NCBI GenBank assembly: GCA_016946835.1 | Contig: JACVTC010000075.1 | Location: 870,043-934,042, forward strand | DNA length: 64,000 nucleotides | Direction: 5' to 3' | DNA from: Neocallimastix lanati (nom. inval.) | Taxonomy: Eukaryota > Neocallimastigomycota > Neocallimastigomycetes > Neocallimastigales > Neocallimastigaceae | Shown: piece by piece, positions 1-64,000 of the stretch | Layout: each line of letters begins with the position of its first letter | Position numbering within the stretch: position 1 is the stretch's first letter | The notes under the pieces: generated by a model | Told to the model about the DNA's origin: nothing | Databases searched by the model: none | What the model saw: only the letters and a program-made list of their open reading frames with translations | Translations under genes and position numbers: made by a program

Positions 1-217
1 TTTAATAAATAAGTCCAAACCCTTTGGTTTCTAATTCTTTAATGTTTCTAATATTTATTTTTATAATTAAAATCGAATTAAAATAATTTTTGTCAATAAC
101 TAAATTAAATTTCAATTGATCTAATAGTGAATTTTAACTTCAAATCCACTAGTATTCGTGACAATAAATTATTAAGAATTTATGTTAAAAATATCATTAT
201 TATTTCATTCTTTATTA
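1..217. repeat. Possible group I LTR remnant (L0)
   Basis: There is no ORF. The segment ends CATTCTTTATTA (206-217), close to the CATTCTTTATCA end of the K LTRs, so it may be the last part of a group I LTR whose terminal CA became TA. Its other end lies outside the window. It once touched the C element; solo LTR S1 now separates them. Confidence 0.35.
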
Positions 218-218
218 A

Positions 219-1170
219 TGTAATAATCATACTAAGTTCTATTACTAAATATGATTATTAACTTCAACTTAATAACTAATTCATTAAGTTGAGAAATAAA
301 ATAAAAACAAAAATTTTACCTAAAAAAGAGTTTATTATAAAATTAATTATAATAACAACACAAAAACCAAAGGAAGAAATATTTGTATAAAGTTAAAGTT
401 GGTTTTAAAAAATATGTTTTTGAATATTTTATTAATTTGTTAAAGTTTAGAATGTAATATTGTTATTATTATAACTATCTTTTTTATAATGATAACTCTT
501 GATTTCTTAAAGAGAAATCAAGAGCCCTTTTTATATTTTTTTATTGAATTAAGGTTAAATAAAAAGTTTTTCTAATCTTAAAAATTATCTTATCTAGAAA
601 AAGATTAGAAGAAAAAACTAGATAAGTTTTGATCAATATTCTATTCATATCGATCATCGTATATATTAAGTAAAACCAAATATATTATTTTATATTTGGA
701 TAAAACCTTAATATATCGATTTTCTAAATTTTAATTTAGATCATCAAATAAAAGGAAAAATAAATAATAACCGGAATGATCTAAATTATTCTATTTTTCT
801 AAATATTATTTTTAAAATCTAATCTAAACTTATTAATATAAAACTATCTTTAAAAAATACAAAAACTTATTAATTGTTCTTTTAAATGTACAATGTACAA
901 AATAAATAAAACTAATGTTTACATTAACTTAATAATTAAATGAATAACTAAATAAAATTAATAGTATTAATAAAAGTATATATAATAATTATTTAAATAA
1001 ATTTTTTAATATTACTTTAGTGTATGAATAATTATATTTTTAATAAATTTGATAATAATATTTCAATGTATGAATTAATTATAATTTAAATAAATTTATA
1101 ATTATTATCAATAATTATAAAGACTAAGAAATAGTAATTATTTATTAATAAATAATTATTATTTCTTACA
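219..1170 (-). mobile_element. S1: solo group II LTR
   Basis: The segment runs from TGTAATAATC to TTTCTTACA and is flanked by ATTAA on both sides (214-218 and 1171-1175), a clean 5-bp target duplication. In sense (minus) orientation it starts TGTAAGAAAT followed by a long hairpin. It carries the U3 hairpin plus pseudoknot (572-626), a TATA-like box and the start-site hairpin around 490-522. There is no internal region, so it is a solo LTR left by LTR-LTR recombination. It sits at the junction between L0 and C. Confidence 0.85.
572..626 (-). other. U3 hairpin with pseudoknot (S1 copy)
   Basis: Stem arms are CTTATCTAG (589-597) and CTAGATAAG (618-626). The loop contains AAGATTAG on the plus strand, complementary to CTAATCTT at 572-579. 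The same arrangement with different stem sequences occurs in other group II LTRs at 7341-7392, 14656-14710, 34145-34200 and 36135-36185. Confidence 0.65.
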
Positions 1171-1176
1171 ATTAAT

Positions 1177-2079
1177 TGCTTTATACCTGATATTCTTAAT
1201 CTACAAAAATTAAATTTTGTAGAAGTGAATACGAGGATAAATACTGAATAAAATAGATTTAAGAAATTTAAAAAAAATATGTTTTATTATTAAACACAAA
1301 AATGTTATATTAAAAAAAATTTATTTTTATTTTAATATTAATCTTTATTTATTTAATAATTAATTTTGTTTAAATTAATAAAATAATTGTTAAAAACTAA
1401 TAAAATAATAAAATGAAATATTTATTATTTATACTAATTTATTTTAAATTTTAATAAAAAAATTGATTATTAATAACTAATAAAATATTTATAATAATTT
1501 ATTAAATAATTAATAATAAAGAATAATTTATAAGAAATATTTACATGTTTTTATATTTTTCTTTAATTTTAAGCTATTTACATTAAAAATAATGAAATTA
1601 ATAAAAGAGAAATAAAGAATAATTTATTATTAAATTAAACAATATTTACAATTAAAATATTAATAAAGATGAGTTTTAAAATGTTATTTTAATTACAATT
1701 TGTTTATAAAAGTTGAGTTATAAAATAAATAAAATAATCATTATTTTAAATAAAAGTAACTTAAAAATTATTTAACTATTTAATTTTAATTTTGAGATGT
1801 TTATAAGTTTGTTTATTTGTTATTTATAATTTATTAAATTTGTTTACTATTTTGTTTATTTGTAGTTTTAGAAAAATATTATTTATTAATTTATTTTAGT
1901 TTTTAATTAAAATTATTAATGATTAATTAATTATTATTTTATTTTAATTATTTTTATTTAATTAAATTTTCTTTAATATGGATTTAATTTTTTTATAGAA
2001 TGGATTAATTTTTGGGTTAAGTTAGACAAGAATTTGTTCTTTATTATTTATTTTAATTTAATAATTTTGTTATTTATCA
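1177..2079 (-). repeat. C element 3' LTR
   Basis: This copy runs from TGCTTTATACC to TTATTTATCA and repeats at 5910-6873 with small indels. In sense orientation it starts TGATAAATAAC and ends TATAAAGCA. The purine stretch at about 2083-2100 in sense (AAGGGCCGAGAAA) is a weak polypurine tract. Confidence 0.8.
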
Positions 2080-2207
2080 ATTTCTCGGCCCTTAAGAGTC
2101 AACTTCGTCCCTTGAAGTTGTATCATTTTCTTGTAGTACATAAGGAAAAATATTTTTTATATGAACATTTCTTTCAAGGAGTTTTCCTGTTTATGGATCT
2201 TCAAGAA

Positions 2208-3290
2208 CTAAAGTATTGCTTCAGAGTCTTTTGATGATAGTCTTGAAAGTGCATCATCAAAAAGATTTCTTTTTCTTTTTTGATAAACTAGGTTGGTTTT
2301 GTATTTATTGAATTCTTCTATCCAACGAGCATATCTATTGTTGTTAGGAATATTTTTCTTGAGCAAACCTAAAAGTGGCTTATAATCAGTTATAAATTTT
2401 ATTGGTTTGTTATAGTTGATTGACAATGTCCTACTTAAACAACAAATTGGGTGTTCTAATTTGTCTTCCTCCTTTTGCAAAAGAGTACTTCCGATACCTT
2501 TATTCTTTTCTATTATTATTGCATTACACATAGGTGTCTTTAAAGAAGTATGGTTATTATATATTTCAATTATTCTTTTAATTCCTCTTTTTGTTTTTTG
2601 ATATAAGCATTCATCATCTGGATCAATGTAGAGTCTGTACTTCTTTTGTATACCTCTTCCTAATATAATATTAAAGAATGGATTTGTATAATCTATTATA
2701 TAAAATTTTTCATTCACAGTTAAGTTATTATTTATAGTTAATTTTAAATTTATATAAGAATTAGTATGGAGTATTGTACCATCGGCAATTGTAATAGTTT
2801 CAGAAAGGTCACAATTATTAATAAGTAAATTTTCTAGTTCTTCAAGTGAATTTTTAGTTATGATGTTAACATTTGCACCTGTGTCGAAAAGTATTTTGAC
2901 TGATTTGTTTCCTATTTTTCCGCATAATATAGGAATATTTAAATTTTGAATAGTATAAAGTATTTTCTCAACTCGTGGTTTACAACCTTGTTCTAGATCT
3001 TTTCGTATGGATGGACTAGCTGATAATAATTGTGTTAGGCTTATTTTAGGATATAAATTATTGGCTTCTTCTAGAATATTAAATTTATTTTCAGGTTTTA
3101 ACATTTGTATTTCGGTCATGTTTCGCTTACCTTTTGTTTTAACTTTTTCTGGTATAGTATTTGAATTATTATCTTGATAATTATTTTCATTAGGAGTATT
3201 GGGTTGGGGTTTGTCAAAATTGGTTGCACGAACACTTTCACTATTATTATTAGATTCTTCATGCGTAATATTATTATTAGATAAATCCAT
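2208..3290 (-). pseudogene. C pol remnant: protease fused to a truncated RNase H
   Basis: This is the larger pol ORF of C (360 aa). An Asn-rich N-terminus leads to an aspartic protease with the canonical turn DTGA in FDTGANVNIITK. The text then jumps straight to RNase H-like sequence (GIGSTLLQKEEDK, HPICCLSRTLS, TDYKPLLGLL, DDALSRL). The whole RT is missing between them. Inside RH, the stretch that carries the catalytic Glu in E, J and K (GITDLEG) is also gone. IN is absent: only about 130 bp separate the stop codon from the LTR. The ORF is one frame off the upstream pol piece at 3296-3601, so a small indel near 3300 also broke it. C must be non-autonomous. Confidence 0.8.
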
Positions 3291-3295
3291 GTCTT

Positions 3296-3601
3296 CTATA
3301 TCATTGTAATTTCTCTTCTTCTTTTATCTCTAATGGCTTTCTTCTGTTGTTTAACAGCTTTTATATTTGGTTGATTTAGAATGGAAGGTTTTACTATAGA
3401 TTTATTACTTGGTGATATTTTATTTTTATCTAATGCATTCTTACTTAGCGATTTTCTCTTTTGGGCTGCATTAATCATATAATTATTGTTTCCTTCATAT
3501 TCTATAGTATTTTCTTGATCATAGTTGTTTGTTGCAATTTTATTTATCTCGGGAGATTGCGTACTCCCGATAACTAATTTAAATGGTTTAATTTTGGACA
3601 T
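3296..3601 (-). pseudogene. C pol N-terminal piece, read by -1 frameshift from gag
   Basis: This 101-aa ORF overlaps the end of gag in the -1 frame and is rich in Lys, Ser and Asn. It contains the SxLNQPNIK and KAIRDKRRRE stretches that also occur at this place in E, J and K (for example QPNINIEKAKEKQIRNKERA in E). Its first Met is inside the frameshift window, so it is probably made only as a Gag-Pol fusion. It ends at a frame break just before the protease ORF. The function of this linker is unknown to me. Confidence 0.65.
3550..3583 (-). promoter_or_regulatory. C gag-pol -1 frameshift signal
   Basis: In sense orientation the gag frame reads CAT TTA AAT TAG, giving the slippery heptamer T TTA AAT (plus 3577-3583) directly before the gag stop. 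A 7-nt spacer follows, then a 6-bp stem CGGGAG/CTCCCG (3550-3569). The loop motif GCAAT can pair with ATTGC at 3534-3538, making an H-type pseudoknot. Frames agree: slippage by -1 enters the ORF at 3601. Confidence 0.8.
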
Positions 3602-4506
3602 TCTTCAACAATGTGACCAATACGCTGACAATTTATGAATAGGTTGATTTTTAAATCGGATAATTTTTTTGTTATATCATCTAGTTCTTTATCAGTGAAT
3701 TGAGAACCTTTTAAAGTTGCTCTTCTCTGTTCGACTCCTTTATTGAATTCTACAGGGTTGTAAAAATTTTTATTTGTAGTAAAATTGTTGTTTTAGTTAT
3801 TGTTTCTAAATTTATTATTATAACTGAAATTTTCATTAGTCCTAGTATTAGAGACAAAAGGGATTTTATTGTAATAATTAGTGTTAAAAGATCTAAAATT
3901 AGTATTTTTATTATTGTTATTATTAGTGTTATTTAGATTCTTCTTTACATTTGAGAATTGAGTTTTAGATTTTGGTTTATTATCTTCAAGAAGTTTAAGC
4001 ATTTTTTCCTTTTTTGAAGTTATTTCCATTGCATCACTTAATTTAGTAGGTTCTGATTCTAAAAAATACTCATACATTTTAGACCAGTTTCTAAATGCAT
4101 TTATGTAGTATGGAGTACTAATATAATCCTTTCCATCTAATTGTAATTGATTTAAGAGTTGTAAGAATTTTGTATCGAAGTCTGAAACTTTTTCACCTTT
4201 CTTAATGGTTAATGTTGATATTTCCAAAAATTTTACATTCTTTGGCGTACAAGGTTTAAATCTTTTCTTTAAGTTTTCTAAGATTATTTCATAAGAGTCA
4301 GCTTGTGCTTTATTTAAAGAATTTATAACAATAGTTCTTGCTTTATCTGTAGTTATGGCAATTAAATATTCATTCTTTTCTTCGTTTTCAATTTTATATT
4401 TTCGACACCAATTTTCAAAAGCGAATTTCCATTCTTCATATTGGACTTTTTCTTCACCTAATATTGGTAATCTACTAAAAGTAATAGCTTTGGTAGTTGT
4501 TTCCAT
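3584..4506 (-). pseudogene. C gag
   Basis: The ORF starts at 4506 (METTTKAITFSRLP) and is open to a TAA at 3793-3795. Beyond that stop the same frame continues without a break to the frameshift site. The stop sits in an Asn-rich run (NNN-stop-NNN) and could be CAA to TAA. The body is a helical retrotransposon Gag (YEEWKFAFENWC, ERLKKRFKP-like, DFDTKFLQLLNQL), parallel to Gag of E and K. The zinc knuckle beyond the stop reads INCQRIGHIVEEC: it keeps C-x4-H-x4-C but has Phe where the first Cys should be. It therefore looks decayed. Confidence 0.7.
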
Positions 4507-4910
4507 TTTTTTTTTTTTTTTTGTTAATTATTATTATTAGTAGTAGTAGTAATATTTCTAAAATTATTAATTCTTATTATCTTTAGTTTATCTTGAATGA
4601 TTTCCCGTCCTTATAGTACGGTTGTAGAATAATACGACGTTTGGTCCCACTGATTATAGGAGTTTTACACTACGTCTACACCTAACGTAGATCTCTACTT
4701 ATAATCAGCGCCTACTCCCCCGTATTGATTCTTATTCTACAGTCCGTTAGCTCTTACTGCAATAATACACTAGTATTAAGGGTAAGAGATTCCTACTATA
4801 AGTATCAATCAGTCAAGAGAACAGAAGCAGTTCCTCCAACTAAAAAAAATACTTTTCTTTAATTGTTTTCCTTAATTTAAATTTTATTGTTTTCTAATTT
4901 TATATTTTTT

Positions 4911-4964
<54 letters not shown>

Positions 4965-5154
4965 AATATTTTATACAATAATATCCTAGAAAATAAAAAA
5001 AAAAATAAAAGGTTAAATAGTATAATGGTATTTATAAATTTTTATTATTTGAATATTTAAAGAAGAATACAAAGTTAAATTATAAATATTTATTGTTAAT
5101 AATTCTCAAAAGAATATTAATTACGATTTTCCAATAATATAAGTAATAAGTAGG

Positions 5155-5270
5155 TAGTATACTCGTAGCCAGCTTGCCCACTTGCTCAGGCGTCATGTAC
5201 TACTCGTACCAGTGATTCTCCTACACGTTTATACGTTTGTAGAATAGTTCAGAGCTTCCCAGCGCGCCGA
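5155..5270 (-). other. Leader structural module, C copy
   Basis: On the plus strand the ordered blocks TAGTATAC, CAGCTTGCC, GGCGTCATG, GTACCA, a hairpin and TTCAGAGC match the E/F leader module (23001-23109, 32606-32714). The hairpin arms differ: CTACA/TGTAG here, CTGTATT/AATACAG in E/F. Matched blocks with changed but still paired stems suggest a conserved RNA structure. Confidence 0.6.
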
Positions 5271-5889
5271 CTGTGAAAGAATAAACTAATCACGGAAACC
5301 ACATATTATTTTACTTATATTATTGCTTCTAAAGCAACAATATTCTTTATTGAAAAATAAATAATAATTTTATAATAGAACTTCTTAAAGTTCTTCCGTT
5401 ATATTTTATTTTTATTTTATTTTTTTTTTTTTTAATAAAAATTTTTTTTTATATTAAAATTTTTCTAATAAATTTTTTTTTTCTTTTTTAAAATTTTACT
5501 AATAAATTTTATTATTATTATTTATTACTTTATTATTTAATTAAATTGAATAATATGAATACTATTTAATTATCTTTAAAAAAAAATTTTTTTTTTTTTT
5601 TTTTTTTTTATTTAATTATTAAAGATAAATTTAATTTGCAGTTTATTTAACGTATATTATTTGTTGATTAATTTATATTATTAAACTTTAATTTATAATA
5701 TTTCATTAATATAATATTTTATTTGCATAATATATAAGGATAAATTTTATTAAGTCTATTACTATGAATAATTTAGAGTTATTCTAAAACTAGACTAATT
5801 TATTGTATAAATTATTGTTTAATATTACCATTGAATAACTAGGCTTATTCTAATATTAAACTAAAAAAATTTTACTTACCACCGGGGCA

Positions 5890-5908
5890 ACAAGAGGATT
5901 CTCCACCA
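5890..5908 (-). other. C primer binding site
   Basis: One base after the 5' LTR the sense strand reads TGGTGGAGAATCC, complementary to an RNA ending TCTCCACCA, a tRNA-type 3' end. E, F and K carry TGGTGGAGATATCGGGG, so the same acceptor-end class is used. I cannot assign the tRNA. Confidence 0.6.
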
Positions 5909-5909
5909 T

Positions 5910-6873
5910 TGATTTATACCTAATATTCTTAATCTACAAAAATTAAATTTTGTAGAAGTGAATAAAAGGATAAATACTGAATAAAATTGATTTAAGAAAT
6001 TTAAAAAAAATAAATATGTTTTATTATTAAACACAAAAATGTTTTATTAAAAAATTTATTTTTATTTTAATATTAATCTTTATTTATTTAATAATTAATT
6101 TTGTTTAAATTAATAAAATAATTGTTAAAACTAATAAAATAATAAAATGAAATATTTATTATTTATACTAATTTATTTTAAATTTTAATAATAAAATTGA
6201 TTATTAATAACTAATAAAATATATAATAATTTATCAAAATAATTAATAATCATAAAAATTGATTATTAAAAACTAATAAAATATCTATAATAATTTATTA
6301 AATAATTAATAATAAAGAATAATTTATAAGAAATATTTACATGTTTTTATATTTTTCTTTAATTTTAAACTATTTGCATTAAAAATAATGAAATTAATAA
6401 AAGAGAAATAAAGAATAATTTATTATTAAATTAAACAATATTTACAATTAAAATATTAATAAAAATGAGTTTTAAAATGTTATTTTAATTACAATTTGTT
6501 TATAAAAGTTGAGTTATAAAATAAATAAAATAATCATTATTTTAAATAAAAGTAACTTAAAAATTATTTAACTATTTAATTTTAATTGAGATGTTTATAA
6601 GTTTGTTTATTTGTTATTTATAATTTATTAAATTTGTTTACTATTTTGTTTATTTGTAGTTTTAGAAAAATATTATTTATTAATTTATTTTAGTTTTTAA
6701 TTAAAATTATTAATGATTAATTAATTATTATTTTATTTTAATTATTTTTATTTAATTAAATTTTCTTTAATATGGATTTAATTTTTTTATAGAATGGATT
6801 AATTTTTGGGTTAAGTTAGACAAGAATTTGTTCTTTATTATTTATTTTAATTTAATAATTTTGTTATTTATCA
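5910..6873 (-). repeat. C element 5' LTR
   Basis: This is the second copy of 1177-2079, running from TGATTTATACC to TTATTTATCA. It is longer by about 60 bp, mainly a local duplication near 6230-6290. The B element starts 3 bp after its end, because B's TCAAA target duplication covers the last TCA of this LTR and the first AA of the AATT spacer. Confidence 0.8.
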
Positions 6874-6875
6874 AA

Positions 6876-7799
6876 TGTAAGAAACTCTAATAAAAAGAAA
6901 TTTTTTATAAGAGTTTATTTTTTATATTGATTGAGTTTATTATTAAAAAAAAATAAAGAAAAATACTTATATTTAAATAGACGAAAATTAGAAAAAGTAG
7001 AAGACTCGTATATAAAAATAAGTTTTTAAAACACAAAATTTTATTAAAAAAAAATTTTAAACTTTAAATTTTAGGTTATTATTATTTTTAATATTTATCT
7101 TTATTAATATTTTTAATAATAATAACTCTTGATTTCTGAAAAAACAGAAATCAATCGTAATTTTATACTTTTTATTTATTAATTAATCTTATTTTATATT
7201 TATTTATTATTATTATTTTTTTATCATGTGTCTGTTTAATTAATTATTAATTATTATTATTATTTTTTTTTTCATGTGTTTATTTAATTAATAATTATTT
7301 AATATAATATATTAATTATTTCTTAATTAAGCTATTGTTTGCTAGTCAGCTGTTGTATCTTCAGGAAAAGACTAGCAGAAAAACCTGAAGATTTTCTTAA
7401 TTGTATTAAATTAGAACGAATTATTTCAAAGAAATTTATTATTTAATTTAATTTAATTATTATTTAATATTATTGTGAAAATAATTTTAGAATATTAAAT
7501 ATTAATTTTAATTTATTTATTATTTAATATTATTGTGGAAATTATTTAGAAGAATTTTAAATTTTAAATATAATTGTATTTGTGAAAATTCTATTATTAT
7601 TTTTTAATATTTAATATTATTATACTTACGTATTTTAATTTTTTAATTAATAAAATTTATATTTAGATTAATTTGTAATTAATAAAATTTATATTTAGAT
7701 TAATTTGTAATTAATAAAATTTATATTTAGATTAATTTGTAATTAATAAAATTTATATTTAGACTAAGAAATATAGAAAATATTTCTATATTTCTTACA
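6876..7799 (-). repeat. B element 3' LTR
   Basis: TGTAAGAAAC to TTTCTTACA, 924 bp. The first 344 bp recur directly at 12056-12399, and the whole LTR recurs inverted at 12400-13258. TCAAA flanks the outer limits of the B locus (6871-6875 and 13259-13263). The sense strand has the terminal hairpin, the U3 hairpin/pseudoknot (7341-7392), a TATA-like box and the start-site hairpin at 7119-7152. The adjacent polypurine tract (sense AAAGGGAGCAA, plus 7800-7811) fits a 3' LTR. Confidence 0.85.
7341..7392 (-). other. U3 hairpin with pseudoknot (B copy)
   Basis: Arms ATCTTCAGG (7357-7365) and CCTGAAGAT (7384-7392) enclose a loop containing GACTAGC (7370-7376), which is complementary to GCTAGTC at 7341-7347. 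Both the stem and the pseudoknot pairs differ in sequence from the S1, S2, S5 and S6 copies while staying paired. Confidence 0.7.
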
Positions 7800-7835
7800 T
7801 TGCTCCCTTTAGAAAAGATTTTTGTGAAAATCTCT

Positions 7836-10800
7836 TTAATTATTTATGTTATTATTAACTTCTATTAATTCCTTCTTTCTTTCCGTATAGGGTTCCAATT
7901 GGGAGATATGAAATATCGGGTGGAGATGCATGTTTTCTGGTAATTCCAACCGATAATTCATTCTTCCCCGTTCTTCTAAAATTCTAAAAGGGCCAAGATA
8001 TTGATTTGACAGCTTTTTAGCAGGCTCATTTGTGAAATAATAACGTTTGAGCCAGACTTTATCGTTGACCTTAAGAATTGGTCCAGAAGATTTTTTATTG
8101 TCTCCGAATCTTTTAAAATCTTCCTTAGCCTTAATTAAGTGTTTCTTTAATGAGTCAAAGTGGGTAGCCCAGTCACGAGTAAGAACGGAAGCATTATCTT
8201 TTAAGAGGATTGGAGGAGAATCAATGTTGCAGCATGGGTTGAATCCATAATTGGCGTAAAAGGGGGATTTACCAATTGATTTATGTAAGGAATTATTGTA
8301 TGCGATTTCACACAAGGGAAGATAAAAACACCAGTCTGTTTGGGCAGAGGAGCAATAACAACGTAGATATTGTTCGATCACTGAGTTTGCTCGTTCGATT
8401 TGTCCATTACTCTGCTGATGGTGAGCTGTCGCAAGGCTCGGTTTAACACCTAAGGAGTGGCATATGGAAGTCCAGAATTCGGATGAAAACTGGGATCCAT
8501 GATCCGAAACAATAACTTTTGGGAACCCATGATAGCGAAAAACGTTAGCAAGAAGAAGTCTTGCAGTTAATTCAGCTGAAGGTACATCTGAACAAGGGAT
8601 CAGATGAATCATCTTGGTAAGGTGATCCGAGACAACCATGATACACGTACAATTTTGTGAATTGGGGAGAGAAACAATGAAATCCACACCGATGATTTCC
8701 CAAGGTTTGCTGGGAACTGGTAATGGTTGGATTTTCCCGTACGGCTTATGGCGGCGTATTTTGTTCTTCCCACAAACTTCACAAGAGTATACATAATTTT
8801 GAACGTCATTACGCATATTTGGCCACCAATAATAGCGCTTTAATTTTTCAAGAGTCTTATTGACACCTTGGTGACCATTAACTGGTGTGTCGTGGAACGA
8901 CCTTAAGATGTTAGGTTTTAATGGAAAAGGTACAATGATCCTTTTCTGAAAGTGAAGGATTCCTTCAACTATGCTAAAAACAGAAGATTTTAATTGGGAG
9001 TCTTTATTTTTTAGTGTTGAGAAAATGTCTCTACAATATTTGTCTTTTTTCTGAGCTTCTATCAATTTGTTAATATTTTCTATAGTAGTACAACAGAAAT
9101 CTTCTACTTTTAAAAGAGTTGTTTTGATAGATTTTTTACCATCTTGCAATTCCTTGTAGTCTGGTCTCCTGGAAAGTGCATCTGGTCTGCTGTTTTTTTC
9201 TCCAGATCTATATGATATTCTGTAATCAAATTTTGAGAGAAATAAACCCCATCTTATTTGTCTTTGATTTAAGTGATGAGGTTTTTTGAAATAGAGTAAG
9301 TTTTTATGATCTGTTATAATTTGAACTGGTAGCTTTGAACCTTCCAAGTGATGTCTCCACACTTCTAATGCGGTTATGACAGTTAAAAGCTCTTTATCAT
9401 ATATAGTATAATTAGATTCAGTTAGGGTCATGGATCTAGAATAAAATGCTACTGGGTGAAGCTGATTATCTTCTTCACTTTTTTGAGACAAGATACATCC
9501 AACGGCGAAGTCACTTGCATCTGTTTCTACAATGAATTCTTTATCTGGGTCAGGATGAATAAGGAGTTTGTTACTTTTGAAGGATTCTTTTAACCTAGTA
9601 AATGCTTCATCGGCTTTCTCATTCCATATGTACTGATTATCCTTTTTTAATAATTTTCTGAGTGGCTCCATGATTTGAGCAAAGTCTTTTATAAACCTCC
9701 TATAGAAATTGCATAAGCCAAGAAAGCTTTGAAGTTCCTTGAGATTTTTTGGAACGGGCCACTCTAGAATAGATTTCAGCTTATCTTCATTCATAATAAG
9801 TCCTTTAGAAGAGATTCTGAATCCTAAGAAATTTGTTTCCTGGACATGGAAGTCGCACTTTTCTAATTTTGCGTATAATCCATTTTCTATTAGCCTTCTC
9901 AATATGAGGGAAACATGACTTGTATGTTCTTTACTACTTTTAGAATAAATAATAATATCATCCAAGTAGATTTGAACAAATCTTCCAATAACATCAGAGA
10001 ATATATCCTGTACAAAGTGTTGGAAGACTGAAGGTGCATTTCTTAGCCCGAACGGCATTACTAAGTATTCGTAATGTCCTATGGGAGTCCTAAACGCCGT
10101 CAAATATTCATGTCCTTCTCGTATTCTTATTAAATTGTATGCTGATCTGAGATCCAGACGTGTAAAAATTACCGCACCCTGGAAGGACTCAATAAGATCA
10201 TTTATCCTTGGTATAGGGTAACTATTTCTAATAGTAATTGAATTCAACTTGCGATAGTCAACACAAAGTCTTAACGTCCCATCATGTTTTCTTACAAAGA
10301 GAACTGGAGCACCAGCGGGTGAATTCGACTTCCGAATAAATCCCTTATTTAAATTTTCATTTATATATTCCTTTAAGGCTTTCATTTCTGTGATAGATAA
10401 AGAATATATTGGACCGTAGTAAAGTTGACTTCCTTGGATTAAATCTATAGACATGTCATAATTTCTGTGGGGTGGCAATTTGTCGGCTTCTTTTTTCTCA
10501 AATGTTTTCTTTAAATTGAAGTAATATTTTTCAACAATTTCTTTTTTTGTTTCAATGCTTTGTTCTTTAGTACGTTCAATAGGGATTTCTTGTAAAGCAG
10601 CACAAAGATCTACATCATTTTCTTCATTAAGAAGATTATCATAGACAATTGTATCGTCATGGACCATAGAAGCAGCAAAATCTTTGGAATGGAAGATAAA
10701 TTTATTCCCTTTTGCTGAATCACAATGTTTTGCACAGTACTTTTCTAAGAAGTAAATAGTATTTTTTTCAAAATTTATATAGGGCTTATGTTTGTTAAGC

Positions 10801-11897
10801 CAATCTCTTCCTAGAATTCCAGTAATTCCTTGGAGTTGTAAACTGGCAATATTAAATTCAAATGTTTCATGGTGATCCATAAGGCTGAGTTTAAGAGGTT
10901 TAGTCACATACTTAATATTCATAGATTTTCCATTTGGTAGTTGAATGTTAATAGGAGATGGTAGACCAGAATACGGAATCTTATTTATTTTAAAGAAATT
11001 TTGACAAATGAAACTTCTGGAAGAGCCAGAATCTATTAATAATTTAATTTTAATTTTATCATTGTTGACTACTAATAAAAAAGTGGAGGTCATCATATTT
11101 TTCTTGTTAGGAGTGAAATTTGCTGATAATAGATTATCAATTTTACTTTTCTTATATTTCTGATAATTTTTATTTCTATATTCACTCCTTTTGGATTCAG
11201 AGAATTTACTTTTGTGATAGGTATCCTTAGGACTTTTATCTTTAGACTTTAGGTTGGTTTCCAAATAACATTTCTTATCCAATGTGATAATCAAATTAGT
11301 AGCTTCAAATAAGTTAGAAGGCCGTTCGGCTTTATCAAATTCTTTTTGAACTTCTTCTAGGAGTCCTCTTCTTATTAAGTCAATGTAGACTCCATCATTC
11401 CATCCAATTCTTTTGGCAAGCCTTCTAAATTCTATAGTATAAAAGGCTGCCTTTCCAAGGGTCCTTTGTCTTAAATTTAATAGTTTTTCAATAAGAGAAT
11501 ACCTCTGTTCTTTGCTATCACCAAAATTGTTGATTAGTAATTCTTTAAATTTCTCATATCCAAGTGTTTGAAGAATCCCTTCTTCCTTAAGAGATAAACC
11601 CCATTTTTTTGAAGGACCATGTAATTTGTGAATTAAAAAAGAACATTTACTTTCTTCAGCAGTAAAAGAATTTGGGTGGTCATGGAAAAAGAGCTCACAT
11701 TGGCTAATAATTTCTATCATATTCAAGTTATTTTCATTTTCTTTTTCTTGTGTTAGTATGCCATTGGGTGAGAAGAAGGTTGGAATATACTCCGTAATAG
11801 TTGAAATTAACTTTGATGTTTCATCCGGCTTATTTTTTGAAATGGAAATGTCATTATTTCCATTGTTTTCTGAAGTACCTGCAATATTAATATTCAT
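7836..11897 (-). CDS. B Gag-Pol polyprotein (Ty3/Gypsy)
   Basis: One uninterrupted 1353-aa ORF holds Gag and Pol. Gag covers about residues 40-250 and lacks a CCHC zinc knuckle. The protease turn is DSGS (289-292). RT spans about 520-700 with YLDD at 644-647. RNase H has D793, E836, D863 and D906. IN has the zinc finger H1002, H1009, C1039, C1042 and the D,D-35-E triad D1072, D1132, E1168. A GPY/F-like tail ends HISQLEPY. No chromodomain follows, unlike I. The ORF starts 158 bp inside the 5' LTR and ends 36 bp before the 3' LTR, so this is a compact element. All catalytic residues are present, so the protein could be active, although its 5' LTR is rearranged. Confidence 0.93.
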   Translation of the reverse strand: MNINIAGTSENNGNNDISISKNKPDETSKLISTITEYIPTFFSPNGILTQEKENENNLNMIEIISQCELFFHDHPNSFTAEESKCSFLIHKLHGPSKKWGLSLKEEGILQTLGYEKFKELLINNFGDSKEQRYSLIEKLLNLRQRTLGKAAFYTIEFRRLAKRIGWNDGVYIDLIRRGLLEEVQKEFDKAERPSNLFEATNLIITLDKKCYLETNLKSKDKSPKDTYHKSKFSESKRSEYRNKNYQKYKKSKIDNLLSANFTPNKKNMMTSTFLLVVNNDKIKIKLLIDSGSSRSFICQNFFKINKIPYSGLPSPINIQLPNGKSMNIKYVTKPLKLSLMDHHETFEFNIASLQLQGITGILGRDWLNKHKPYINFEKNTIYFLEKYCAKHCDSAKGNKFIFHSKDFAASMVHDDTIVYDNLLNEENDVDLCAALQEIPIERTKEQSIETKKEIVEKYYFNLKKTFEKKEADKLPPHRNYDMSIDLIQGSQLYYGPIYSLSITEMKALKEYINENLNKGFIRKSNSPAGAPVLFVRKHDGTLRLCVDYRKLNSITIRNSYPIPRINDLIESFQGAVIFTRLDLRSAYNLIRIREGHEYLTAFRTPIGHYEYLVMPFGLRNAPSVFQHFVQDIFSDVIGRFVQIYLDDIIIYSKSSKEHTSHVSLILRRLIENGLYAKLEKCDFHVQETNFLGFRISSKGLIMNEDKLKSILEWPVPKNLKELQSFLGLCNFYRRFIKDFAQIMEPLRKLLKKDNQYIWNEKADEAFTRLKESFKSNKLLIHPDPDKEFIVETDASDFAVGCILSQKSEEDNQLHPVAFYSRSMTLTESNYTIYDKELLTVITALEVWRHHLEGSKLPVQIITDHKNLLYFKKPHHLNQRQIRWGLFLSKFDYRISYRSGEKNSRPDALSRRPDYKELQDGKKSIKTTLLKVEDFCCTTIENINKLIEAQKKDKYCRDIFSTLKNKDSQLKSSVFSIVEGILHFQKRIIVPFPLKPNILRSFHDTPVNGHQGVNKTLEKLKRYYWWPNMRNDVQNYVYSCEVCGKNKIRRHKPYGKIQPLPVPSKPWEIIGVDFIVSLPNSQNCTCIMVVSDHLTKMIHLIPCSDVPSAELTARLLLANVFRYHGFPKVIVSDHGSQFSSEFWTSICHSLGVKPSLATAHHQQSNGQIERANSVIEQYLRCYCSSAQTDWCFYLPLCEIAYNNSLHKSIGKSPFYANYGFNPCCNIDSPPILLKDNASVLTRDWATHFDSLKKHLIKAKEDFKRFGDNKKSSGPILKVNDKVWLKRYYFTNEPAKKLSNQYLGPFRILEERGRMNYRLELPENMHLHPIFHISQLEPYTERKKELIEVNNNINN

Positions 11898-12043
11898 TAT
11901 GAAATAAAAATAAAGTGAATGTATAGAGTATAATATATTTTTTATAAAAATTAAAATTTTTTTTTTTTTTTTTTTATTTTTATTTTATTTTATTTTATTT
12001 TTAACTATAATTATTATTATATATAAAATTATTATATATAAAG

Positions 12044-12055
12044 AAGAGTTATTAT
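12044..12055 (-). promoter_or_regulatory. B self-priming primer binding site
   Basis: Directly after the 5' LTR the sense strand reads ATAATAACTCTT. This is complementary to AAGAGTTATTAT in the LTR (plus 7119-7130), which lies at the end of the start-site hairpin about 36-38 nt after a TATA-like box. The transcript would therefore fold back and prime itself, as known for Tf1. The partial 5' LTR copy matches 11 of the 12 bases. Confidence 0.65.
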
Positions 12056-12399
12056 TGTAAGAAACTCTAATAAAAAGAAATTTTTTATAAGAGTTTATTT
12101 TTTATATTGATTGAGTTTATTATTAAAAAAAAATAAAGAAAAATACTTATATTTAAATAGACGAAAATTAGAAAAAGTAGAAGACTCGTATATAAAAATA
12201 AGTTTTTAAAACACAAAATTTTATTAAAAAAAAATTTTAAACTTTAAATTTTAGGTTATTATTATTTGTAATATTTATCTTTATTAATATTTTTAATAAC
12301 TCTTGATTTCTGAAAAAACAGAAATCAATCGTTATTTTATACTTTTTATTTATTAATTAATCTTATTTTATATTTATTTATTATTATTATTTTTTTATC
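12056..12399 (-). repeat. B 5' LTR, truncated to its start-proximal 344 bp
   Basis: This is a direct copy of 6876-7222. It keeps the TATA region, start-site hairpin and U5 end, then stops abruptly where the inverted LTR copy begins. The distal U3, including the terminal hairpin and pseudoknot, is missing in this orientation. Confidence 0.8.
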
Positions 12400-13258
12400 T
12401 GTAAGAAATATAGAAATATTTTCTATATTTCTTAGTCTAAATATAAATTTTATTAATTACAAATTAATCTAAATATAAATTTTATTAATTAAAAAATTAA
12501 AATACGTAAGTATAATAATATTAAATATTAAAAAATAATAATAGAATTTTCACAAATACAATTATATTTAAAATTTAAAATTCTTCTAAATAATTTCCAC
12601 AATAATATTAAATAATAAATAAATTAAAATTAATATTTAATATTCTAAAATTATTTTCACAATAATATTAAATAATAATTAAATTAAATTAAATAATAAA
12701 TTTCTTTGAAATAATTCGTTCTAATTTAATACAATTAAGAAAATCTTCAGGTTTTTCTGCTAGTCTTTTCCTGAAGATACAACAGCTGACTAGCAAACAA
12801 TAGCTTAATTAAGAAATAATTAATATATTATATTAAATAATTATTAATTAAATAAACACATGAAAAAAAAAATAATAATAATAATTAATAATTAATTAAA
12901 CAGACACATGATAAAAAAATAATAATAATAAATAAATATAAAATAAGATTAATTAATAAATAAAAAGTATAAAATTACGATTGATTTCTGTTTTTTCAGA
13001 AATCAAGAGTTATTATTATTAAAAATATTAATAAAGATAAATATTAAAAATAATAATAACCTAAAATTTAAAGTTTAAAATTTTTTTTTAATAAAATTTT
13101 GTGTTTTAAAAACTTATTTTTATATACGAGTCTTCTACTTTTTCTAATTTTCGTCTATTTAAATATAAGTATTTTTCTTTATTTTTTTAATAATTAACTC
13201 AATCAATATAAAAAAATAAACTCTTATAAAAAATTTCTTTTTATTAGAGTTTCTTACA
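12400..13258 (+). repeat. Inverted B LTR replacing the distal 5' LTR
   Basis: TGTAAGAAATATAG to AGAGTTTCTTACA is the reverse complement of the full B LTR. Its last 344 bp form an inverted repeat with 12056-12399. TCAAA follows immediately (13259-13263) and matches the left flank of B, so the inverted copy lies inside the same target duplication as B. Confidence 0.8.
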
Positions 13259-13265
13259 TCAAATT

Positions 13266-14088
13266 TGGTACAGAATTGAAGATTATTAAAAAAAAATAAT
13301 ATATTCTAATAATTAAAAATTTAATTTTTCACTAACAAAATAAATATTATTTTAACTATTCTAATATAAATAACTTAAATAAATATTTTAATAAAATTTA
13401 TCTCTAAATTAAAACTAAATTACCTAACAAATTTAAATATTTAACTAACCAAAATTATTTTTATCCTTAACTATAATAAAACACAAAAACAAAACTAATC
13501 AATTTAACTAGAGAACAATTTAATTTTATTTAATTATTTATTTAATTATTTATTTATACTAATACTAAATATTTACTATTTCATTCTCGAAAAATTAAAA
13601 GAAAAATATAAAAATAAAGTTGAAAGAAGAGGAAGAACTAAAGTATTGTTTTACTTTGTTCTTTTTATATCTTTAAAACATTTATTTGATTGGAGTAAAA
13701 ATAAAAATATAAAATATAATAAAAATATAACAAAAATATAATAATTTTATAATAATAAAATATAATAAAATATAATTTTAATATAATATTTAATATAAGA
13801 TAATAATAAAAATATAATAAAATATAATAAAAATTTAATAATAAAAATATAAAATAATAATAAATATAATTTTAATTATTTATAATAAAATATCTAATTG
13901 TTTACTATTACAATATTAAATAAATACAATTAATACATTATTTTAAATAATTTAGTTATTTATACATATTTAATTTCCTTATTATATATTTTAATACTTT
14001 AGTATTTTATTCTTTTTTATTTATTAATTAATCTTAATAGTTTATTTAATTTTTTATTTATTTTTTATTTATTATTTGTATCGTAACA
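13266..14088 (+). mobile_element. L: solo group I LTR
   Basis: It starts TGGTACAGAATTGAAG, like the sense start of group I LTRs (TGGTAAAGAACG in E, TGATAAAGAATG in K), and ends TATCGTAACA, like CCATAACA. AATT flanks both sides (13262-13265 and 14089-14092). A promoter-like block near 13640-13690 (TTTTATATCT) resembles the K LTR. There is no ORF. It directly adjoins the C 5' LTR through one AATT. Confidence 0.65.
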
Positions 14089-14091
14089 AAT

Positions 14092-15069
14092 TGTAAGAAT
14101 CTATAATTATTTTTAACAAAATAATTATATTTCTTAGTTAGGTTATAATTAATATAACTTTTACTTAACTCATATTTCATTTATACACCTAATTATAATT
14201 AATAATTTATTTAATTATATATTAAAATTTTATTTAGTTTAATATTAAAAATTTATTTAATTAAATAATTTTTATACATTTAAAATAATATTAAATTTAT
14301 TTAATTATTCACTTAATTATTAAATTTATTAGTTTTAGTTTTCTCTCACCTATTAAATCATAAACTAAAACACTATTCTGTATTCTATCATGTATTCCGT
14401 ATTGTATTAATCATGTATTTTATTATTAATGTATTGTTTTATATTTTTTATGTAAAGTTCTATAAAATAGAACTAAATAGATTAAATTTTAAATTTTATG
14501 ATCGAAATAATTTTCATTATTTTATTCTTTTATTTTCGATCATTATATTAGATTAAGTAATCGGTTAATTAAGGTTTTTCCAATTACTTCTTAAAAGTAA
14601 TCGGTTTTACTTAATTAACGCGATGATCGATATGGATAGAATATCGATCAAAAAACTTATCTAGGTTTTTCTTCTAGTCTTTTCCTAGATAAGAGATTTG
14701 TTAAGATTAGAACCCCTTTTGATTTTAACCTTATTTTGACAAAAAAGTATAAATAAGGCTCTTGAGTTCTCTTTGAGAAATCAAAAGTTATTATTATAAC
14801 AATTATAATATAATAATAATAACAATAGTTTTAACATTTAAAATTTCTAATAAATAATAAAACAAATTATTTTAATAAAACAAATTTTATAATTAAAACT
14901 TTTCTTTATCAATTTTAGTGTTTCGTCTATTATAATTCGTTATAATAAACTCGATAATTAGAAAGAACCATAGGTAAGTATGATTCTTTTCTAAACCTTT
15001 AATATTAGCAGTTAGAACTAATATTAATGATTAATAATTTAATTATAATTTTTTAATTAAATTATTACA
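14092..15069 (+). mobile_element. S2: solo group II LTR
   Basis: TGTAAGAATC to AATTATTACA, 978 bp, sense on the plus strand, similar to S5 (33680-34558). It shows the terminal hairpin, a GATCGATAT/ATATCGATC hairpin with GGATAGA loop, the U3 pseudoknot (14656-14710), TATAAATA and the start-site hairpin at about 14758-14790. The flanks CAAAT and CAATT differ at one position, so the target duplication is imperfect or mutated. It sits across the end of L and its AATT. Confidence 0.75.
14656..14710 (+). other. U3 hairpin with pseudoknot (S2 copy)
   Basis: CTTATCTAGG (14656-14665) pairs with CCTAGATAAG (14684-14693). The loop motif CTAGTCTT can pair with AAGATTAG at 14703-14710, with one G-T pair. 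Confidence 0.65.
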
Positions 15070-15078
15070 CAATTATTA

Positions 15079-15637
15079 TGTAAAAGGTAAGTTTATTATT
15101 AACTAAAATAACGAATAATAACTAAATCTAAAGGCTAAGATAACTTAACACCTCTCTATTCGAGTTGTTAATAATAAACACTAAATTAATTAATTCTATA
15201 ACTATTATTTCTTATTACACTAGAATATAGCGCAGCACTTTATAACTCTATTTGTTATCAGTTACTGGGCTTACACTGAGTAATATTTTTTTATTTAATA
15301 ATTATATTTTTATTTATTAATATTAATATTTATAATAACAATTTAAGTTAATAGTAACGCTAGTGCGTTACAGTTACAAGTTCAATTATTATTTATACAT
15401 GTCAATAATATTATGATTGGTAAATAATTTAATTTAACTTAGTTTACTAATCACTAAATAAAATATATTTAAATAAATATTTAACTATATAACTAATTAT
15501 AAAATAATAAAATTTAATGTACGAAATTAACAAAAGATTTTATTTGATTAGCCAAAATTGCTAGCTGTTTAGAGATACGTTACGTAACCAAAGAACTATC
15601 ATTGGATAGGCTTGAAGTTACCATGTATCTGTTACAA
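15079..15637 (-). repeat. D element 3' LTR
   Basis: The end ATCTGTTACA is followed by a polypurine tract (sense GGGAGAGGCCT, about 15638-15650), which fixes the sense LTR start TGTAACAGATAC. The left limit TGTAAAAGG at 15079 is inferred from the TG...CA rule. No matching 5' LTR exists, so only the right boundary is secure. GC-richer patches near 15230-15290 and 15540-15640 set it apart from other LTRs. Confidence 0.55.
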
Positions 15638-15660
15638 GGCCTCTCCCAAGGAGCAAGCTA

Positions 15661-17211
15661 CTAATGGTTGACGACGCTAGCAATGAACTGGCTGTAACTA
15701 AAATCTTGGTAATCCTCCAGCAATTCAGCGTAGTGAGGATTGTCGTCGATCACGTCGGCGTTAACCCACTCTTGTTTATCATTCTGGTACGCAACCAGGT
15801 ATTGGTAATATCCTTGGTGTTTCCTTGATCCAAGGATATGAATTATCTTTTGGTTTCCCACAGGAGCCGGCACTAAGGTTTTAGGTAATTTGTAGAATGG
15901 TTCCAATTCACTCACATGGAACACTGGGTACATATTTGGGAAGGGTGAACGACTTATATCCAATCTATAATTCTTCTTTTCTTCATCGACACCAACTACC
16001 TTGAATGGTCCGAATTTTCTTGTCGCAAGTTTGTAGAATGGCAACGCGTCATAATTTTCAGGTTTCCTTAGCCATACTTTATCTAACAACCTGTACCTAG
16101 GGTAATTATCTGTACGGGTCCTATCCATATTATCCAGATATCTTGTTTGGGCAATTTCTAGGATGTGCTTTAGGTTTCCCAAGTTGTGAGCAAAGCTATC
16201 AATCATTTTAGCTTCACCTAACGAGTGCACTAAATCGGCTGTCTTAGGGGAGTTGTGTACCTGGTAATTATATAAGGTGAGGAAAGGAGATTGTTGAGTA
16301 GAAGCGTGGATTGCATTGTTATAGCAGAACTCTGCTAAGAACAAGTAGTCCATCCAACTTTCATCATCGTAGGTTCCCACAAAGCACCGTAAATAAGTCT
16401 CTACGTAGGCATTGTTCCTTTCCACTTGGCCTACTGTCTCATGGTGACTAGTGGTAGCATGGTTTACTTCGGTCCCGAAGAACTCTAGTAGCTCCTTCCA
16501 TACCTGACTGGTGAACTGAACTCCTCTATCAGTTGTAACCACCTTAGGGAATCCATGCAACCTGTAAATCTCCTTTAGGAATGCGTCAGCAGTCTCGTTA
16601 GCGTTGAGCACATGTTTAAATCCTATCAGGTGTATCATCTTGGTTAACTTATCGCAGCATACTAAGATACAACCTGCTCTCTTCGTTTCCCAAACATAAC
16701 CGCTATCGGTCCTTACTCTACTCTTCAATGGCAGATCCGTTATGAAGTCTAATTGTACCTCTTGCCAGGGTAATTCTGCAACCGGAACTCTTACAGCAGT
16801 ACCATATTCTTTATGGCGATCATCCTTCTTGGTAGCGCAGGTTCTACAAGCTTTCACGTAGCCTGATATATCCTTCCTCATCTTCGGCCAGTAGAAATTC
16901 CTAGATACTAGGTCCGAAGTCTTATCAATTCCTAAGTGTCCTGCGTACTCCGAGTCATGGTTTAGTTGAATAATTGTTTTTCTGAACGTTGTGGGCACGT
17001 AAATTTGTTCAGGGTTTTCCTTTCTAACCAGAAGGCTATCTACTTCTAGCCAATGTTTCTTATTATAATTATTTCCGGTATTTTCTGCTAGATCTTTCAT
17101 AATCTCTTGGGCCATTTTGTCCTGTCGGTAGGCCTGCTTGATATCATCCACGAAATTGATAGCTAAGGCTAAATAACTAGCCTCTCCATCTACGTCATCA
17201 AATCCTACCAA
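15661..17211 (-). pseudogene. D pol: integrase with chromodomain-like tail
   Basis: 516 aa, in the same frame as the RT-RH piece upstream and separated from it only by a TAG at 17332-17334. It has the IN zinc finger (H-x5-H plus CRTC), then the core with LDFITDLP, TTDRGVQFTS and VGQVERNN as D, D and E. A GPY/F-like module ends VFHVSELEPFY. The C-terminus (IIHILGSRKHQGYYQYLVAY, QEWVNADVI) resembles a chromodomain, known in fungal Ty3/Gypsy elements to bind modified chromatin. The preceding stretch, including RPGKKNGKADALSR, is in frame up to the stop. Confidence 0.8.
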
Positions 17212-17331
17212 TTGATCGGGTTTTAATAGACTATCTTTATCAAATTCTTTACCCTCAGTTTTCTCTGTTTCAACTCTTGAGAGGGCGTCAGCTTTACCAT
17301 TTTTCTTCCCAGGTCTGTAAACTATTTCAAA

Positions 17332-18717
17332 CTAGTATGTGGTGAATAGTTCTTGCCATCTAATTTGCCTAGGAGTTAGTAATTGTGGTTTGGTAGCGAA
17401 CAACAGGTTTCTGTGGTCACTATAAACAATAATCTTATGCTTCGCACCTTGAAGCAAGTGTCGCCATTCTGTAAAAGCAGTCTTAATGGCTAATAGTTCT
17501 TTCTCTGTAATCGAATAATTTACTTCAGCCTTGCTGAGCGTCTTAGAATAATAATATATAGGATGAAGAGTACCATCGTCTCCTTTCTGTGATAGCACAC
17601 CTCCTATCGCGTAATTACTAGCATCACATTCAACGAAGAACTGTTTCTCGTGGTCAGGGTAAGCTAGCACTGGCGGAGAGGTAAGCATTTCCTTTAGTTT
17701 GTGAAACACGGCCAATCCTTCTTCATTCCATTCGAAATTTTCTTTCTTTGAGGTCATTTTGAATAGCGGTTTGGCTATTTCTGAAAAATTCTTAATAAAA
17801 TTCCTGTAATAGTTGCAAAAGCCTAAGAAGCTTTGCATCTGCTTGACATTTTCTGGTTGTGGCCATTCTGCCACGGCCTTAATCTTTTCTGAGTCAGTCT
17901 CTACACCATCCTTGCTGACCACATGGCCTAGGAATGAAATCTTTAACTTATGTAGCTCACATTTGGACATCTTAGCTACGAGTTTATGTTGTATCAGCTT
18001 CTTTAAAATCGTTCGAACATGCTCTACATGTTCCTCCAAAGTTTTGGAATATACGACAATGTCATCTAGGTATACTTGACAGTACTTTCCGATGTCCTCA
18101 CTGAAGACATCATTCACAAAGCTTTGGAACACTGCTGGCGCATTGGTTAAACCAAAAGGCATTACCAAATGCTCGAAGTGTCCAAACTTAGTGTTGAAGG
18201 CTGTCTTGTACTCATCGCCTTCTCGAATTCGTACCAAGTTATAGGCGGATTTTAGGTCGAACTTGGAGAACACCACTGCTCCTTTCATAGCTTCGAACAC
18301 TGCACTAATTCTTGGGATCGGATAGGCATTGCGTTTGGTCCATTGGTTCAGTTTGCAATAATCCATGCAAAGTCGTAGCTCACCTGATTTCTTCGGCACG
18401 AACAATATAGGGTAACCCGCCGGAGATTCTGACCTTCTTATAAACCCCTTAGCTAAATTTTCATCAATATATTCTTTAAGTGCTTTCTCTTCTTTAGGAC
18501 TCGTTGGGTAGATAGCACCTTTATAAAGTGGTGCATCAGGCTCTAGTTCTATTTTACAATCATACGGCCTGTGCTCTGGTAATGTCTCAGCGATTTCTTC
18601 ATTAAAAGCTTCCGTTAAGTCTCCGTAATACTTATCTATAATTTCGCCTATTGACAATAGCTTCTCAAGTCCCACTTTTCTGATTGTTTCAGCTATCGAA
18701 TCCTCTTGCGTGATCAT
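17332..18717 (-). pseudogene. D pol: reverse transcriptase and RNase H
   Basis: 461 aa. RT runs from the KLPEHRPYD-like start (LPEHRPYDCKIEL) through LCMDYCKLN, where other elements have VDYRKLN, to QVYLDDIVVYS with the YLDD centre. RH has VECDASNYAIGG, TEKELLAI and YSDHRNLL. It stops at a TAG within TTY-stop-FEIVYRPG, most simply a CAG to TAG change. Same frame as both neighbouring pieces. GC content is clearly higher than in B, E, I, J or K. Confidence 0.8.
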
Positions 18718-18828
18718 AGCTAGATGATCTTTTGTTTGGCTATCTTTTTGTGCACTACTTTCCGTAGGGTTTTTATTAATTTCGCTCTCCTTTAGATTTT
18801 TAGTTTTCTGTTCCTTGAACCAATCTGC

Positions 18829-19164
18829 CTATTTGTCGTAATCCACTAAGTAATCGTAGTAATCCATTGTATACTCAATTCCTCTATCACGGTAATATTG
18901 CCTCGTTAATTCATACACCGTGTCCTTCAACTTCTGGTTATCAATAACCTGATTTATAATTTTTGTAATTCTCGCTGTAGGTTGAATCTCCTTTTGCTCA
19001 GCTTCTTCTCTTTCTTCTGGGAGTTGCACCATGTAGATACTTTCACCTGCACACTCTTCTGGTGAGTCTACATCTGGTAGCCCTGGTCTTTCGCCATCTA
19101 TTTTATATACCTTAGGCTGTTGATCATGGACGTCAATCTTTCTATAGATTAAGTGTCTATCCAT
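18829..19164 (-). pseudogene. D pol: protease-RT linker
   Basis: 111 aa beginning MDRHLIYRKIDVHDQQPKVYKIDG, the C-terminal part of the protease region, followed by an acidic linker. It ends at a TAG (DYDK-stop-ADWFKEQ) in the same frame as the RT piece, again compatible with CAG to TAG. It is out of frame with 19149-19364 upstream, so an indel lies near 19165-19200. Confidence 0.65.
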
Positions 19165-19364
19165 GAATCTTGATCCCAGAATGTTGTTCTTGGCATAGCC
19201 TCGGCTAGCCTACATCTCGTGTTAAAGTTATACCATTTGACTTTACCAGTACGCTCTTCAACCAGCTTAATCTTAATCTTGAACTCTTCCGTGACCTGTG
19301 GTATCAGCACTTTACCAGCGGCAGTAGTGAACGTTAAGGGACGGTCTTCTGTTCTGAGTCCCAT
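19149..19364 (-). pseudogene. D pol: protease middle part
   Basis: 71 aa beginning MGLRTEDRPLTFTTAAGKV, continuing the protease that starts with DTGSQINMI at about 20163-20190. The reading frame is open up to the S3 insertion. Downstream it shifts frame near the conserved GSRFMDRH stretch. Confidence 0.6.
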
Positions 19365-19389
19365 CTCCTTGGCTAACTGCGGGTGGATC

Positions 19390-20162
19390 TATAAAGTTTT
19401 GATTTAAAAAATAGATTATAAGTCAAAAATTATAATAACACTAAATAACACAAAAATGTTTTATAAACAAATAAGTTTTATTATATTTAGATTTTAAAAT
19501 AATCTTTATTAATTATTAGTGTTATTAACAATAAATCGTTAATAACAATTACATCGATTAAAATACATGAAATTTGGTTAACTATTTATATTTTTATCTT
19601 ATTACATTTAGAATATATAATTCCTATTGAATTATATTATCTAACTATTTATTTAAAAACAATACTAACCTAAACTAATAATAAATAATTAACTATTACT
19701 AAATAAAGAGAATTATAATTAATAACTAAAATAAATATAATCAATTCTAATTGAGTTCATTTATTATTTATTTATTATTTAAATATTATTAGTAAATTTA
19801 TTATATATTTTCTATTTTAAAATAATATAAAAGTTGTCATAATTATTTAATATAAATTTAGCATAAAATGCCGTAAGTTTCAACATGACTAATTGCATAG
19901 TTTCATGTTGTTAATTTATCTTGTAAAAAACCTTAACTCTTATTATTTAAATTAAATTACATAAAAAGAAATGATTTTCAATTACTAGTTTCACAAGAGA
20001 AATTTTTAATTTATTAATATGATTGGGAAGAAGTCGAAGTTTTGTTTAAAATTATTTTCAATAATTTTATACACGTGATTTTTAATAGATTTATTTCAAT
20101 TTTACTTAAATTTATGATTAAATTTAATTAAAATTTATAAAGATATTAATAATATCTTTACA
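19390..20162 (-). mobile_element. S3: solo LTR inserted in the D protease
   Basis: The target duplication GGATC flanks it (19385-19389, 20163-20167), and removing it restores the D frame. In sense it starts TGTAAAGATATT followed by the hairpin partner AATATCTTTA, and it ends CTTTATA where CTTTACA would be expected. It belongs to a TGTAAAG subfamily shared with S4. A hairpin with arms AACATGA and TCATGTT lies near 19880-19910. No coding sequence. Confidence 0.85.
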
Positions 20163-22116
20163 GGATCATGTTGATCTGTGATCCAGTATCGTACAGCACA
20201 TTTAAATCTTGGAGCCCCTCTTTGGTACGAAGATTACTTATCTTGGCCTCTGGCACAAATTCTTCGCACTCAGACCCATCTTGCATCAGAAGTGCTGTCT
20301 TGGGAATTGGATTATTACTGCTGGTACGTGAGTCCTTATAGTAGTTTTGTTTTTCGCTTGGTCTCGTACTGAAATCTTTACCACTATTGTGGTTATATCC
20401 ATCTTTTTTATTTTTATCGTAATTGTTTTGCTTAGTAGGCTCTTTCCTACTAAAATCTCTTTTATCGCCTCGGCGATTATCGCTGTTCCTCCTTCTCTTG
20501 GCTTCAATATCCTTGGAGGGTCTTCGCGGGTCCATCATTCCAAGTAGGGCCATGATGGCTATCTTTCTCTCGCGGTTGTATTCGTATCTTTCTAAGTAAT
20601 CGTCTTTGTAATCCGCGGGGAATGTATCACATCTCCTTAGACAAGTCACGTAATCTTCTAAGGTTTGCTTTTCTGCAGGTAAATCATAAAAGGCTTCACG
20701 AACCGAGGGTCTAACTTGTTGTACGAGTAGTAGCCTTTTGGTTTCATCCGTTAGCTGAAGTATTCTACTTAACCTATTAAATTCTGATAGGTATTCATAG
20801 GCTTTACCCCAATCGTGCCTAAGTTTAAGCATTGCTGTTTTAACTTCTTCCAATGTTCTTTCGCTTTTAAACTCCTTCAGCAATCTATCCATCAACCTTT
20901 GAGGTTGTGGGTCATCTCGTTGTTTGAATACTTCGTCCATTTGGTACCACTTCTTAGCAGTTCCTTGTAAGTGGTCCTCGATAAAGTACAACATAGCCGT
21001 GGGCTCGCTTTGGTAATACTTCTGGTGTCTACCAAAGTACCTTTTTAACCTGTCAATAAATGATTCTACATCCCCAGTTTCACCATTGAACATTGGGATG
21101 TCTCTTTCGTACTCCACGGGGTACGCGTCGGTCATAACCACATCTTCCATCGCACTTCTGGTCATTATAGGAGGCGTGAGGTGGTGATAACTACCGTATC
21201 TTGCTTCTTTAGTATCTATATGTAGTGGGAAAGGTTTGCTCGTCGACGCCTGCTCCTTATTCTGAGCATCCAAAGCCAGCTTACCCAGTCGTTCGATCTC
21301 CTGTTGCTGTACTTGGTTAATAGCCATTAGCTTTTCAATTTTTTCTTCGAGTTCATTCAAGTGTACCTTATCCCTTTCTTGGTTCGCATCCAAGAATTCC
21401 TCAATCTTGTACAACTTTTGACCTTTATCCTCTAGGTCTTGTTGTATTTGTTTTCCTTTTATCTGGTCCGCATCCAGATAGGTTTCAATCTTTTTGATTT
21501 CAGCTTTAACAGCGGCCTCTTTATCTCTGCTTTCAGCGAGTTGCTGGTTTAGATACGCTTGTACCTTTTGAAGCTCTAGCACACTAGCTTGGCTACTAGA
21601 TTTATCTTCTTCCACACGCCTCTCAACCTCTCCAAACCGTTGGTCTACAGCAGGTATAAAGTTGCTAAGTTCAGCTTCAATTTTAGCGAATCTCATTTCA
21701 CTTTGGTTTTGCATCTGTTCTATCATCGCAGCCGTCTGTTGCTGAGTGCTTATTATCATGTTCTTAAAATCCTCCATCTGCTTACTCAGCAAAGCAGCAA
21801 AGTCCATCGCTCCAGCATTAGCATTCTTGCTTGAACTTTCTCCTTGGTTAGTCCCTGGCCTGCTGGCTTCAGGTTTACTAGCCTCAGGTTGACTCTTCTC
21901 AGGCGCCGCAGCTGGTTTAGGTTTAGAAGCAGCTGGTTTCTCAGGAGTACTAGTCACTTTCTTGTCTCCTGTATTTTGGCGTCGAGATGGAGGTGCTTCT
22001 ACAGGCGTAGGGCTACTCTATGCAGTCACGCTGCCCACCGAACTCTTCAGAGAACCACTCCTTGTGATTTTTCTTGTGTTTTCGGGCGCCTTATTACTCT
22101 TATTCTTTTTATCCAT
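20163..22116 (-). pseudogene. D Gag with start of protease
   Basis: The frame opens at an ATG at 22116 (MDKKNKSNKAPENTRK), has a TAG at 22018-22020, then is open from the Met at 21957. It has a Pro/Ala/Lys-rich head, a long predicted coiled coil (about residues 50-225 of the 599-aa ORF, repeated QQ, EE and heptad Leu/Ile) and a Gag core (ERDIPMFNGETGDVESFIDRL, WYQMDEVF, LRHDWGKAYEYLSEFNRL). A basic Arg/Lys/Asn tail follows; no CCHC knuckle is visible. The protease starts at LYDTGSQINMI and is then cut by S3. Gag and pol share one frame. Confidence 0.75.
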
Positions 22117-22300
22117 TTACTTTTCTTAATAATTTATCTAGTAATTATAAATATATTCACTCACTTTTAGTTTATTTAAAAGATTATAATTTGTTCACTT
22201 ACTTAAATTTATTTAGTTGATATAATCGTCCACTTAATTTTTTTTTTTTTTTTTCAAAATAATAATATAAAATAAATAAAAATAAAAAATAAAAATAATT
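22117..22300 (-). other. D leader remnant and junction to F
   Basis: There is no gene here. AT-rich D leader sequence runs into T-tracts, and from about 22300 the sequence matches the E leader (31920 onward). D has no visible primer site or 5' LTR. The D/F boundary is therefore a deletion or recombination join somewhere in the homopolymers at 22235-22310. Confidence 0.5.
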
Positions 22301-22479
22301 TTTTTTTTTTCTTTTAAAACGTTTGTTCTACACTAAAGAAAATTTAATTTATTATTTATTAAAAAAAAATTTATTAATGAAATATTTATTATTTTAATAA
22401 AAGGAAAAAAAATATATATATTTTTATTTTATTGCAAAAAAAAAAAAAAATAATAATAATAATAATAGGAGAACAAATT

Positions 22480-22800
22480 TATAAAAGCCTAAAATAAAAA
22501 TAAAAAAAAACTATATATTTTAACGTCACTTCGCAAGAATGACCAGGGTTTTATCAGGGATCGAACCTGACCCACCTCTTATTTTCTGCGCGAGTGAACA
22601 AACTATCACCTGTTGAAGTGTGTAGTTGCCTTCAGCGTGAAGGTTTTATAGTTCTAGGGCGTATTTGCCTAATTGTCAAGGATTTGTTCCTTGAGATACT
22701 CGCGTTTACAATTTACAAAACCTTGCAAAATTGTAAATAAGAGTTTATGAAATTAATATCCTGCAAGCTAACACTGTCTTACTCGAATATTAACTTCGTA
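22480..22800 (-). other. GC-rich structured leader domain, F copy
   Basis: This segment and its near-identical copy at 32090-32410 are far GC-richer than the surroundings. They contain several stems: CTTCA/TGAAG, TCAAGGA/TCCTTGA, and on the minus strand TCAGG-TTCGATC-CCTGA, which looks like a tRNA T-arm. No complete tRNA cloverleaf can be built from it. Role unknown; packaging or translation initiation are possibilities. Confidence 0.45.
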
Positions 22801-23000
22801 AATTTGTTAACTTTTTATTATCTTTTTTATTATTATTTTTTTATCTATAATCTATAATCAAATAAATTTACTACAAAAACTAAAGTTTTCCAAAGTTTTT
22901 TTTTTTTTTTTTTTTTTTTTTTATGATAACTTTTATTATTATTAATATTAATATTAAATTATTAATTATTATTATTTAACAAAACTTATGGATAATCTGA

Positions 23001-23109
23001 TAGTATACCCTGTCTGACGTGCAGCTTGCCTCTTCACGGCGTCATGCCACGCGGGTACCACGGCTACTGTATTCAATATAAAATACAGCAGTCCAGAGCC
23101 TACTAGCCC
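23001..23109 (-). other. Leader structural module, F copy
   Basis: Same blocks as in C (5155-5270): TAGTATAC, CAGCTTGCC, GGCGTCATG, GTACCA, hairpin CTGTATT/AATACAG and TCCAGAGC. It lies about 100 nt from the primer site. Confidence 0.6.
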
Positions 23110-24071
23110 AATTACTATGTAGGTTAAACTTAGCCCGGAAATCTATATCCAAGGCTTTGTTAAATAATTTAATTAATAAATAATATTAAATTTTATTTTT
23201 CTAATATTCCCCGATATCTCCACCATAAATTATGTTATGGTTCGGGTTTTATTAGAATTTTTATTTAATTTTTTATTTTCAATATTTTTATGTCTACATT
23301 TTAATTATTGAAAAACTTCACTTATTTATACTTTTTGAAAAAAAATAAATATTTAAAGCCTTTCTACATTTTATTATCATATTTAAAAAAAAAATATTTA
23401 CTATTACTAATTACTTAAAATTTTATATTAATTTAAATTAACTAATTCATAAGTATTTTTATTTTAATAAATTTTGTCTATATAATTTTATATTATTTTT
23501 CATATACTAAAACTAAATTATTTAATATATCCGAAAAGTAACAAACAAAATTTAAAAAGATTTTACATAAAAATAAAGTTATTTTAATCAAGAATGTTAA
23601 TATAATATTCTTATATTTTATATAAACTAAATTTAAAAACTATAATATATTTAATATTTATTATTAATCAATTAAGATTTGATTTTATTTGTGGGGAATA
23701 AAAATATTAAATAATCAATTTAAAAATAAAATAAAATACTAAAAAGAATACAAGTTTAATATTGATACAATATAATAATAATATAATAATATATTTGAAA
23801 ATAAAAATAAAATATTAATATTGATAATAAACACTTTAATAAAATAATAAAATTTAAGGTTAAATTATAGATATTGATATTAATAATAAAAATATAAAAT
23901 TATTGATAATATTTTAGAAACTTTTAATAAAAATATAAAAAAAAAATATATTTAGAAAATATTTTAGTATAGAAAATATAGTAAAGTAATATTAAGTAAA
24001 GAATAATATAATGGATTCTAAAGTAAGTTGAAATTCTAATTAATAATCCATTATATGTTCGTTCTTTACCA

Positions 24072-24075
24072 TACT
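24072..24075. other. F/E junction TACT
   Basis: The F LTR ends TTTACCA and the E LTR starts TGTTATGG with only TACT between. The same tetranucleotide follows the E right LTR, so it is E's target duplication and also the base of the stack. Confidence 0.85.
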
Positions 24076-24913
24076 TGTTATGGTTCGGGTTTTATTAGAA
24101 TTTTTATTTAATTATTTATTTTTAATATTTTTCTGTCTACATTTTAATTATTGAAAAACTTCACTTATTTATACTTTTTGAAAAAAAAATAAATATGTAA
24201 AGCCTTTCTACATTTTATTATCATATTTAAAAAAAATATTTACTATTACTAATTACTTAAAATTTTATATTAATTTAAATTAACTAATTCATAAGTATTT
24301 TTATTTTAATAAATTTTGTTTACATAATTTTATATTATTTTTCATATACTAAAACTAAATTATTTAATATATACGAAAAGTAACAAACAAAATTTAAAAA
24401 GATTTTACAGAAAAATAAAGTTATTTTAATCAAGAATGTTAATATAATATTCTTATATTTTATATAAAATAAATTTAAAAACTATAATATATTTAATATT
24501 TATTATTAATCAATTAAGATTTGATTTTATTTGTGGGGAATAAAAATATAAATTAATCAATTTAAAAATAAAATAAAATACTAAAAAGAATACAAGTTTA
24601 ATATTGATACAATATAATAATAATATAATAATATATTTGAAAATAAAAATAAAATATTAATATTGATAATAAACACTTTAATAAAATAATAAAATTTAAG
24701 GTTAAATTATAGATATTGATATTAATAATAAAAATATAAAATTATTGATAATATTTTAGAAACTTTTAATAAAAATATAAAAAAAAAATATATTTAGAAA
24801 ATATTTTAGTATAGAAAATATAGTAAAGTAATATTAAGTAAAGAATAATATAATGGATTCTAAAGTAAGTTGAAATTCTAATTAATAATCCATTATATGT
24901 TCGTTCTTTACCA
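24076..24913 (-). repeat. E element 3' LTR
   Basis: TGTTATGGTTCGGG to TTCTTTACCA, 838 bp, nearly identical to 32838-33676 and to F. A polypurine tract follows (sense GTGGGGGCATCT, plus 24914-24925). The few base differences between the E LTRs point to a recent insertion. Confidence 0.9.
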
Positions 24914-24936
24914 AGATGCCCCCACTAAGACTCAAG

Positions 24937-25887
24937 CTAATCTATAGCTGAGTTATACTTTACTATATTTTTCAAATGAACATTACGATTCATTTGAATC
25001 ATAGTATTTGGGTCCGCAAGTGTTACTGTATTAAATTGTTTTTTTATTACTTTTAAAGGACCGACAAAATAAGGTTCTAATTTAGAACGACTAAAATTTC
25101 GAACAAGAACTAAATCACCGATTCTTATGTTTTTGGAATTTTTCATGCTATTTTTTTCTTCCCTTCGATTGGCCCAATATTTACTTGCGTTCTTTACATT
25201 TTCAGCTGCTTCCATGGTCCACCTATAATGTGAGATAAATTTTTCTAAAAGAATTTCATCTGAAGATTTATTCACTCCTTGTGTAGGTCTAGCAGCAATG
25301 TCGAAAGGCTGTTGATCCTCACGATCATAAACTAATTCGAAGCTAGAATGTTTGGTTACAGAATTCTTTGTAGTTCTAAGGGCCCACAAGGCTGAAGGTA
25401 ATACCTCATCCCAGTCTTTATTTTCTTCACCAAGTAATCTCAATAATTTACCAATTTCTTTATTCCTATTTTCAATCAATCCATTACTTTCTGGGTGATA
25501 GGTAGTGGTAAATTTTACGTAAACATCATATAAGTCCAGGAATATTTTAGTCATATCCGATGTGAATTGAACGCCATTATCCGTTGTAATGACTTGAGGA
25601 ACTCCATGTCTAGCGAAAACATTAATTAAAAACTTAATAATGTCCTTAGATGTAATATTTTCAGTAGGTTCAGCCTCCACCCACTTTGTGAAATAATCCA
25701 CCGCAACAATGATATATTGGTTTTTATTACCAGTCTTTATTAAGGGACCAATAATATCAAGTCCAAGATGAGTAAAAGGGCCTTCAACTTCTGTTGGAAT
25801 GTTTTCGGTTGGTTCTGGATATGGCTGAGGGCGATTTAACTGACATTTTTCGCATTTTGAAATTATCCGTTTTATATCGTTGACCAT
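24937..25887 (-). pseudogene. E pol: integrase
   Basis: 316 aa, in the same frame as the RT-RH piece, separated by one TAA at 25918-25920 (TY-stop-RLRKSYYW, where K and J have Gln). It completes the IN zinc finger (CEKCQ) and carries the core residues in LGLDIIGPL, TTDNGVQFTS and PESNGLIENRNKE. A short C-terminal module (DLVLVRNFSRSKLEPYFVGP) ends the protein, with no chromodomain. The TAA looks like a CAA to TAA change. Confidence 0.85.
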
Positions 25888-25917
25888 ATCATTCCAGTAG
25901 TAACTTTTTCTAAGTCT

Positions 25918-28231
25918 TTAATATGTTTTATAATAACCTTCATGGCCAATATGATGTGCTTCGAGAATTAATTTTAGTTTTTCATTTCTTTCGGTAACAA
26001 GTTTTCTATAATTATTTCCATCTATAAAATAATCTATACCATCAATCTTTGTAAATTTTTCTTCAATAAATTCTTTAATTACTTTAGAAAGTGAATCATT
26101 TTCATCATCTTTATTCGTTTTTATAGCTAATACCTTTTGTTCTTTATCGTTCTTCATTCTAGATAAAGCGTCGGCTACTACATTTTTTTTACCTTGCTCA
26201 TAGCGAATATCCACTTTTAGCATACTTGCAGTCAAACACCATCTTGTTTGTCGTGCATTATTCGGTTCCTTATTATTAAATAAACCTAGTAGAGGTTTGT
26301 GATCTGTAAAAACTATGGTTCTAAAGGGGCTTCCCATAATATAAGGTTTTAATTTAGTAATACAATAATATAAAGCCGTTCCTTCCAAATCGGTTATTCC
26401 ATAATTCTTTTCTGCTTTGGTTAAGCTACGGCTAATGAAATGAATCGGGTGTTCTATTTCCGATTCGTCTTTCTGCAATAAAACTCCACCAATACCTTCA
26501 TATGATGCATCTGTTCGAATAATGAATTCTTTGGAAAAATCAGGATATTTTAAAATAGGAGCATTAATTAATTTTTCTTTTAATTTGGTAAAACTTTGTT
26601 TTTGTTCATTATTCCATCTATATTTTACGCCTTTTCTTAATAGCTTACAAAGAGGAGCTGAGGTTTGAGCATATTCATTTATAAAGTTCCTATAATATCC
26701 TACAGCACCTAAGAATGATCTTAACTCATGTATATTCGTGGGTTCTTTCCAGGCTTTAATTGCTTCAATTTTACTATTTTGAGGACTAAGACCCTTAGTA
26801 GAAATCTTGTGACCAAGAACTTCAACTTCCGTTTGCATAAAGTGACATTTTTCAATATTAATTTTTAATTTATGTTCCTTGAAGATTGCTAATACCTGTT
26901 TTATGTGTTGGATATGTTCTTCGACAGTTTTTGAATATATATGTATATCATCAATAAAGTTGAAAACACATTTTCCGATTAAAGGAAATAAAATTCTATT
27001 CATTTCCCGTTGGAAGGTAGCCGGAGCTCCAGTTAATCCAAAAGGCATAACTTTGAATTGGTAGTTGCCAAATTTGGTTGTAAAACTGGTTATTTCAACA
27101 CTTTCTTCGTCCATTAGGATTTGATGGTAACCTGAGTATAGATCCATAGTAGTAAAGATTTTGGCACCATCTAGACTGTCAAATATCTCGTCAATATATG
27201 GAAGGGCATAAGAGTCTTTTTCGGTTAGATCATTCACCTTGCGGTAGTCCACACACAATCTCCATTTTCCATTAGCCTTTGGGACCACAACAACAGGTGA
27301 AGACCATTCTGAATAAGATGGTACAACTAGCTTTTTCTTAATAAGTTTAATTAGTTCTTCTTTAATAATATCAGATTTAAATTTGGTTACTCTGTAACAT
27401 CTTTGTTTAACAGGTTTTGCGTTCGCTTTCAAGTTAATTATATGAGGGGCCAAGTCTGACGGTGTTAATTCTTCAGAAGATGTCGCTATAATGTCCAAGT
27501 TTTCTTCAAGTAATTTTACTATTACATCTTTATAATCTTTACAAAGGCTTGCTAAAAATTTTTCATCATGGATATACTCTTGCGGAGATAGACCTTCAAG
27601 TTTCTTTAATTCATTAGTTGTGTCTTCATCTTCAAGTATTTTTCTTACTATACATACTAATTTTTCTTCTTCTTGGAAATTATTATTAATAGGAGCTATA
27701 ACGTCGATTAGTCCTAGAGAATTAAATTGACATAAACTATATCTTATAGGATGGATAAAAAGATTGTGTTCTACTTGAGTTTGAAAATTAATCAACAAAT
27801 CATAAAATGGGTCATCATCATCAATTATACGAAAATCTACTATCATTTTATAATCATTAATCTTAACAGGTATTCGTACAATAATTCCTTCTGAATACTC
27901 ATCATTCTTAGTCGCTAAACGTATCCTTCCACGACTAATACCTACTTCTTCATAATTTCCAGGTAATTTCTCATAAAATTTTTTTGTGATAACATTGAGA
28001 TTGCTACAAGAATCAATTAGTGCTTTACCAGGAATTTCATCTACTGTTACATCAACCATGGCAATATCTTCTTCTGAGGTTTCCTTACTTTTGCTAATAT
28101 AAGAGTGATCAATATTATTTACCAAAGTAGCAGCAGCAATAGTATTGTTTAATGCACCTATTATTTTCTTTTCAGGTTTTTCTAATTTTAATCCTTGACT
28201 TACTTGACTTCTGACTTTTGGAGAAACATTG
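25918..28231 (-). pseudogene. E pol: protease, RT and RNase H
   Basis: The ORF starts formally at 28125, but the frame is open to the S4 insertion at 28231. The protease turn reads DSCS (ALIDSCSNLNVITK) instead of D-T/S-G. RT has KWRLCVDYRKVND, TTMDLYSGYHQI, MPFGLTGAPATFQ and FNFIDDIHIYS with FIDD as catalytic centre. RH has IRTDASYEGIGG, GITDLEGTA and FTDHKPLLG. It ends at a TAA inside the IN zinc finger. Only this stop and S4 interrupt pol. Confidence 0.85.
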
Positions 28232-28856
28232 TGTAAAGATTTAATAAATCTTTAATACATTAAATAGCTTAATTTTTCGTACAATTAATTTATTTAATGT
28301 ATATGAATTATTTTTTTAATATAAAATTTATTGAAATAAAATTTAATTATTTTTTTAATTGAAAATATTTTTTAATTAGTTTAGTTAATTTAGTTTAGTT
28401 TTAAATAGTTAAATATTAATTTAGGAATAATCTTAAATAGTTAATATTTATAAAAATAGTTTTTCAATATTAAATATATAATTAAAATTATTATAAGTAT
28501 TAAAATAATAAATAAAATAAAGAGTTTAAAAAATTAATTTTAGTTTTAGTAAATTAATAAATAATAAAAAATTATTAATTAAAAAATCTTTTGTTTATAA
28601 ATAAATAGTTTTATATATATTATTAAATAACATCATATATTAATATTGTAATAAGAAAAAATATAAATACATGTAATTTTTCTTAATTTAATCGATGTAT
28701 TAGTTATTAACTATTTTACAGTTAATAACATAAAAGAAGTTTATAATTAATAAAAGAGTTTATTAATAAAAGAAATTACTTTAATTTTATTTGTTTAAAT
28801 TGTAGTGTTTTTTTTTATTGTTATAATCTGTTTTTTTTATTGACGGATTCATTACA
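28232..28856 (+). mobile_element. S4: solo LTR inserted in E pol
   Basis: TGTAAAGATTTAATAAATCTTTA to GGATTCATTACA, 625 bp, with CATTG on both sides (28227-28231, 28857-28861). It is in the opposite orientation to E and is related to S3 by its TGTAAAG start and terminal hairpin. It splits the conserved stretch FGQLLNV/SPKVRSQVSQGLK of pol. Confidence 0.88.
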
Positions 28857-29679
28857 CATTGAGGAGCTGACCGAAACTAATATTACACTTGGTTTCATTC
28901 AAATCTTGTAAAACATCATATTCTTCCTGATCCTTACACATCTTGATGTTCCTAAGCGTTCTACTAATTGTTGCTTTTTCTTTAGGTTCTTGAAAATCTA
29001 TGAGCTTCTGTAATGTAATATTCTCATGACCTTCGTCATTAAGCTTTTCAGGAACTTCAATAACTTCCATTTCATTGATTTGTTTTGTTTTAATAATTTT
29101 ATCGTTTTCATTATCGATTAATTTATTTAATCGTTGATGCATTTTATCACTAGTAGTACTGATGCTATTTCTTTGTTTTGAAGAATCCAGACTTTGCTTT
29201 TCTCTTATAGTAATATTATCCTCCCTTTCCTTCCTTTTTCCCTTGTTATTTCCAAAGTTAGCTCTTTCTTTATTCCGAATTTGTTTTTCTTTGGCTTTCT
29301 CAATATTTATATTAGGCTGCCCCATTATCGAAGGATGTAGTTGATTTTTATTTTTAACAATTATTCTATTTTCTATTTCCTTCTCTTTTATCTTTCTTAT
29401 TGCAGGAGTTGTTATAGGGGTTGGATTATCTTTGAGACTTTTACGTTGTCTCTTTTCATTATTTTCACTAGTTTCATCGTTAGTCGTCAACTTCCTTTTT
29501 GTCGCACTAACTATAAATTCTACATCATTCTCATTATCGGATTCTTTGTGAGTTTCATTAGTATAGGAAGCATCTTCTTTTTCTTCCTTATTATAATCAT
29601 TTGTACTACTAGGAATGAATTTGTATTGTAATGAAGCTATTTTATTTTTATAGGGAGTGCTTCCTCTCCCTTTTAGTGG
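28852..29679 (-). pseudogene. E pol N-terminal part
   Basis: This frame is entered by -1 frameshifting at 29679 (PLKGRGSTPYKNKIASLQYKF); the first Met is only at 29490. It is acidic, then Lys/Arg/Asn-rich, with PITTPAIRKIKEKE and HPSIMGQPNINIEKAKEKQI, conserved in J and K. The function of this domain before the protease is unknown to me. The frame runs into S4 at 28856. Confidence 0.75.
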
Positions 29680-29685
29680 TTTAAA
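29633..29685 (-). promoter_or_regulatory. E gag-pol -1 frameshift signal
   Basis: Sense: slippery T TTA AAC in the gag frame (plus 29679-29685), 8-nt spacer containing the gag stop, and stem GGGAG/CTCCC (29653-29670). The loop motif GAAGC can pair with GCTTC downstream (29633-29637), giving an H-type pseudoknot with an A-rich second loop. The -1 frame from 29679 is exactly in register with the ORF starting at 29490. Confidence 0.85.
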
Positions 29686-30566
29686 GATTTTCCACTATAT
29701 AACCGTTTCTTATTTTCTTGAATAATTGCATTTAACTTAGGACAATTATACTGCAAATGTCCTGGATCGCTACAATAAAAACAGGCTTTAATGGTAAGAT
29801 TTTTCATTTTTTTTGTTAAGTCCTCCAATTCATAATCTTTATTTCTTTTTGGGGTTCTAACTTCATAATTCTCCCTTACTACTTTTCTGTTGTTTTGATA
29901 ATTATTCCTGATATTTATTCTTGGGTTGACAATTTCAGTTGAGTACTCTTTTGAGGGTCTCAAATTCATAACTCTATCAACCTTTTCGGCAATGTCAAAC
30001 GCCCGATTTAAAGAAATGTCATCCTTAAGGGAGACCCTTTTCCAAGCTTTTTCATTGTTCCTAAGAGCATCAATATAATCGAGAACACTGACTCGCTTCT
30101 TTCTTTTCTTATCTAATTTCAAATATATGGATCGGAAACGAGTATTAAAGTCTTTTACTCGCTCATTTCTTTTAATTCTTAAGGCACGGAGCTCACGAAG
30201 TAACATATTCTGGTCTTCTTTAAGACCATAAAAAGTTTCTAGTGCTTCTACAATTTCCTTTAAGGAAGGATATTCATCTTTTTTCTTTTCTTCTGAATCA
30301 GATTCTTCTTCTTCTTCGTCCTCACTTTCTGATTCAGAATCGGTACTGTAACTGTCAATTAAATCCTGGATAACTTCGCGAGGCTCTCCAGTAGACGTGA
30401 GTAAGCAGGCGGTAAAAATCTTTTTGGGATCAGTAACTTCCTCAAGTTTTATCCATAATCGGATTTCTGATTCCCAAGATTTGATATCGAGATTTTCCTT
30501 TGAAATTTTCTCGATATCTTTTAATTCTTTTTTTAATTCTTTAAAATTGATTTTATTTTCAGCCAT
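29673..30566 (-). CDS. E Gag
   Basis: I place the start at 30566 (MAENKINFKELKKELKDIEK), matching the K start MASVTNDTTNVPSFKDLKKELK; an upstream in-frame ATG at 30605 adds 13 unlikely residues. A helical Gag core (IKSWESEIRLWIKL, TACLLTSTGEPREVIQDL), an acidic Ser/Glu run and LRELRALRIKRNERVKDFNTRFR follow. The CCHC zinc knuckle is CFYCSDPGHLQYNC. The ORF ends SLNH-stop inside the frameshift signal. It packages the RNA and supplies the particle. Confidence 0.85.
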   Translation of the reverse strand: MAENKINFKELKKELKDIEKISKENLDIKSWESEIRLWIKLEEVTDPKKIFTACLLTSTGEPREVIQDLIDSYSTDSESESEDEEEEESDSEEKKKDEYPSLKEIVEALETFYGLKEDQNMLLRELRALRIKRNERVKDFNTRFRSIYLKLDKKRKKRVSVLDYIDALRNNEKAWKRVSLKDDISLNRAFDIAEKVDRVMNLRPSKEYSTEIVNPRINIRNNYQNNRKVVRENYEVRTPKRNKDYELEDLTKKMKNLTIKACFYCSDPGHLQYNCPKLNAIIQENKKRLYSGKSLNH

Positions 30567-30685
30567 TTGAAAATTTAAAAATGGTATTAATGCTATGATA
30601 TCCAATTTAAAAATATGTTTACTTTAAAAATATATTTAATAACAAAAAAAAATAAATTTATCTTTGTTTTATAATAATATAATTA

Positions 30686-30857
30686 TGGACTCAGAAAACC
30701 CTCTGACAATCCAATTCTTTATTCCAATAATAATTCAGACTCAGAATCTCTCTCTGAAAATCTGATAAATTAGTTCAGACTCGAAAACACCCTTCGAAAA
30801 TCTGAAACTAAAAAAAAAATTAAAATTCAGACTCAAAAACGCAATTTGAAAATCTGA
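30686..30857 (-). other. Array of four hairpins before E gag
   Basis: Units at 30686-30713, 30735-30765, 30775-30805 and 30827-30857 share one fold (plus strand): outer stem, CT, 4-bp inner stem, 6-7 nt loop, then AAAA or ACAA. Outer arms are TGGA/TCCA once and TCAGA/TCTGA three times. Inner arms are CAGA/TCTG, CAGA/TCTG, CGAA/TTCG and CAAA/TTTG. Pairing is kept while sequence changes, as expected for a selected RNA structure. Confidence 0.75.
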
Positions 30858-31069
30858 AGCTTTTTATTATGAATTTTAATGTTTATTATATTCTCTTAAG
30901 CATTAATACACAAAATATGTATATCTTAATCTTTTTTTAAATTTATTTGTAGTAATAACTTCTTTATTTAATTTTATTTAATATATTTATTTCCTTTATT
31001 AAAATAATTAATATAACATAAAACAAATTGTATAAATACTTAAATAATAATAATAATATATATTTATTT

Positions 31070-31101
<32 letters not shown>

Positions 31102-32089
31102 TTTGTATATATTTATATTCTATTAATTCTTTGTTATAATATTTAATAAAATATTAAATAAAAAGTTAAAATACAAGCCAAACTATATAGTGTTGAACCA
31201 TCAAATATATAGCTTGTTAACCCTTCTTACAATAAGTCCCCTTAGCTCTTTATTGATAAGTTGATAATGTCGATTGTTAATTATTAAGAAACTTAATAAA
31301 AAGAAGGTAGCAATATTAAATTCTTTTTAATTTGGCTAACTTATTGTTAGTAATAAAGAAGATAATAACGTATCCTTCCCAGTATCAACAAGATCAAAAC
31401 AATAAAGTATTATGTGTGGGTGTTCAACTATCCCGCGTAGAGAGTTGTAAGACAGCTTATTTATATTTTTCTTTTTAATTAAAATTTAATTAATTATATA
31501 TAACGAATAATAGAAAACTTAACACACACAAAAAAAAATTTTCAATTATAAAAATTTCAATAAAAAAAAAAATTTAATTATATAAAATCATAAAAATAAT
31601 ACACTTATTTGAAAAATAATAATAATAATCTAATTTTATATATTCTATATATATATATTGTACATGTATATATAAAAAAAAATAAAAAAATTACAATTTA
31701 TTATTTAGAATTATTAATATAAAAAAAAAAAATTTATTTATAAAATTTATTCTTATTTAAAAAATAAATTAAAAATTGGTACTACAAAAAAAAAAAATTT
31801 TTGCTTATTATTTTAATATTTATCATTAACTAAAAAAATATTTTTTTTTTTTTACATATATAAATCTATATTTATGATAATACTATTGGTTAAAAAAAAA
31901 ATTTTTTTTTTTTTTTTTTTTTTTAAAAAAGTTTGTTCTACACTAAAGAAAAATTTAATTTATTATTTATTAAAAAAAAATTTATTAATGAAATATTTAT
32001 TATTTTAATAAAAGGAAAAAAATATATATATATTTTTATTTTATTGCAAAAAAAAAAATAATAATAATAGGCGAACAAATTTATAAAAG

Positions 32090-32410
32090 CCTAAAATAAA
32101 AATAAAAAAACTATATATTTTAACGTCACTTCGCAAGAATGACTAGGGTTTTATCAGGGATCGAACCTGACCCACCTCTTATTTTCTGCGCGAGTGAACA
32201 AACTATCACCTGTTGAAGTGTATAGTTGCCTTCAGCGTGAAGGTTTTATAGTTCTAGGGCGTATTTGCCTAATTGTCAAGGATTTGTTCCTTGAGATACT
32301 CGCGTTTACAATCTACAAAACCTTGCAAAATTGTAAATAAGAGTTTATGAAATTAATATCCTGCAAGCTAACACTGTCTTACTCGAATATTAACTTCGTA
32401 AATTTGTTAA
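32090..32410 (-). other. GC-rich structured leader domain, E copy
   Basis: This near-identical copy of 22480-22800 contains the same stems and the T-arm-like hairpin. Because F and E are the same family, the similarity alone does not prove function. Confidence 0.45.
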
Positions 32411-32494
32411 CTTTTTATTATCTTTTTTATTATTATTTTTTTTATCTATAATCTATAATTAAATAAAGTTACTACAAAAACTAAAGTTTTCCAA

Positions 32495-32530
<36 letters not shown>

Positions 32531-32605
32531 ATAACTTTTATTATTAATAATATTAATATTAAATTATTAATTATTATTATTTAACAAAACTTATGGATAA
32601 TCTGA

Positions 32606-32714
32606 TAGTATACCCTGTCTGACGTGCAGCTTGCCTCTTCACGGTGTCATGCCACGCGGGTACCACGGCTACTGTATTCAATATAAAATACAGCAGTCCA
32701 GAGCCTACTAGCCC
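32606..32714 (-). other. Leader structural module, E copy
   Basis: Same blocks as at 23001-23109, with one base change (GGTGTCATG for GGCGTCATG), and the same order as the divergent C copy at 5155-5270. Confidence 0.6.
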
Positions 32715-32813
32715 AATTACTATGTAGGTTAAACTTAGCCCGGAAATCTATATCCAAGGCTTTGTTAAATAATTTAATTAATAAATAATATTAAATTTTA
32801 TTTTTCTAATATT

Positions 32814-32830
32814 CCCCGATATCTCCACCA
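32814..32830 (-). other. E primer binding site
   Basis: The plus strand reads CCCCGATATCTCCACCA, which would be the 3' end of the priming tRNA. It lies 7 nt inside the 5' LTR. The same 17 bases occur in F (23209-23225) and K (57681-57697). Confidence 0.75.
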
Positions 32831-32837
32831 TAAATTA

Positions 32838-33676
32838 TGTTATGGTTCGGGTTTTATTAGAATTTTTATTTAATTATTTATTTTTAATATTTTTCTGTCT
32901 ACATTTTAATTATTGAAAAACTTCACTTATTTATACTTTTTGAAAAAAAAATAAATATGTAAAGCCTTTCTACATTTTATTATCATATTTAAAAAAAAAT
33001 ATTTACTATTACTAATTACTTAAAATTTTATATTAATTTAAATTAACTAATTCATAAGTATTTTTATTTTAATAAATTTTGTTTACATAATTTTATATTA
33101 TTTTTCATATACTAAAATTAAATTATTTAATATATCCGAAAAGTAACAAACAAAATTTAAAAAGATTTTACATAAAAATAAAGTTATTTTAATCAAGAAT
33201 GTTAATATAATATTCTTATATTTTATATAAACTAAATTTAAAAACTATAATATATTTAATATTTATTATTAATCAATTAAGATTTGATTTTATTTGTGGG
33301 GAATAAAAATATTAAATAATCAATTTAAAAATAAAATAAAATACTAAAAAGAATACAAGTTTAATATTGATACAATATAATAATAATATAATAATATATT
33401 TGAAAATAAAAATAAAATATTAATATTGATAATAAACACTTTAATAAAATAATAAAATTTAAGGTTAAATTATAGATATTGATATTAATAATAAAAATAT
33501 AAAATTATTGATAATATTTTAGAAACTTTTAATAAAAATATAAAAAAAAAATATATTTAGAAAATATTTTAGTATAGAAAATATAGTAAAGCAATATTAA
33601 GTAAAGAATAATATAATGGATTCTAAAGTAAGTTGAAATTCTAATTAATAATCCATTATATGTTCGTTCTTTACCA
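32838..33676 (-). repeat. E element 5' LTR
   Basis: TGTTATGGTTCGGG to TTCTTTACCA, 839 bp, followed by TACT (33677-33680), the partner of 24072-24075. The insertion of S5 shares the last T of this TACT. Confidence 0.9.
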
Positions 33677-33679
33677 TAC

Positions 33680-34558
33680 TGTAAGAATCTATAATTATTT
33701 GCTAACAAATAATTATATTTTCTTAGTTAAGTTATTATAACTATAACTTTATTTAATTACATATAATATTTATTAAATTTATTTAATTTAATTTTAAATA
33801 TTCATTAATTTAACAAAATTTATTTAATTAATTTTAAATAATATATTTACAATATGTTAAATTCTCTACTGTAACTAATGTATTTTGTATTGTATTTTAT
33901 TCTATATTTTATAATGTATTCTGTATTTTATAATGTATTCTGTATTTTATTAACTATTTAATTTTATATTTTTAATATAAGGATAAATTATATGATCGAA
34001 ATATCTTTTATTATTTTATTTTTTTATTTTCGATCATTAGATTGGAAAATCGGTTAATTAAGATTTTTTCCAATTACTTTTTAGAAGTAATCGGTTTTAC
34101 TTAATTAATGCGATGATCGATATGGATAGAATATCGATCGAAAACTTATCTAGGTTTTTCTATCTAATCTTTTCCTAGATAAGAGATTTGTTATGATTAG
34201 AAAACCCTTTCTTATTTAACCTTATTTTCATAAAAAAATATAAATAAGGCTCTTGAGTTCTCTTTGAGAAATCAAGAGTTATTATTATAAAAAACATAGT
34301 TATAATAGTAACAATTTTATATTTTTAACTTTAATAAATTAATAAAAATATTCTATTCAAAAACATATTTTTAAAATCAATTTATACAAACAATTCTTCT
34401 CTTACTTTTTGTGTTATTATTATAATTAATTTTATTATAAACTCTACTTTAAAGGTAAAAAAAAATTTATTTTATTTTATTTTCTCAACTTAATGAATCA
34501 GTCGTTAAGTTGTAGTTAATAATTCTATTTTGAGTTAGTTCTTAATAGAATTATTACA
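33680..34558 (+). mobile_element. S5: solo group II LTR
   Basis: TGTAAGAATC to GAATTATTACA, 879 bp, with CATAC on both sides (33675-33679, 34559-34563). Same family and orientation as S2. It shows the terminal hairpin, the GGATAGA-loop hairpin (about 34109-34140), the U3 pseudoknot (34145-34200), TATAAATA and the start-site hairpin (about 34250-34280). It landed on the E/H0a junction. Confidence 0.85.
34145..34200 (+). other. U3 hairpin with pseudoknot (S5 copy)
   Basis: CTTATCTAGG (34145-34154) pairs with CCTAGATAAG (34174-34183). The loop motif CTAATC pairs with GATTAG at 34195-34200. Confidence 0.65.
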
Positions 34559-34564
34559 CATACT

Positions 34565-35092
34565 TGATACGTTATTTTATTAATCTTTATTATTAATATT
34601 TTAGTATCAATATTTTTGTGAGTTTGCAAGATAGTATAAAATAAAATAGTATATTCTAATATAGAAATATATAATTACTACACACTTTATTTTAAAACAG
34701 AATTTTAAGAATTATTTTTGTCGTTTTATTTTATTTAATTTATTATGTCGTAATACAATTTTATAATAAAGTATTATAAAAAAATCTTATTAACTATTTA
34801 TTTCTAACTTATTACTATATTATATTTTATAAATAAATATATTCCCCGAATATATATTATCTTAACTAATGTATATCTATTTTCTCCAAAAAAACCACCC
34901 TTTAAAAAATTTATAATAATTTTTCTTTTTATACTTTTAATTTACTATAATTTAAATCCTATTGGCTGTTAATTAATTAAATAAATTTGAATAATTTTAT
35001 ATTATTATTTATTATTGTGATATAATTAATTATTTATTATATTTTATTACAATTTTATTGACAATTTTCATTTTTATTTAAATACTGTAGCA
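34565..35092 (-). mobile_element. H0a: solo group I LTR
   Basis: In sense it starts TGCTACAG and ends CGTATCA, the group I end pattern. TACT precedes it (34561-34564) and follows it (35093-35096). 528 bp, AT-rich, with a TATA-like box on the minus strand near 34930-34945. No ORF. Confidence 0.55.
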
Positions 35093-35096
35093 TACT

Positions 35097-35820
35097 TGGT
35101 GCAGGTACACAATAAACTTCAAAAAAAAAAATGAAAATAATATATTAGTTAATAATTTAATTTCACTTTCCGTTTTTTTATTTTTTTATCTCCTCATTTT
35201 TTTTATTAAGTATTTTCTTTTTCTTTTATACTTTTTTACTACATGAATTTTTATAATAATTTAAATTATTTTAATTCTTATTAGTATAATTATTACATGT
35301 GATTTTAAATAATATTTTTAAGAGTTATTTTAATAATAAAAATATTAATACTAATATAATTAATATTATCTTTAATGACAAATATTATTAATGATAAAAT
35401 TAAAAAATTTAACAATAAAGTTATTGGTAATATTTTTGATAATATAATTCTTGAAACAATTTAATATTAATAATAATTAAATATAATAATAAAACAATTT
35501 AATTAATATAAGATAATAATTATTTAATAATTAGTCATTAATCAATTTAATTAAATAATGATTTTTTTAATAATTAGTCATTAATCAATTTAATTAAATA
35601 ATAATTTTTTAATAATTAGTCACTAATCAATTTAATTAAATAATAATTTTTTAACAATTAGTCATTAATCGATTTAATTTGATAATTTATATAATTATTT
35701 TAAATTAAGAATAAAATTTTGGAATTATAAAAATAGTTTAAAATATTTAATACATAAAGTTATTAAACTTAATTATAATTTCCAATAGTATAATATGAAT
35801 TATTAGTTAGTTCCGTATAA
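35097..35820 (+). mobile_element. H0b: solo group I LTR
   Basis: It starts TGGTGCAGG, like the sense start of other group I LTRs, and ends TTCCGTATAA, where CCGTATCA would be canonical. TACT precedes it, and TACT recurs after it once S6 is discounted. Four tandem copies of a roughly 47-bp unit containing TAATAATTAGTCATTAATCA lie at about 35520-35690. No ORF. Confidence 0.5.
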
Positions 35821-35823
35821 TAC

Positions 35824-36503
35824 TGTAATAATCTATTTATAATATACTAACTATAACTAGATTATTAATATTTTAAGATATAAAAATTTATACTTAACTT
35901 TATATAGAGTTTATTATAAACACTAAATATTGAAATAAACAAAAAGACTTTTTTTTCTTTTAATTTATTATATAGCATTATATAATAATAACTCTAATTT
36001 CTTTAATCAAAGAAATTTGAGTTCTTTTATACTTTTTTATTTATAATTATTTTAATAGATGAAATTATTAAATAGATGTAATTATTAAATAAATAAAATA
36101 GATAAGATAAAGTTAACAAATCAAATAAAGGTATCTAATCTTAACAAATTGATATTCAGGAAAAGATTAGTAGAAAAACCTGAATAACTTCGATTAATAT
36201 TCTAATATATTAATCATCGTATTAATTAATAAAAACCCAATCATAATAATATTGGGGAAAAAATTAATTAACCGATTACTAAAATCTTATTAATTATCAA
36301 CTAATTGAAATAATAAAATATAAATAATATTTTTAAATAATTAATACATTACAACAAATTTGTTTACATTATTTTTCAATATATTAATTTGGATAAATTA
36401 ATATATTTTTTACATGTTAATAAATATTGAAATATAAATGAAATATAAATTAATTAAATAAGAAGATAGATTATTTTATAAGAAATAAATCTATATTCTT
36501 ACA
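35824..36503 (-). mobile_element. S6: solo group II LTR
   Basis: TGTAATAATC to TATTCTTACA, 680 bp, with AATAC on both sides (35819-35823, 36504-36508). In sense it has the terminal hairpin, the GGATAGA-type position as GATTAATAT/ATATTAATC, the U3 pseudoknot (36135-36185) and the start-site hairpin (about 35985-36025). It sits on the H0b/H1 junction. Confidence 0.85.
36135..36185 (-). other. U3 hairpin with pseudoknot (S6 copy)
   Basis: Stem ATTCAGG/CCTGAAT (plus 36154-36160 and 36179-36185). The loop motif AAGATTAG (36163-36170) is complementary to CTAATCTT at 36135-36142. Confidence 0.65.
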
Positions 36504-36509
36504 AATACT

Positions 36510-39500
36510 TGATACGGGCTGGGGTTGAAACACTAAGATATTCAAAACAAAAAAAAATAAATATTAACACATAACTATAAAAATAAGTTTGGAAACAAGA
36601 AAAAAAAAATTAAATTTTAAAATATTCTTTATTTAAATTTAAAATTAAAATTATTTGTTCCAAGTATTAAAAAGAAAGAAATTTATTCTTCTTTTTATAC
36701 TTTTATTTTAATACATTTTATTTATTATTAATATATTCTTTATAAAAAAAAAACTATTATAACTATTTTATTTTAATTTTTAACTATTATTTTAAATTAT
36801 TTTTTTTAAAAAAAAAAATAACATTTATTAAATTAAAATATAAAAAGTTAATTTGGAGCTTGTATCACGAAGGGCATTCCGGGCGGTAGCTTCTTCTTGA
36901 TATTGTTATTCAGAGAGATAATTATACAGAATTGATATTTTCTGTATTTTAGATCATTTTTATTATTGGAATTCTTCTGTATTTTAGTTCATTTTTATTT
37001 TAATAAAGATTTAATTTATTTTTAATTTTTGTTTTAATTTTAGTTTATTTCAAAGGTTTTAGAAAATATTATACAGAAACTTATAATTCTGTATTTTACA
37101 TCAAATATTTATTGAAATAGGTTTTTATTATTCTTAATATAAAAATAAGAATTAGTAATGATTTAAATATTATATAATTTTTAATAAGAATATTTAATAA
37201 TAATTTTTATTATATTTAATATTAATAAAATATTTAATAATTATTTTTATTAGATTTGATATTAATAAAAGATTTTAATAAGAATATTTAATAATAATTT
37301 TTATTATATTTAATATTAATAAAAGAATTTTATAAGAATATTTAATAATAATTTTTATTATAAAAGATTTTAATAAGAATATTTAATAATAATTTTTATT
37401 ATATTTGATATTAATAAAAGATTTTAATAAGAATATTTAATAATAATTTTTATTAGATTTGATATTAATAAAAGAATTTTATAAGAATATTTAATAATAA
37501 TTTTTATTATAAAAGATTTTAATAAGAATATTTAATAATAATTTTTATTATATTTAATATTAATAAAGGATTTTTATTAGAATATTTAATAATTTTTATT
37601 ATATTTGATATTAATAAAAGATTTTAATAAGAATATTTAATAATAATTTTTATTATATTTAATATTAATAAAAGAATTTTATAAGAATATTTAATAATAA
37701 TTTTTATTATAAAAGATTTTAATAAGAATATTTAATAATAATTTTTATTATATTTAATATTAATAAAAGAATTTTATAAGAATATTTAATAATAATTTTT
37801 ATTATAAAAGATTTTAATAAGAATATTTAATAATAATTTTTATTATATTTAATATTAATAAAAGATTTTTATTAGAATATTTAATAATTTTTATTATATT
37901 TGATATTAATAAAAGATTTTAATAAGAATATTTAATAATTTTTATTATAAAAGATTTTAATAAGAATATTTAATAATAATTTTTATTATATTTGATATTA
38001 ATAAAAGATTTTAATAAGAATATTTAATAATAATTTTTATAATATTTGATATTAATAAAAGATTTTAATAAGAATATTTAATAATAATTTTTATTATATT
38101 TAATATTAATAAAAGAATTTTATAAGAATATTTAATAATAATTTTTATTATAAAAGATTTTAATAAGAATATTTAATAATAATTTTTATTATATTTGATA
38201 TTAATAAAAGATTTTAATAAGAATATTTAATAATAATTTTTATTATATTTAATATTAATAAAAGAATTTTATAAGAATATTTAATAATAATTTTTATTAT
38301 ATTTAATATTAATAAAAGAATTTTATAAGAATATTTAATAATAATTTTTATTATATTTGATATTAATAAAAGAATTTTATAAGAATATTTAATAATAATT
38401 TTTATTATAAAAGATTTTAATAAGAATATTTAATAATAATTTTTATTATATTTAATATTAATAAAAGATTTTTATTAGAATATTTAATAATTTTTATTAT
38501 ATTTGATATTAATAAAAGATTTTAATAAGAATATTTAATAATAATTTTTATTATATTTAATATTAATAAAAGAATTTTATAAGAATATTTAATAATTTTT
38601 ATTATAAAAGATTTTAATAAGAATATTTAATAATAATTTTTATTATATTTGATATTAATAAAAGATTTTAATAAGAATATTTAATAATAATTTTTATTAT
38701 ATTTAATATTAATAAAAGAATTTTATAAGAATATTTAATAATAATTTTTATTATAAAAGATTTTAATAAGAATATTTAATAATAATTTTTATTATATTTG
38801 ATATTAATAAAAGATTTTAATAAGAATATTTAATAATAATTTTTATTATATTTAATATTAATAAAAGATTTTTATAAGAATATTTAATAATAATTTTTAT
38901 TATATTTAATATTAATAAAAGAATTTTATAAGAATATTTAATAATAATTTTTATTATAAAAGATTTTAATAAGAATATTTAATAATAATTTTTATTATAT
39001 TTGATATTAATAAAAGATTTTAATAAGAATATTTAATAATAATTTTTATTATATTTAATATTAATAAAATATTTAATAATTATTTTTATTATATTTAATA
39101 TTAATAAAAGATTTTTATTAGAATATTTAATAATAATTTTTATTATATTTGATATTAATAAAAGAATTTTATAAGAATATTTAATAATAATTTTTATTAT
39201 AAAAGATTTTAATAAGAATATTTAATAATAATTTTTATTATTTTTGATATTAATAAAAGAAATTTATAAGAATATTTAATAATAATTTTTATTATATTTA
39301 ATATTAATAAAAGATTTTTATTAGAATATTTAATAATAATTTTTATTATATTTGATATTAATAAAAGAAATTTATAAGAATATTTAATAATAATTTTTAT
39401 TATATTTAATATTAATAAAAGAATTTTATAAGAATATTTAATAATAATTTTTATTATAAAAGATTTTAATAAGAATATTTAATAATAATTTTTATTATTT

Positions 39501-40118
39501 TTGATATTAATAAAAGAAATTTATAAGAATATTTAATAATAATTTTTATTATATTTAATATTAATAAAAGATTTTTATTAGAATATTTAATAATAATTTT
39601 TATTATATTTGATATTAATAAAAGAAATTTATAAGAATATTTAATAATAATTTTTATTATATTTAATATTAATAAAAGAATTTTATAAGAATATTTAATA
39701 ATAATTTTTATTATATTTAATATTAATAAAATATTTAATAATTATTTTTATTATATTTAATATTAATAAAAGATTTTTATTAGAATATTTAATAATAATT
39801 TTTATTATATTTAATATTAATAAAAGAATTTTATAAGAATATTTAATAATAATTTTTATTATATTTGATATTAATAAAAGAATTTTATAAGAATATTTAA
39901 TAATAATTTTTATTATAAAAGATTTTAATAAGAATATTTAATAATAATTTTTATTATATTTAATATTAATAAAAGATTTTTATTGGAATATTTAATAATT
40001 TTTATTATATTTGATATTAATAAAAGATTTTAATAAGAATATTTAATAATAATTTTATTTTATTATTATTAAGAGTATTTAATAGGAAATACAAGGTATT
40101 TAGTGACACCCCGTATCA
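36510..40118. mobile_element. H1: group I LTR-like unit with expanded minisatellite
   Basis: TGATACGGGCTGGGG to GACACCCCGTATCA, with perfect 9-bp terminal inverted repeats and TACT on both sides. A unique part (36510-37180) includes a GC-rich core near 36858-36905 with a GAAG/CTTC stem. The remainder is the minisatellite, then a short unique end. It is a longer copy of H2. No ORF, so I call it a solo LTR or non-autonomous unit; orientation is undetermined because both ends look alike. Confidence 0.65.
37185..40063. repeat. H1 minisatellite
   Basis: About 2.9 kb of tandem AT-only repeats mixing a roughly 54-bp monomer (AAGAATATTTAATAATAATT, TTTTATTATATTTAATATTA, ATAAAAGATTTTAAT) and a roughly 41-bp version lacking TTTAATATTAATA. 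Monomers alternate between AGATTTTAAT, AGAATTTTAT and AGATTTTTATT variants, giving a higher-order pattern. Confidence 0.9.
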
Positions 40119-40122
40119 TACT

Positions 40123-41714
40123 TGATACGGGCTGGGGTTGAAACACTAAGATATTCAAAACAAAAAAAAATAAATATTAACACATAACTATAAAAATAAG
40201 TTTGGAAACAAGAAAAAAAATTAAATTTTAAAATATTCTTTATTTAAATTTAAAATTAAAATTATTTGTTCCGAGTATTAAAAAGAAAGAAATTTATTCT
40301 TCTTTTTATACTTTTATTTTAATACATTTTATTTATTAATAATATATTCTTTATAAAAAAAACTATTATAACTATTTTATTTTAATTTTTAACTATTATT
40401 TTAAATTATTTTTTTAAAAAAAAAAAAAATAACATTTATTAAATTAAAATATAAAAAATTAATTTAGAGATTGTATCACGAAGGGCATTCCGGGCGGTAG
40501 CTTCTTCTTGATATTGTTTTTCAGAGAGAGAATTATACAGAATTGATATTTTCTGTATTTTAGATCATTTTTTTATTATTGAAATTCTGTATTTTAGTTC
40601 ATTTTTATTTTTAATAAAGATTTAATTTATTTTTGATTTTTGATTTATTTTTAGTTTATTTCAAAGGTTTAGAAAATATTATACAGAAACTTATAATTCT
40701 GTATTTTATATCAAATATTTATTGAAATAGGTTTTTATTATTCTTGATATAAAAATAAGAATTAATAATGATTTAAATATTATATAATTTTTAATAAGAA
40801 TATTTAATAATAATTTTTATTATATTTAATATTAATAAAAGATTTTTATTAGAATATTTAATAATAATTTTTATTATATTTGATATTAATAAAAGATTTT
40901 AATAAGAATATTTAATAATAATTTTTATTATATTTAATATTAATAAAAGAATTTTATAAGAATATTTAATAATAATTTTTATTATATTTAATATTAATAA
41001 AAGATTTTTATTAGAATATTTAATAATAATTTTTATTATATTTGATATTAATAAAAGAATTTTATAAGAATATTTAATAATAATTTTTATTATAAAAGAT
41101 TTTAATAAGAATATTTAATAATAATTTTTATTATATTTAATATTAATAAAAGAATTTTATAAGAATATTTAATAATAATTTTTATTATATTTAATATTAA
41201 TAAAAGATTTTTATTAGAATATTTAATAATAATTTTTATTATATTTGATATTAATAAAAGAATTTTATAAGAATATTTAATAATAATTTTTATTATAAAA
41301 GATTTTAATAAGAATATTTAATAATAATTTTTATTATATTTAATATTAATAAAAGATTTTTATTAGAATATTTAATAATTTTTATTATATTTAATATTAA
41401 TAAAAGATTTTAATAAGAATATTTAATAATAATTTTTATTATATTTGATATTAATAAAAGATTTTAATAAGAATATTTAATAATAATTTTTATTATATTT
41501 AATATTAATAAAGGAAATTTATAAGAATATTTAATAATAATTTTTATTATATTTAATATTAATAAAAGAAATTTATAAGAATATTTAATAATAATTTTTA
41601 TTATATTTGATATTAATAAAAGATTTTAATAAGAATATTTAATAATAATTTTATTTTATTATTATTAAGAGTATTTAATAGGAAATACAAGGTATTTAGT
41701 GACACCCCGTATCA
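40123..41714. mobile_element. H2: second copy of the H unit
   Basis: Same ends and unique part as H1 (with small indels), 1592 bp, separated from H1 by one TACT (40119-40122) and followed by TACT (41715-41718). The difference from H1 is mostly minisatellite copy number. The GC-rich core lies near 40470-40517. Confidence 0.65.
40795..41665. repeat. H2 minisatellite
   Basis: About 0.87 kb of the same 54-bp and 41-bp monomers as in H1, roughly a third of the H1 length. Confidence 0.9.
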
Positions 41715-41718
41715 TACT

Positions 41719-42200
41719 TGTAAGAAATTACTTATAAAATTAATTATAAATAATTTCTTAACTACAAATTAACATTAATTATTGCTAATTAACATTAATT
41801 TGAGAAAATAAAATTAAATATAATTAAATAAATATAAAATAACATAAATAAATAATTATACTTAACTTAAACATAAGATAGAGTTTATTATAGAAAGTTT
41901 ATAATAAACAATAACACAAAAGGAATAAAAGACACAAATATTTATAAAATATGTTTTATTAAAAGGGTTTTGTTTTATTAATTAATTATTTTATTTGAAT
42001 TATTATTTATTATAAAAATTCTAAAATAATAACTCTTGATTTCTCGAAGAGAACTCAAGAGAATCAAATATATATAAATTAATAATTAAATATTATTGGT
42101 TAAAATAAATACAATAATTTAATGTATTAAATTAATGTATTAAATAAGAAAGATAGATAAATTTTATAATAAAATAATAAATTTATCTAAGTTTCTTACA
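41719..42200 (-). mobile_element. S7: short solo group II LTR
   Basis: TGTAAGAAATTAC to GTTTCTTACA, 482 bp, with ATACT on both sides (41714-41718, 42201-42205). The start-site hairpin is clear (AACTCTTGA-TTTCT to AGAACTCAAGAG, about 42025-42062). The U3 pseudoknot seen in S1, S2, S5 and S6 is absent. It sits on the H2/J' junction. Confidence 0.85.
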
Positions 42201-42205
42201 ATACT

Positions 42206-42980
42206 TAATTCAGAATGAACAAATAATACTAATTGTGCTAGAATAATATAAATTATTCTAACCTTATAGATTATTCTATTCTATATAATTGGAACTTTCC
42301 AATATTCTTCAAATATTACTAAATAGAAATCTTAAGTTAATAAATCACTAATTAACTTATAATTCCTTTTTGAATTATCGATCCGATTCCATTATAATGT
42401 ATTAAAAATCTTTAGCCAAGAATATTGTCCTTGCCCACTTAATATATTAATATTATATTTCTTTTGTATTATGTTATATTGAAAATAATCAAATCTATTT
42501 AATTAGTTATTAAAATTTTCGTTATCAATTTAAATTTATTTTTAATTACTAAATTTAACTAAACCACAATAAAATATTCTGTATAATCTCTTTATTTTTA
42601 TTTTATATATATTAGTATTAAACTATTATTAAATAATTAATAATTCAATAATATATAACTACTATTTATAACAATAATATTATTAACTAAAATAATAATT
42701 CAATTTCAATTTAAATGTTTTATTTATAAAAATAATTAGTAATTAGTTTATTAAAAAAATAGTTAGGCTTTACAAATTTTAATTTGATAAAAAAATATAA
42801 ATACATGTAATTTTAGTGAAATAAAATATAATCAATAACTTTCTTTTTATAAAATAAATAATTATATTATTATTCTTTTATAAATTTAAATAAATAAATA
42901 TTGATTTTAAAACAAATTATTTTTTTTTATTGTAATTTTATTATTTGTGTTAATTATTATTATATTCCTAAAATTATATG
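42206..42980 (+). mobile_element. J': solo group I LTR, part 1
   Basis: TAATTCAGAATGAAC onward is the reverse complement of the J 3' LTR (58690-59478) with few changes. The last bases, AACCATACCA, lie at 49818-49827 on the other side of the I insertion. TACT precedes it (42202-42205) and follows it (49828-49831). It is head-to-head with J. Confidence 0.8.
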
Positions 42981-43957
42981 TGTAAAATAAAATAATTATC
43001 AAGTCTAGGTTTGTGGCTATTCTAAACTAACTTTACTACACTAATAACACTATATCTTAAAACCTCTATTATTTAATTAATTATTTTCTTTTTTAATTTC
43101 TTTTATTTATTTATTTTATTTATTAACTAATTTTCAACAACCACTTAACTGGGTAACGCAGGGTCCTTTCCGGAGTTCCCACTAGCAGTTAAGGTTTTAC
43201 AAACTATAATATAATTGTTTTATAAGAAAGTAACTATTCTAATAATAGTTACGAAACTAATAATAAAATTTAAATTTTCCTATTCTATACGATTTTCCAA
43301 CTATCGTTCAATAGTTGAAAAATTAACTCTTTTTATACTTTTTCAAAATAAAGTTTTAAATCAAAATAAATTTTAATAAATTACATAAACATATTATTTT
43401 ATATTATCAATTACATTATTTAATAAATTACATGAAATGTTATGAATTATTTTAATATAAATCCTATTTAAAACTATCTAATTTTTCTAAAATTTTCTAT
43501 GAAGAAAATTTAGAGTTTAATTCATTAATTATATGATTAAATATATTCTATCCATATATTTAATTTAAATTTTGCCAAGTTGTGAAAACCAATTTACTAA
43601 ACCACAACTTGCTATTTTTATTTTTAGAATTTCTATAATTTAAAAGACAAGTAAACAAAACGGCAAGTTTTTGTAAACAAACGGAAAAGGCAATATTCCT
43701 TTAATTATTTTAATTTAACTAATTAATGACTAATTATTTTTTAATTTATGAAGTTTCGTGATTCAACTGAGTAATTGTTACGTAAATTCTCCAAATAATT
43801 TAGTCATAAATTTTTGAGAAAATTATTTAAATTAATAATTTGGAATACATTTAAATTTATATTAAAAATTTGGAAAACATTTTTATCCACAATAATTTAC
43901 ATTACATTACATTTAAATACGTATTCAAATTATTAAATATTTTACAAATATTTTACA
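42981..43957 (-). repeat. I element 3' LTR
   Basis: TGTAAAATAAAATAATT to ATATTTTACA, 977 bp, the same length as 48836-49812 and identical wherever I compared them. ATATG flanks the element (42976-42980, 49813-49817). The polypurine tract is sense ACAGAGGGGCA (43958-43968). A hairpin with GGATAGA loop (about 43535-43565) links it to S2 and S5. Confidence 0.92.
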
Positions 43958-43990
43958 TGCCCCTCTGTTTAAGTCGAGCCCCTGAGCGAC

Positions 43991-46900
43991 TTATAATCTC
44001 GAAGGAACTCTATTAGTTCTATTGAACTCTTGAACTAATTGAGGATCGGAGATTTCTTCTTCAGACAACCAAGTGCATTCAGTAGCTGGAAGTCCTTTCC
44101 ATAACATAAAGTAAAGAGGTTTATTGTTAACAACTTTAGCGGCAACAATCTTCAAAGGTTCCTTTCCTTCAGTATCAGTAGCGATCGAAGTAATTCGAGT
44201 ATTAGTACTTGCACTTGATTCATCAAATTCTCTTTCATTGTAAGGTTCTAGATTTGAAATATGGAAAACATTATGGCATTTAATAGTATCAGGTAATTCT
44301 AATTTATAAGAAACAGGACCGGTTTTTTCAATAATATTAAATGGACCAAGTTTTCTGTTAGTCAATTTAGAAGGACCTTTTGGAAGTAAGTCTGGACGCT
44401 TTAACCAAACTTTATCACCTACTTTTAATTTTGGTCCTACAATTCTTAAGTGATCTGCATATCTCTTATATCTTTCCTTAGCTTTTTCTAAATTTTTCTT
44501 GAGGAATTGCATGTTTTTCCTTATTTGTTCAACATGGTCAATGGTACTTGTTCTTCTGCTATCAGCAGGTATAACTGGATTGAATTTTGGATTAAAACCA
44601 TAATTTGAGAAGAATGGTGTCTGATTAGTCGATTGTTGTAATGTGTTATTATATGCGAATTCAGCATAAGGAAGAATGTCCATCCAGTTATTTTTTCTTT
44701 TGTTAATATAGCACCTTAAAAATTGTTCTAATATACCATTAACTCGTTCAGTTTGACCATCTGTTTGAGGGTGATGTGCTGTTGACAAATTTTGACGAAT
44801 ATCTAATAGACTGCATAATCGTGTCCAAAATTCCGAGGTAAATTGAGAACCCCTATCCGAAACAATATCATCTGGAAGGCCGTGTAAGCGAAAGATTTCA
44901 CGAAAGAAAACATCTGCAGCGATAACAGCGGTAGGAAGGTTTCTAAATGGGATAAAATGAGCTATTTTAGTTAATCTGTCTACTATAACCATAATTACTG
45001 ATTTGTCTCTCGATTTAGGTAAATCAGTGATGAAATCCATTGAAACATATGACCATGGTCTTTTTGGAGTAGGGAGCGGTTGAAGTAATCCATATGGTTT
45101 ATGACGATCATCTTTAGCCTGACAACAAATCTTACAAGAAGCAATGTACCTTACGATATCATCCGTCATTCTGAACCAAACAAAATTTCTACTAATAACT
45201 TCTTTAGTTTTAAGAATTCCAAAGTGGCCTTGCACAGGATTATCATGGTGGATACCGATAATAATATCTTTCATCTTGTTAGGAACAAAGATAAGTCCTT
45301 TATAAAGAAGTAATCCATCCTCCTCAAGTTCGAAATCTTTCATTTTACTTTTATATTTATTGTTAGTAGTCGATACTCCTTTCTTTACGCTAATTAATTC
45401 CTGGATAAATTTATCCTCTTTTGTATTCTTTATTAATTCCTCTTTTAGTTGACCTTGGATTGAAGGGTATGAATTATTATCTAAGTCCATGATAGCGAAG
45501 CACGGGATTGAGTCTTCTTCATCCTCAATTTCTTTATCTTCATAGTCTGGTCTTCTTGAAAAAGCATCTGGTTTTCCACCCTCTTTTCCTGGTCTATATT
45601 GCAATTTATAATCGAATCGTGACAAAAATAAATTCCATCTAATTTGTCGTTGAGATAGAAGTTCTGGCTTACGAGGAAAAGTAAGATTTTTGTGATCTGT
45701 GAAAATTGTAAACTGGTGTTTTGAACCCTCAAGGTAATGTCTCCATTCTTGTAATGCACACTTAACAGCTAAAAGTTCCTTGTCATAAATAGGGTAGTTT
45801 CTTTCAGATTTGGACAAACCTCTAGAATAATAACAGATTGGATGTAACTCATTTGTATCCTTATTTCTTTGAGATAATACGGCACCAATTGCAAAATTAC
45901 TTGCATCTGTCTCTACTATAAACGGTAATTCTGGATCTGCATGAACAAGTATTGGTTCTTTTGTAAAGAGTTTCTTTAAAGTTTCGAATGCGACAGAACA
46001 TTCTTCAGTCCATTCATATTTAACATCTTTTCTTGTTAAGTTGTGTAACGGCTTAGCAATTTTAGCAAAGTTTGGGATGAATCTTCGGTAGTAGTTGCAT
46101 AAACCTATAAATGATTGTACTTCTTTGACTGTAGTTGGTATTGGCCATTCTAAGATAGACTTAACTTTATCCGGATCCATGGAAATTCTTTGATTGGATA
46201 TTACGTGCCCCAAGAATGTTGTTTTCTGGACTTCAAATTCACACTTACTTAATTTTGCATAAAGTCCACTTTCTTGCAAACGTTTAAGAATCTTCTTCAC
46301 ATGCACGCGATGTTCTTCTAGGGTGTTTGAGTATATAAGTATATCATCAATATAAGCGAAAGCGAATTCATCTAAGTATTCCCCTAATACATCATTAATA
46401 AAGTGTTGGAAAGTAGCAGGTGCATTCTTTAATCCAAAGGGCATTACTCGGTATTCATAATGACCGTATCTTGTTCTGAAAGCGGTTTTATACTCATCTC
46501 CTTTACGAATTCTTACTAGATTATATGCTGATTTTAAATCTAACTTAGTAAAATACTTAGCTTCTCTCAATCTGTCAAAAAGCTCGGTGATTAAAGGGAG
46601 TGGATAGGAGTCCCTTATAGTATTTTCATTAAGTCTTCGATAATCGACACAAAGTCTTAAACTTCCATCCTTTTTTCTAACGAATAAAATTGGAGCACCA
46701 GCAGGAGATGTTGAAGGTCTAATGAAGCCTTTTTCTAAATTTTCTTTGATATATTCTTTTAAAGCTTCACGTTCTTCCTCCGTTAATGGATATAAAGGAC
46801 CATAAAATAAGTCAACATCATCCTTTAATCTAATTTTACAGTCATACAACCGGTGAGGAGGTAATTTATCGCATTCTCTTTCATCAAATACACTTTTATA

Positions 46901-48625
46901 TTCCTTATATTGTTCTAGAATCTCTTCTTTAACTTCATCTTTTATATTAATTTTATTTCTATCTTGTTTTTCTCGATCAATACTAGTATTCCTTTTTACA
47001 TTTTCACATTTTTCTCTAATAACACGTAAAACTTTATCTTTACTTTCAGTTTTTGAAACACAATAAAATACATAATTTTCAATTTTATCTTTATTTAAAT
47101 TTTTTCTTTTTAAACTCTTATTTTTCTTAACTAAGGCTTTTTTCATAACAGCCTTTTTACTACATACTTTACGAATATATGCTTTATTTTTTTCAATCTC
47201 TAAACTACTTTTAAAATCATCATTATCTAATCTAATACAATTATCTTTATTATTTTCAACCTTATAATTAATAATTTCTTTTGCTAATTGGATTTTATTC
47301 CTGCGTTCTTCTTCTTCTTTTCTTCTTTTTTCTTCAACTCTTCTGGCAATTTCTTCGGCGGTAGCACAGCAGTTTCTTTTACAATACTGAGAACTGAATC
47401 TAATATTTCCGTGGTCAAATTCAATTGTTGGGCAGTGTTTCTTTAACCATGGATTTCCAAGGATAATGGGTATTCCTTCAGGTAAATCATAAATGTAAAA
47501 ATTAATAGTTTCAGAATGCTGACCCATAACCATAGTTAAAGGAATGGTTTCATAGCGGATAATTCCATTTCCGTTAATACCTAAAACATTCTTTTCATAA
47601 CGAAGACGTTGCATTGGAATACCATACCTGTCAACAACTTTTCTATCAATTAAGTTAAGGTCAGATCCGGTATCTAAAATTGCCTTTAGGATTAATCCAT
47701 CTCTGAACTTGATAGCTACATTGTAGGTGTGAGATAAACTCTTTTTACTAACAGTTATCTGTAATACCTTTTCTCTTCTCCGAATTTTCTCCTTTTGTTT
47801 AGGACAGTTAGACTTCAAATGATTAGTACTGTTGCATATAAAACATTTCTTAATTCTTGACAATTTATTTGCTGGCGGCATTCCATAATTTCTTTCGGTA
47901 TCTTGGTAATTAGTCCTGTAGCGGCTTGTTCCTAAACTTCTGCTAAAAGGTCTAATTCTTCTCTGGTCTACATCCATGGGGTCATTTCCAAAAACACGAC
48001 GGTCTTCTTCAGCGTTGGCAGATACCACATTAATTAGTTCGTTGAGTTTCCTGATCCTGGGATAGATCAATCTTGTTCTTTCTTTTGCTCTTGCTGGCAA
48101 TCCATCAATAAAAAAGTGAATCTTGGCTTCATCATTAAAGGAGGAGTCTCTGGCTACCTTTTCGAACTGATCACAGTATTCGGCAAGAGAACGATAATGG
48201 TGGCTTTTTATCTTCGTAATCCTACTGTTGGCTACATCGGTACTGGCACAGGTTTTATATCTTTCTTTTAATGCATTTATAAAGAGATCGTAACTTTGGA
48301 GCAAGGGGCTTTCTTCTTTACACAAGTCAGCATACCATTCTGCAGCGGTTCCATCTAAGTAGCTGCTCACTACATCTATCTTGAATTCGTCATCTTCAAT
48401 TGCTTCACCTTCTAAGTTATATTTGAAATATCTTGAAATTTGGCCTAAAAACGCTGACAGTTCGTTCCTTTTTCCTGAAAATACCTTAGGTTTTGGAATG
48501 AGGCGTGCCCTGGTATTGACGTGATTACCAGCCTCATTTTCTACTTCCATAGAGCTGGCTTCAGAGACTGCGTCAAAGTCTCTCCTAACTCCTGGGTCTT
48601 GGTTGTTGATTCTCAAATACTCCAT
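43991..48625 (-). CDS. I Gag-Pol polyprotein with chromodomain (Ty3/Gypsy chromovirus)
   Basis: One intact ORF. I take MEYLRINNQDPG at 48625 as start; an upstream in-frame ATG at 48697 adds a hydrophobic stretch unlike Gag. Counting from 48697: Gag core (about 65-235), CCHC knuckle CFICNSTNHLKSNC (285-298), protease turn DTGS (342-345), a Lys-rich spacer, RT with AYIDDILIYS, RH with VETDASNFAIGA and FTDHKNL, IN with the HHCC finger and core (MDFITDLP, VSDRGSQFTS, DGQTERVN), GPY/F (GPFNIIEKTGPVSYKLELP) and a C-terminal chromodomain (LYFMLWKGLPATECTWLSEEEI). With matching LTRs, a primer site and clean duplications, this looks like a recently active copy. Confidence 0.95.
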   Translation of the reverse strand: MEYLRINNQDPGVRRDFDAVSEASSMEVENEAGNHVNTRARLIPKPKVFSGKRNELSAFLGQISRYFKYNLEGEAIEDDEFKIDVVSSYLDGTAAEWYADLCKEESPLLQSYDLFINALKERYKTCASTDVANSRITKIKSHHYRSLAEYCDQFEKVARDSSFNDEAKIHFFIDGLPARAKERTRLIYPRIRKLNELINVVSANAEEDRRVFGNDPMDVDQRRIRPFSRSLGTSRYRTNYQDTERNYGMPPANKLSRIKKCFICNSTNHLKSNCPKQKEKIRRREKVLQITVSKKSLSHTYNVAIKFRDGLILKAILDTGSDLNLIDRKVVDRYGIPMQRLRYEKNVLGINGNGIIRYETIPLTMVMGQHSETINFYIYDLPEGIPIILGNPWLKKHCPTIEFDHGNIRFSSQYCKRNCCATAEEIARRVEEKRRKEEEERRNKIQLAKEIINYKVENNKDNCIRLDNDDFKSSLEIEKNKAYIRKVCSKKAVMKKALVKKNKSLKRKNLNKDKIENYVFYCVSKTESKDKVLRVIREKCENVKRNTSIDREKQDRNKINIKDEVKEEILEQYKEYKSVFDERECDKLPPHRLYDCKIRLKDDVDLFYGPLYPLTEEEREALKEYIKENLEKGFIRPSTSPAGAPILFVRKKDGSLRLCVDYRRLNENTIRDSYPLPLITELFDRLREAKYFTKLDLKSAYNLVRIRKGDEYKTAFRTRYGHYEYRVMPFGLKNAPATFQHFINDVLGEYLDEFAFAYIDDILIYSNTLEEHRVHVKKILKRLQESGLYAKLSKCEFEVQKTTFLGHVISNQRISMDPDKVKSILEWPIPTTVKEVQSFIGLCNYYRRFIPNFAKIAKPLHNLTRKDVKYEWTEECSVAFETLKKLFTKEPILVHADPELPFIVETDASNFAIGAVLSQRNKDTNELHPICYYSRGLSKSERNYPIYDKELLAVKCALQEWRHYLEGSKHQFTIFTDHKNLTFPRKPELLSQRQIRWNLFLSRFDYKLQYRPGKEGGKPDAFSRRPDYEDKEIEDEEDSIPCFAIMDLDNNSYPSIQGQLKEELIKNTKEDKFIQELISVKKGVSTTNNKYKSKMKDFELEEDGLLLYKGLIFVPNKMKDIIIGIHHDNPVQGHFGILKTKEVISRNFVWFRMTDDIVRYIASCKICCQAKDDRHKPYGLLQPLPTPKRPWSYVSMDFITDLPKSRDKSVIMVIVDRLTKIAHFIPFRNLPTAVIAADVFFREIFRLHGLPDDIVSDRGSQFTSEFWTRLCSLLDIRQNLSTAHHPQTDGQTERVNGILEQFLRCYINKRKNNWMDILPYAEFAYNNTLQQSTNQTPFFSNYGFNPKFNPVIPADSRRTSTIDHVEQIRKNMQFLKKNLEKAKERYKRYADHLRIVGPKLKVGDKVWLKRPDLLPKGPSKLTNRKLGPFNIIEKTGPVSYKLELPDTIKCHNVFHISNLEPYNEREFDESSASTNTRITSIATDTEGKEPLKIVAAKVVNNKPLYFMLWKGLPATECTWLSEEEISDPQLVQEFNRTNRVPSRL

Positions 48626-48835
48626 TCTATTTATAAACCTATTTTTATTACTAAACAATAAACTATATACTATACTATAACTAATTATTAAATCCACCTT
48701 TATTTACTATTACTAATTTTAAACTAAAATTTTTTTTTTTTTTTTTTTTTAAAAACTAAAACTAAAATTATTAACTATTCCTTATTTCTTAACAATGCCA
48801 CAAAGGTAAACTTCTATTCTAAAGAGTTGGAAAAT
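48626..48835 (-). other. I leader
   Basis: A short 210-bp leader with a T-run at 48730-48750 and the self-priming site at its LTR end. No gene. Confidence 0.7.
48825..48835 (-). promoter_or_regulatory. I self-priming primer binding site
   Basis: Immediately after the 5' LTR the sense strand reads ATTTTCCAACT. This is the exact complement, over 11 nt and no further, of AGTTGGAAAAT in the LTR (plus 49147-49157), about 35 nt after the TATA box. Tf1 of fission yeast is known to prime from the first 11 nt of its own mRNA. Confidence 0.75.
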
Positions 48836-49812
48836 TGTAAAATAAAATAATTATCAAGTCTAGGTTTGTGGCTATTCTAAACTAACTTTACTACACTAAT
48901 AACACTATATCTTAAAACCTCTATTATTTAATTAATTATTTTCTTTTTTAATTTCTTTTATTTATTTATTTTATTTATTAACTAATTTTCAACAACCACT
49001 TAACTGGGTAACGCAGGGTCCTTTCCGGAGTTCCCACTAGCAGTTAAGGTTTTACAAACTATAATATAATTGTTTTATAAGAAAGTAACTATTCTAATAA
49101 TAGTTACGAAACTAATAATAAAATTTAAATTTTCCTATTCTATACGATTTTCCAACTATCGTTCAATAGTTGAAAAATTAACTCTTTTTATACTTTTTCA
49201 AAATAAAGTTTTAAATCAAAATAAATTTTAATAAATTACATAAACATATTATTTTATATTATCAATTACATTATTTAATAAATTACATGAAATGTTATGA
49301 ATTATTTTAATATAAATCCTATTTAAAACTATCTAATTTTTCTAAAATTTTCTATGAAGAAAATTTAGAGTTTAATTCATTAATTATATGATTAAATATA
49401 TTCTATCCATATATTTAATTTAAATTTTGCCAAGTTGTGAAAACCAATTTACTAAACCACAACTTGCTATTTTTATTTTTAGAATTTCTATAATTTAAAA
49501 GACAAGTAAACAAAACGGCAAGTTTTTGTAAACAAACGGAAAAGGCAATATTCCTTTAATTATTTTAATTTAACTAATTAATGACTAATTATTTTTTAAT
49601 TTATGAAGTTTCGTGATTCAACTGAGTAATTGTTACGTAAATTCTCCAAATAATTTAGTCATAAATTTTTGAGAAAATTATTTAAATTAATAATTTGGAA
49701 TACATTTAAATTTATATTAAAAATTTGGAAAACATTTTTATCCACAATAATTTACATTACATTACATTTAAATACGTATTCAAATTATTAAATATTTTAC
49801 AAATATTTTACA
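48836..49812 (-). repeat. I element 5' LTR
   Basis: 977 bp, partner of 42981-43957. It carries the element's promoter and the predicted RNA start. Confidence 0.92.
49147..49192 (-). promoter_or_regulatory. I core promoter and predicted transcription start
   Basis: TATAAAAA on the minus strand (plus 49185-49192) lies about 35 nt before AGTTGGAAAAT (start at 49157). The start is inferred from the primer site: the self-primer must be the RNA 5' end. Confidence 0.6.
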
Positions 49813-49817
49813 ATATG

Positions 49818-49827
49818 AACCATACCA
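49818..49827 (+). mobile_element. J': solo group I LTR, part 2
   Basis: AACCATACCA completes the J' LTR after the I insertion and its ATATG duplication. TACT and then the K LTR follow. Confidence 0.75.
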
Positions 49828-49832
49828 TACTT

Positions 49833-50897
49833 TGTTATGGTTCGAGGAATTCAAAAAAAAAAAAAAAATTATATAATATTAAAACACAAAAAAAAAAATT
49901 TTATTCTTTCACAATAATTTTTATTTATTTATTATATTTTTATTTTAATTTTTATTTTATTTTTATTATTATTTTTATTTATTTATTTTATTTTTATTTT
50001 ATTTTTATTATTATTTTTATTTATTTATTTTATTTTTATTTTATTTTTATTATTATTTTTATTTATTTATTTTATTTTTATTTTATTTTTATTATTGTTT
50101 TTATTTATTTATTTTATTTTTATTTTATTTTTATTATTATTTTTATTTATTTATTTTTTTCCCTCCCCTAAAAAGGGGTTCCAAGGTAGTCAATTTATAT
50201 CTTTTTGAAGATATAAAAGTAGCAAAGCCTCTGGAAGTAGTTGAAGAGATGGAAAAACAATAGATTTTTAAATCTTATTGATTATTTCCTTATTGTAATA
50301 AATAGAAATTTTATTATTTCCTAATATTCAAATTAACCAAAATAAATCTATAATATAAAAGATGCATTATAGATAAGAATTAAACAAAAAAAAAGAGAAG
50401 CAGTATTACAATAAAATTGAATACTTTAACTTAATTTTGATACTAATTTAATATGTAATCTTATATATTAATTTGAATGACATAATAGAAAATAAAATAC
50501 ATTTATTAATATATGAAAAATCTTTTACAATTTTAAATACAGAAAATTTTATTTTATTTATTTCTTTCATTTCAATTATTTCTTAATTCGAAAGACAGAA
50601 ATATTGATAAAGTTATTTAAGTTGTTTATATACAGGAATTATTCCTTATTTAGAAAAATAATACTAAAAGTAATTAGTACTATGTTATTGCTAAACTCTC
50701 ATAAATTTAATTTACCTTTATAAGGAATGAACATAAATTTAAATTAAATTTTATGTATAAACTTAAATTTTCAGATCAAATAATATAGTAAAATTATTAA
50801 TGTAAAGAATACATAAATTTATTAATATTTTAAAAATCACCTTGACTATATTAAAAGGTTTTTAATAAGAATCAATTTATTACTTCATTCTTTATCA
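49833..50897 (-). repeat. K element 3' LTR
   Basis: TGTTATGGTTCGAGG to CATTCTTTATCA, 1065 bp, partner of 57705-58685. ACTT flanks the element (49829-49832, 58686-58689). The polypurine tract follows (sense AGCGGGGGCATCG, plus 50898-50910). It contains a 42-bp tandem repeat, five units against three in the other LTR, which accounts for the 84-bp length difference. Confidence 0.9.
49915..50160. repeat. 42-bp tandem repeat in the K 3' LTR
   Basis: About five copies of an A/T unit built from TTTTTATTTATTTATTTTAT and TTTTATTTTATTTTTATTAT. The other LTR has about three copies (57785-57947). A 148-aa plus-strand ORF here is only the repeat read through. Confidence 0.85.
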
Positions 50898-50920
50898 CGA
50901 TGCCCCCGCTAAGACTCAAG

Positions 50921-53900
50921 CTATATTGTAGCTGAGTTATATTTTACTATAATTTTGAGGTGTACATTCCGATTTAATAATATTCCTGAATTTGGATCAG
51001 CTAACGTAACTGTATTAAACTTTTTCTTGATTACTTTTAAAGGTCCATTAAAATAAGGTTCTAGTTTAGTTCTACTAAAGTTTCTAACTAGGACTAAATC
51101 TCCCTCCTTGATTTCCTTAGCCTGATTCATACTTTGTTTTTCTTCTCGTCTAACAGCCCAATATTTATTTGCATTTTTCACATTTTCTGATGCTTCTATG
51201 GTCCATCTATAATGAGATATAAACTTTTCCAATAGAATTTCATCAGAAGATTTATTTATACCTTTAGTCGGTCTTGCAGCTATATCAAAAGGTTGTTGGT
51301 CTTCACGACCATAAACTAATTCAAAACTAGAATGGTTAGTGGTACTATTTTTAACAGTTCTTAAAGCCCAGAGAGCAGAGGGTAATACCTCATCCCAATC
51401 TTTATTTTTTGTCCCAAGCAATCTAAGGAGTTTACCAATTTCTTTATTACGATTTTCCGTAAGTCCATTAGATTCGGGATGATATGTTGTAACAAATTTT
51501 ATATATACATCATATAGATCTAAAAATATTTTAGTCATTTCTGATGTAAATTGGGCACCATTATCGGTGGTAATTACTTGGGGAACTCCATGACGAGAAA
51601 ATACGTTAATAAGGAACTTAATTACGTCTTTAGAAGTGATATTTTCAGTCGGTTCTGCTTCTACCCACTTAGTGAAATAATCAACAGCTACTATTATATA
51701 TTGATTATTACTTCTAGTTTTAACCAGTGGACCGATAATGTCCAAACCAAGATGTACAAAAGGTCCTTCCACTTTAGTAGGTAGATTTTCTGTAGGCTCT
51801 GGATAAGGTTGTGGTCGATTTAATTGACATTTTTCACACTTACTGACAACACGTTTAACATCATTCACCATGTCGTTCCAATAATAACTCTTACGTAAAC
51901 GTTGATAAGTCTTATAATAACCATCGTGTCCAATATTATGAGCCTCTAATATTAATTTTATTCTTTCATTAAGATCGGTTACTAATTTTCTATAATTGTT
52001 ACCATCAATAAAGTAGTCAATACCATCAATAGTGGTGAATTTTTCATTGATAAAATCATGTATTACTTTGGATAATAAGGCTTCATTTTCATCATTCGTA
52101 ATATCATGGTTAATTATTTTCGTAGCTAAAACTACATTTTCTTTATTATTTTTCATTCGGGATAGGGCATCAGCAAGCACATTCTTTTTACCGGTTTCAT
52201 ATCTAATGTCTACACCAAGCATACTAGCTGTCAAACACCATCTAGTTTGCCTTGCATTATGTGGTTCCTTATTTTTGAACAACCCTAGTAACGGTTTATG
52301 GTCCGTATATACAATAGTTGGTATTGGATTTCCATCTATATACGGTTTTAATTTAGTTATACAATAATATAGGGCAGCACCTTCTAGGTCTGTTATACCA
52401 TAATGCTTTTCTGCTCTGGTCAAACTTCTACTAATAAAGTGAATAGGGTGTTCTTTTCCAGTTTCATTATCTTTTTGTAATAACGCACCTCCTATTCCAT
52501 CATAAGAAGCATCGGTACGTATAATAAATTCTTTATCAAACTGAGGGAAACTTAATATGGGTGCATTTATTAGTTTTTCTTTCAGTACTTCAAACGATTT
52601 TTGGTGTTCACTAGTCCAAACATACTTCACACCTTTCCTTAATAATTTACACAAACACGCAGTAATTTGTGAATATTTATCGATGAAATTTCTATAGTAT
52701 CCAACAGCTCCTAAAAATGAACGTAATTCATGGATGTCCTGAGGGGGTTTCCAATCTCTGATAACCTCGATTTTACTATCAAGAGGTTTTAAGCCTTTAG
52801 TGGTTAATCTATGCCCCAAAACATTCACTTCTGTTTTCATGAAGTGACACTTTTCAATATTAAGTTTTAATCTATTTTCTTTGAGTATGGATAAAACTTG
52901 TTGAATATGTTGGAGGTGTTCTTCAACTGTTTTAGAGTATATAAGTATATCATCGATAAAATTATAAACACACTTTCCTATTAAAGGAAATAGGATTCTA
53001 TTCATTTCTCTTTGAAAGGTTGCAGGAGCGTTGGTTAAACCAAATGGCATAACTTTAAATTGGTAGTTACCAAACTTAGTGGTGAAAGTTATTATACCAA
53101 TACTTTCTTCCTCCATTAAAATTTGGTGATATCCAGAGTATAAGTCAATGGTAGTGAAGATAGTTGCACCATTGAGACTATCAAAAATTTCATCAATGTA
53201 TGGTATAGAATAAGAATCCTTTATAGTAGAATCATTAACCTTCCTATAATCTACACACATACGCCATTTCCCATTAGGCTTTGGTACTAGAACAATAGGC
53301 GAAGACCATTCAGAATTTGAAGGCTCAATTAACTTTTTATTAATTAACTTAGTTAATTCTTCCTTTAAAATATCTGTCTTTAATTTTGTTAGCCGATAAG
53401 CTCTTTGTTTTATAGGTTTGGTACCAGCTTTTAGATTTATTTTGTGTGGTGAAAGCAATGATGGTGTTAATTCCTCAGACGACGTAGCAACAATTTCTAT
53501 ATTGTCCTCTAATAGGTGTATTATATCAGTTCTATATTTATCATTTAGAGTATTCATAAATATTGTATTATGTATATATTCCATAGGTGGTAATCCTTCT
53601 AATTTCTTTAATTCCCCATCAGCATATTTTTCCTTACTATTATCCTCAAGTAATTTGTTAACACTACAAATATATTTTTCGTCAATTGCAGAATTATTTA
53701 TTGGTGTAATAGAACTGATAGTACCATCCATGTTATATTTACATAAGCAATTATTTAAGGGATTAATAAATAATCTATTATCAACTATAGTTTTTAAATT
53801 AATTAGCATGTCATAAAATGGTTCCTCTTTTTCTACAATTCGGAAATCAATTAACAATGAAAGCTCATTAATTTTCACAGGTATCCTAACGACTATTCCT

Positions 53901-54355
53901 TCAGAGTATTCATCGTCTCTAGTGGCAAGCATTATTCTACCACAACTATGACCAACAACGGTATATTGGTATGGTAGAGAATTATAATATTTTTGTGACA
54001 TAATATTTAAATTACTACACGTATCAATAAGTAATTTTTCAGATACACCATCAACAGAGGCATCTACCATTGCAATATCCTCCTCTGTTATTTCTGTACT
54101 TTTACTTTTATAGTTATGATCAACATTATTAACTAATGTTGTAGTAGCAACTACATTATTAATAGCGCCAACAACATTAGTGGTGGCTTTTACTAGTTTT
54201 AAACCTTGGGAAACTTGACTTCTTATTTTAGGCGCAGCATTCCAAAGCTGTCCAAAGGTAATATTACACTTGGTATTGCTTAAATCATCCCATACATCAT
54301 ATTCCTTATAATTAGAAAGCATTTTAATAATTCGATTTACCCGAGGTATTTTCAT
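50921..54355 (-). pseudogene. K pol: protease, RT, RNase H, integrase
   Basis: A 1144-aa open frame. FGQLWNAAPKIRSQVSQGLK precedes the protease, whose turn is DTCS (111-114). RT has KWRMCVDYRKVND and YNFIDDILIYS (FIDD 466-469). RH has IRTDASYDGIGG, GITDLEG and YTDHKPLLG. IN has the full finger (HNIGH, CEKCQ) and core (LDIIGPL, TTDNGAQFTS, PESNGLTENRNKE). It ends with VRNFSRTKLEPYFNGP, and there is no chromodomain. All catalytic residues are present. It is out of frame with its N-terminal part at 54505-55122, so one indel in the AAT/A-run region breaks pol; this could also be a sequencing error. Confidence 0.85.
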
Positions 54356-54590
54356 ACTATTATTATTATCATTATTATTATTATTATTAATACCATCTGT
54401 ATTAATTAATTTATTTAATATATTTTTATTATTCGTTACATGATTATTATCGATAATAGTTTCATTATTATTAATATTAATAGTATTATTATTATTATTA
54501 TCATTTACGACTGGGGTTTTTCTAATAGTTCCGTTGTTACTATTATTAGGATTACTAGTATTATTATTATTATTTTTGTCTTTTTTCTTT
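54356..54590. repeat. AAT-rich microsatellite region in K pol
   Basis: Runs of ATT/AAT encode poly-Asn in one minus frame and poly-Ile in another. The pol frame changes here, by a length change in the repeats or in the A-run near 54580-54595. Confidence 0.7.
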
Positions 54591-55122
54591 CTCTAGTTTG
54601 GTTAATTTCCCTTGGAGCTTCTACATTATCAACTTTTGAAGTTATTTCCTCTTTATTAGTAATTAAGTTTACATTAGACTGACTGGATGATGCATTTTCG
54701 AATTCTTTAGAATTAGTACTAGATTTCAAAAATCTTTCTTTATCACGTATTGCTTTTTCAATTTTCTTTTCTTTATTGATATTTGGTTGCATAATTATTG
54801 ATGTTTGCAACTGTTTCTTATGAGGTATCACCTCTTCAGTTTCCAATTCTCTTTCTTTTCTTTTTCTTAATGCAGGAGTGTTTATAGGTCGTGGATTATC
54901 ACGTAGGTTTTTATGAATTTTCCTTCCTTTTCCATTATCTAACTCAACATCACTTTCATCAAGTTTTCTTTTTGCCGCACCGACAAAATATTCTCCTACC
55001 TGATCATGACTTTTGATAGTATAATCCACTCTGTAGTCTTTACTTTCTGCATCAGAAGAATTGGAAGTATATTTTAATGAAGCTATTTTTTTGATGGGAG
55101 TGCTTCCTCTCCCTTCTACTGG
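54505..55122 (-). pseudogene. K pol N-terminal part
   Basis: Entered by -1 frameshifting at 55122 (codons for PVEGRGSTPIKKIASLKY); the first Met is at 55029. It is Lys/Arg/Glu-rich with RPINTPALRKRKERE and IIMQPNINKEKKIEKAIRDKER, conserved with E and J. It ends in poly-Ile from the AAT repeats, the wrong frame, confirming a break. Confidence 0.7.
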
Positions 55123-55128
55123 TTTAAA
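55079..55128 (-). promoter_or_regulatory. K gag-pol -1 frameshift signal
   Basis: Slippery T TTA AAC (plus 55122-55128), 8-nt spacer with the gag stop, and stem GGGAG/CTCCC (55096-55113). The loop GAAGC can pair with GCTTC (55079-55083). Frames of gag (56075) and pol (55029) fit -1 slippage exactly. Confidence 0.85.
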
Positions 55129-56075
55129 GGTCCTTTGGAAAAAATCTGTTTCTTATTTTCTTCTATAATGGCTTGTAGTTTGGGACAATGTTGTTGATAA
55201 TGTCCAGGTTCCTTACAGAAGAAACAGGTTTTGACGGTAGAGTTTCTTGGTCCACGTGTAAGGTTCTCCCTTTCACTTTCATCAGAAACTTTCCTATTGT
55301 CCCTGTTTTCATAAGTATTTCTTGGTGGTGAACTACGACTCTTATTATAATTATTATTATTGTTGTTGGAAACATTTCTATTAGGACTTGGTACACGATG
55401 TAACCTCACAGCAAGTCTATCCACTTTTTCTGCAATTTCATAAGCCTTTGAAAGTGGTATATCATCAATTAAAGTTACTCGTTTCCAGGCCTCAATATTA
55501 TTCTCAAGTGCATCAGCATAGTCCAAGATACTGATTTGTTTTTTGTGAGTTTTATCTAATTTTAAATATAATGTCCGATATCTTTTATTAAAATCCCTTA
55601 CTTTTTCATTTCTACCAATTTTAAGAGCACGCAATTCCCTTAATAAGGTATTCTGATCTTCCTTTGCCCCATAGAATACTTCAAGAGCGTTGACGATCTC
55701 GACAAAGGAAGGATAACGGTTAGTTCTAACACTATCATTACTAGAACTACTTGAACTAGTAGAGCTACTGGTGCTAGATCCTGACATCTCACCAGTATCA
55801 GTGGAACCATTCAATTCTACATCTTCTTCTGCTGTAGTAGCAGGTAGTTCTAATTCTTGGATAATTTGTCTTGGTTCACCAGTAGACGTTAATAGGCAAG
55901 CAACAAAAATAGTTTTTGGATCAGTGATATTTTGTAATTGGATCCATAACTCAATTTCAGAAGCCCAAGATTTTATATCCAAATGGTCCTCGTTTAATTT
56001 ATCAACATATTTTAGTTCCTTTTTAAGATCTTTAAATGAAGGAACATTAGTAGTATCATTAGTAACTGAAGCCAT
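55116..56075 (-). CDS. K Gag
   Basis: Start chosen at MASVTNDTTNVPSFKDLKKE (56075) by alignment with E; an ATG at 56120 is upstream in frame. The Gag core has IKSWASEIELWIQL and VACLLTSTGEPRQIIQEL. A Ser/Thr-rich acidic linker replaces the Glu-rich one of E. The CCHC knuckle is CFFCKEPGHYQQHC. It ends PLNQ-stop in the frameshift site. Intact. Confidence 0.85.
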   Translation of the reverse strand: MASVTNDTTNVPSFKDLKKELKYVDKLNEDHLDIKSWASEIELWIQLQNITDPKTIFVACLLTSTGEPRQIIQELELPATTAEEDVELNGSTDTGEMSGSSTSSSTSSSSSSNDSVRTNRYPSFVEIVNALEVFYGAKEDQNTLLRELRALKIGRNEKVRDFNKRYRTLYLKLDKTHKKQISILDYADALENNIEAWKRVTLIDDIPLSKAYEIAEKVDRLAVRLHRVPSPNRNVSNNNNNNYNKSRSSPPRNTYENRDNRKVSDESERENLTRGPRNSTVKTCFFCKEPGHYQQHCPKLQAIIEENKKQIFSKGPLNQ

Positions 56076-56137
56076 ATTTCTTGAGTAGAAATTATACAGT
56101 AATATAGGTAAAATATTCAAAATAAAAATAATAATAT

Positions 56138-56168
<31 letters not shown>

Positions 56169-56453
56169 AGTATGTTATAGATATATATAATATAGTATTA
56201 GAATTTATAAGTTTACAAACACTTCAGAGATTAGAAAAAAAAAATAGGTAAGTTTACAAACACTTCAGAGATAAAAAAAAAAATAAGTAAAATTTTTTTT
56301 TTTTGTTTTTTTTTTTTTTGTTTTTTTTTTTTTTTGTTTTTGTTTTTGTTTTTGTTTTTGTTTTTTTTTTTGTTTTGTTTTATTTTGATATCCAAGATTA
56401 AAATATTTTATAATTATTGTTTATTAAATTATATCTTTATAGTTATTTATATG

Positions 56454-56662
56454 AGGTTCGAAATACACTTCGACCACCTACAAGAAATATATTTTTAGGT
56501 TCGAATAACACTCGACCACCTAAGGAAATTTTATATTATTGGTTCGAATACCTTTCGATCACCAATAGAAGATATAATTATATTAAGGTTATAAGCTCGA
56601 ATGACACTTCGACCACTTATAATGATAATTATTTGGTTCAAGATACACCTCGACAACCAAAT
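56454..56662 (-). other. Array of five hairpins before K gag
   Basis: Units at 56454-56479, 56496-56522, 56539-56565, 56589-56622 and 56631-56662 share an inner TCGA(A)/(T)TCGA stem, a loop like ATACAC and a CC or TC step. Outer arms change in pairs: AGGT/ACCT, TAGGT/ACCTA, TTGGT/ACCAA, TTATAAG/CTTATAA, ATTTGGTT/AACCAAAT. The last unit has a weaker inner stem. It occupies the same place as the E array but has a different sequence. Confidence 0.75.
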
Positions 56663-56746
56663 TAAACAGGTAGTAAAAAAAAAAATATAGTAGTCTTTCT
56701 TCTTTGGCTCAATTTCACTTACCCACAGAGTAAGAACAGTAAACAA

Positions 56747-56794
<48 letters not shown>

Positions 56795-57587
56795 CAGTAC
56801 ACTAGAATTTCTTATATGTAGCACGGAATAAATTAATTGCTAAATTAAAAAAATTAATATGGAAAATTTATAAATATTTCTTATATATATATTATTAGCT
56901 TTATATTATTTTCGGATCCGCAGATTCTTTACAGGGCCGTTCGACCTCCACTATTGAACCGTCAGAATAGTGAATATAACAGAGTAGTGTGTGCCTGTAC
57001 GAACACGGGACCTTACCACTTTTTCTATTCTGTTATCACTTGTATCACTAAACCTTATTCAATAATGCTCTACTACCTCCCTATGTGTAAAGCAATCCTT
57101 CTCCTATTCTCTAATATAAACGTCTAATTTTTATATCTATATATATCAACAGTCTTGGTATCAATATATAAATACTATATATATGTATATATTTATAAAT
57201 TTGAATTTATAATTTCAATTATAATATAATTTAGTCGATAATATAAATACGAATTACTATATACACTTAATTGTAACAAAGCCTTAAGCTAAGGAGTTTT
57301 TCATCCAACAGCCGCCGATTACAATAAGTTATAAATTGTATAAAAGTATTCTTATATTAATGAATAAATGTATAATATAATTAAATTATTATTCTTACTA
57401 ATTAGTACTTGACAGGAATAAATATTTCAAAGTTTTATATCACACTGTTTCTCTTGCACAAACAGAAATATAACAACTTTGTTGAATGAAATTATTTATC
57501 CAATTAATATAGTAAGGACGTAGGTGCTACTTTAAATTATTAATATTTATTTATGTATATATTATATTTCTATATTATTGTAAAAAA

Positions 57588-57632
<45 letters not shown>

Positions 57633-57680
57633 AAATAAAATTATTGTGTATGTTTTAATATTAGTTTTTAATTTTGAAAC

Positions 57681-57697
57681 CCCCGATATCTCCACCA
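57681..57697 (-). other. K primer binding site
   Basis: Plus strand CCCCGATATCTCCACCA, identical to E and F, 7 nt inside the 5' LTR. Confidence 0.75.
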
Positions 57698-57704
57698 AAC
57701 TTTA

Positions 57705-58685
57705 TGTTATGGTTCGAGGAATTCAAAAAAAAAAAAAAAAAATTATATAATATTAAAACACAAAAAAAAAATTTTATTCTTTCACAATAATTTTTATTTA
57801 TTTATTATATTTTTATTTTAATTTTTATTTTATTTTTATTATTATTTTTATTTATTTATTTTATTTTTATTTTATTTTTATTATTATTTTTATTTATTTA
57901 TTTTATTTTTATTTTATTTTTATTATTATTTTTATTTATTTATTTTTTTCCCTCCCCTAAAAAGGGGTTCCAAGGTAGTCAATTTATATCTTTTTGAAGA
58001 TATAAAAGTAGCAAAGCCTCTGGAAGTAGTTGAAGAGATGGAAAAACAATAGATTTTTAAATCTTATTGATTATTTCCTTATTGTAATAAATAGAAATTT
58101 TATTATTTCCTAATATTCAAATTAACCAAAATAAATCTATAATATAAAAGATGCATTATAGATAAGAATTAAACAAAAAAAAGAGAAGCAGTATTACAAT
58201 AAAATTGAATACTTTAACTTAATTTTGATACTAATTTAATATGTAATCTTATATATTAATTTGAATGACATAATAGAAAATAAAATACATTTATTAATAT
58301 ATGAAAAATCTTTTACAATTTTAAATACAGAAAATTTTATTTTATTTATTTCTTTCATTTCAATTATTTCTTAATTCGAAAGACAGAAATATTGATAAAG
58401 TTATTTAAGTTGTTTATATACAGGAATTATTCCTTATTTAGAAAAATAATACTAAAAGTAATTAGTACTATGTTATTGCTAAACTCTCATAAATTTAATT
58501 TACCTTTATAAGGAATGAACATAAATTTAAATTAAATTTTATGTATAAACTTAAATTTTCAGATCAAATAATATAGTAAAATTATTAATGTAAAGAATAC
58601 ATAAATTTATTAATATTTTAAAAATCACCTTGACTATATTAAAAGGTTTTTAATAAGAATCAATTTATTACTTCATTCTTTATCA
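57705..58685 (-). repeat. K element 5' LTR
   Basis: 981 bp, TGTTATGGTTCGAGG to CATTCTTTATCA. Nearly identical to the 3' LTR apart from two fewer 42-bp units. ACTT (58686-58689) then separates it from the J LTR. Confidence 0.9.
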
Positions 58686-58689
58686 ACTT

Positions 58690-59478
58690 TGGTATGGTTC
58701 ATATAATTTTAGGAATATAATAATAATTAACACAAATAATAAAATTACAATAAAAAAAAAATAATTTGTTTTAAAATTAATATTTATTTATTTAAATTTA
58801 TAAAAGAAAAATAATAATATAATTATTTATTTAATAAAAAGAAAGTTATTGATTATATTTTATTTCACTAAAATTACATGTATTTATATTTTTTTATCAA
58901 ATTAAAATTTGTAAAGCCTAACTATTTTTTTAATAAACTAATTACTAATTATTTTTATAAATATAACATTTAAAATGAAATTGAATTATTATTTTAGTTA
59001 ATAATATTATTGTTATAAATAGTAGTTATATATTATTGAATTATTAATTATTTAATAATAGTTTAATACTAATATATATAAAATAAAAATAAAGAGATTA
59101 TACAGAATATTTTATTGTGGTTTAGTTAAATTTAGTAATTAAAAATAAATTTAAATTGATAACGAAAATTTTAATAACTAATTAAATAGATTTGATTATT
59201 TTCAATATAACATAATACAAAAGAAATATAATATTAATATATTAAGTGGGCAAGGACAATATTCTTGGCTAAAGATTTTTAATACATTATAATGGAATCG
59301 GATCGATAATTCAAAAAGGAATTATAAGTTAATTAGTGATTTATTAACTTAAGATTTCTATTTAGTAATATTTGAAGAATATTGGAAAGTTCCAATTATA
59401 TAGAATAGAATAATCTATAAGGTTAGAATAATTTATATTATTCTAGCACAATTAGTATTATTTGTTCATTCTGTATTA
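58690..59478 (-). repeat. J element 3' LTR
   Basis: TGGTATGGTTCATAT to ATTCTGTATTA, 789 bp. The polypurine tract follows (sense AGCGGGGGCATCT). The sense start is TAATACAG rather than TGATACAG, and J' has the same TA. The 5' LTR lies outside the window. Confidence 0.85.
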
Positions 59479-59501
59479 AGATGCCCCCGCTAAGACTCAA
59501 G

Positions 59502-60119
59502 CTAGGTAGAAGCTGAGTTAAACTTGACAATATTTTTCAAATGAACATTACGATTCATTTGTATATTAGTAGCAGGATCAGCTAAAGTGACTGTATTGAA
59601 TTGTTTCTTTACCACTTTCATAGGTCCAACAAAGTAAGGTTCTAATTTAGTTCGATTAAAGTTTCTTACTAGTACTAAATCACCTGGTTTTATTCTTTTA
59701 GCTTGATTCATACTGGTCTTTTCTTCTCTCCTAGTAGCCCAATATTTCGAAGCATTTTTGATATTAGATGCGGCCTCCATTACCCATTGGTAGTGTGATA
59801 CAAATTTTTCCAGTAGAATTTCGTCAGAAGACTTATTTATACCCTTAGTTGGTCTGGCAGCAATGTCAAAAGGTTGTTGGTCCTCCCTTCCATAAACTAA
59901 TTCAAAACTTGAATGGTTGGTGATTGAGTTTTTAGTAGTTCTTAAAGCCCAAAGTGCAGATGGTAAAATTTCATCCCATTCTTTGTGTTGTTGTCCTAGT
60001 AATCGTAATAATTTTCCAATTTCTTTATTACGATTCTCAACTAAACCATTGCTTTCAGGATGATATGGAGTGATAAATTTAACATATACATCATATAAAT
60101 CAAGGAAGATTTTTGTCAT
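59502..60119 (-). pseudogene. J pol: integrase C-terminal part
   Basis: 205 aa starting MTKIFLDLYDVYVKF, containing the third catalytic residue region PESNGLVENRNKE and the tail GDLVLVRNFNRTKLEPYFVGP. It is out of frame with 60191-61681. The same stretch in E and K is one base longer in a T-run near 60195-60200, so a 1-bp deletion (or sequencing error) explains the break. Confidence 0.75.
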
Positions 60120-60190
60120 ATCTGATGTAAATTGTGTTCCATTATCAGTAGTGATAATTTGAGGTACACCGTGTCGAGCAAATACATTAA

Positions 60191-61681
60191 TTAAAATTTT
60201 ATCACATCCTGAGAAGTAACATTTTCAGTGGGCTCTGCCTCAACCCATTTAGTAAAATAATCAACCACAACGATTATATATTGATTATTATTTCTGGTTT
60301 TACTTAGAGGTCCTATAATGTCCAATCCTAAGTGTGTAAATGGTCCTTCCACTTCAGTTGGTTTATCTTCCGTTGGTTCAGGGTATGGTTGAGATTTATT
60401 TAATTGACATTTTTCACATTTACCTATAATTCGCTTAATGTCATTAACCATATTGTTCCAATAGTAGCTCTTTTTCAAACGTTGGTATGTCTTGTAATAG
60501 CCTTCGTGTCCTATACTGTGTGCTTGAAAAATTAATTGAAGTTTTTCTTTTGTATCTGTAACTAATTTTCTATAATTATTGCCATCAACAAAGTAGTCCA
60601 CACCATCAATTGTCGTAAATTTTTCTTCAATAAATTCCTTAATGGTTCTTGAAAGCAGGTTTTCATCTTGTTCCTTGATAATTTGTGTTGTTAAGACAAC
60701 TTTTTCTTTTTCATTTTTCATTCTTGATAAAGCATCTGCGACAACATTATTCTTTCCAGTTTCATATCGTAAATCAATTCCTAACATACTGACAGTCAAA
60801 CACCATCTAGTATGACGAGAATTTTGTGGTTCCTTACTTTTAAGTAATCCGATTAATGGTCTATGATCTGTATATACTATAGTTTGCTTAGGATTTCCCA
60901 TAATATAAGATTTTAATTTATTAATACAGTAAATTAGAGCAGCACCTTCTAGATCCGTAATTCCATAATTCTTTTCCGATTTAGATAAACTTCTACTAAT
61001 ATAATGAACCGGATGCTCCTTTCCAGTTTCATCATCCTTTTGTAAAAGCACACCGCCTATTCCATCATAGGAAGCATCTGTTCTTATAATAAATTCTCTA
61101 TCAAATCTAGGAAATCTTAATATTGGGGCATTGATTAATCTTTCCTTAAGAATTTTAAAACTTTCTTCTTGTTCCTTTTTCCATTCAAACTTAATACCTT
61201 TTCTTAATAGAGTGCAGAGAGGAGCAGTAACTTTTGCAAAGTCCTTAATAAAATTTCTATAATATCCAATGGCTCCTAAAAATGATCGAAGTTCATGAAT
61301 GTTAGAGGGAGCCTTCCATTCTTTAATAGCTTCAACTTTGTTTTCCAATGGACTTAAACCTTCTGAGGATACTTTATGTCCAAGTACTTCTACTTCAGTT
61401 TGCATGAAAGAACACTTTTCGATATTGATTTTTAACTTATGTTCCTTGAATATTTCTAAGACTTGTTTAAGATGTTCTAGGTGTTCTTCTTCAGTTCTTG
61501 AGTAGATTAAAATATCATCTATAAAGTTATAGACGCATTTTCCTATTAAGGGAAATAGTATACGGTTCATTTCTCTTTGGAATGTAGCTGGAGCACCTGT
61601 TAAACCGAAGGGCATTACCTTGAATTGGTAGTTTCCGAACTTAGTTGTAAAGGTAGTGATTTCAACACTATCATCATCCAT
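60191..61681 (-). pseudogene. J pol: RT, RNase H, integrase N-terminal part
   Basis: 496 aa from the first Met; the frame extends upstream through RT to about 61840. RT: FKVMPFGLTGAPATFQ and YNFIDDILIYS. RH: IRTDASYDGIGG, GITDLEGAA and YTDHRPLIG. IN: the HSIGH and CEKCQ finger and LGLDIIGPL. It ends prematurely at DVIKF by the T-run frameshift. Confidence 0.8.
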
Positions 61682-61800
61682 TAATATTTGATGATAACCG
61701 GAATAAAGATCTAATGTTGAGAAGATTTTTGCTCCATCTAAGCTATCAAAAATTTCCTCAATATTTGGTAAAGAATAAGAATCCTTCTTAGTTGCTTCAT

Positions 61801-63495
61801 TTACTTTCCTATAGTCAATACACAGGCGCCATTTACCGTTCTTTTAGGCACAAGTACTACTGGTGATGACCATTCTGAACATGAAGGTTCAATTAATCGT
61901 TTATATATGAGTTTGGTTAATTCTTCTTTTAAGATATCTGTTTTTAATTTACTAAGTCGATAAAATTTTTGTTTAATAGGTTTAACTCCTTCCTTAAGAA
62001 TAATTTTGTGTGGTGATAAATCTGAAGGTGTTAATTCTTCAGAAGAAGTTGCAATTATATCAATATATTCTTCAAGTAATTTAGTAATAGCTTCTCTATA
62101 ATTTGAATTAATTGTACTTTGAAAAACTGTGTCATATATATATTTTATGGGTGGTAATCCTTCAATCGTTTTCAATTGTTGCTTAGCTTCTTGGTGATTC
62201 AATGCTTTGATTACACATAATAATTTTTCTTCGTCATCATATTCATTATTAATAGGTGCAATTTCTTCAATTAAACCTTGATCATTAAATCGACAAAGAC
62301 TATATCTAATTGGATGTATAAATAACTGGTTATCAATTTGAGTTTTGAGGTTGATTAATATATCATAGAATGGATCCTCCTTGTCTATAATTCTACACGT
62401 AACAAGTAGTTCTAGTTCATTAATTTTTACGGGAACTTTGATTAACACATCTTCTGAGTAATCATCATTCATCGTTGCTAAACGTATTCGTCCTGCACTA
62501 ACTCCTATAGGTTCATACTGATAAGGTAATTTATCTAAAAATTGCTTTGTGATAATACTTAAGTTGCTACATGAATCTATTAAAGCCTTACCATGAACTC
62601 CATCTACTATTACATCAACCATAGCAATATCATCTTCTTGTGGTTCATGATGTTTACTTTTATATGTATGATCTATATTGTTCGTTATTATTGTAGTAGC
62701 ACACATATTATCCACTGCACCTGAAATTTTAGTATTATTCTTTTCTAATTTAAGTCCTTGTGATACTTGAGACCGTATCTTTGGAGCAACGTCCAATAAT
62801 TGTCCAAATGTAATATTGCAATTACTGGAGTTTAAATCTTTGATCACGTCATAACTATCACAATCAGTTTGCATTTGTATTCTTCTTGGAATTCTAGTTG
62901 GCATAATTTCAGTTGACTTTTCTGATGATTTTTCTTGAATTAATTTATTTAAAGTTTGTTTAGAATTATTTCCTTCCTGAGAGGTTTCTTCATTAATAAT
63001 ATTAACATTACTATTTTTATTATTTTCCACAGAAGTACTAGTACTAGCTCTTTCCTTATCTCTTAGCTCTTTCTCAATCCTCTTTTCTTTCTCTATTCTG
63101 GGTTGAGCCATAATCGAAGGATGTAATTGAGTTGTTGGCTTTTTGACTGGTCGCGATGTTCCCCTTAATTGATTTTCTTTTTGTTTTCGTAAACCTGGAG
63201 TAACTATTGGCTTAGGATCATCTCTTAGACTACGGTGAACCCTCTTTCCTCTTTGGTCACTAGTCTCTTCATCTTTAGGATTTGCCTTTCTCTTTATAAC
63301 GTTTACTAAGTAATCCAATTCTTTGGAACCATCCGACTCATCATCAAAATCTTCGTAATAATCCGTAGTAGTACCTTCTTGGAAATCAGCAATTTCTTCA
63401 TAATCATCATCTTCTTTTAAGTCAACTGTTTTGGGACGATGGCAGACTGAAGCAATTTTTTTGACGATGGGAGTGCTTCTACTCCCTTTTAGTGG
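61801..63495 (-). pseudogene. J pol: N-terminal domain, protease, start of RT
   Basis: Entered by -1 frameshifting at 63495; the first Met is at 63318. It contains KPIVTPGLRKQKE and HPSIMAQPRIEKEKRIEKEL (shared N-terminal domain), FGQLLDVAPKIRSQVSQGLK, then the protease with the turn DSCS (ALIDSCSNLSIITK) and the RT N-terminus. It leaves frame after LVPK, within an A-run near 61843 that is one base short relative to K. The junction peptide is therefore nonsense. Confidence 0.78.
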
Positions 63496-63501
63496 TTTAA
63501 A
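63449..63501 (-). promoter_or_regulatory. J gag-pol -1 frameshift signal
   Basis: Slippery T TTA AAC (plus 63495-63501), 8-nt spacer with the gag stop, and stem GGGAG/CTCCC (63469-63486). The loop GAAGCA can pair with TGCTTC (63449-63454). Frames fit -1 slippage. Confidence 0.85.
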
Positions 63502-64000
63502 TGATTTTCATAAAACTTCTTTCGGTTATTTTCCAATATAGAATTTAATTTAGGACAGTTTCGTTTGGTATGTCCTTCATTACTACAAAACCAGCAAGTA
63601 CTAATTTTCATTTCTTTCATCTTGTTAGTGAGATTTTCTATAGATACATTTTTGTGGGTTTTTGGTTTGTTAAAATCATTTGAAATGTTCTTATTAAAAT
63701 TACTTTTAGAGTTAAGGAGATTGTAATGAGTCTTATCATAATATTCAGTACTATTTTTAATAGATAAACGATCAACTTTTTCGGCTATAGCGAACGCTTT
63801 GGTAATAGAAATATGGTCTTTAAGCATAACCTTTCTCCATGCGTCAGGATTATTGGTTAAGGAATCTGCATAATCTAAAACACTAATTTTTCTTCTTCTC
63901 TTTTTATCCAATTTATGGTACAAAGATCTATAACGGACATTAAAATCTTTAACTTTCTCGTTCTTCTTTATTTTCATGGAACGCAATTCTCGTACAAGTT
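63489..64000 (-). CDS. J Gag, C-terminal part, cut by the window edge
   Basis: The visible frame (at least 165 aa) matches the second half of E Gag: NEKVKDFNVRYRSLYHKLDKKRRRKISVLDYADSL, then the CCHC knuckle CWFCSNEGHTKRNC, ending HLNH-stop in the frameshift site. The start codon lies to the right of the window. Confidence 0.8.
   Translation of the reverse strand, partial: LVRELRSMKIKKNEKVKDFNVRYRSLYHKLDKKRRRKISVLDYADSLTNNPDAWRKVMLKDHISITKAFAIAEKVDRLSIKNSTEYYDKTHYNLLNSKSNFNKNISNDFNKPKTHKNVSIENLTNKMKEMKISTCWFCSNEGHTKRNCPKLNSILENNRKKFYENHLNH

What the first reader, a model, noticed from the sequence alone, without database searches (positions are those of the whole stretch)
23233..59478. Group I retroelements stacked end to end with one shared tetranucleotide between neighbours
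Read directly: F, E, H0a, H0b, H1, H2 and J' follow each other as ...CA-TACT-TG... (24072-24075, 33677-33680, 35093-35096, 36506-36509, 40119-40122, 41715-41718 and 42202-42205, 49828-49831). K sits between J' and J with ACTT on both sides. C and L are joined by AATT, which also ends L. Each tetranucleotide is the target duplication of the element beside it, so each newcomer seems to have integrated exactly into an existing element's duplication. Because three different tetranucleotides occur, the integrase probably recognises the LTR/flank junction rather than a fixed motif. I know of no described Gypsy lineage that builds such stacks.
Basis: partly seen in the sequence, partly recalled or inferred. 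Interest (0 to 1): 0.92.

Follow-up and report, generated by a model that had tools for sequence, protein, structure and literature searches.

The report
Retroelement stacks docked at tRNA genes
In what looks like a gut fungus, several families of retrotransposons insert within a few bases of the same spot just upstream of tRNA-type genes, so newcomers pile up in stacks that share one short joint; targeting tRNA genes is known, but such deep piling-up at so many of the genes sampled is unusual.

Summary
From 24072 to 58689, ten junctions between neighbouring LTR elements all lie inside the same ATACTT hexamer. It is a genome-wide habit: in 46 of 78 intact outer LTR ends of two families another TG end starts exactly 4 bp away (background 2.8%), with 27 different tetranucleotides. 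Of 39 sampled tRNA units, 32 have a known LTR terminus 12-21 nt upstream (control offset 4 of 32). Copies lie between an older element and a tRNA gene with one duplication on both sides, and duplications show the newcomer on the gene side in 6 of 6 decidable cases. Best explanation: Ty3/DGLT-A-like integration at the Pol III start site; each insertion pushes older copies outward, so a stack repeats the start-site letters of its gene. A chromovirus uses a second offset about 15 bp further out, in the window too. No tRNA is in the window; the contig ends on the predicted gene side, so this stack's own gene is inferred, not seen. Known kind, extreme variant.

The parts
22242..24071 (-). F: one end of an E-type element (LTR 23233-24071), left part replaced by other sequence
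   Evidence: 96% match to 31841-33680; LTR ends
24076..33676 (-). E: Gypsy element, LTRs 24076-24913 and 32838-33676 (7 substitutions), TACT at its left end, TAC(T) at its right
33680..34558 (.). H0a1: solo LTR, 5-bp duplication CATAC at 33675-33679 and 34559-34563; its first copy includes the CA end of E
34565..35092 (.). H0a2: short element with TACT on both sides
35097..36505 (.). H0b: element (or elements) between TACT sites; right end resembles a terminus found beside a K-family copy
36510..40118 (.). H1: TGATACGGG..CCCGTATCA element with internal tandem repeats, TACT on both sides
40123..41714 (.). H2: shorter relative of H1, TACT on both sides
41719..42200 (.). S: solo LTR of a family found elsewhere as direct LTR pairs; duplication ATACT
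42206..49827 (.). J': inverted solo LTR of the J family (42206-42980 and 49813-49827), interrupted by V; TACT on both sides
42981..49812 (-). V: chromovirus, LTRs 42981-43957 and 48836-49812 identical, one 1570-aa Gag-Pol frame with chromodomain, duplication ATATG; ends 15 bp from the J'|TACT joint
49833..58685 (-). K: Gypsy element without chromodomain, LTRs 49833-50897 and 57705-58685 (no substitutions, 4 indel events), ACTT on both sides
58690..64000 (-). J: Gypsy element, left LTR from 58690 to 59478 or a few bases less, runs off the contig end
24072..24075 (.). F|E joint TACT
49828..49832 (.). J'|K joint TACTT (TACT duplication of J', ACTT duplication of K)
58686..58689 (.). K|J joint ACTT

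Best explanation
Several LTR families of this genome integrate at a fixed distance from a Pol III gene, at the start site about 12-18 nt before the mature tRNA. The first copy duplicates the letters there. The next copy is guided by the same Pol III complex to nearly the same bases, so it lands between the older element and the gene and duplicates the same letters. Repetition builds a stack that grows on the gene side, and each gene's stack has its own tetranucleotide. Shown by sequence: LTR termini at tRNA start sites; equal duplications on both sides of copies lying between an older element and a gene; gene-side order in the decidable cases; insertions at sites without an LTR neighbour; an empty site with the stack letters. 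Inferred: that the guide is TFIIIB/Pol III as for Ty3, and that the window's TACTT stack was built on a gene beyond the right contig end.
For: Termini 12-21 nt upstream in 32 of 39 tRNA units, control 4 of 32. TG at 4 bp in 46 of 78 flanks with 27 tetranucleotides. 26 of 37 two-flank copies have equal 4-bp duplications; in 24 of these an element end lies exactly 4 bp away, in 7 one side is a tRNA or tRNA-like gene, in none both; tRNAs confirmed by covariance model in 8 of 18 fetched stretches. S copies: gene-side duplication carries the older neighbour's terminal bases in 6 of 6 (five with 2-5 bases, one with a single T). Empty site TGTAACGAAATCTT-CAGT-TAGTAAAATT-AGAACTTTGG at C93 against CAGT stacks on the same flank at C122 and C246. 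V lies 15 bp from the tetranucleotide in 6 of 6 measured places, the window included, and 29 bp from the gene at C93 and C555. In the window LTR ages and duplications agree with growth to the right.
Against: No tRNA in the window, and C208 does not reach one; so this stack's gene is unseen. 7 of 39 tRNA windows have no library terminus. 11 of 37 two-flank copies have unequal flanks. 6 of 65 distinct flanks adjoin sequence that I could not identify. Gene-like flanks at L009, L028, L037, L209-L213, L215 and L221 have A and B boxes by reading only; the tRNA model does not find them. The tRNA sample is best-scoring, often identical copies, and no Pol III factor was tested.
Confidence: 0.88

Rival explanations
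1. One reading: the integrase recognises the joint between an existing LTR end and its duplication and inserts there, whatever lies beyond.
For: Gap of exactly 4 bp in 46 of 78 flanks; long stacks; in many copies both neighbours are elements.
Against: LTR termini at tRNA start sites; insertions with no LTR neighbour; gene-side order in 6 of 6, where this idea predicts either side; gaps of 2, 3, 5, 6 and 8 bp also occur.
Confidence: 0.06
2. Both act: the Pol III complex positions the integrase and the CA/TG edge of the older element sharpens the choice of base.
For: The peak at 4 bp (46 of 78) is sharper than the spread of LTR-to-tRNA distances (12-18 in 31 of the 32 matched units), though that spread is between different genes.
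Against: Nothing here separates it from a precise Pol III ruler acting repeatedly on one gene.
Confidence: 0.2
3. Stacks arise by recombination between LTRs, template switching, or misassembly, not by repeated integration.
For: F and E share 5 of 7 LTR differences, so exchange between copies happens; some contigs look like alternative versions of one place (C208 and C721).
Against: Neighbours are of different families and orientations, with duplications of their own; the pattern recurs in 38 distinct flanks with 27 tetranucleotides.
Confidence: 0.04
4. A fixed 4-bp target motif, as in piggyBac.
For: ATACTT recurs through the window stack.
Against: 27 tetranucleotides among 38 distinct flanks.
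Confidence: 0.01

Closest known systems
DGLT-A of Dictyostelium (Ty3/gypsy, no chromodomain)
   Same: No chromodomain; sits 13-33 bp, on average 15 bp, before tRNA genes; several elements may follow each other at one tRNA gene (PMC5006619, passages). Here 12-18 nt in 31 of 32 matched units.
   Different: That paper counts 20 DGLT-A insertions in D. discoideum and about 60% of tRNA loci targeted by TRE elements (passages); here 32 of 39 sampled units carry a known LTR terminus and stacks reach more than 34 kb. No tree was built, so kinship is untested.
Ty3 of Saccharomyces
   Same: Integrates at the Pol III start site (PMC5911963, PMC8632968, PMC7175516, passages). The K integrase aligns to Ty3 integrase.
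   Different: Ty3 makes a 5-bp duplication and has an integrase chromodomain that touches Brf1 (PMC8632968, passages); E, K and J make 4-bp duplications and their integrases end after the C-terminal domain.
Tyl3, Ylt1 and Tyl6 of Yarrowia
   Same: Ty3-gypsy elements about 5 bp upstream of tRNA start sites (table in PMC5911963, passage).
   Different: Stacking is not mentioned in the passage that I saw; sequences were not compared.
Skipper chromoviruses of Dictyostelium
   Same: Chromodomain, like V; Skipper-2 is tied to tRNA genes (PMC5911963, passage).
   Different: Skipper-2 lies downstream of tRNA genes; V lies 29 bp upstream at C93 and C555.
P elements and bacterial IS that insert beside their own ends (recalled, no call)
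   Same: Tandem copies that share a duplication.
   Different: There the element's own end is the target; here the evidence points to a host gene.

Membership tests
Ty3/Gypsy LTR retrotransposon (E, K, J) | pol order RT, RNase H, integrase | tested here: met
   K protein: RVT_1 436-596, RNase H 659-788, H2C2 875-927, rve 958-1039; E and J pol match K in DNA at 72-73%
Ty3/Gypsy LTR retrotransposon (E, K, J) | direct LTRs with a short target duplication | tested here: met
   LTR pairs for E and K in the window; 4-bp duplications in 26 of 37 two-flank copies; J only one LTR in the window
Ty3 proper | integrase chromodomain after the C-terminal domain | tested here: not met
   K aligns to Ty3 integrase up to residue 1443 of the 7q5b chain and its frame ends 6 residues later; E and J end alike by reading; no Chromo hit for K.
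Ty3 proper | 5-bp target duplication | tested here: not met
   4 bp for E, K and J
Ty3-like start-site targeting (works like) | insertion at Pol III start sites | tested here: met
   position only: 32 of 39 units, 12-21 nt upstream; start sites were not mapped
DGLT-A | no chromodomain, about 15 bp before tRNA genes | tested here: met
DGLT-A | common ancestry with the dictyostelid family | not tested
   no tree built
Chromovirus (V) | chromodomain at the integrase C-terminus | tested here: met
   PF00385 at 1518-1562, 34.1 bits, cut-off 25.1

The most novel reading that the evidence does not exclude
In this genome Pol III genes act as one-way docks for many LTR families at once: successive copies enter at nearly the same start-site bases, push older ones outward and build stacks of tens of kilobases; most tRNA genes now have an LTR edge as their upstream region; and a chromovirus reads the same complex at a second fixed offset about 15 bp further out. 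The chromodomain-less Gypsy integrases must then reach the Pol III complex by a route other than Ty3's chromodomain.
Probability: 0.5. Interest if true: 0.75.

Novelty: new variant of a known kind. Interest (0 to 1): 0.6.

Why it matters
Stacks record the order of insertions letter by letter and so give a relative clock for many families at one site. The high share of sampled tRNA units with an LTR edge at the start site makes testable whether Pol III genes keep working when their upstream DNA is replaced again and again. Two offsets (start site, and about 15 bp further out), in families without and with a chromodomain, allow a test of how integrases find the Pol III complex outside yeast.

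Tried and rejected
Fixed 4-bp motif: rejected (27 tetranucleotides). Junction recognition: kept as a rival. DNA-transposon reading of S (inverted-repeat-like ends): rejected because copies pair in direct orientation 2.6-2.8 kb apart; for H1 and H2 not settled. V as an untargeted control: failed as a control, it looks targeted too. Anchor gene in C208: its J copy matches the window only to 63607 and then joins another element, so no anchor. Far end of the C122 stack: the stretch fetched (C122:154000-155600) holds a K-family LTR and pol, not the stack's end. An apparent tRNA-Thr with a 95-base intron inside E-type sequence was not found by the covariance models in the window and is taken as spurious. 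A box/B box scan of the window gave B-box-like strings without A boxes. A genome-wide count of gap lengths did not complete. Paper searches for stacks or shared duplications; for gut-fungus retroelements. I saw listings of all of these, and passages only of PMC5911963, PMC5006619, PMC8632968 and PMC7175516; no listed title described such stacks, and no whole paper was read.
Full report
Names. In my notebook and scripts other letters were used (notebook J = K here, L = J here, K = V here, H2 = S here, H1 = the family of H1 and H2 here).

Setting. The window is the last 64 kb of a 934-kb contig in a 199-Mb assembly of 762 contigs. It is 76% A+T. The K polyprotein is 73% identical over 59% of its length to a protein labelled Orpsp1_1, a label that I recall as Orpinomyces sp. 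C1A, an anaerobic gut fungus. The species was not identified.

The stack. Ten joints, F|E, E|H0a1, H0a1|H0a2, H0a2|H0b, H0b|H1, H1|H2, H2|S, S|J', J'|K and K|J, read TACT, TAC, CATACT, TACT, TACT, TACT, TACT, ATACT, TACTT and ACTT (for H0a1|H0a2 the script's boundary was two bases off and the joint is read from the sequence printed in the same output). The letters are windows onto ATACTT, with CATACT where a duplication copied E's CA end. E, K and J are Gypsy elements whose pol regions match at 72-73% in DNA. S and V have 5-bp duplications, E, K and J 4-bp ones; H0a1 has 5 bp in the window.

Genome-wide test. For 30 E-family and 30 K-family LTR loci (of 41 and 42 matches listed; 40 of 1812 and 40 of 915 first-look candidates were scored) there are 120 flanks: 38 internal, 78 outer with an intact LTR end, 4 dropped because the end was not intact. 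TG stands at offset 4 in 46 of 78, at offsets 2, 3, 5 and 6 in 10, 11, 6 and 8; background 2.8%. After collapsing equal 40-mers it is 38 of 65, with 27 tetranucleotides. By my reading the other 27 distinct flanks are: 14 with an element terminus at another small gap (one of them a TA terminus at 4), 5 with a tRNA or tRNA-like gene, 2 with a TGTAACGAA flank, 6 unidentified. The same tetranucleotide recurs between CA and TG on the neighbour's far side in 11 of 39 distinct flanks (one, L049, in low-complexity sequence) against 3.5% with permuted tetranucleotides.

Tie to Pol III genes. Small windows beside J- and S-family copies showed tRNA genes a dozen or so bases beyond the LTR. I therefore looked from the other side. 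The tRNA model gave 63 scored hits out of 9278 first-look candidates. I fetched upstream DNA of 20 of those hits, all tRNA-Arg, of 17 of 40 listed tRNA-Gly matches and of 2 of 40 listed tRNA-Leu matches. Nine Arg genes follow a tRNA-Asn and seven Gly genes a tRNA-Cys (names by reading); there the upstream of the first tRNA was used. A library of 40 termini, from the window and from neighbours of E-, K- and J-family copies, matched (at most 4 of 18 mismatches) 12-21 nt upstream in 32 of 39; at a shifted offset in 4 of 32, seven windows being too short for the control. Some of the 7 misses (for example L190, L205) look like LTR ends to the eye but are not counted. The sample is not random: it holds best-scoring, often identical genes.

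Order of insertion. Of 37 E-, K- and J-family copies with two outer flanks, 26 have equal 4-bp duplications and 11 do not; a few rows are probably one place in two contigs (L017/L019, L058/L059). In 24 of the 26 an element begins exactly 4 bp away on at least one side (exceptions L056 and C753, at 3 and 6 bp); in 7 of 26 one side is a tRNA or tRNA-like gene, in none both. Ten of the S-family LTR pairs were examined: nine have 5-bp and one a 4-bp duplication. In six, one side is a gene (tRNA model hits in L214, L216, L217, L218; tRNA-like by reading in L210, L215) and the other an element; in all six the gene-side duplication contains the terminal bases of that element (TG, TG, T, CA, CA and TGTAA; the single T is weak), so S came later and lies between. 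One S copy, C5:623933-627098, has the tRNA-like gene on one side and the flank TTTCGTTACA on the other, with no LTR neighbour.

A before-and-after case. At C93, beside a V copy, the flank reads TGTAACGAAATCTT-CAGT-TAGTAAAATT-AGAACTTTGGTTCAATGG with no LTR between. At C122 TGTAACGAAATCTT-CAGT is followed by an H1-family element, CAGT, another element, CAGT and an E-family LTR; at C246 an E-family copy adjoins the same flank at CAGT. The stack letters are those of the empty site. The gene at C93 has A and B boxes by reading but is not found by the tRNA model.

Second ruler. V ends 15 bp from the tetranucleotide in 6 of 6 places measured by script (window, C93, C90, C285, C677, C429). At C90, C285 and C677 the tetranucleotide was taken as the four bases before the next element's start; counted to CAGT, as at C93, C90 and C677 would give 16. 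C24, by eye, gives 14. V ends 29 bp before the gene at C93 and at C555, where the gene is a tRNA by the model. Of 10 V copies looked at, 3 had no equal duplication. In the window the 15 bp run to the J'|TACT joint, so I infer that J' lay next to the gene when V came in, and K followed. K and V LTRs have no substitutions, E has 7, which agrees.

The window's own gene. H0a1 carries E's CA, S carries the A that ends H2, K and J are shifted one base to the right, and the younger LTRs are on the right; all this puts the gene to the right of J, beyond the contig end. It is not in the window, and C208 does not show it.

Comparison. Ty3 integrates at the Pol III start site with cuts at -6 and -2 (PMC8632968, passages). 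DGLT-A has no chromodomain and lies on average 15 bp from the tRNA, and a footnote mentions later elements at the same tRNA gene (PMC5006619, passages). The K integrase aligns to Ty3 integrase through the C-terminal domain and then ends; E and J end alike by reading. It works like Ty3 and DGLT-A. I do not file it under Ty3, since the chromodomain and the 5-bp duplication are not met, nor under DGLT-A, since no tree was built.

Verdict. Known kind, extreme variant.

Noticed in passing
L209-L213, L215, L221, L009, L028: tRNA-like genes with A and B boxes (by reading) that the tRNA covariance model does not find; several share 3' sequence, like a tRNA-derived SINE family. They are targets too.
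   Followed up: partly
L003, L013, L081, L088, L094, L104, L135, L225: A recurrent TGTAACGAA motif just outside the start-site tetranucleotide of some Pol III-type genes; V copies cut within or beside it. It may be an upstream promoter element.
   Followed up: partly
G000:C555:301725-352112: Many identical tRNA-Arg genes, partly about 540 bp apart, in one contig; tRNA genes look strongly amplified (9278 first-look candidates, 63 scored).
   Followed up: no
L168-L171, L173-L175, L182, L184; L189, L190, L196-L199, L202, L217: tRNA genes in closely spaced pairs (read as Asn-Arg and Cys-Gly), with LTR-type ends before the first tRNA only, as if transcribed together.
   Followed up: no
24076-24913, 32838-33676, 23233-24071: At five of the seven sites where E's two LTRs differ, F's LTR agrees with E's right LTR, which suggests exchange between copies.
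   Followed up: no
6871-13263: Composite element with TCAAA on both sides, 350-bp direct repeats and a further inverted copy, holding a 1382-aa Gag-Pol frame; it splits the AATT joint of the other stack.
   Followed up: partly
37062-39900: Long tandem-repeat array (spacings of 13, 28 and 41 bases) inside H1; related copies in the genome differ in repeat length.
   Followed up: no
L016, L063, L134; L021; L022; L025-L027: Repeated or single flanks beside LTR ends that I could not identify; two kinds recur at different places and may be further target genes.
   Followed up: no
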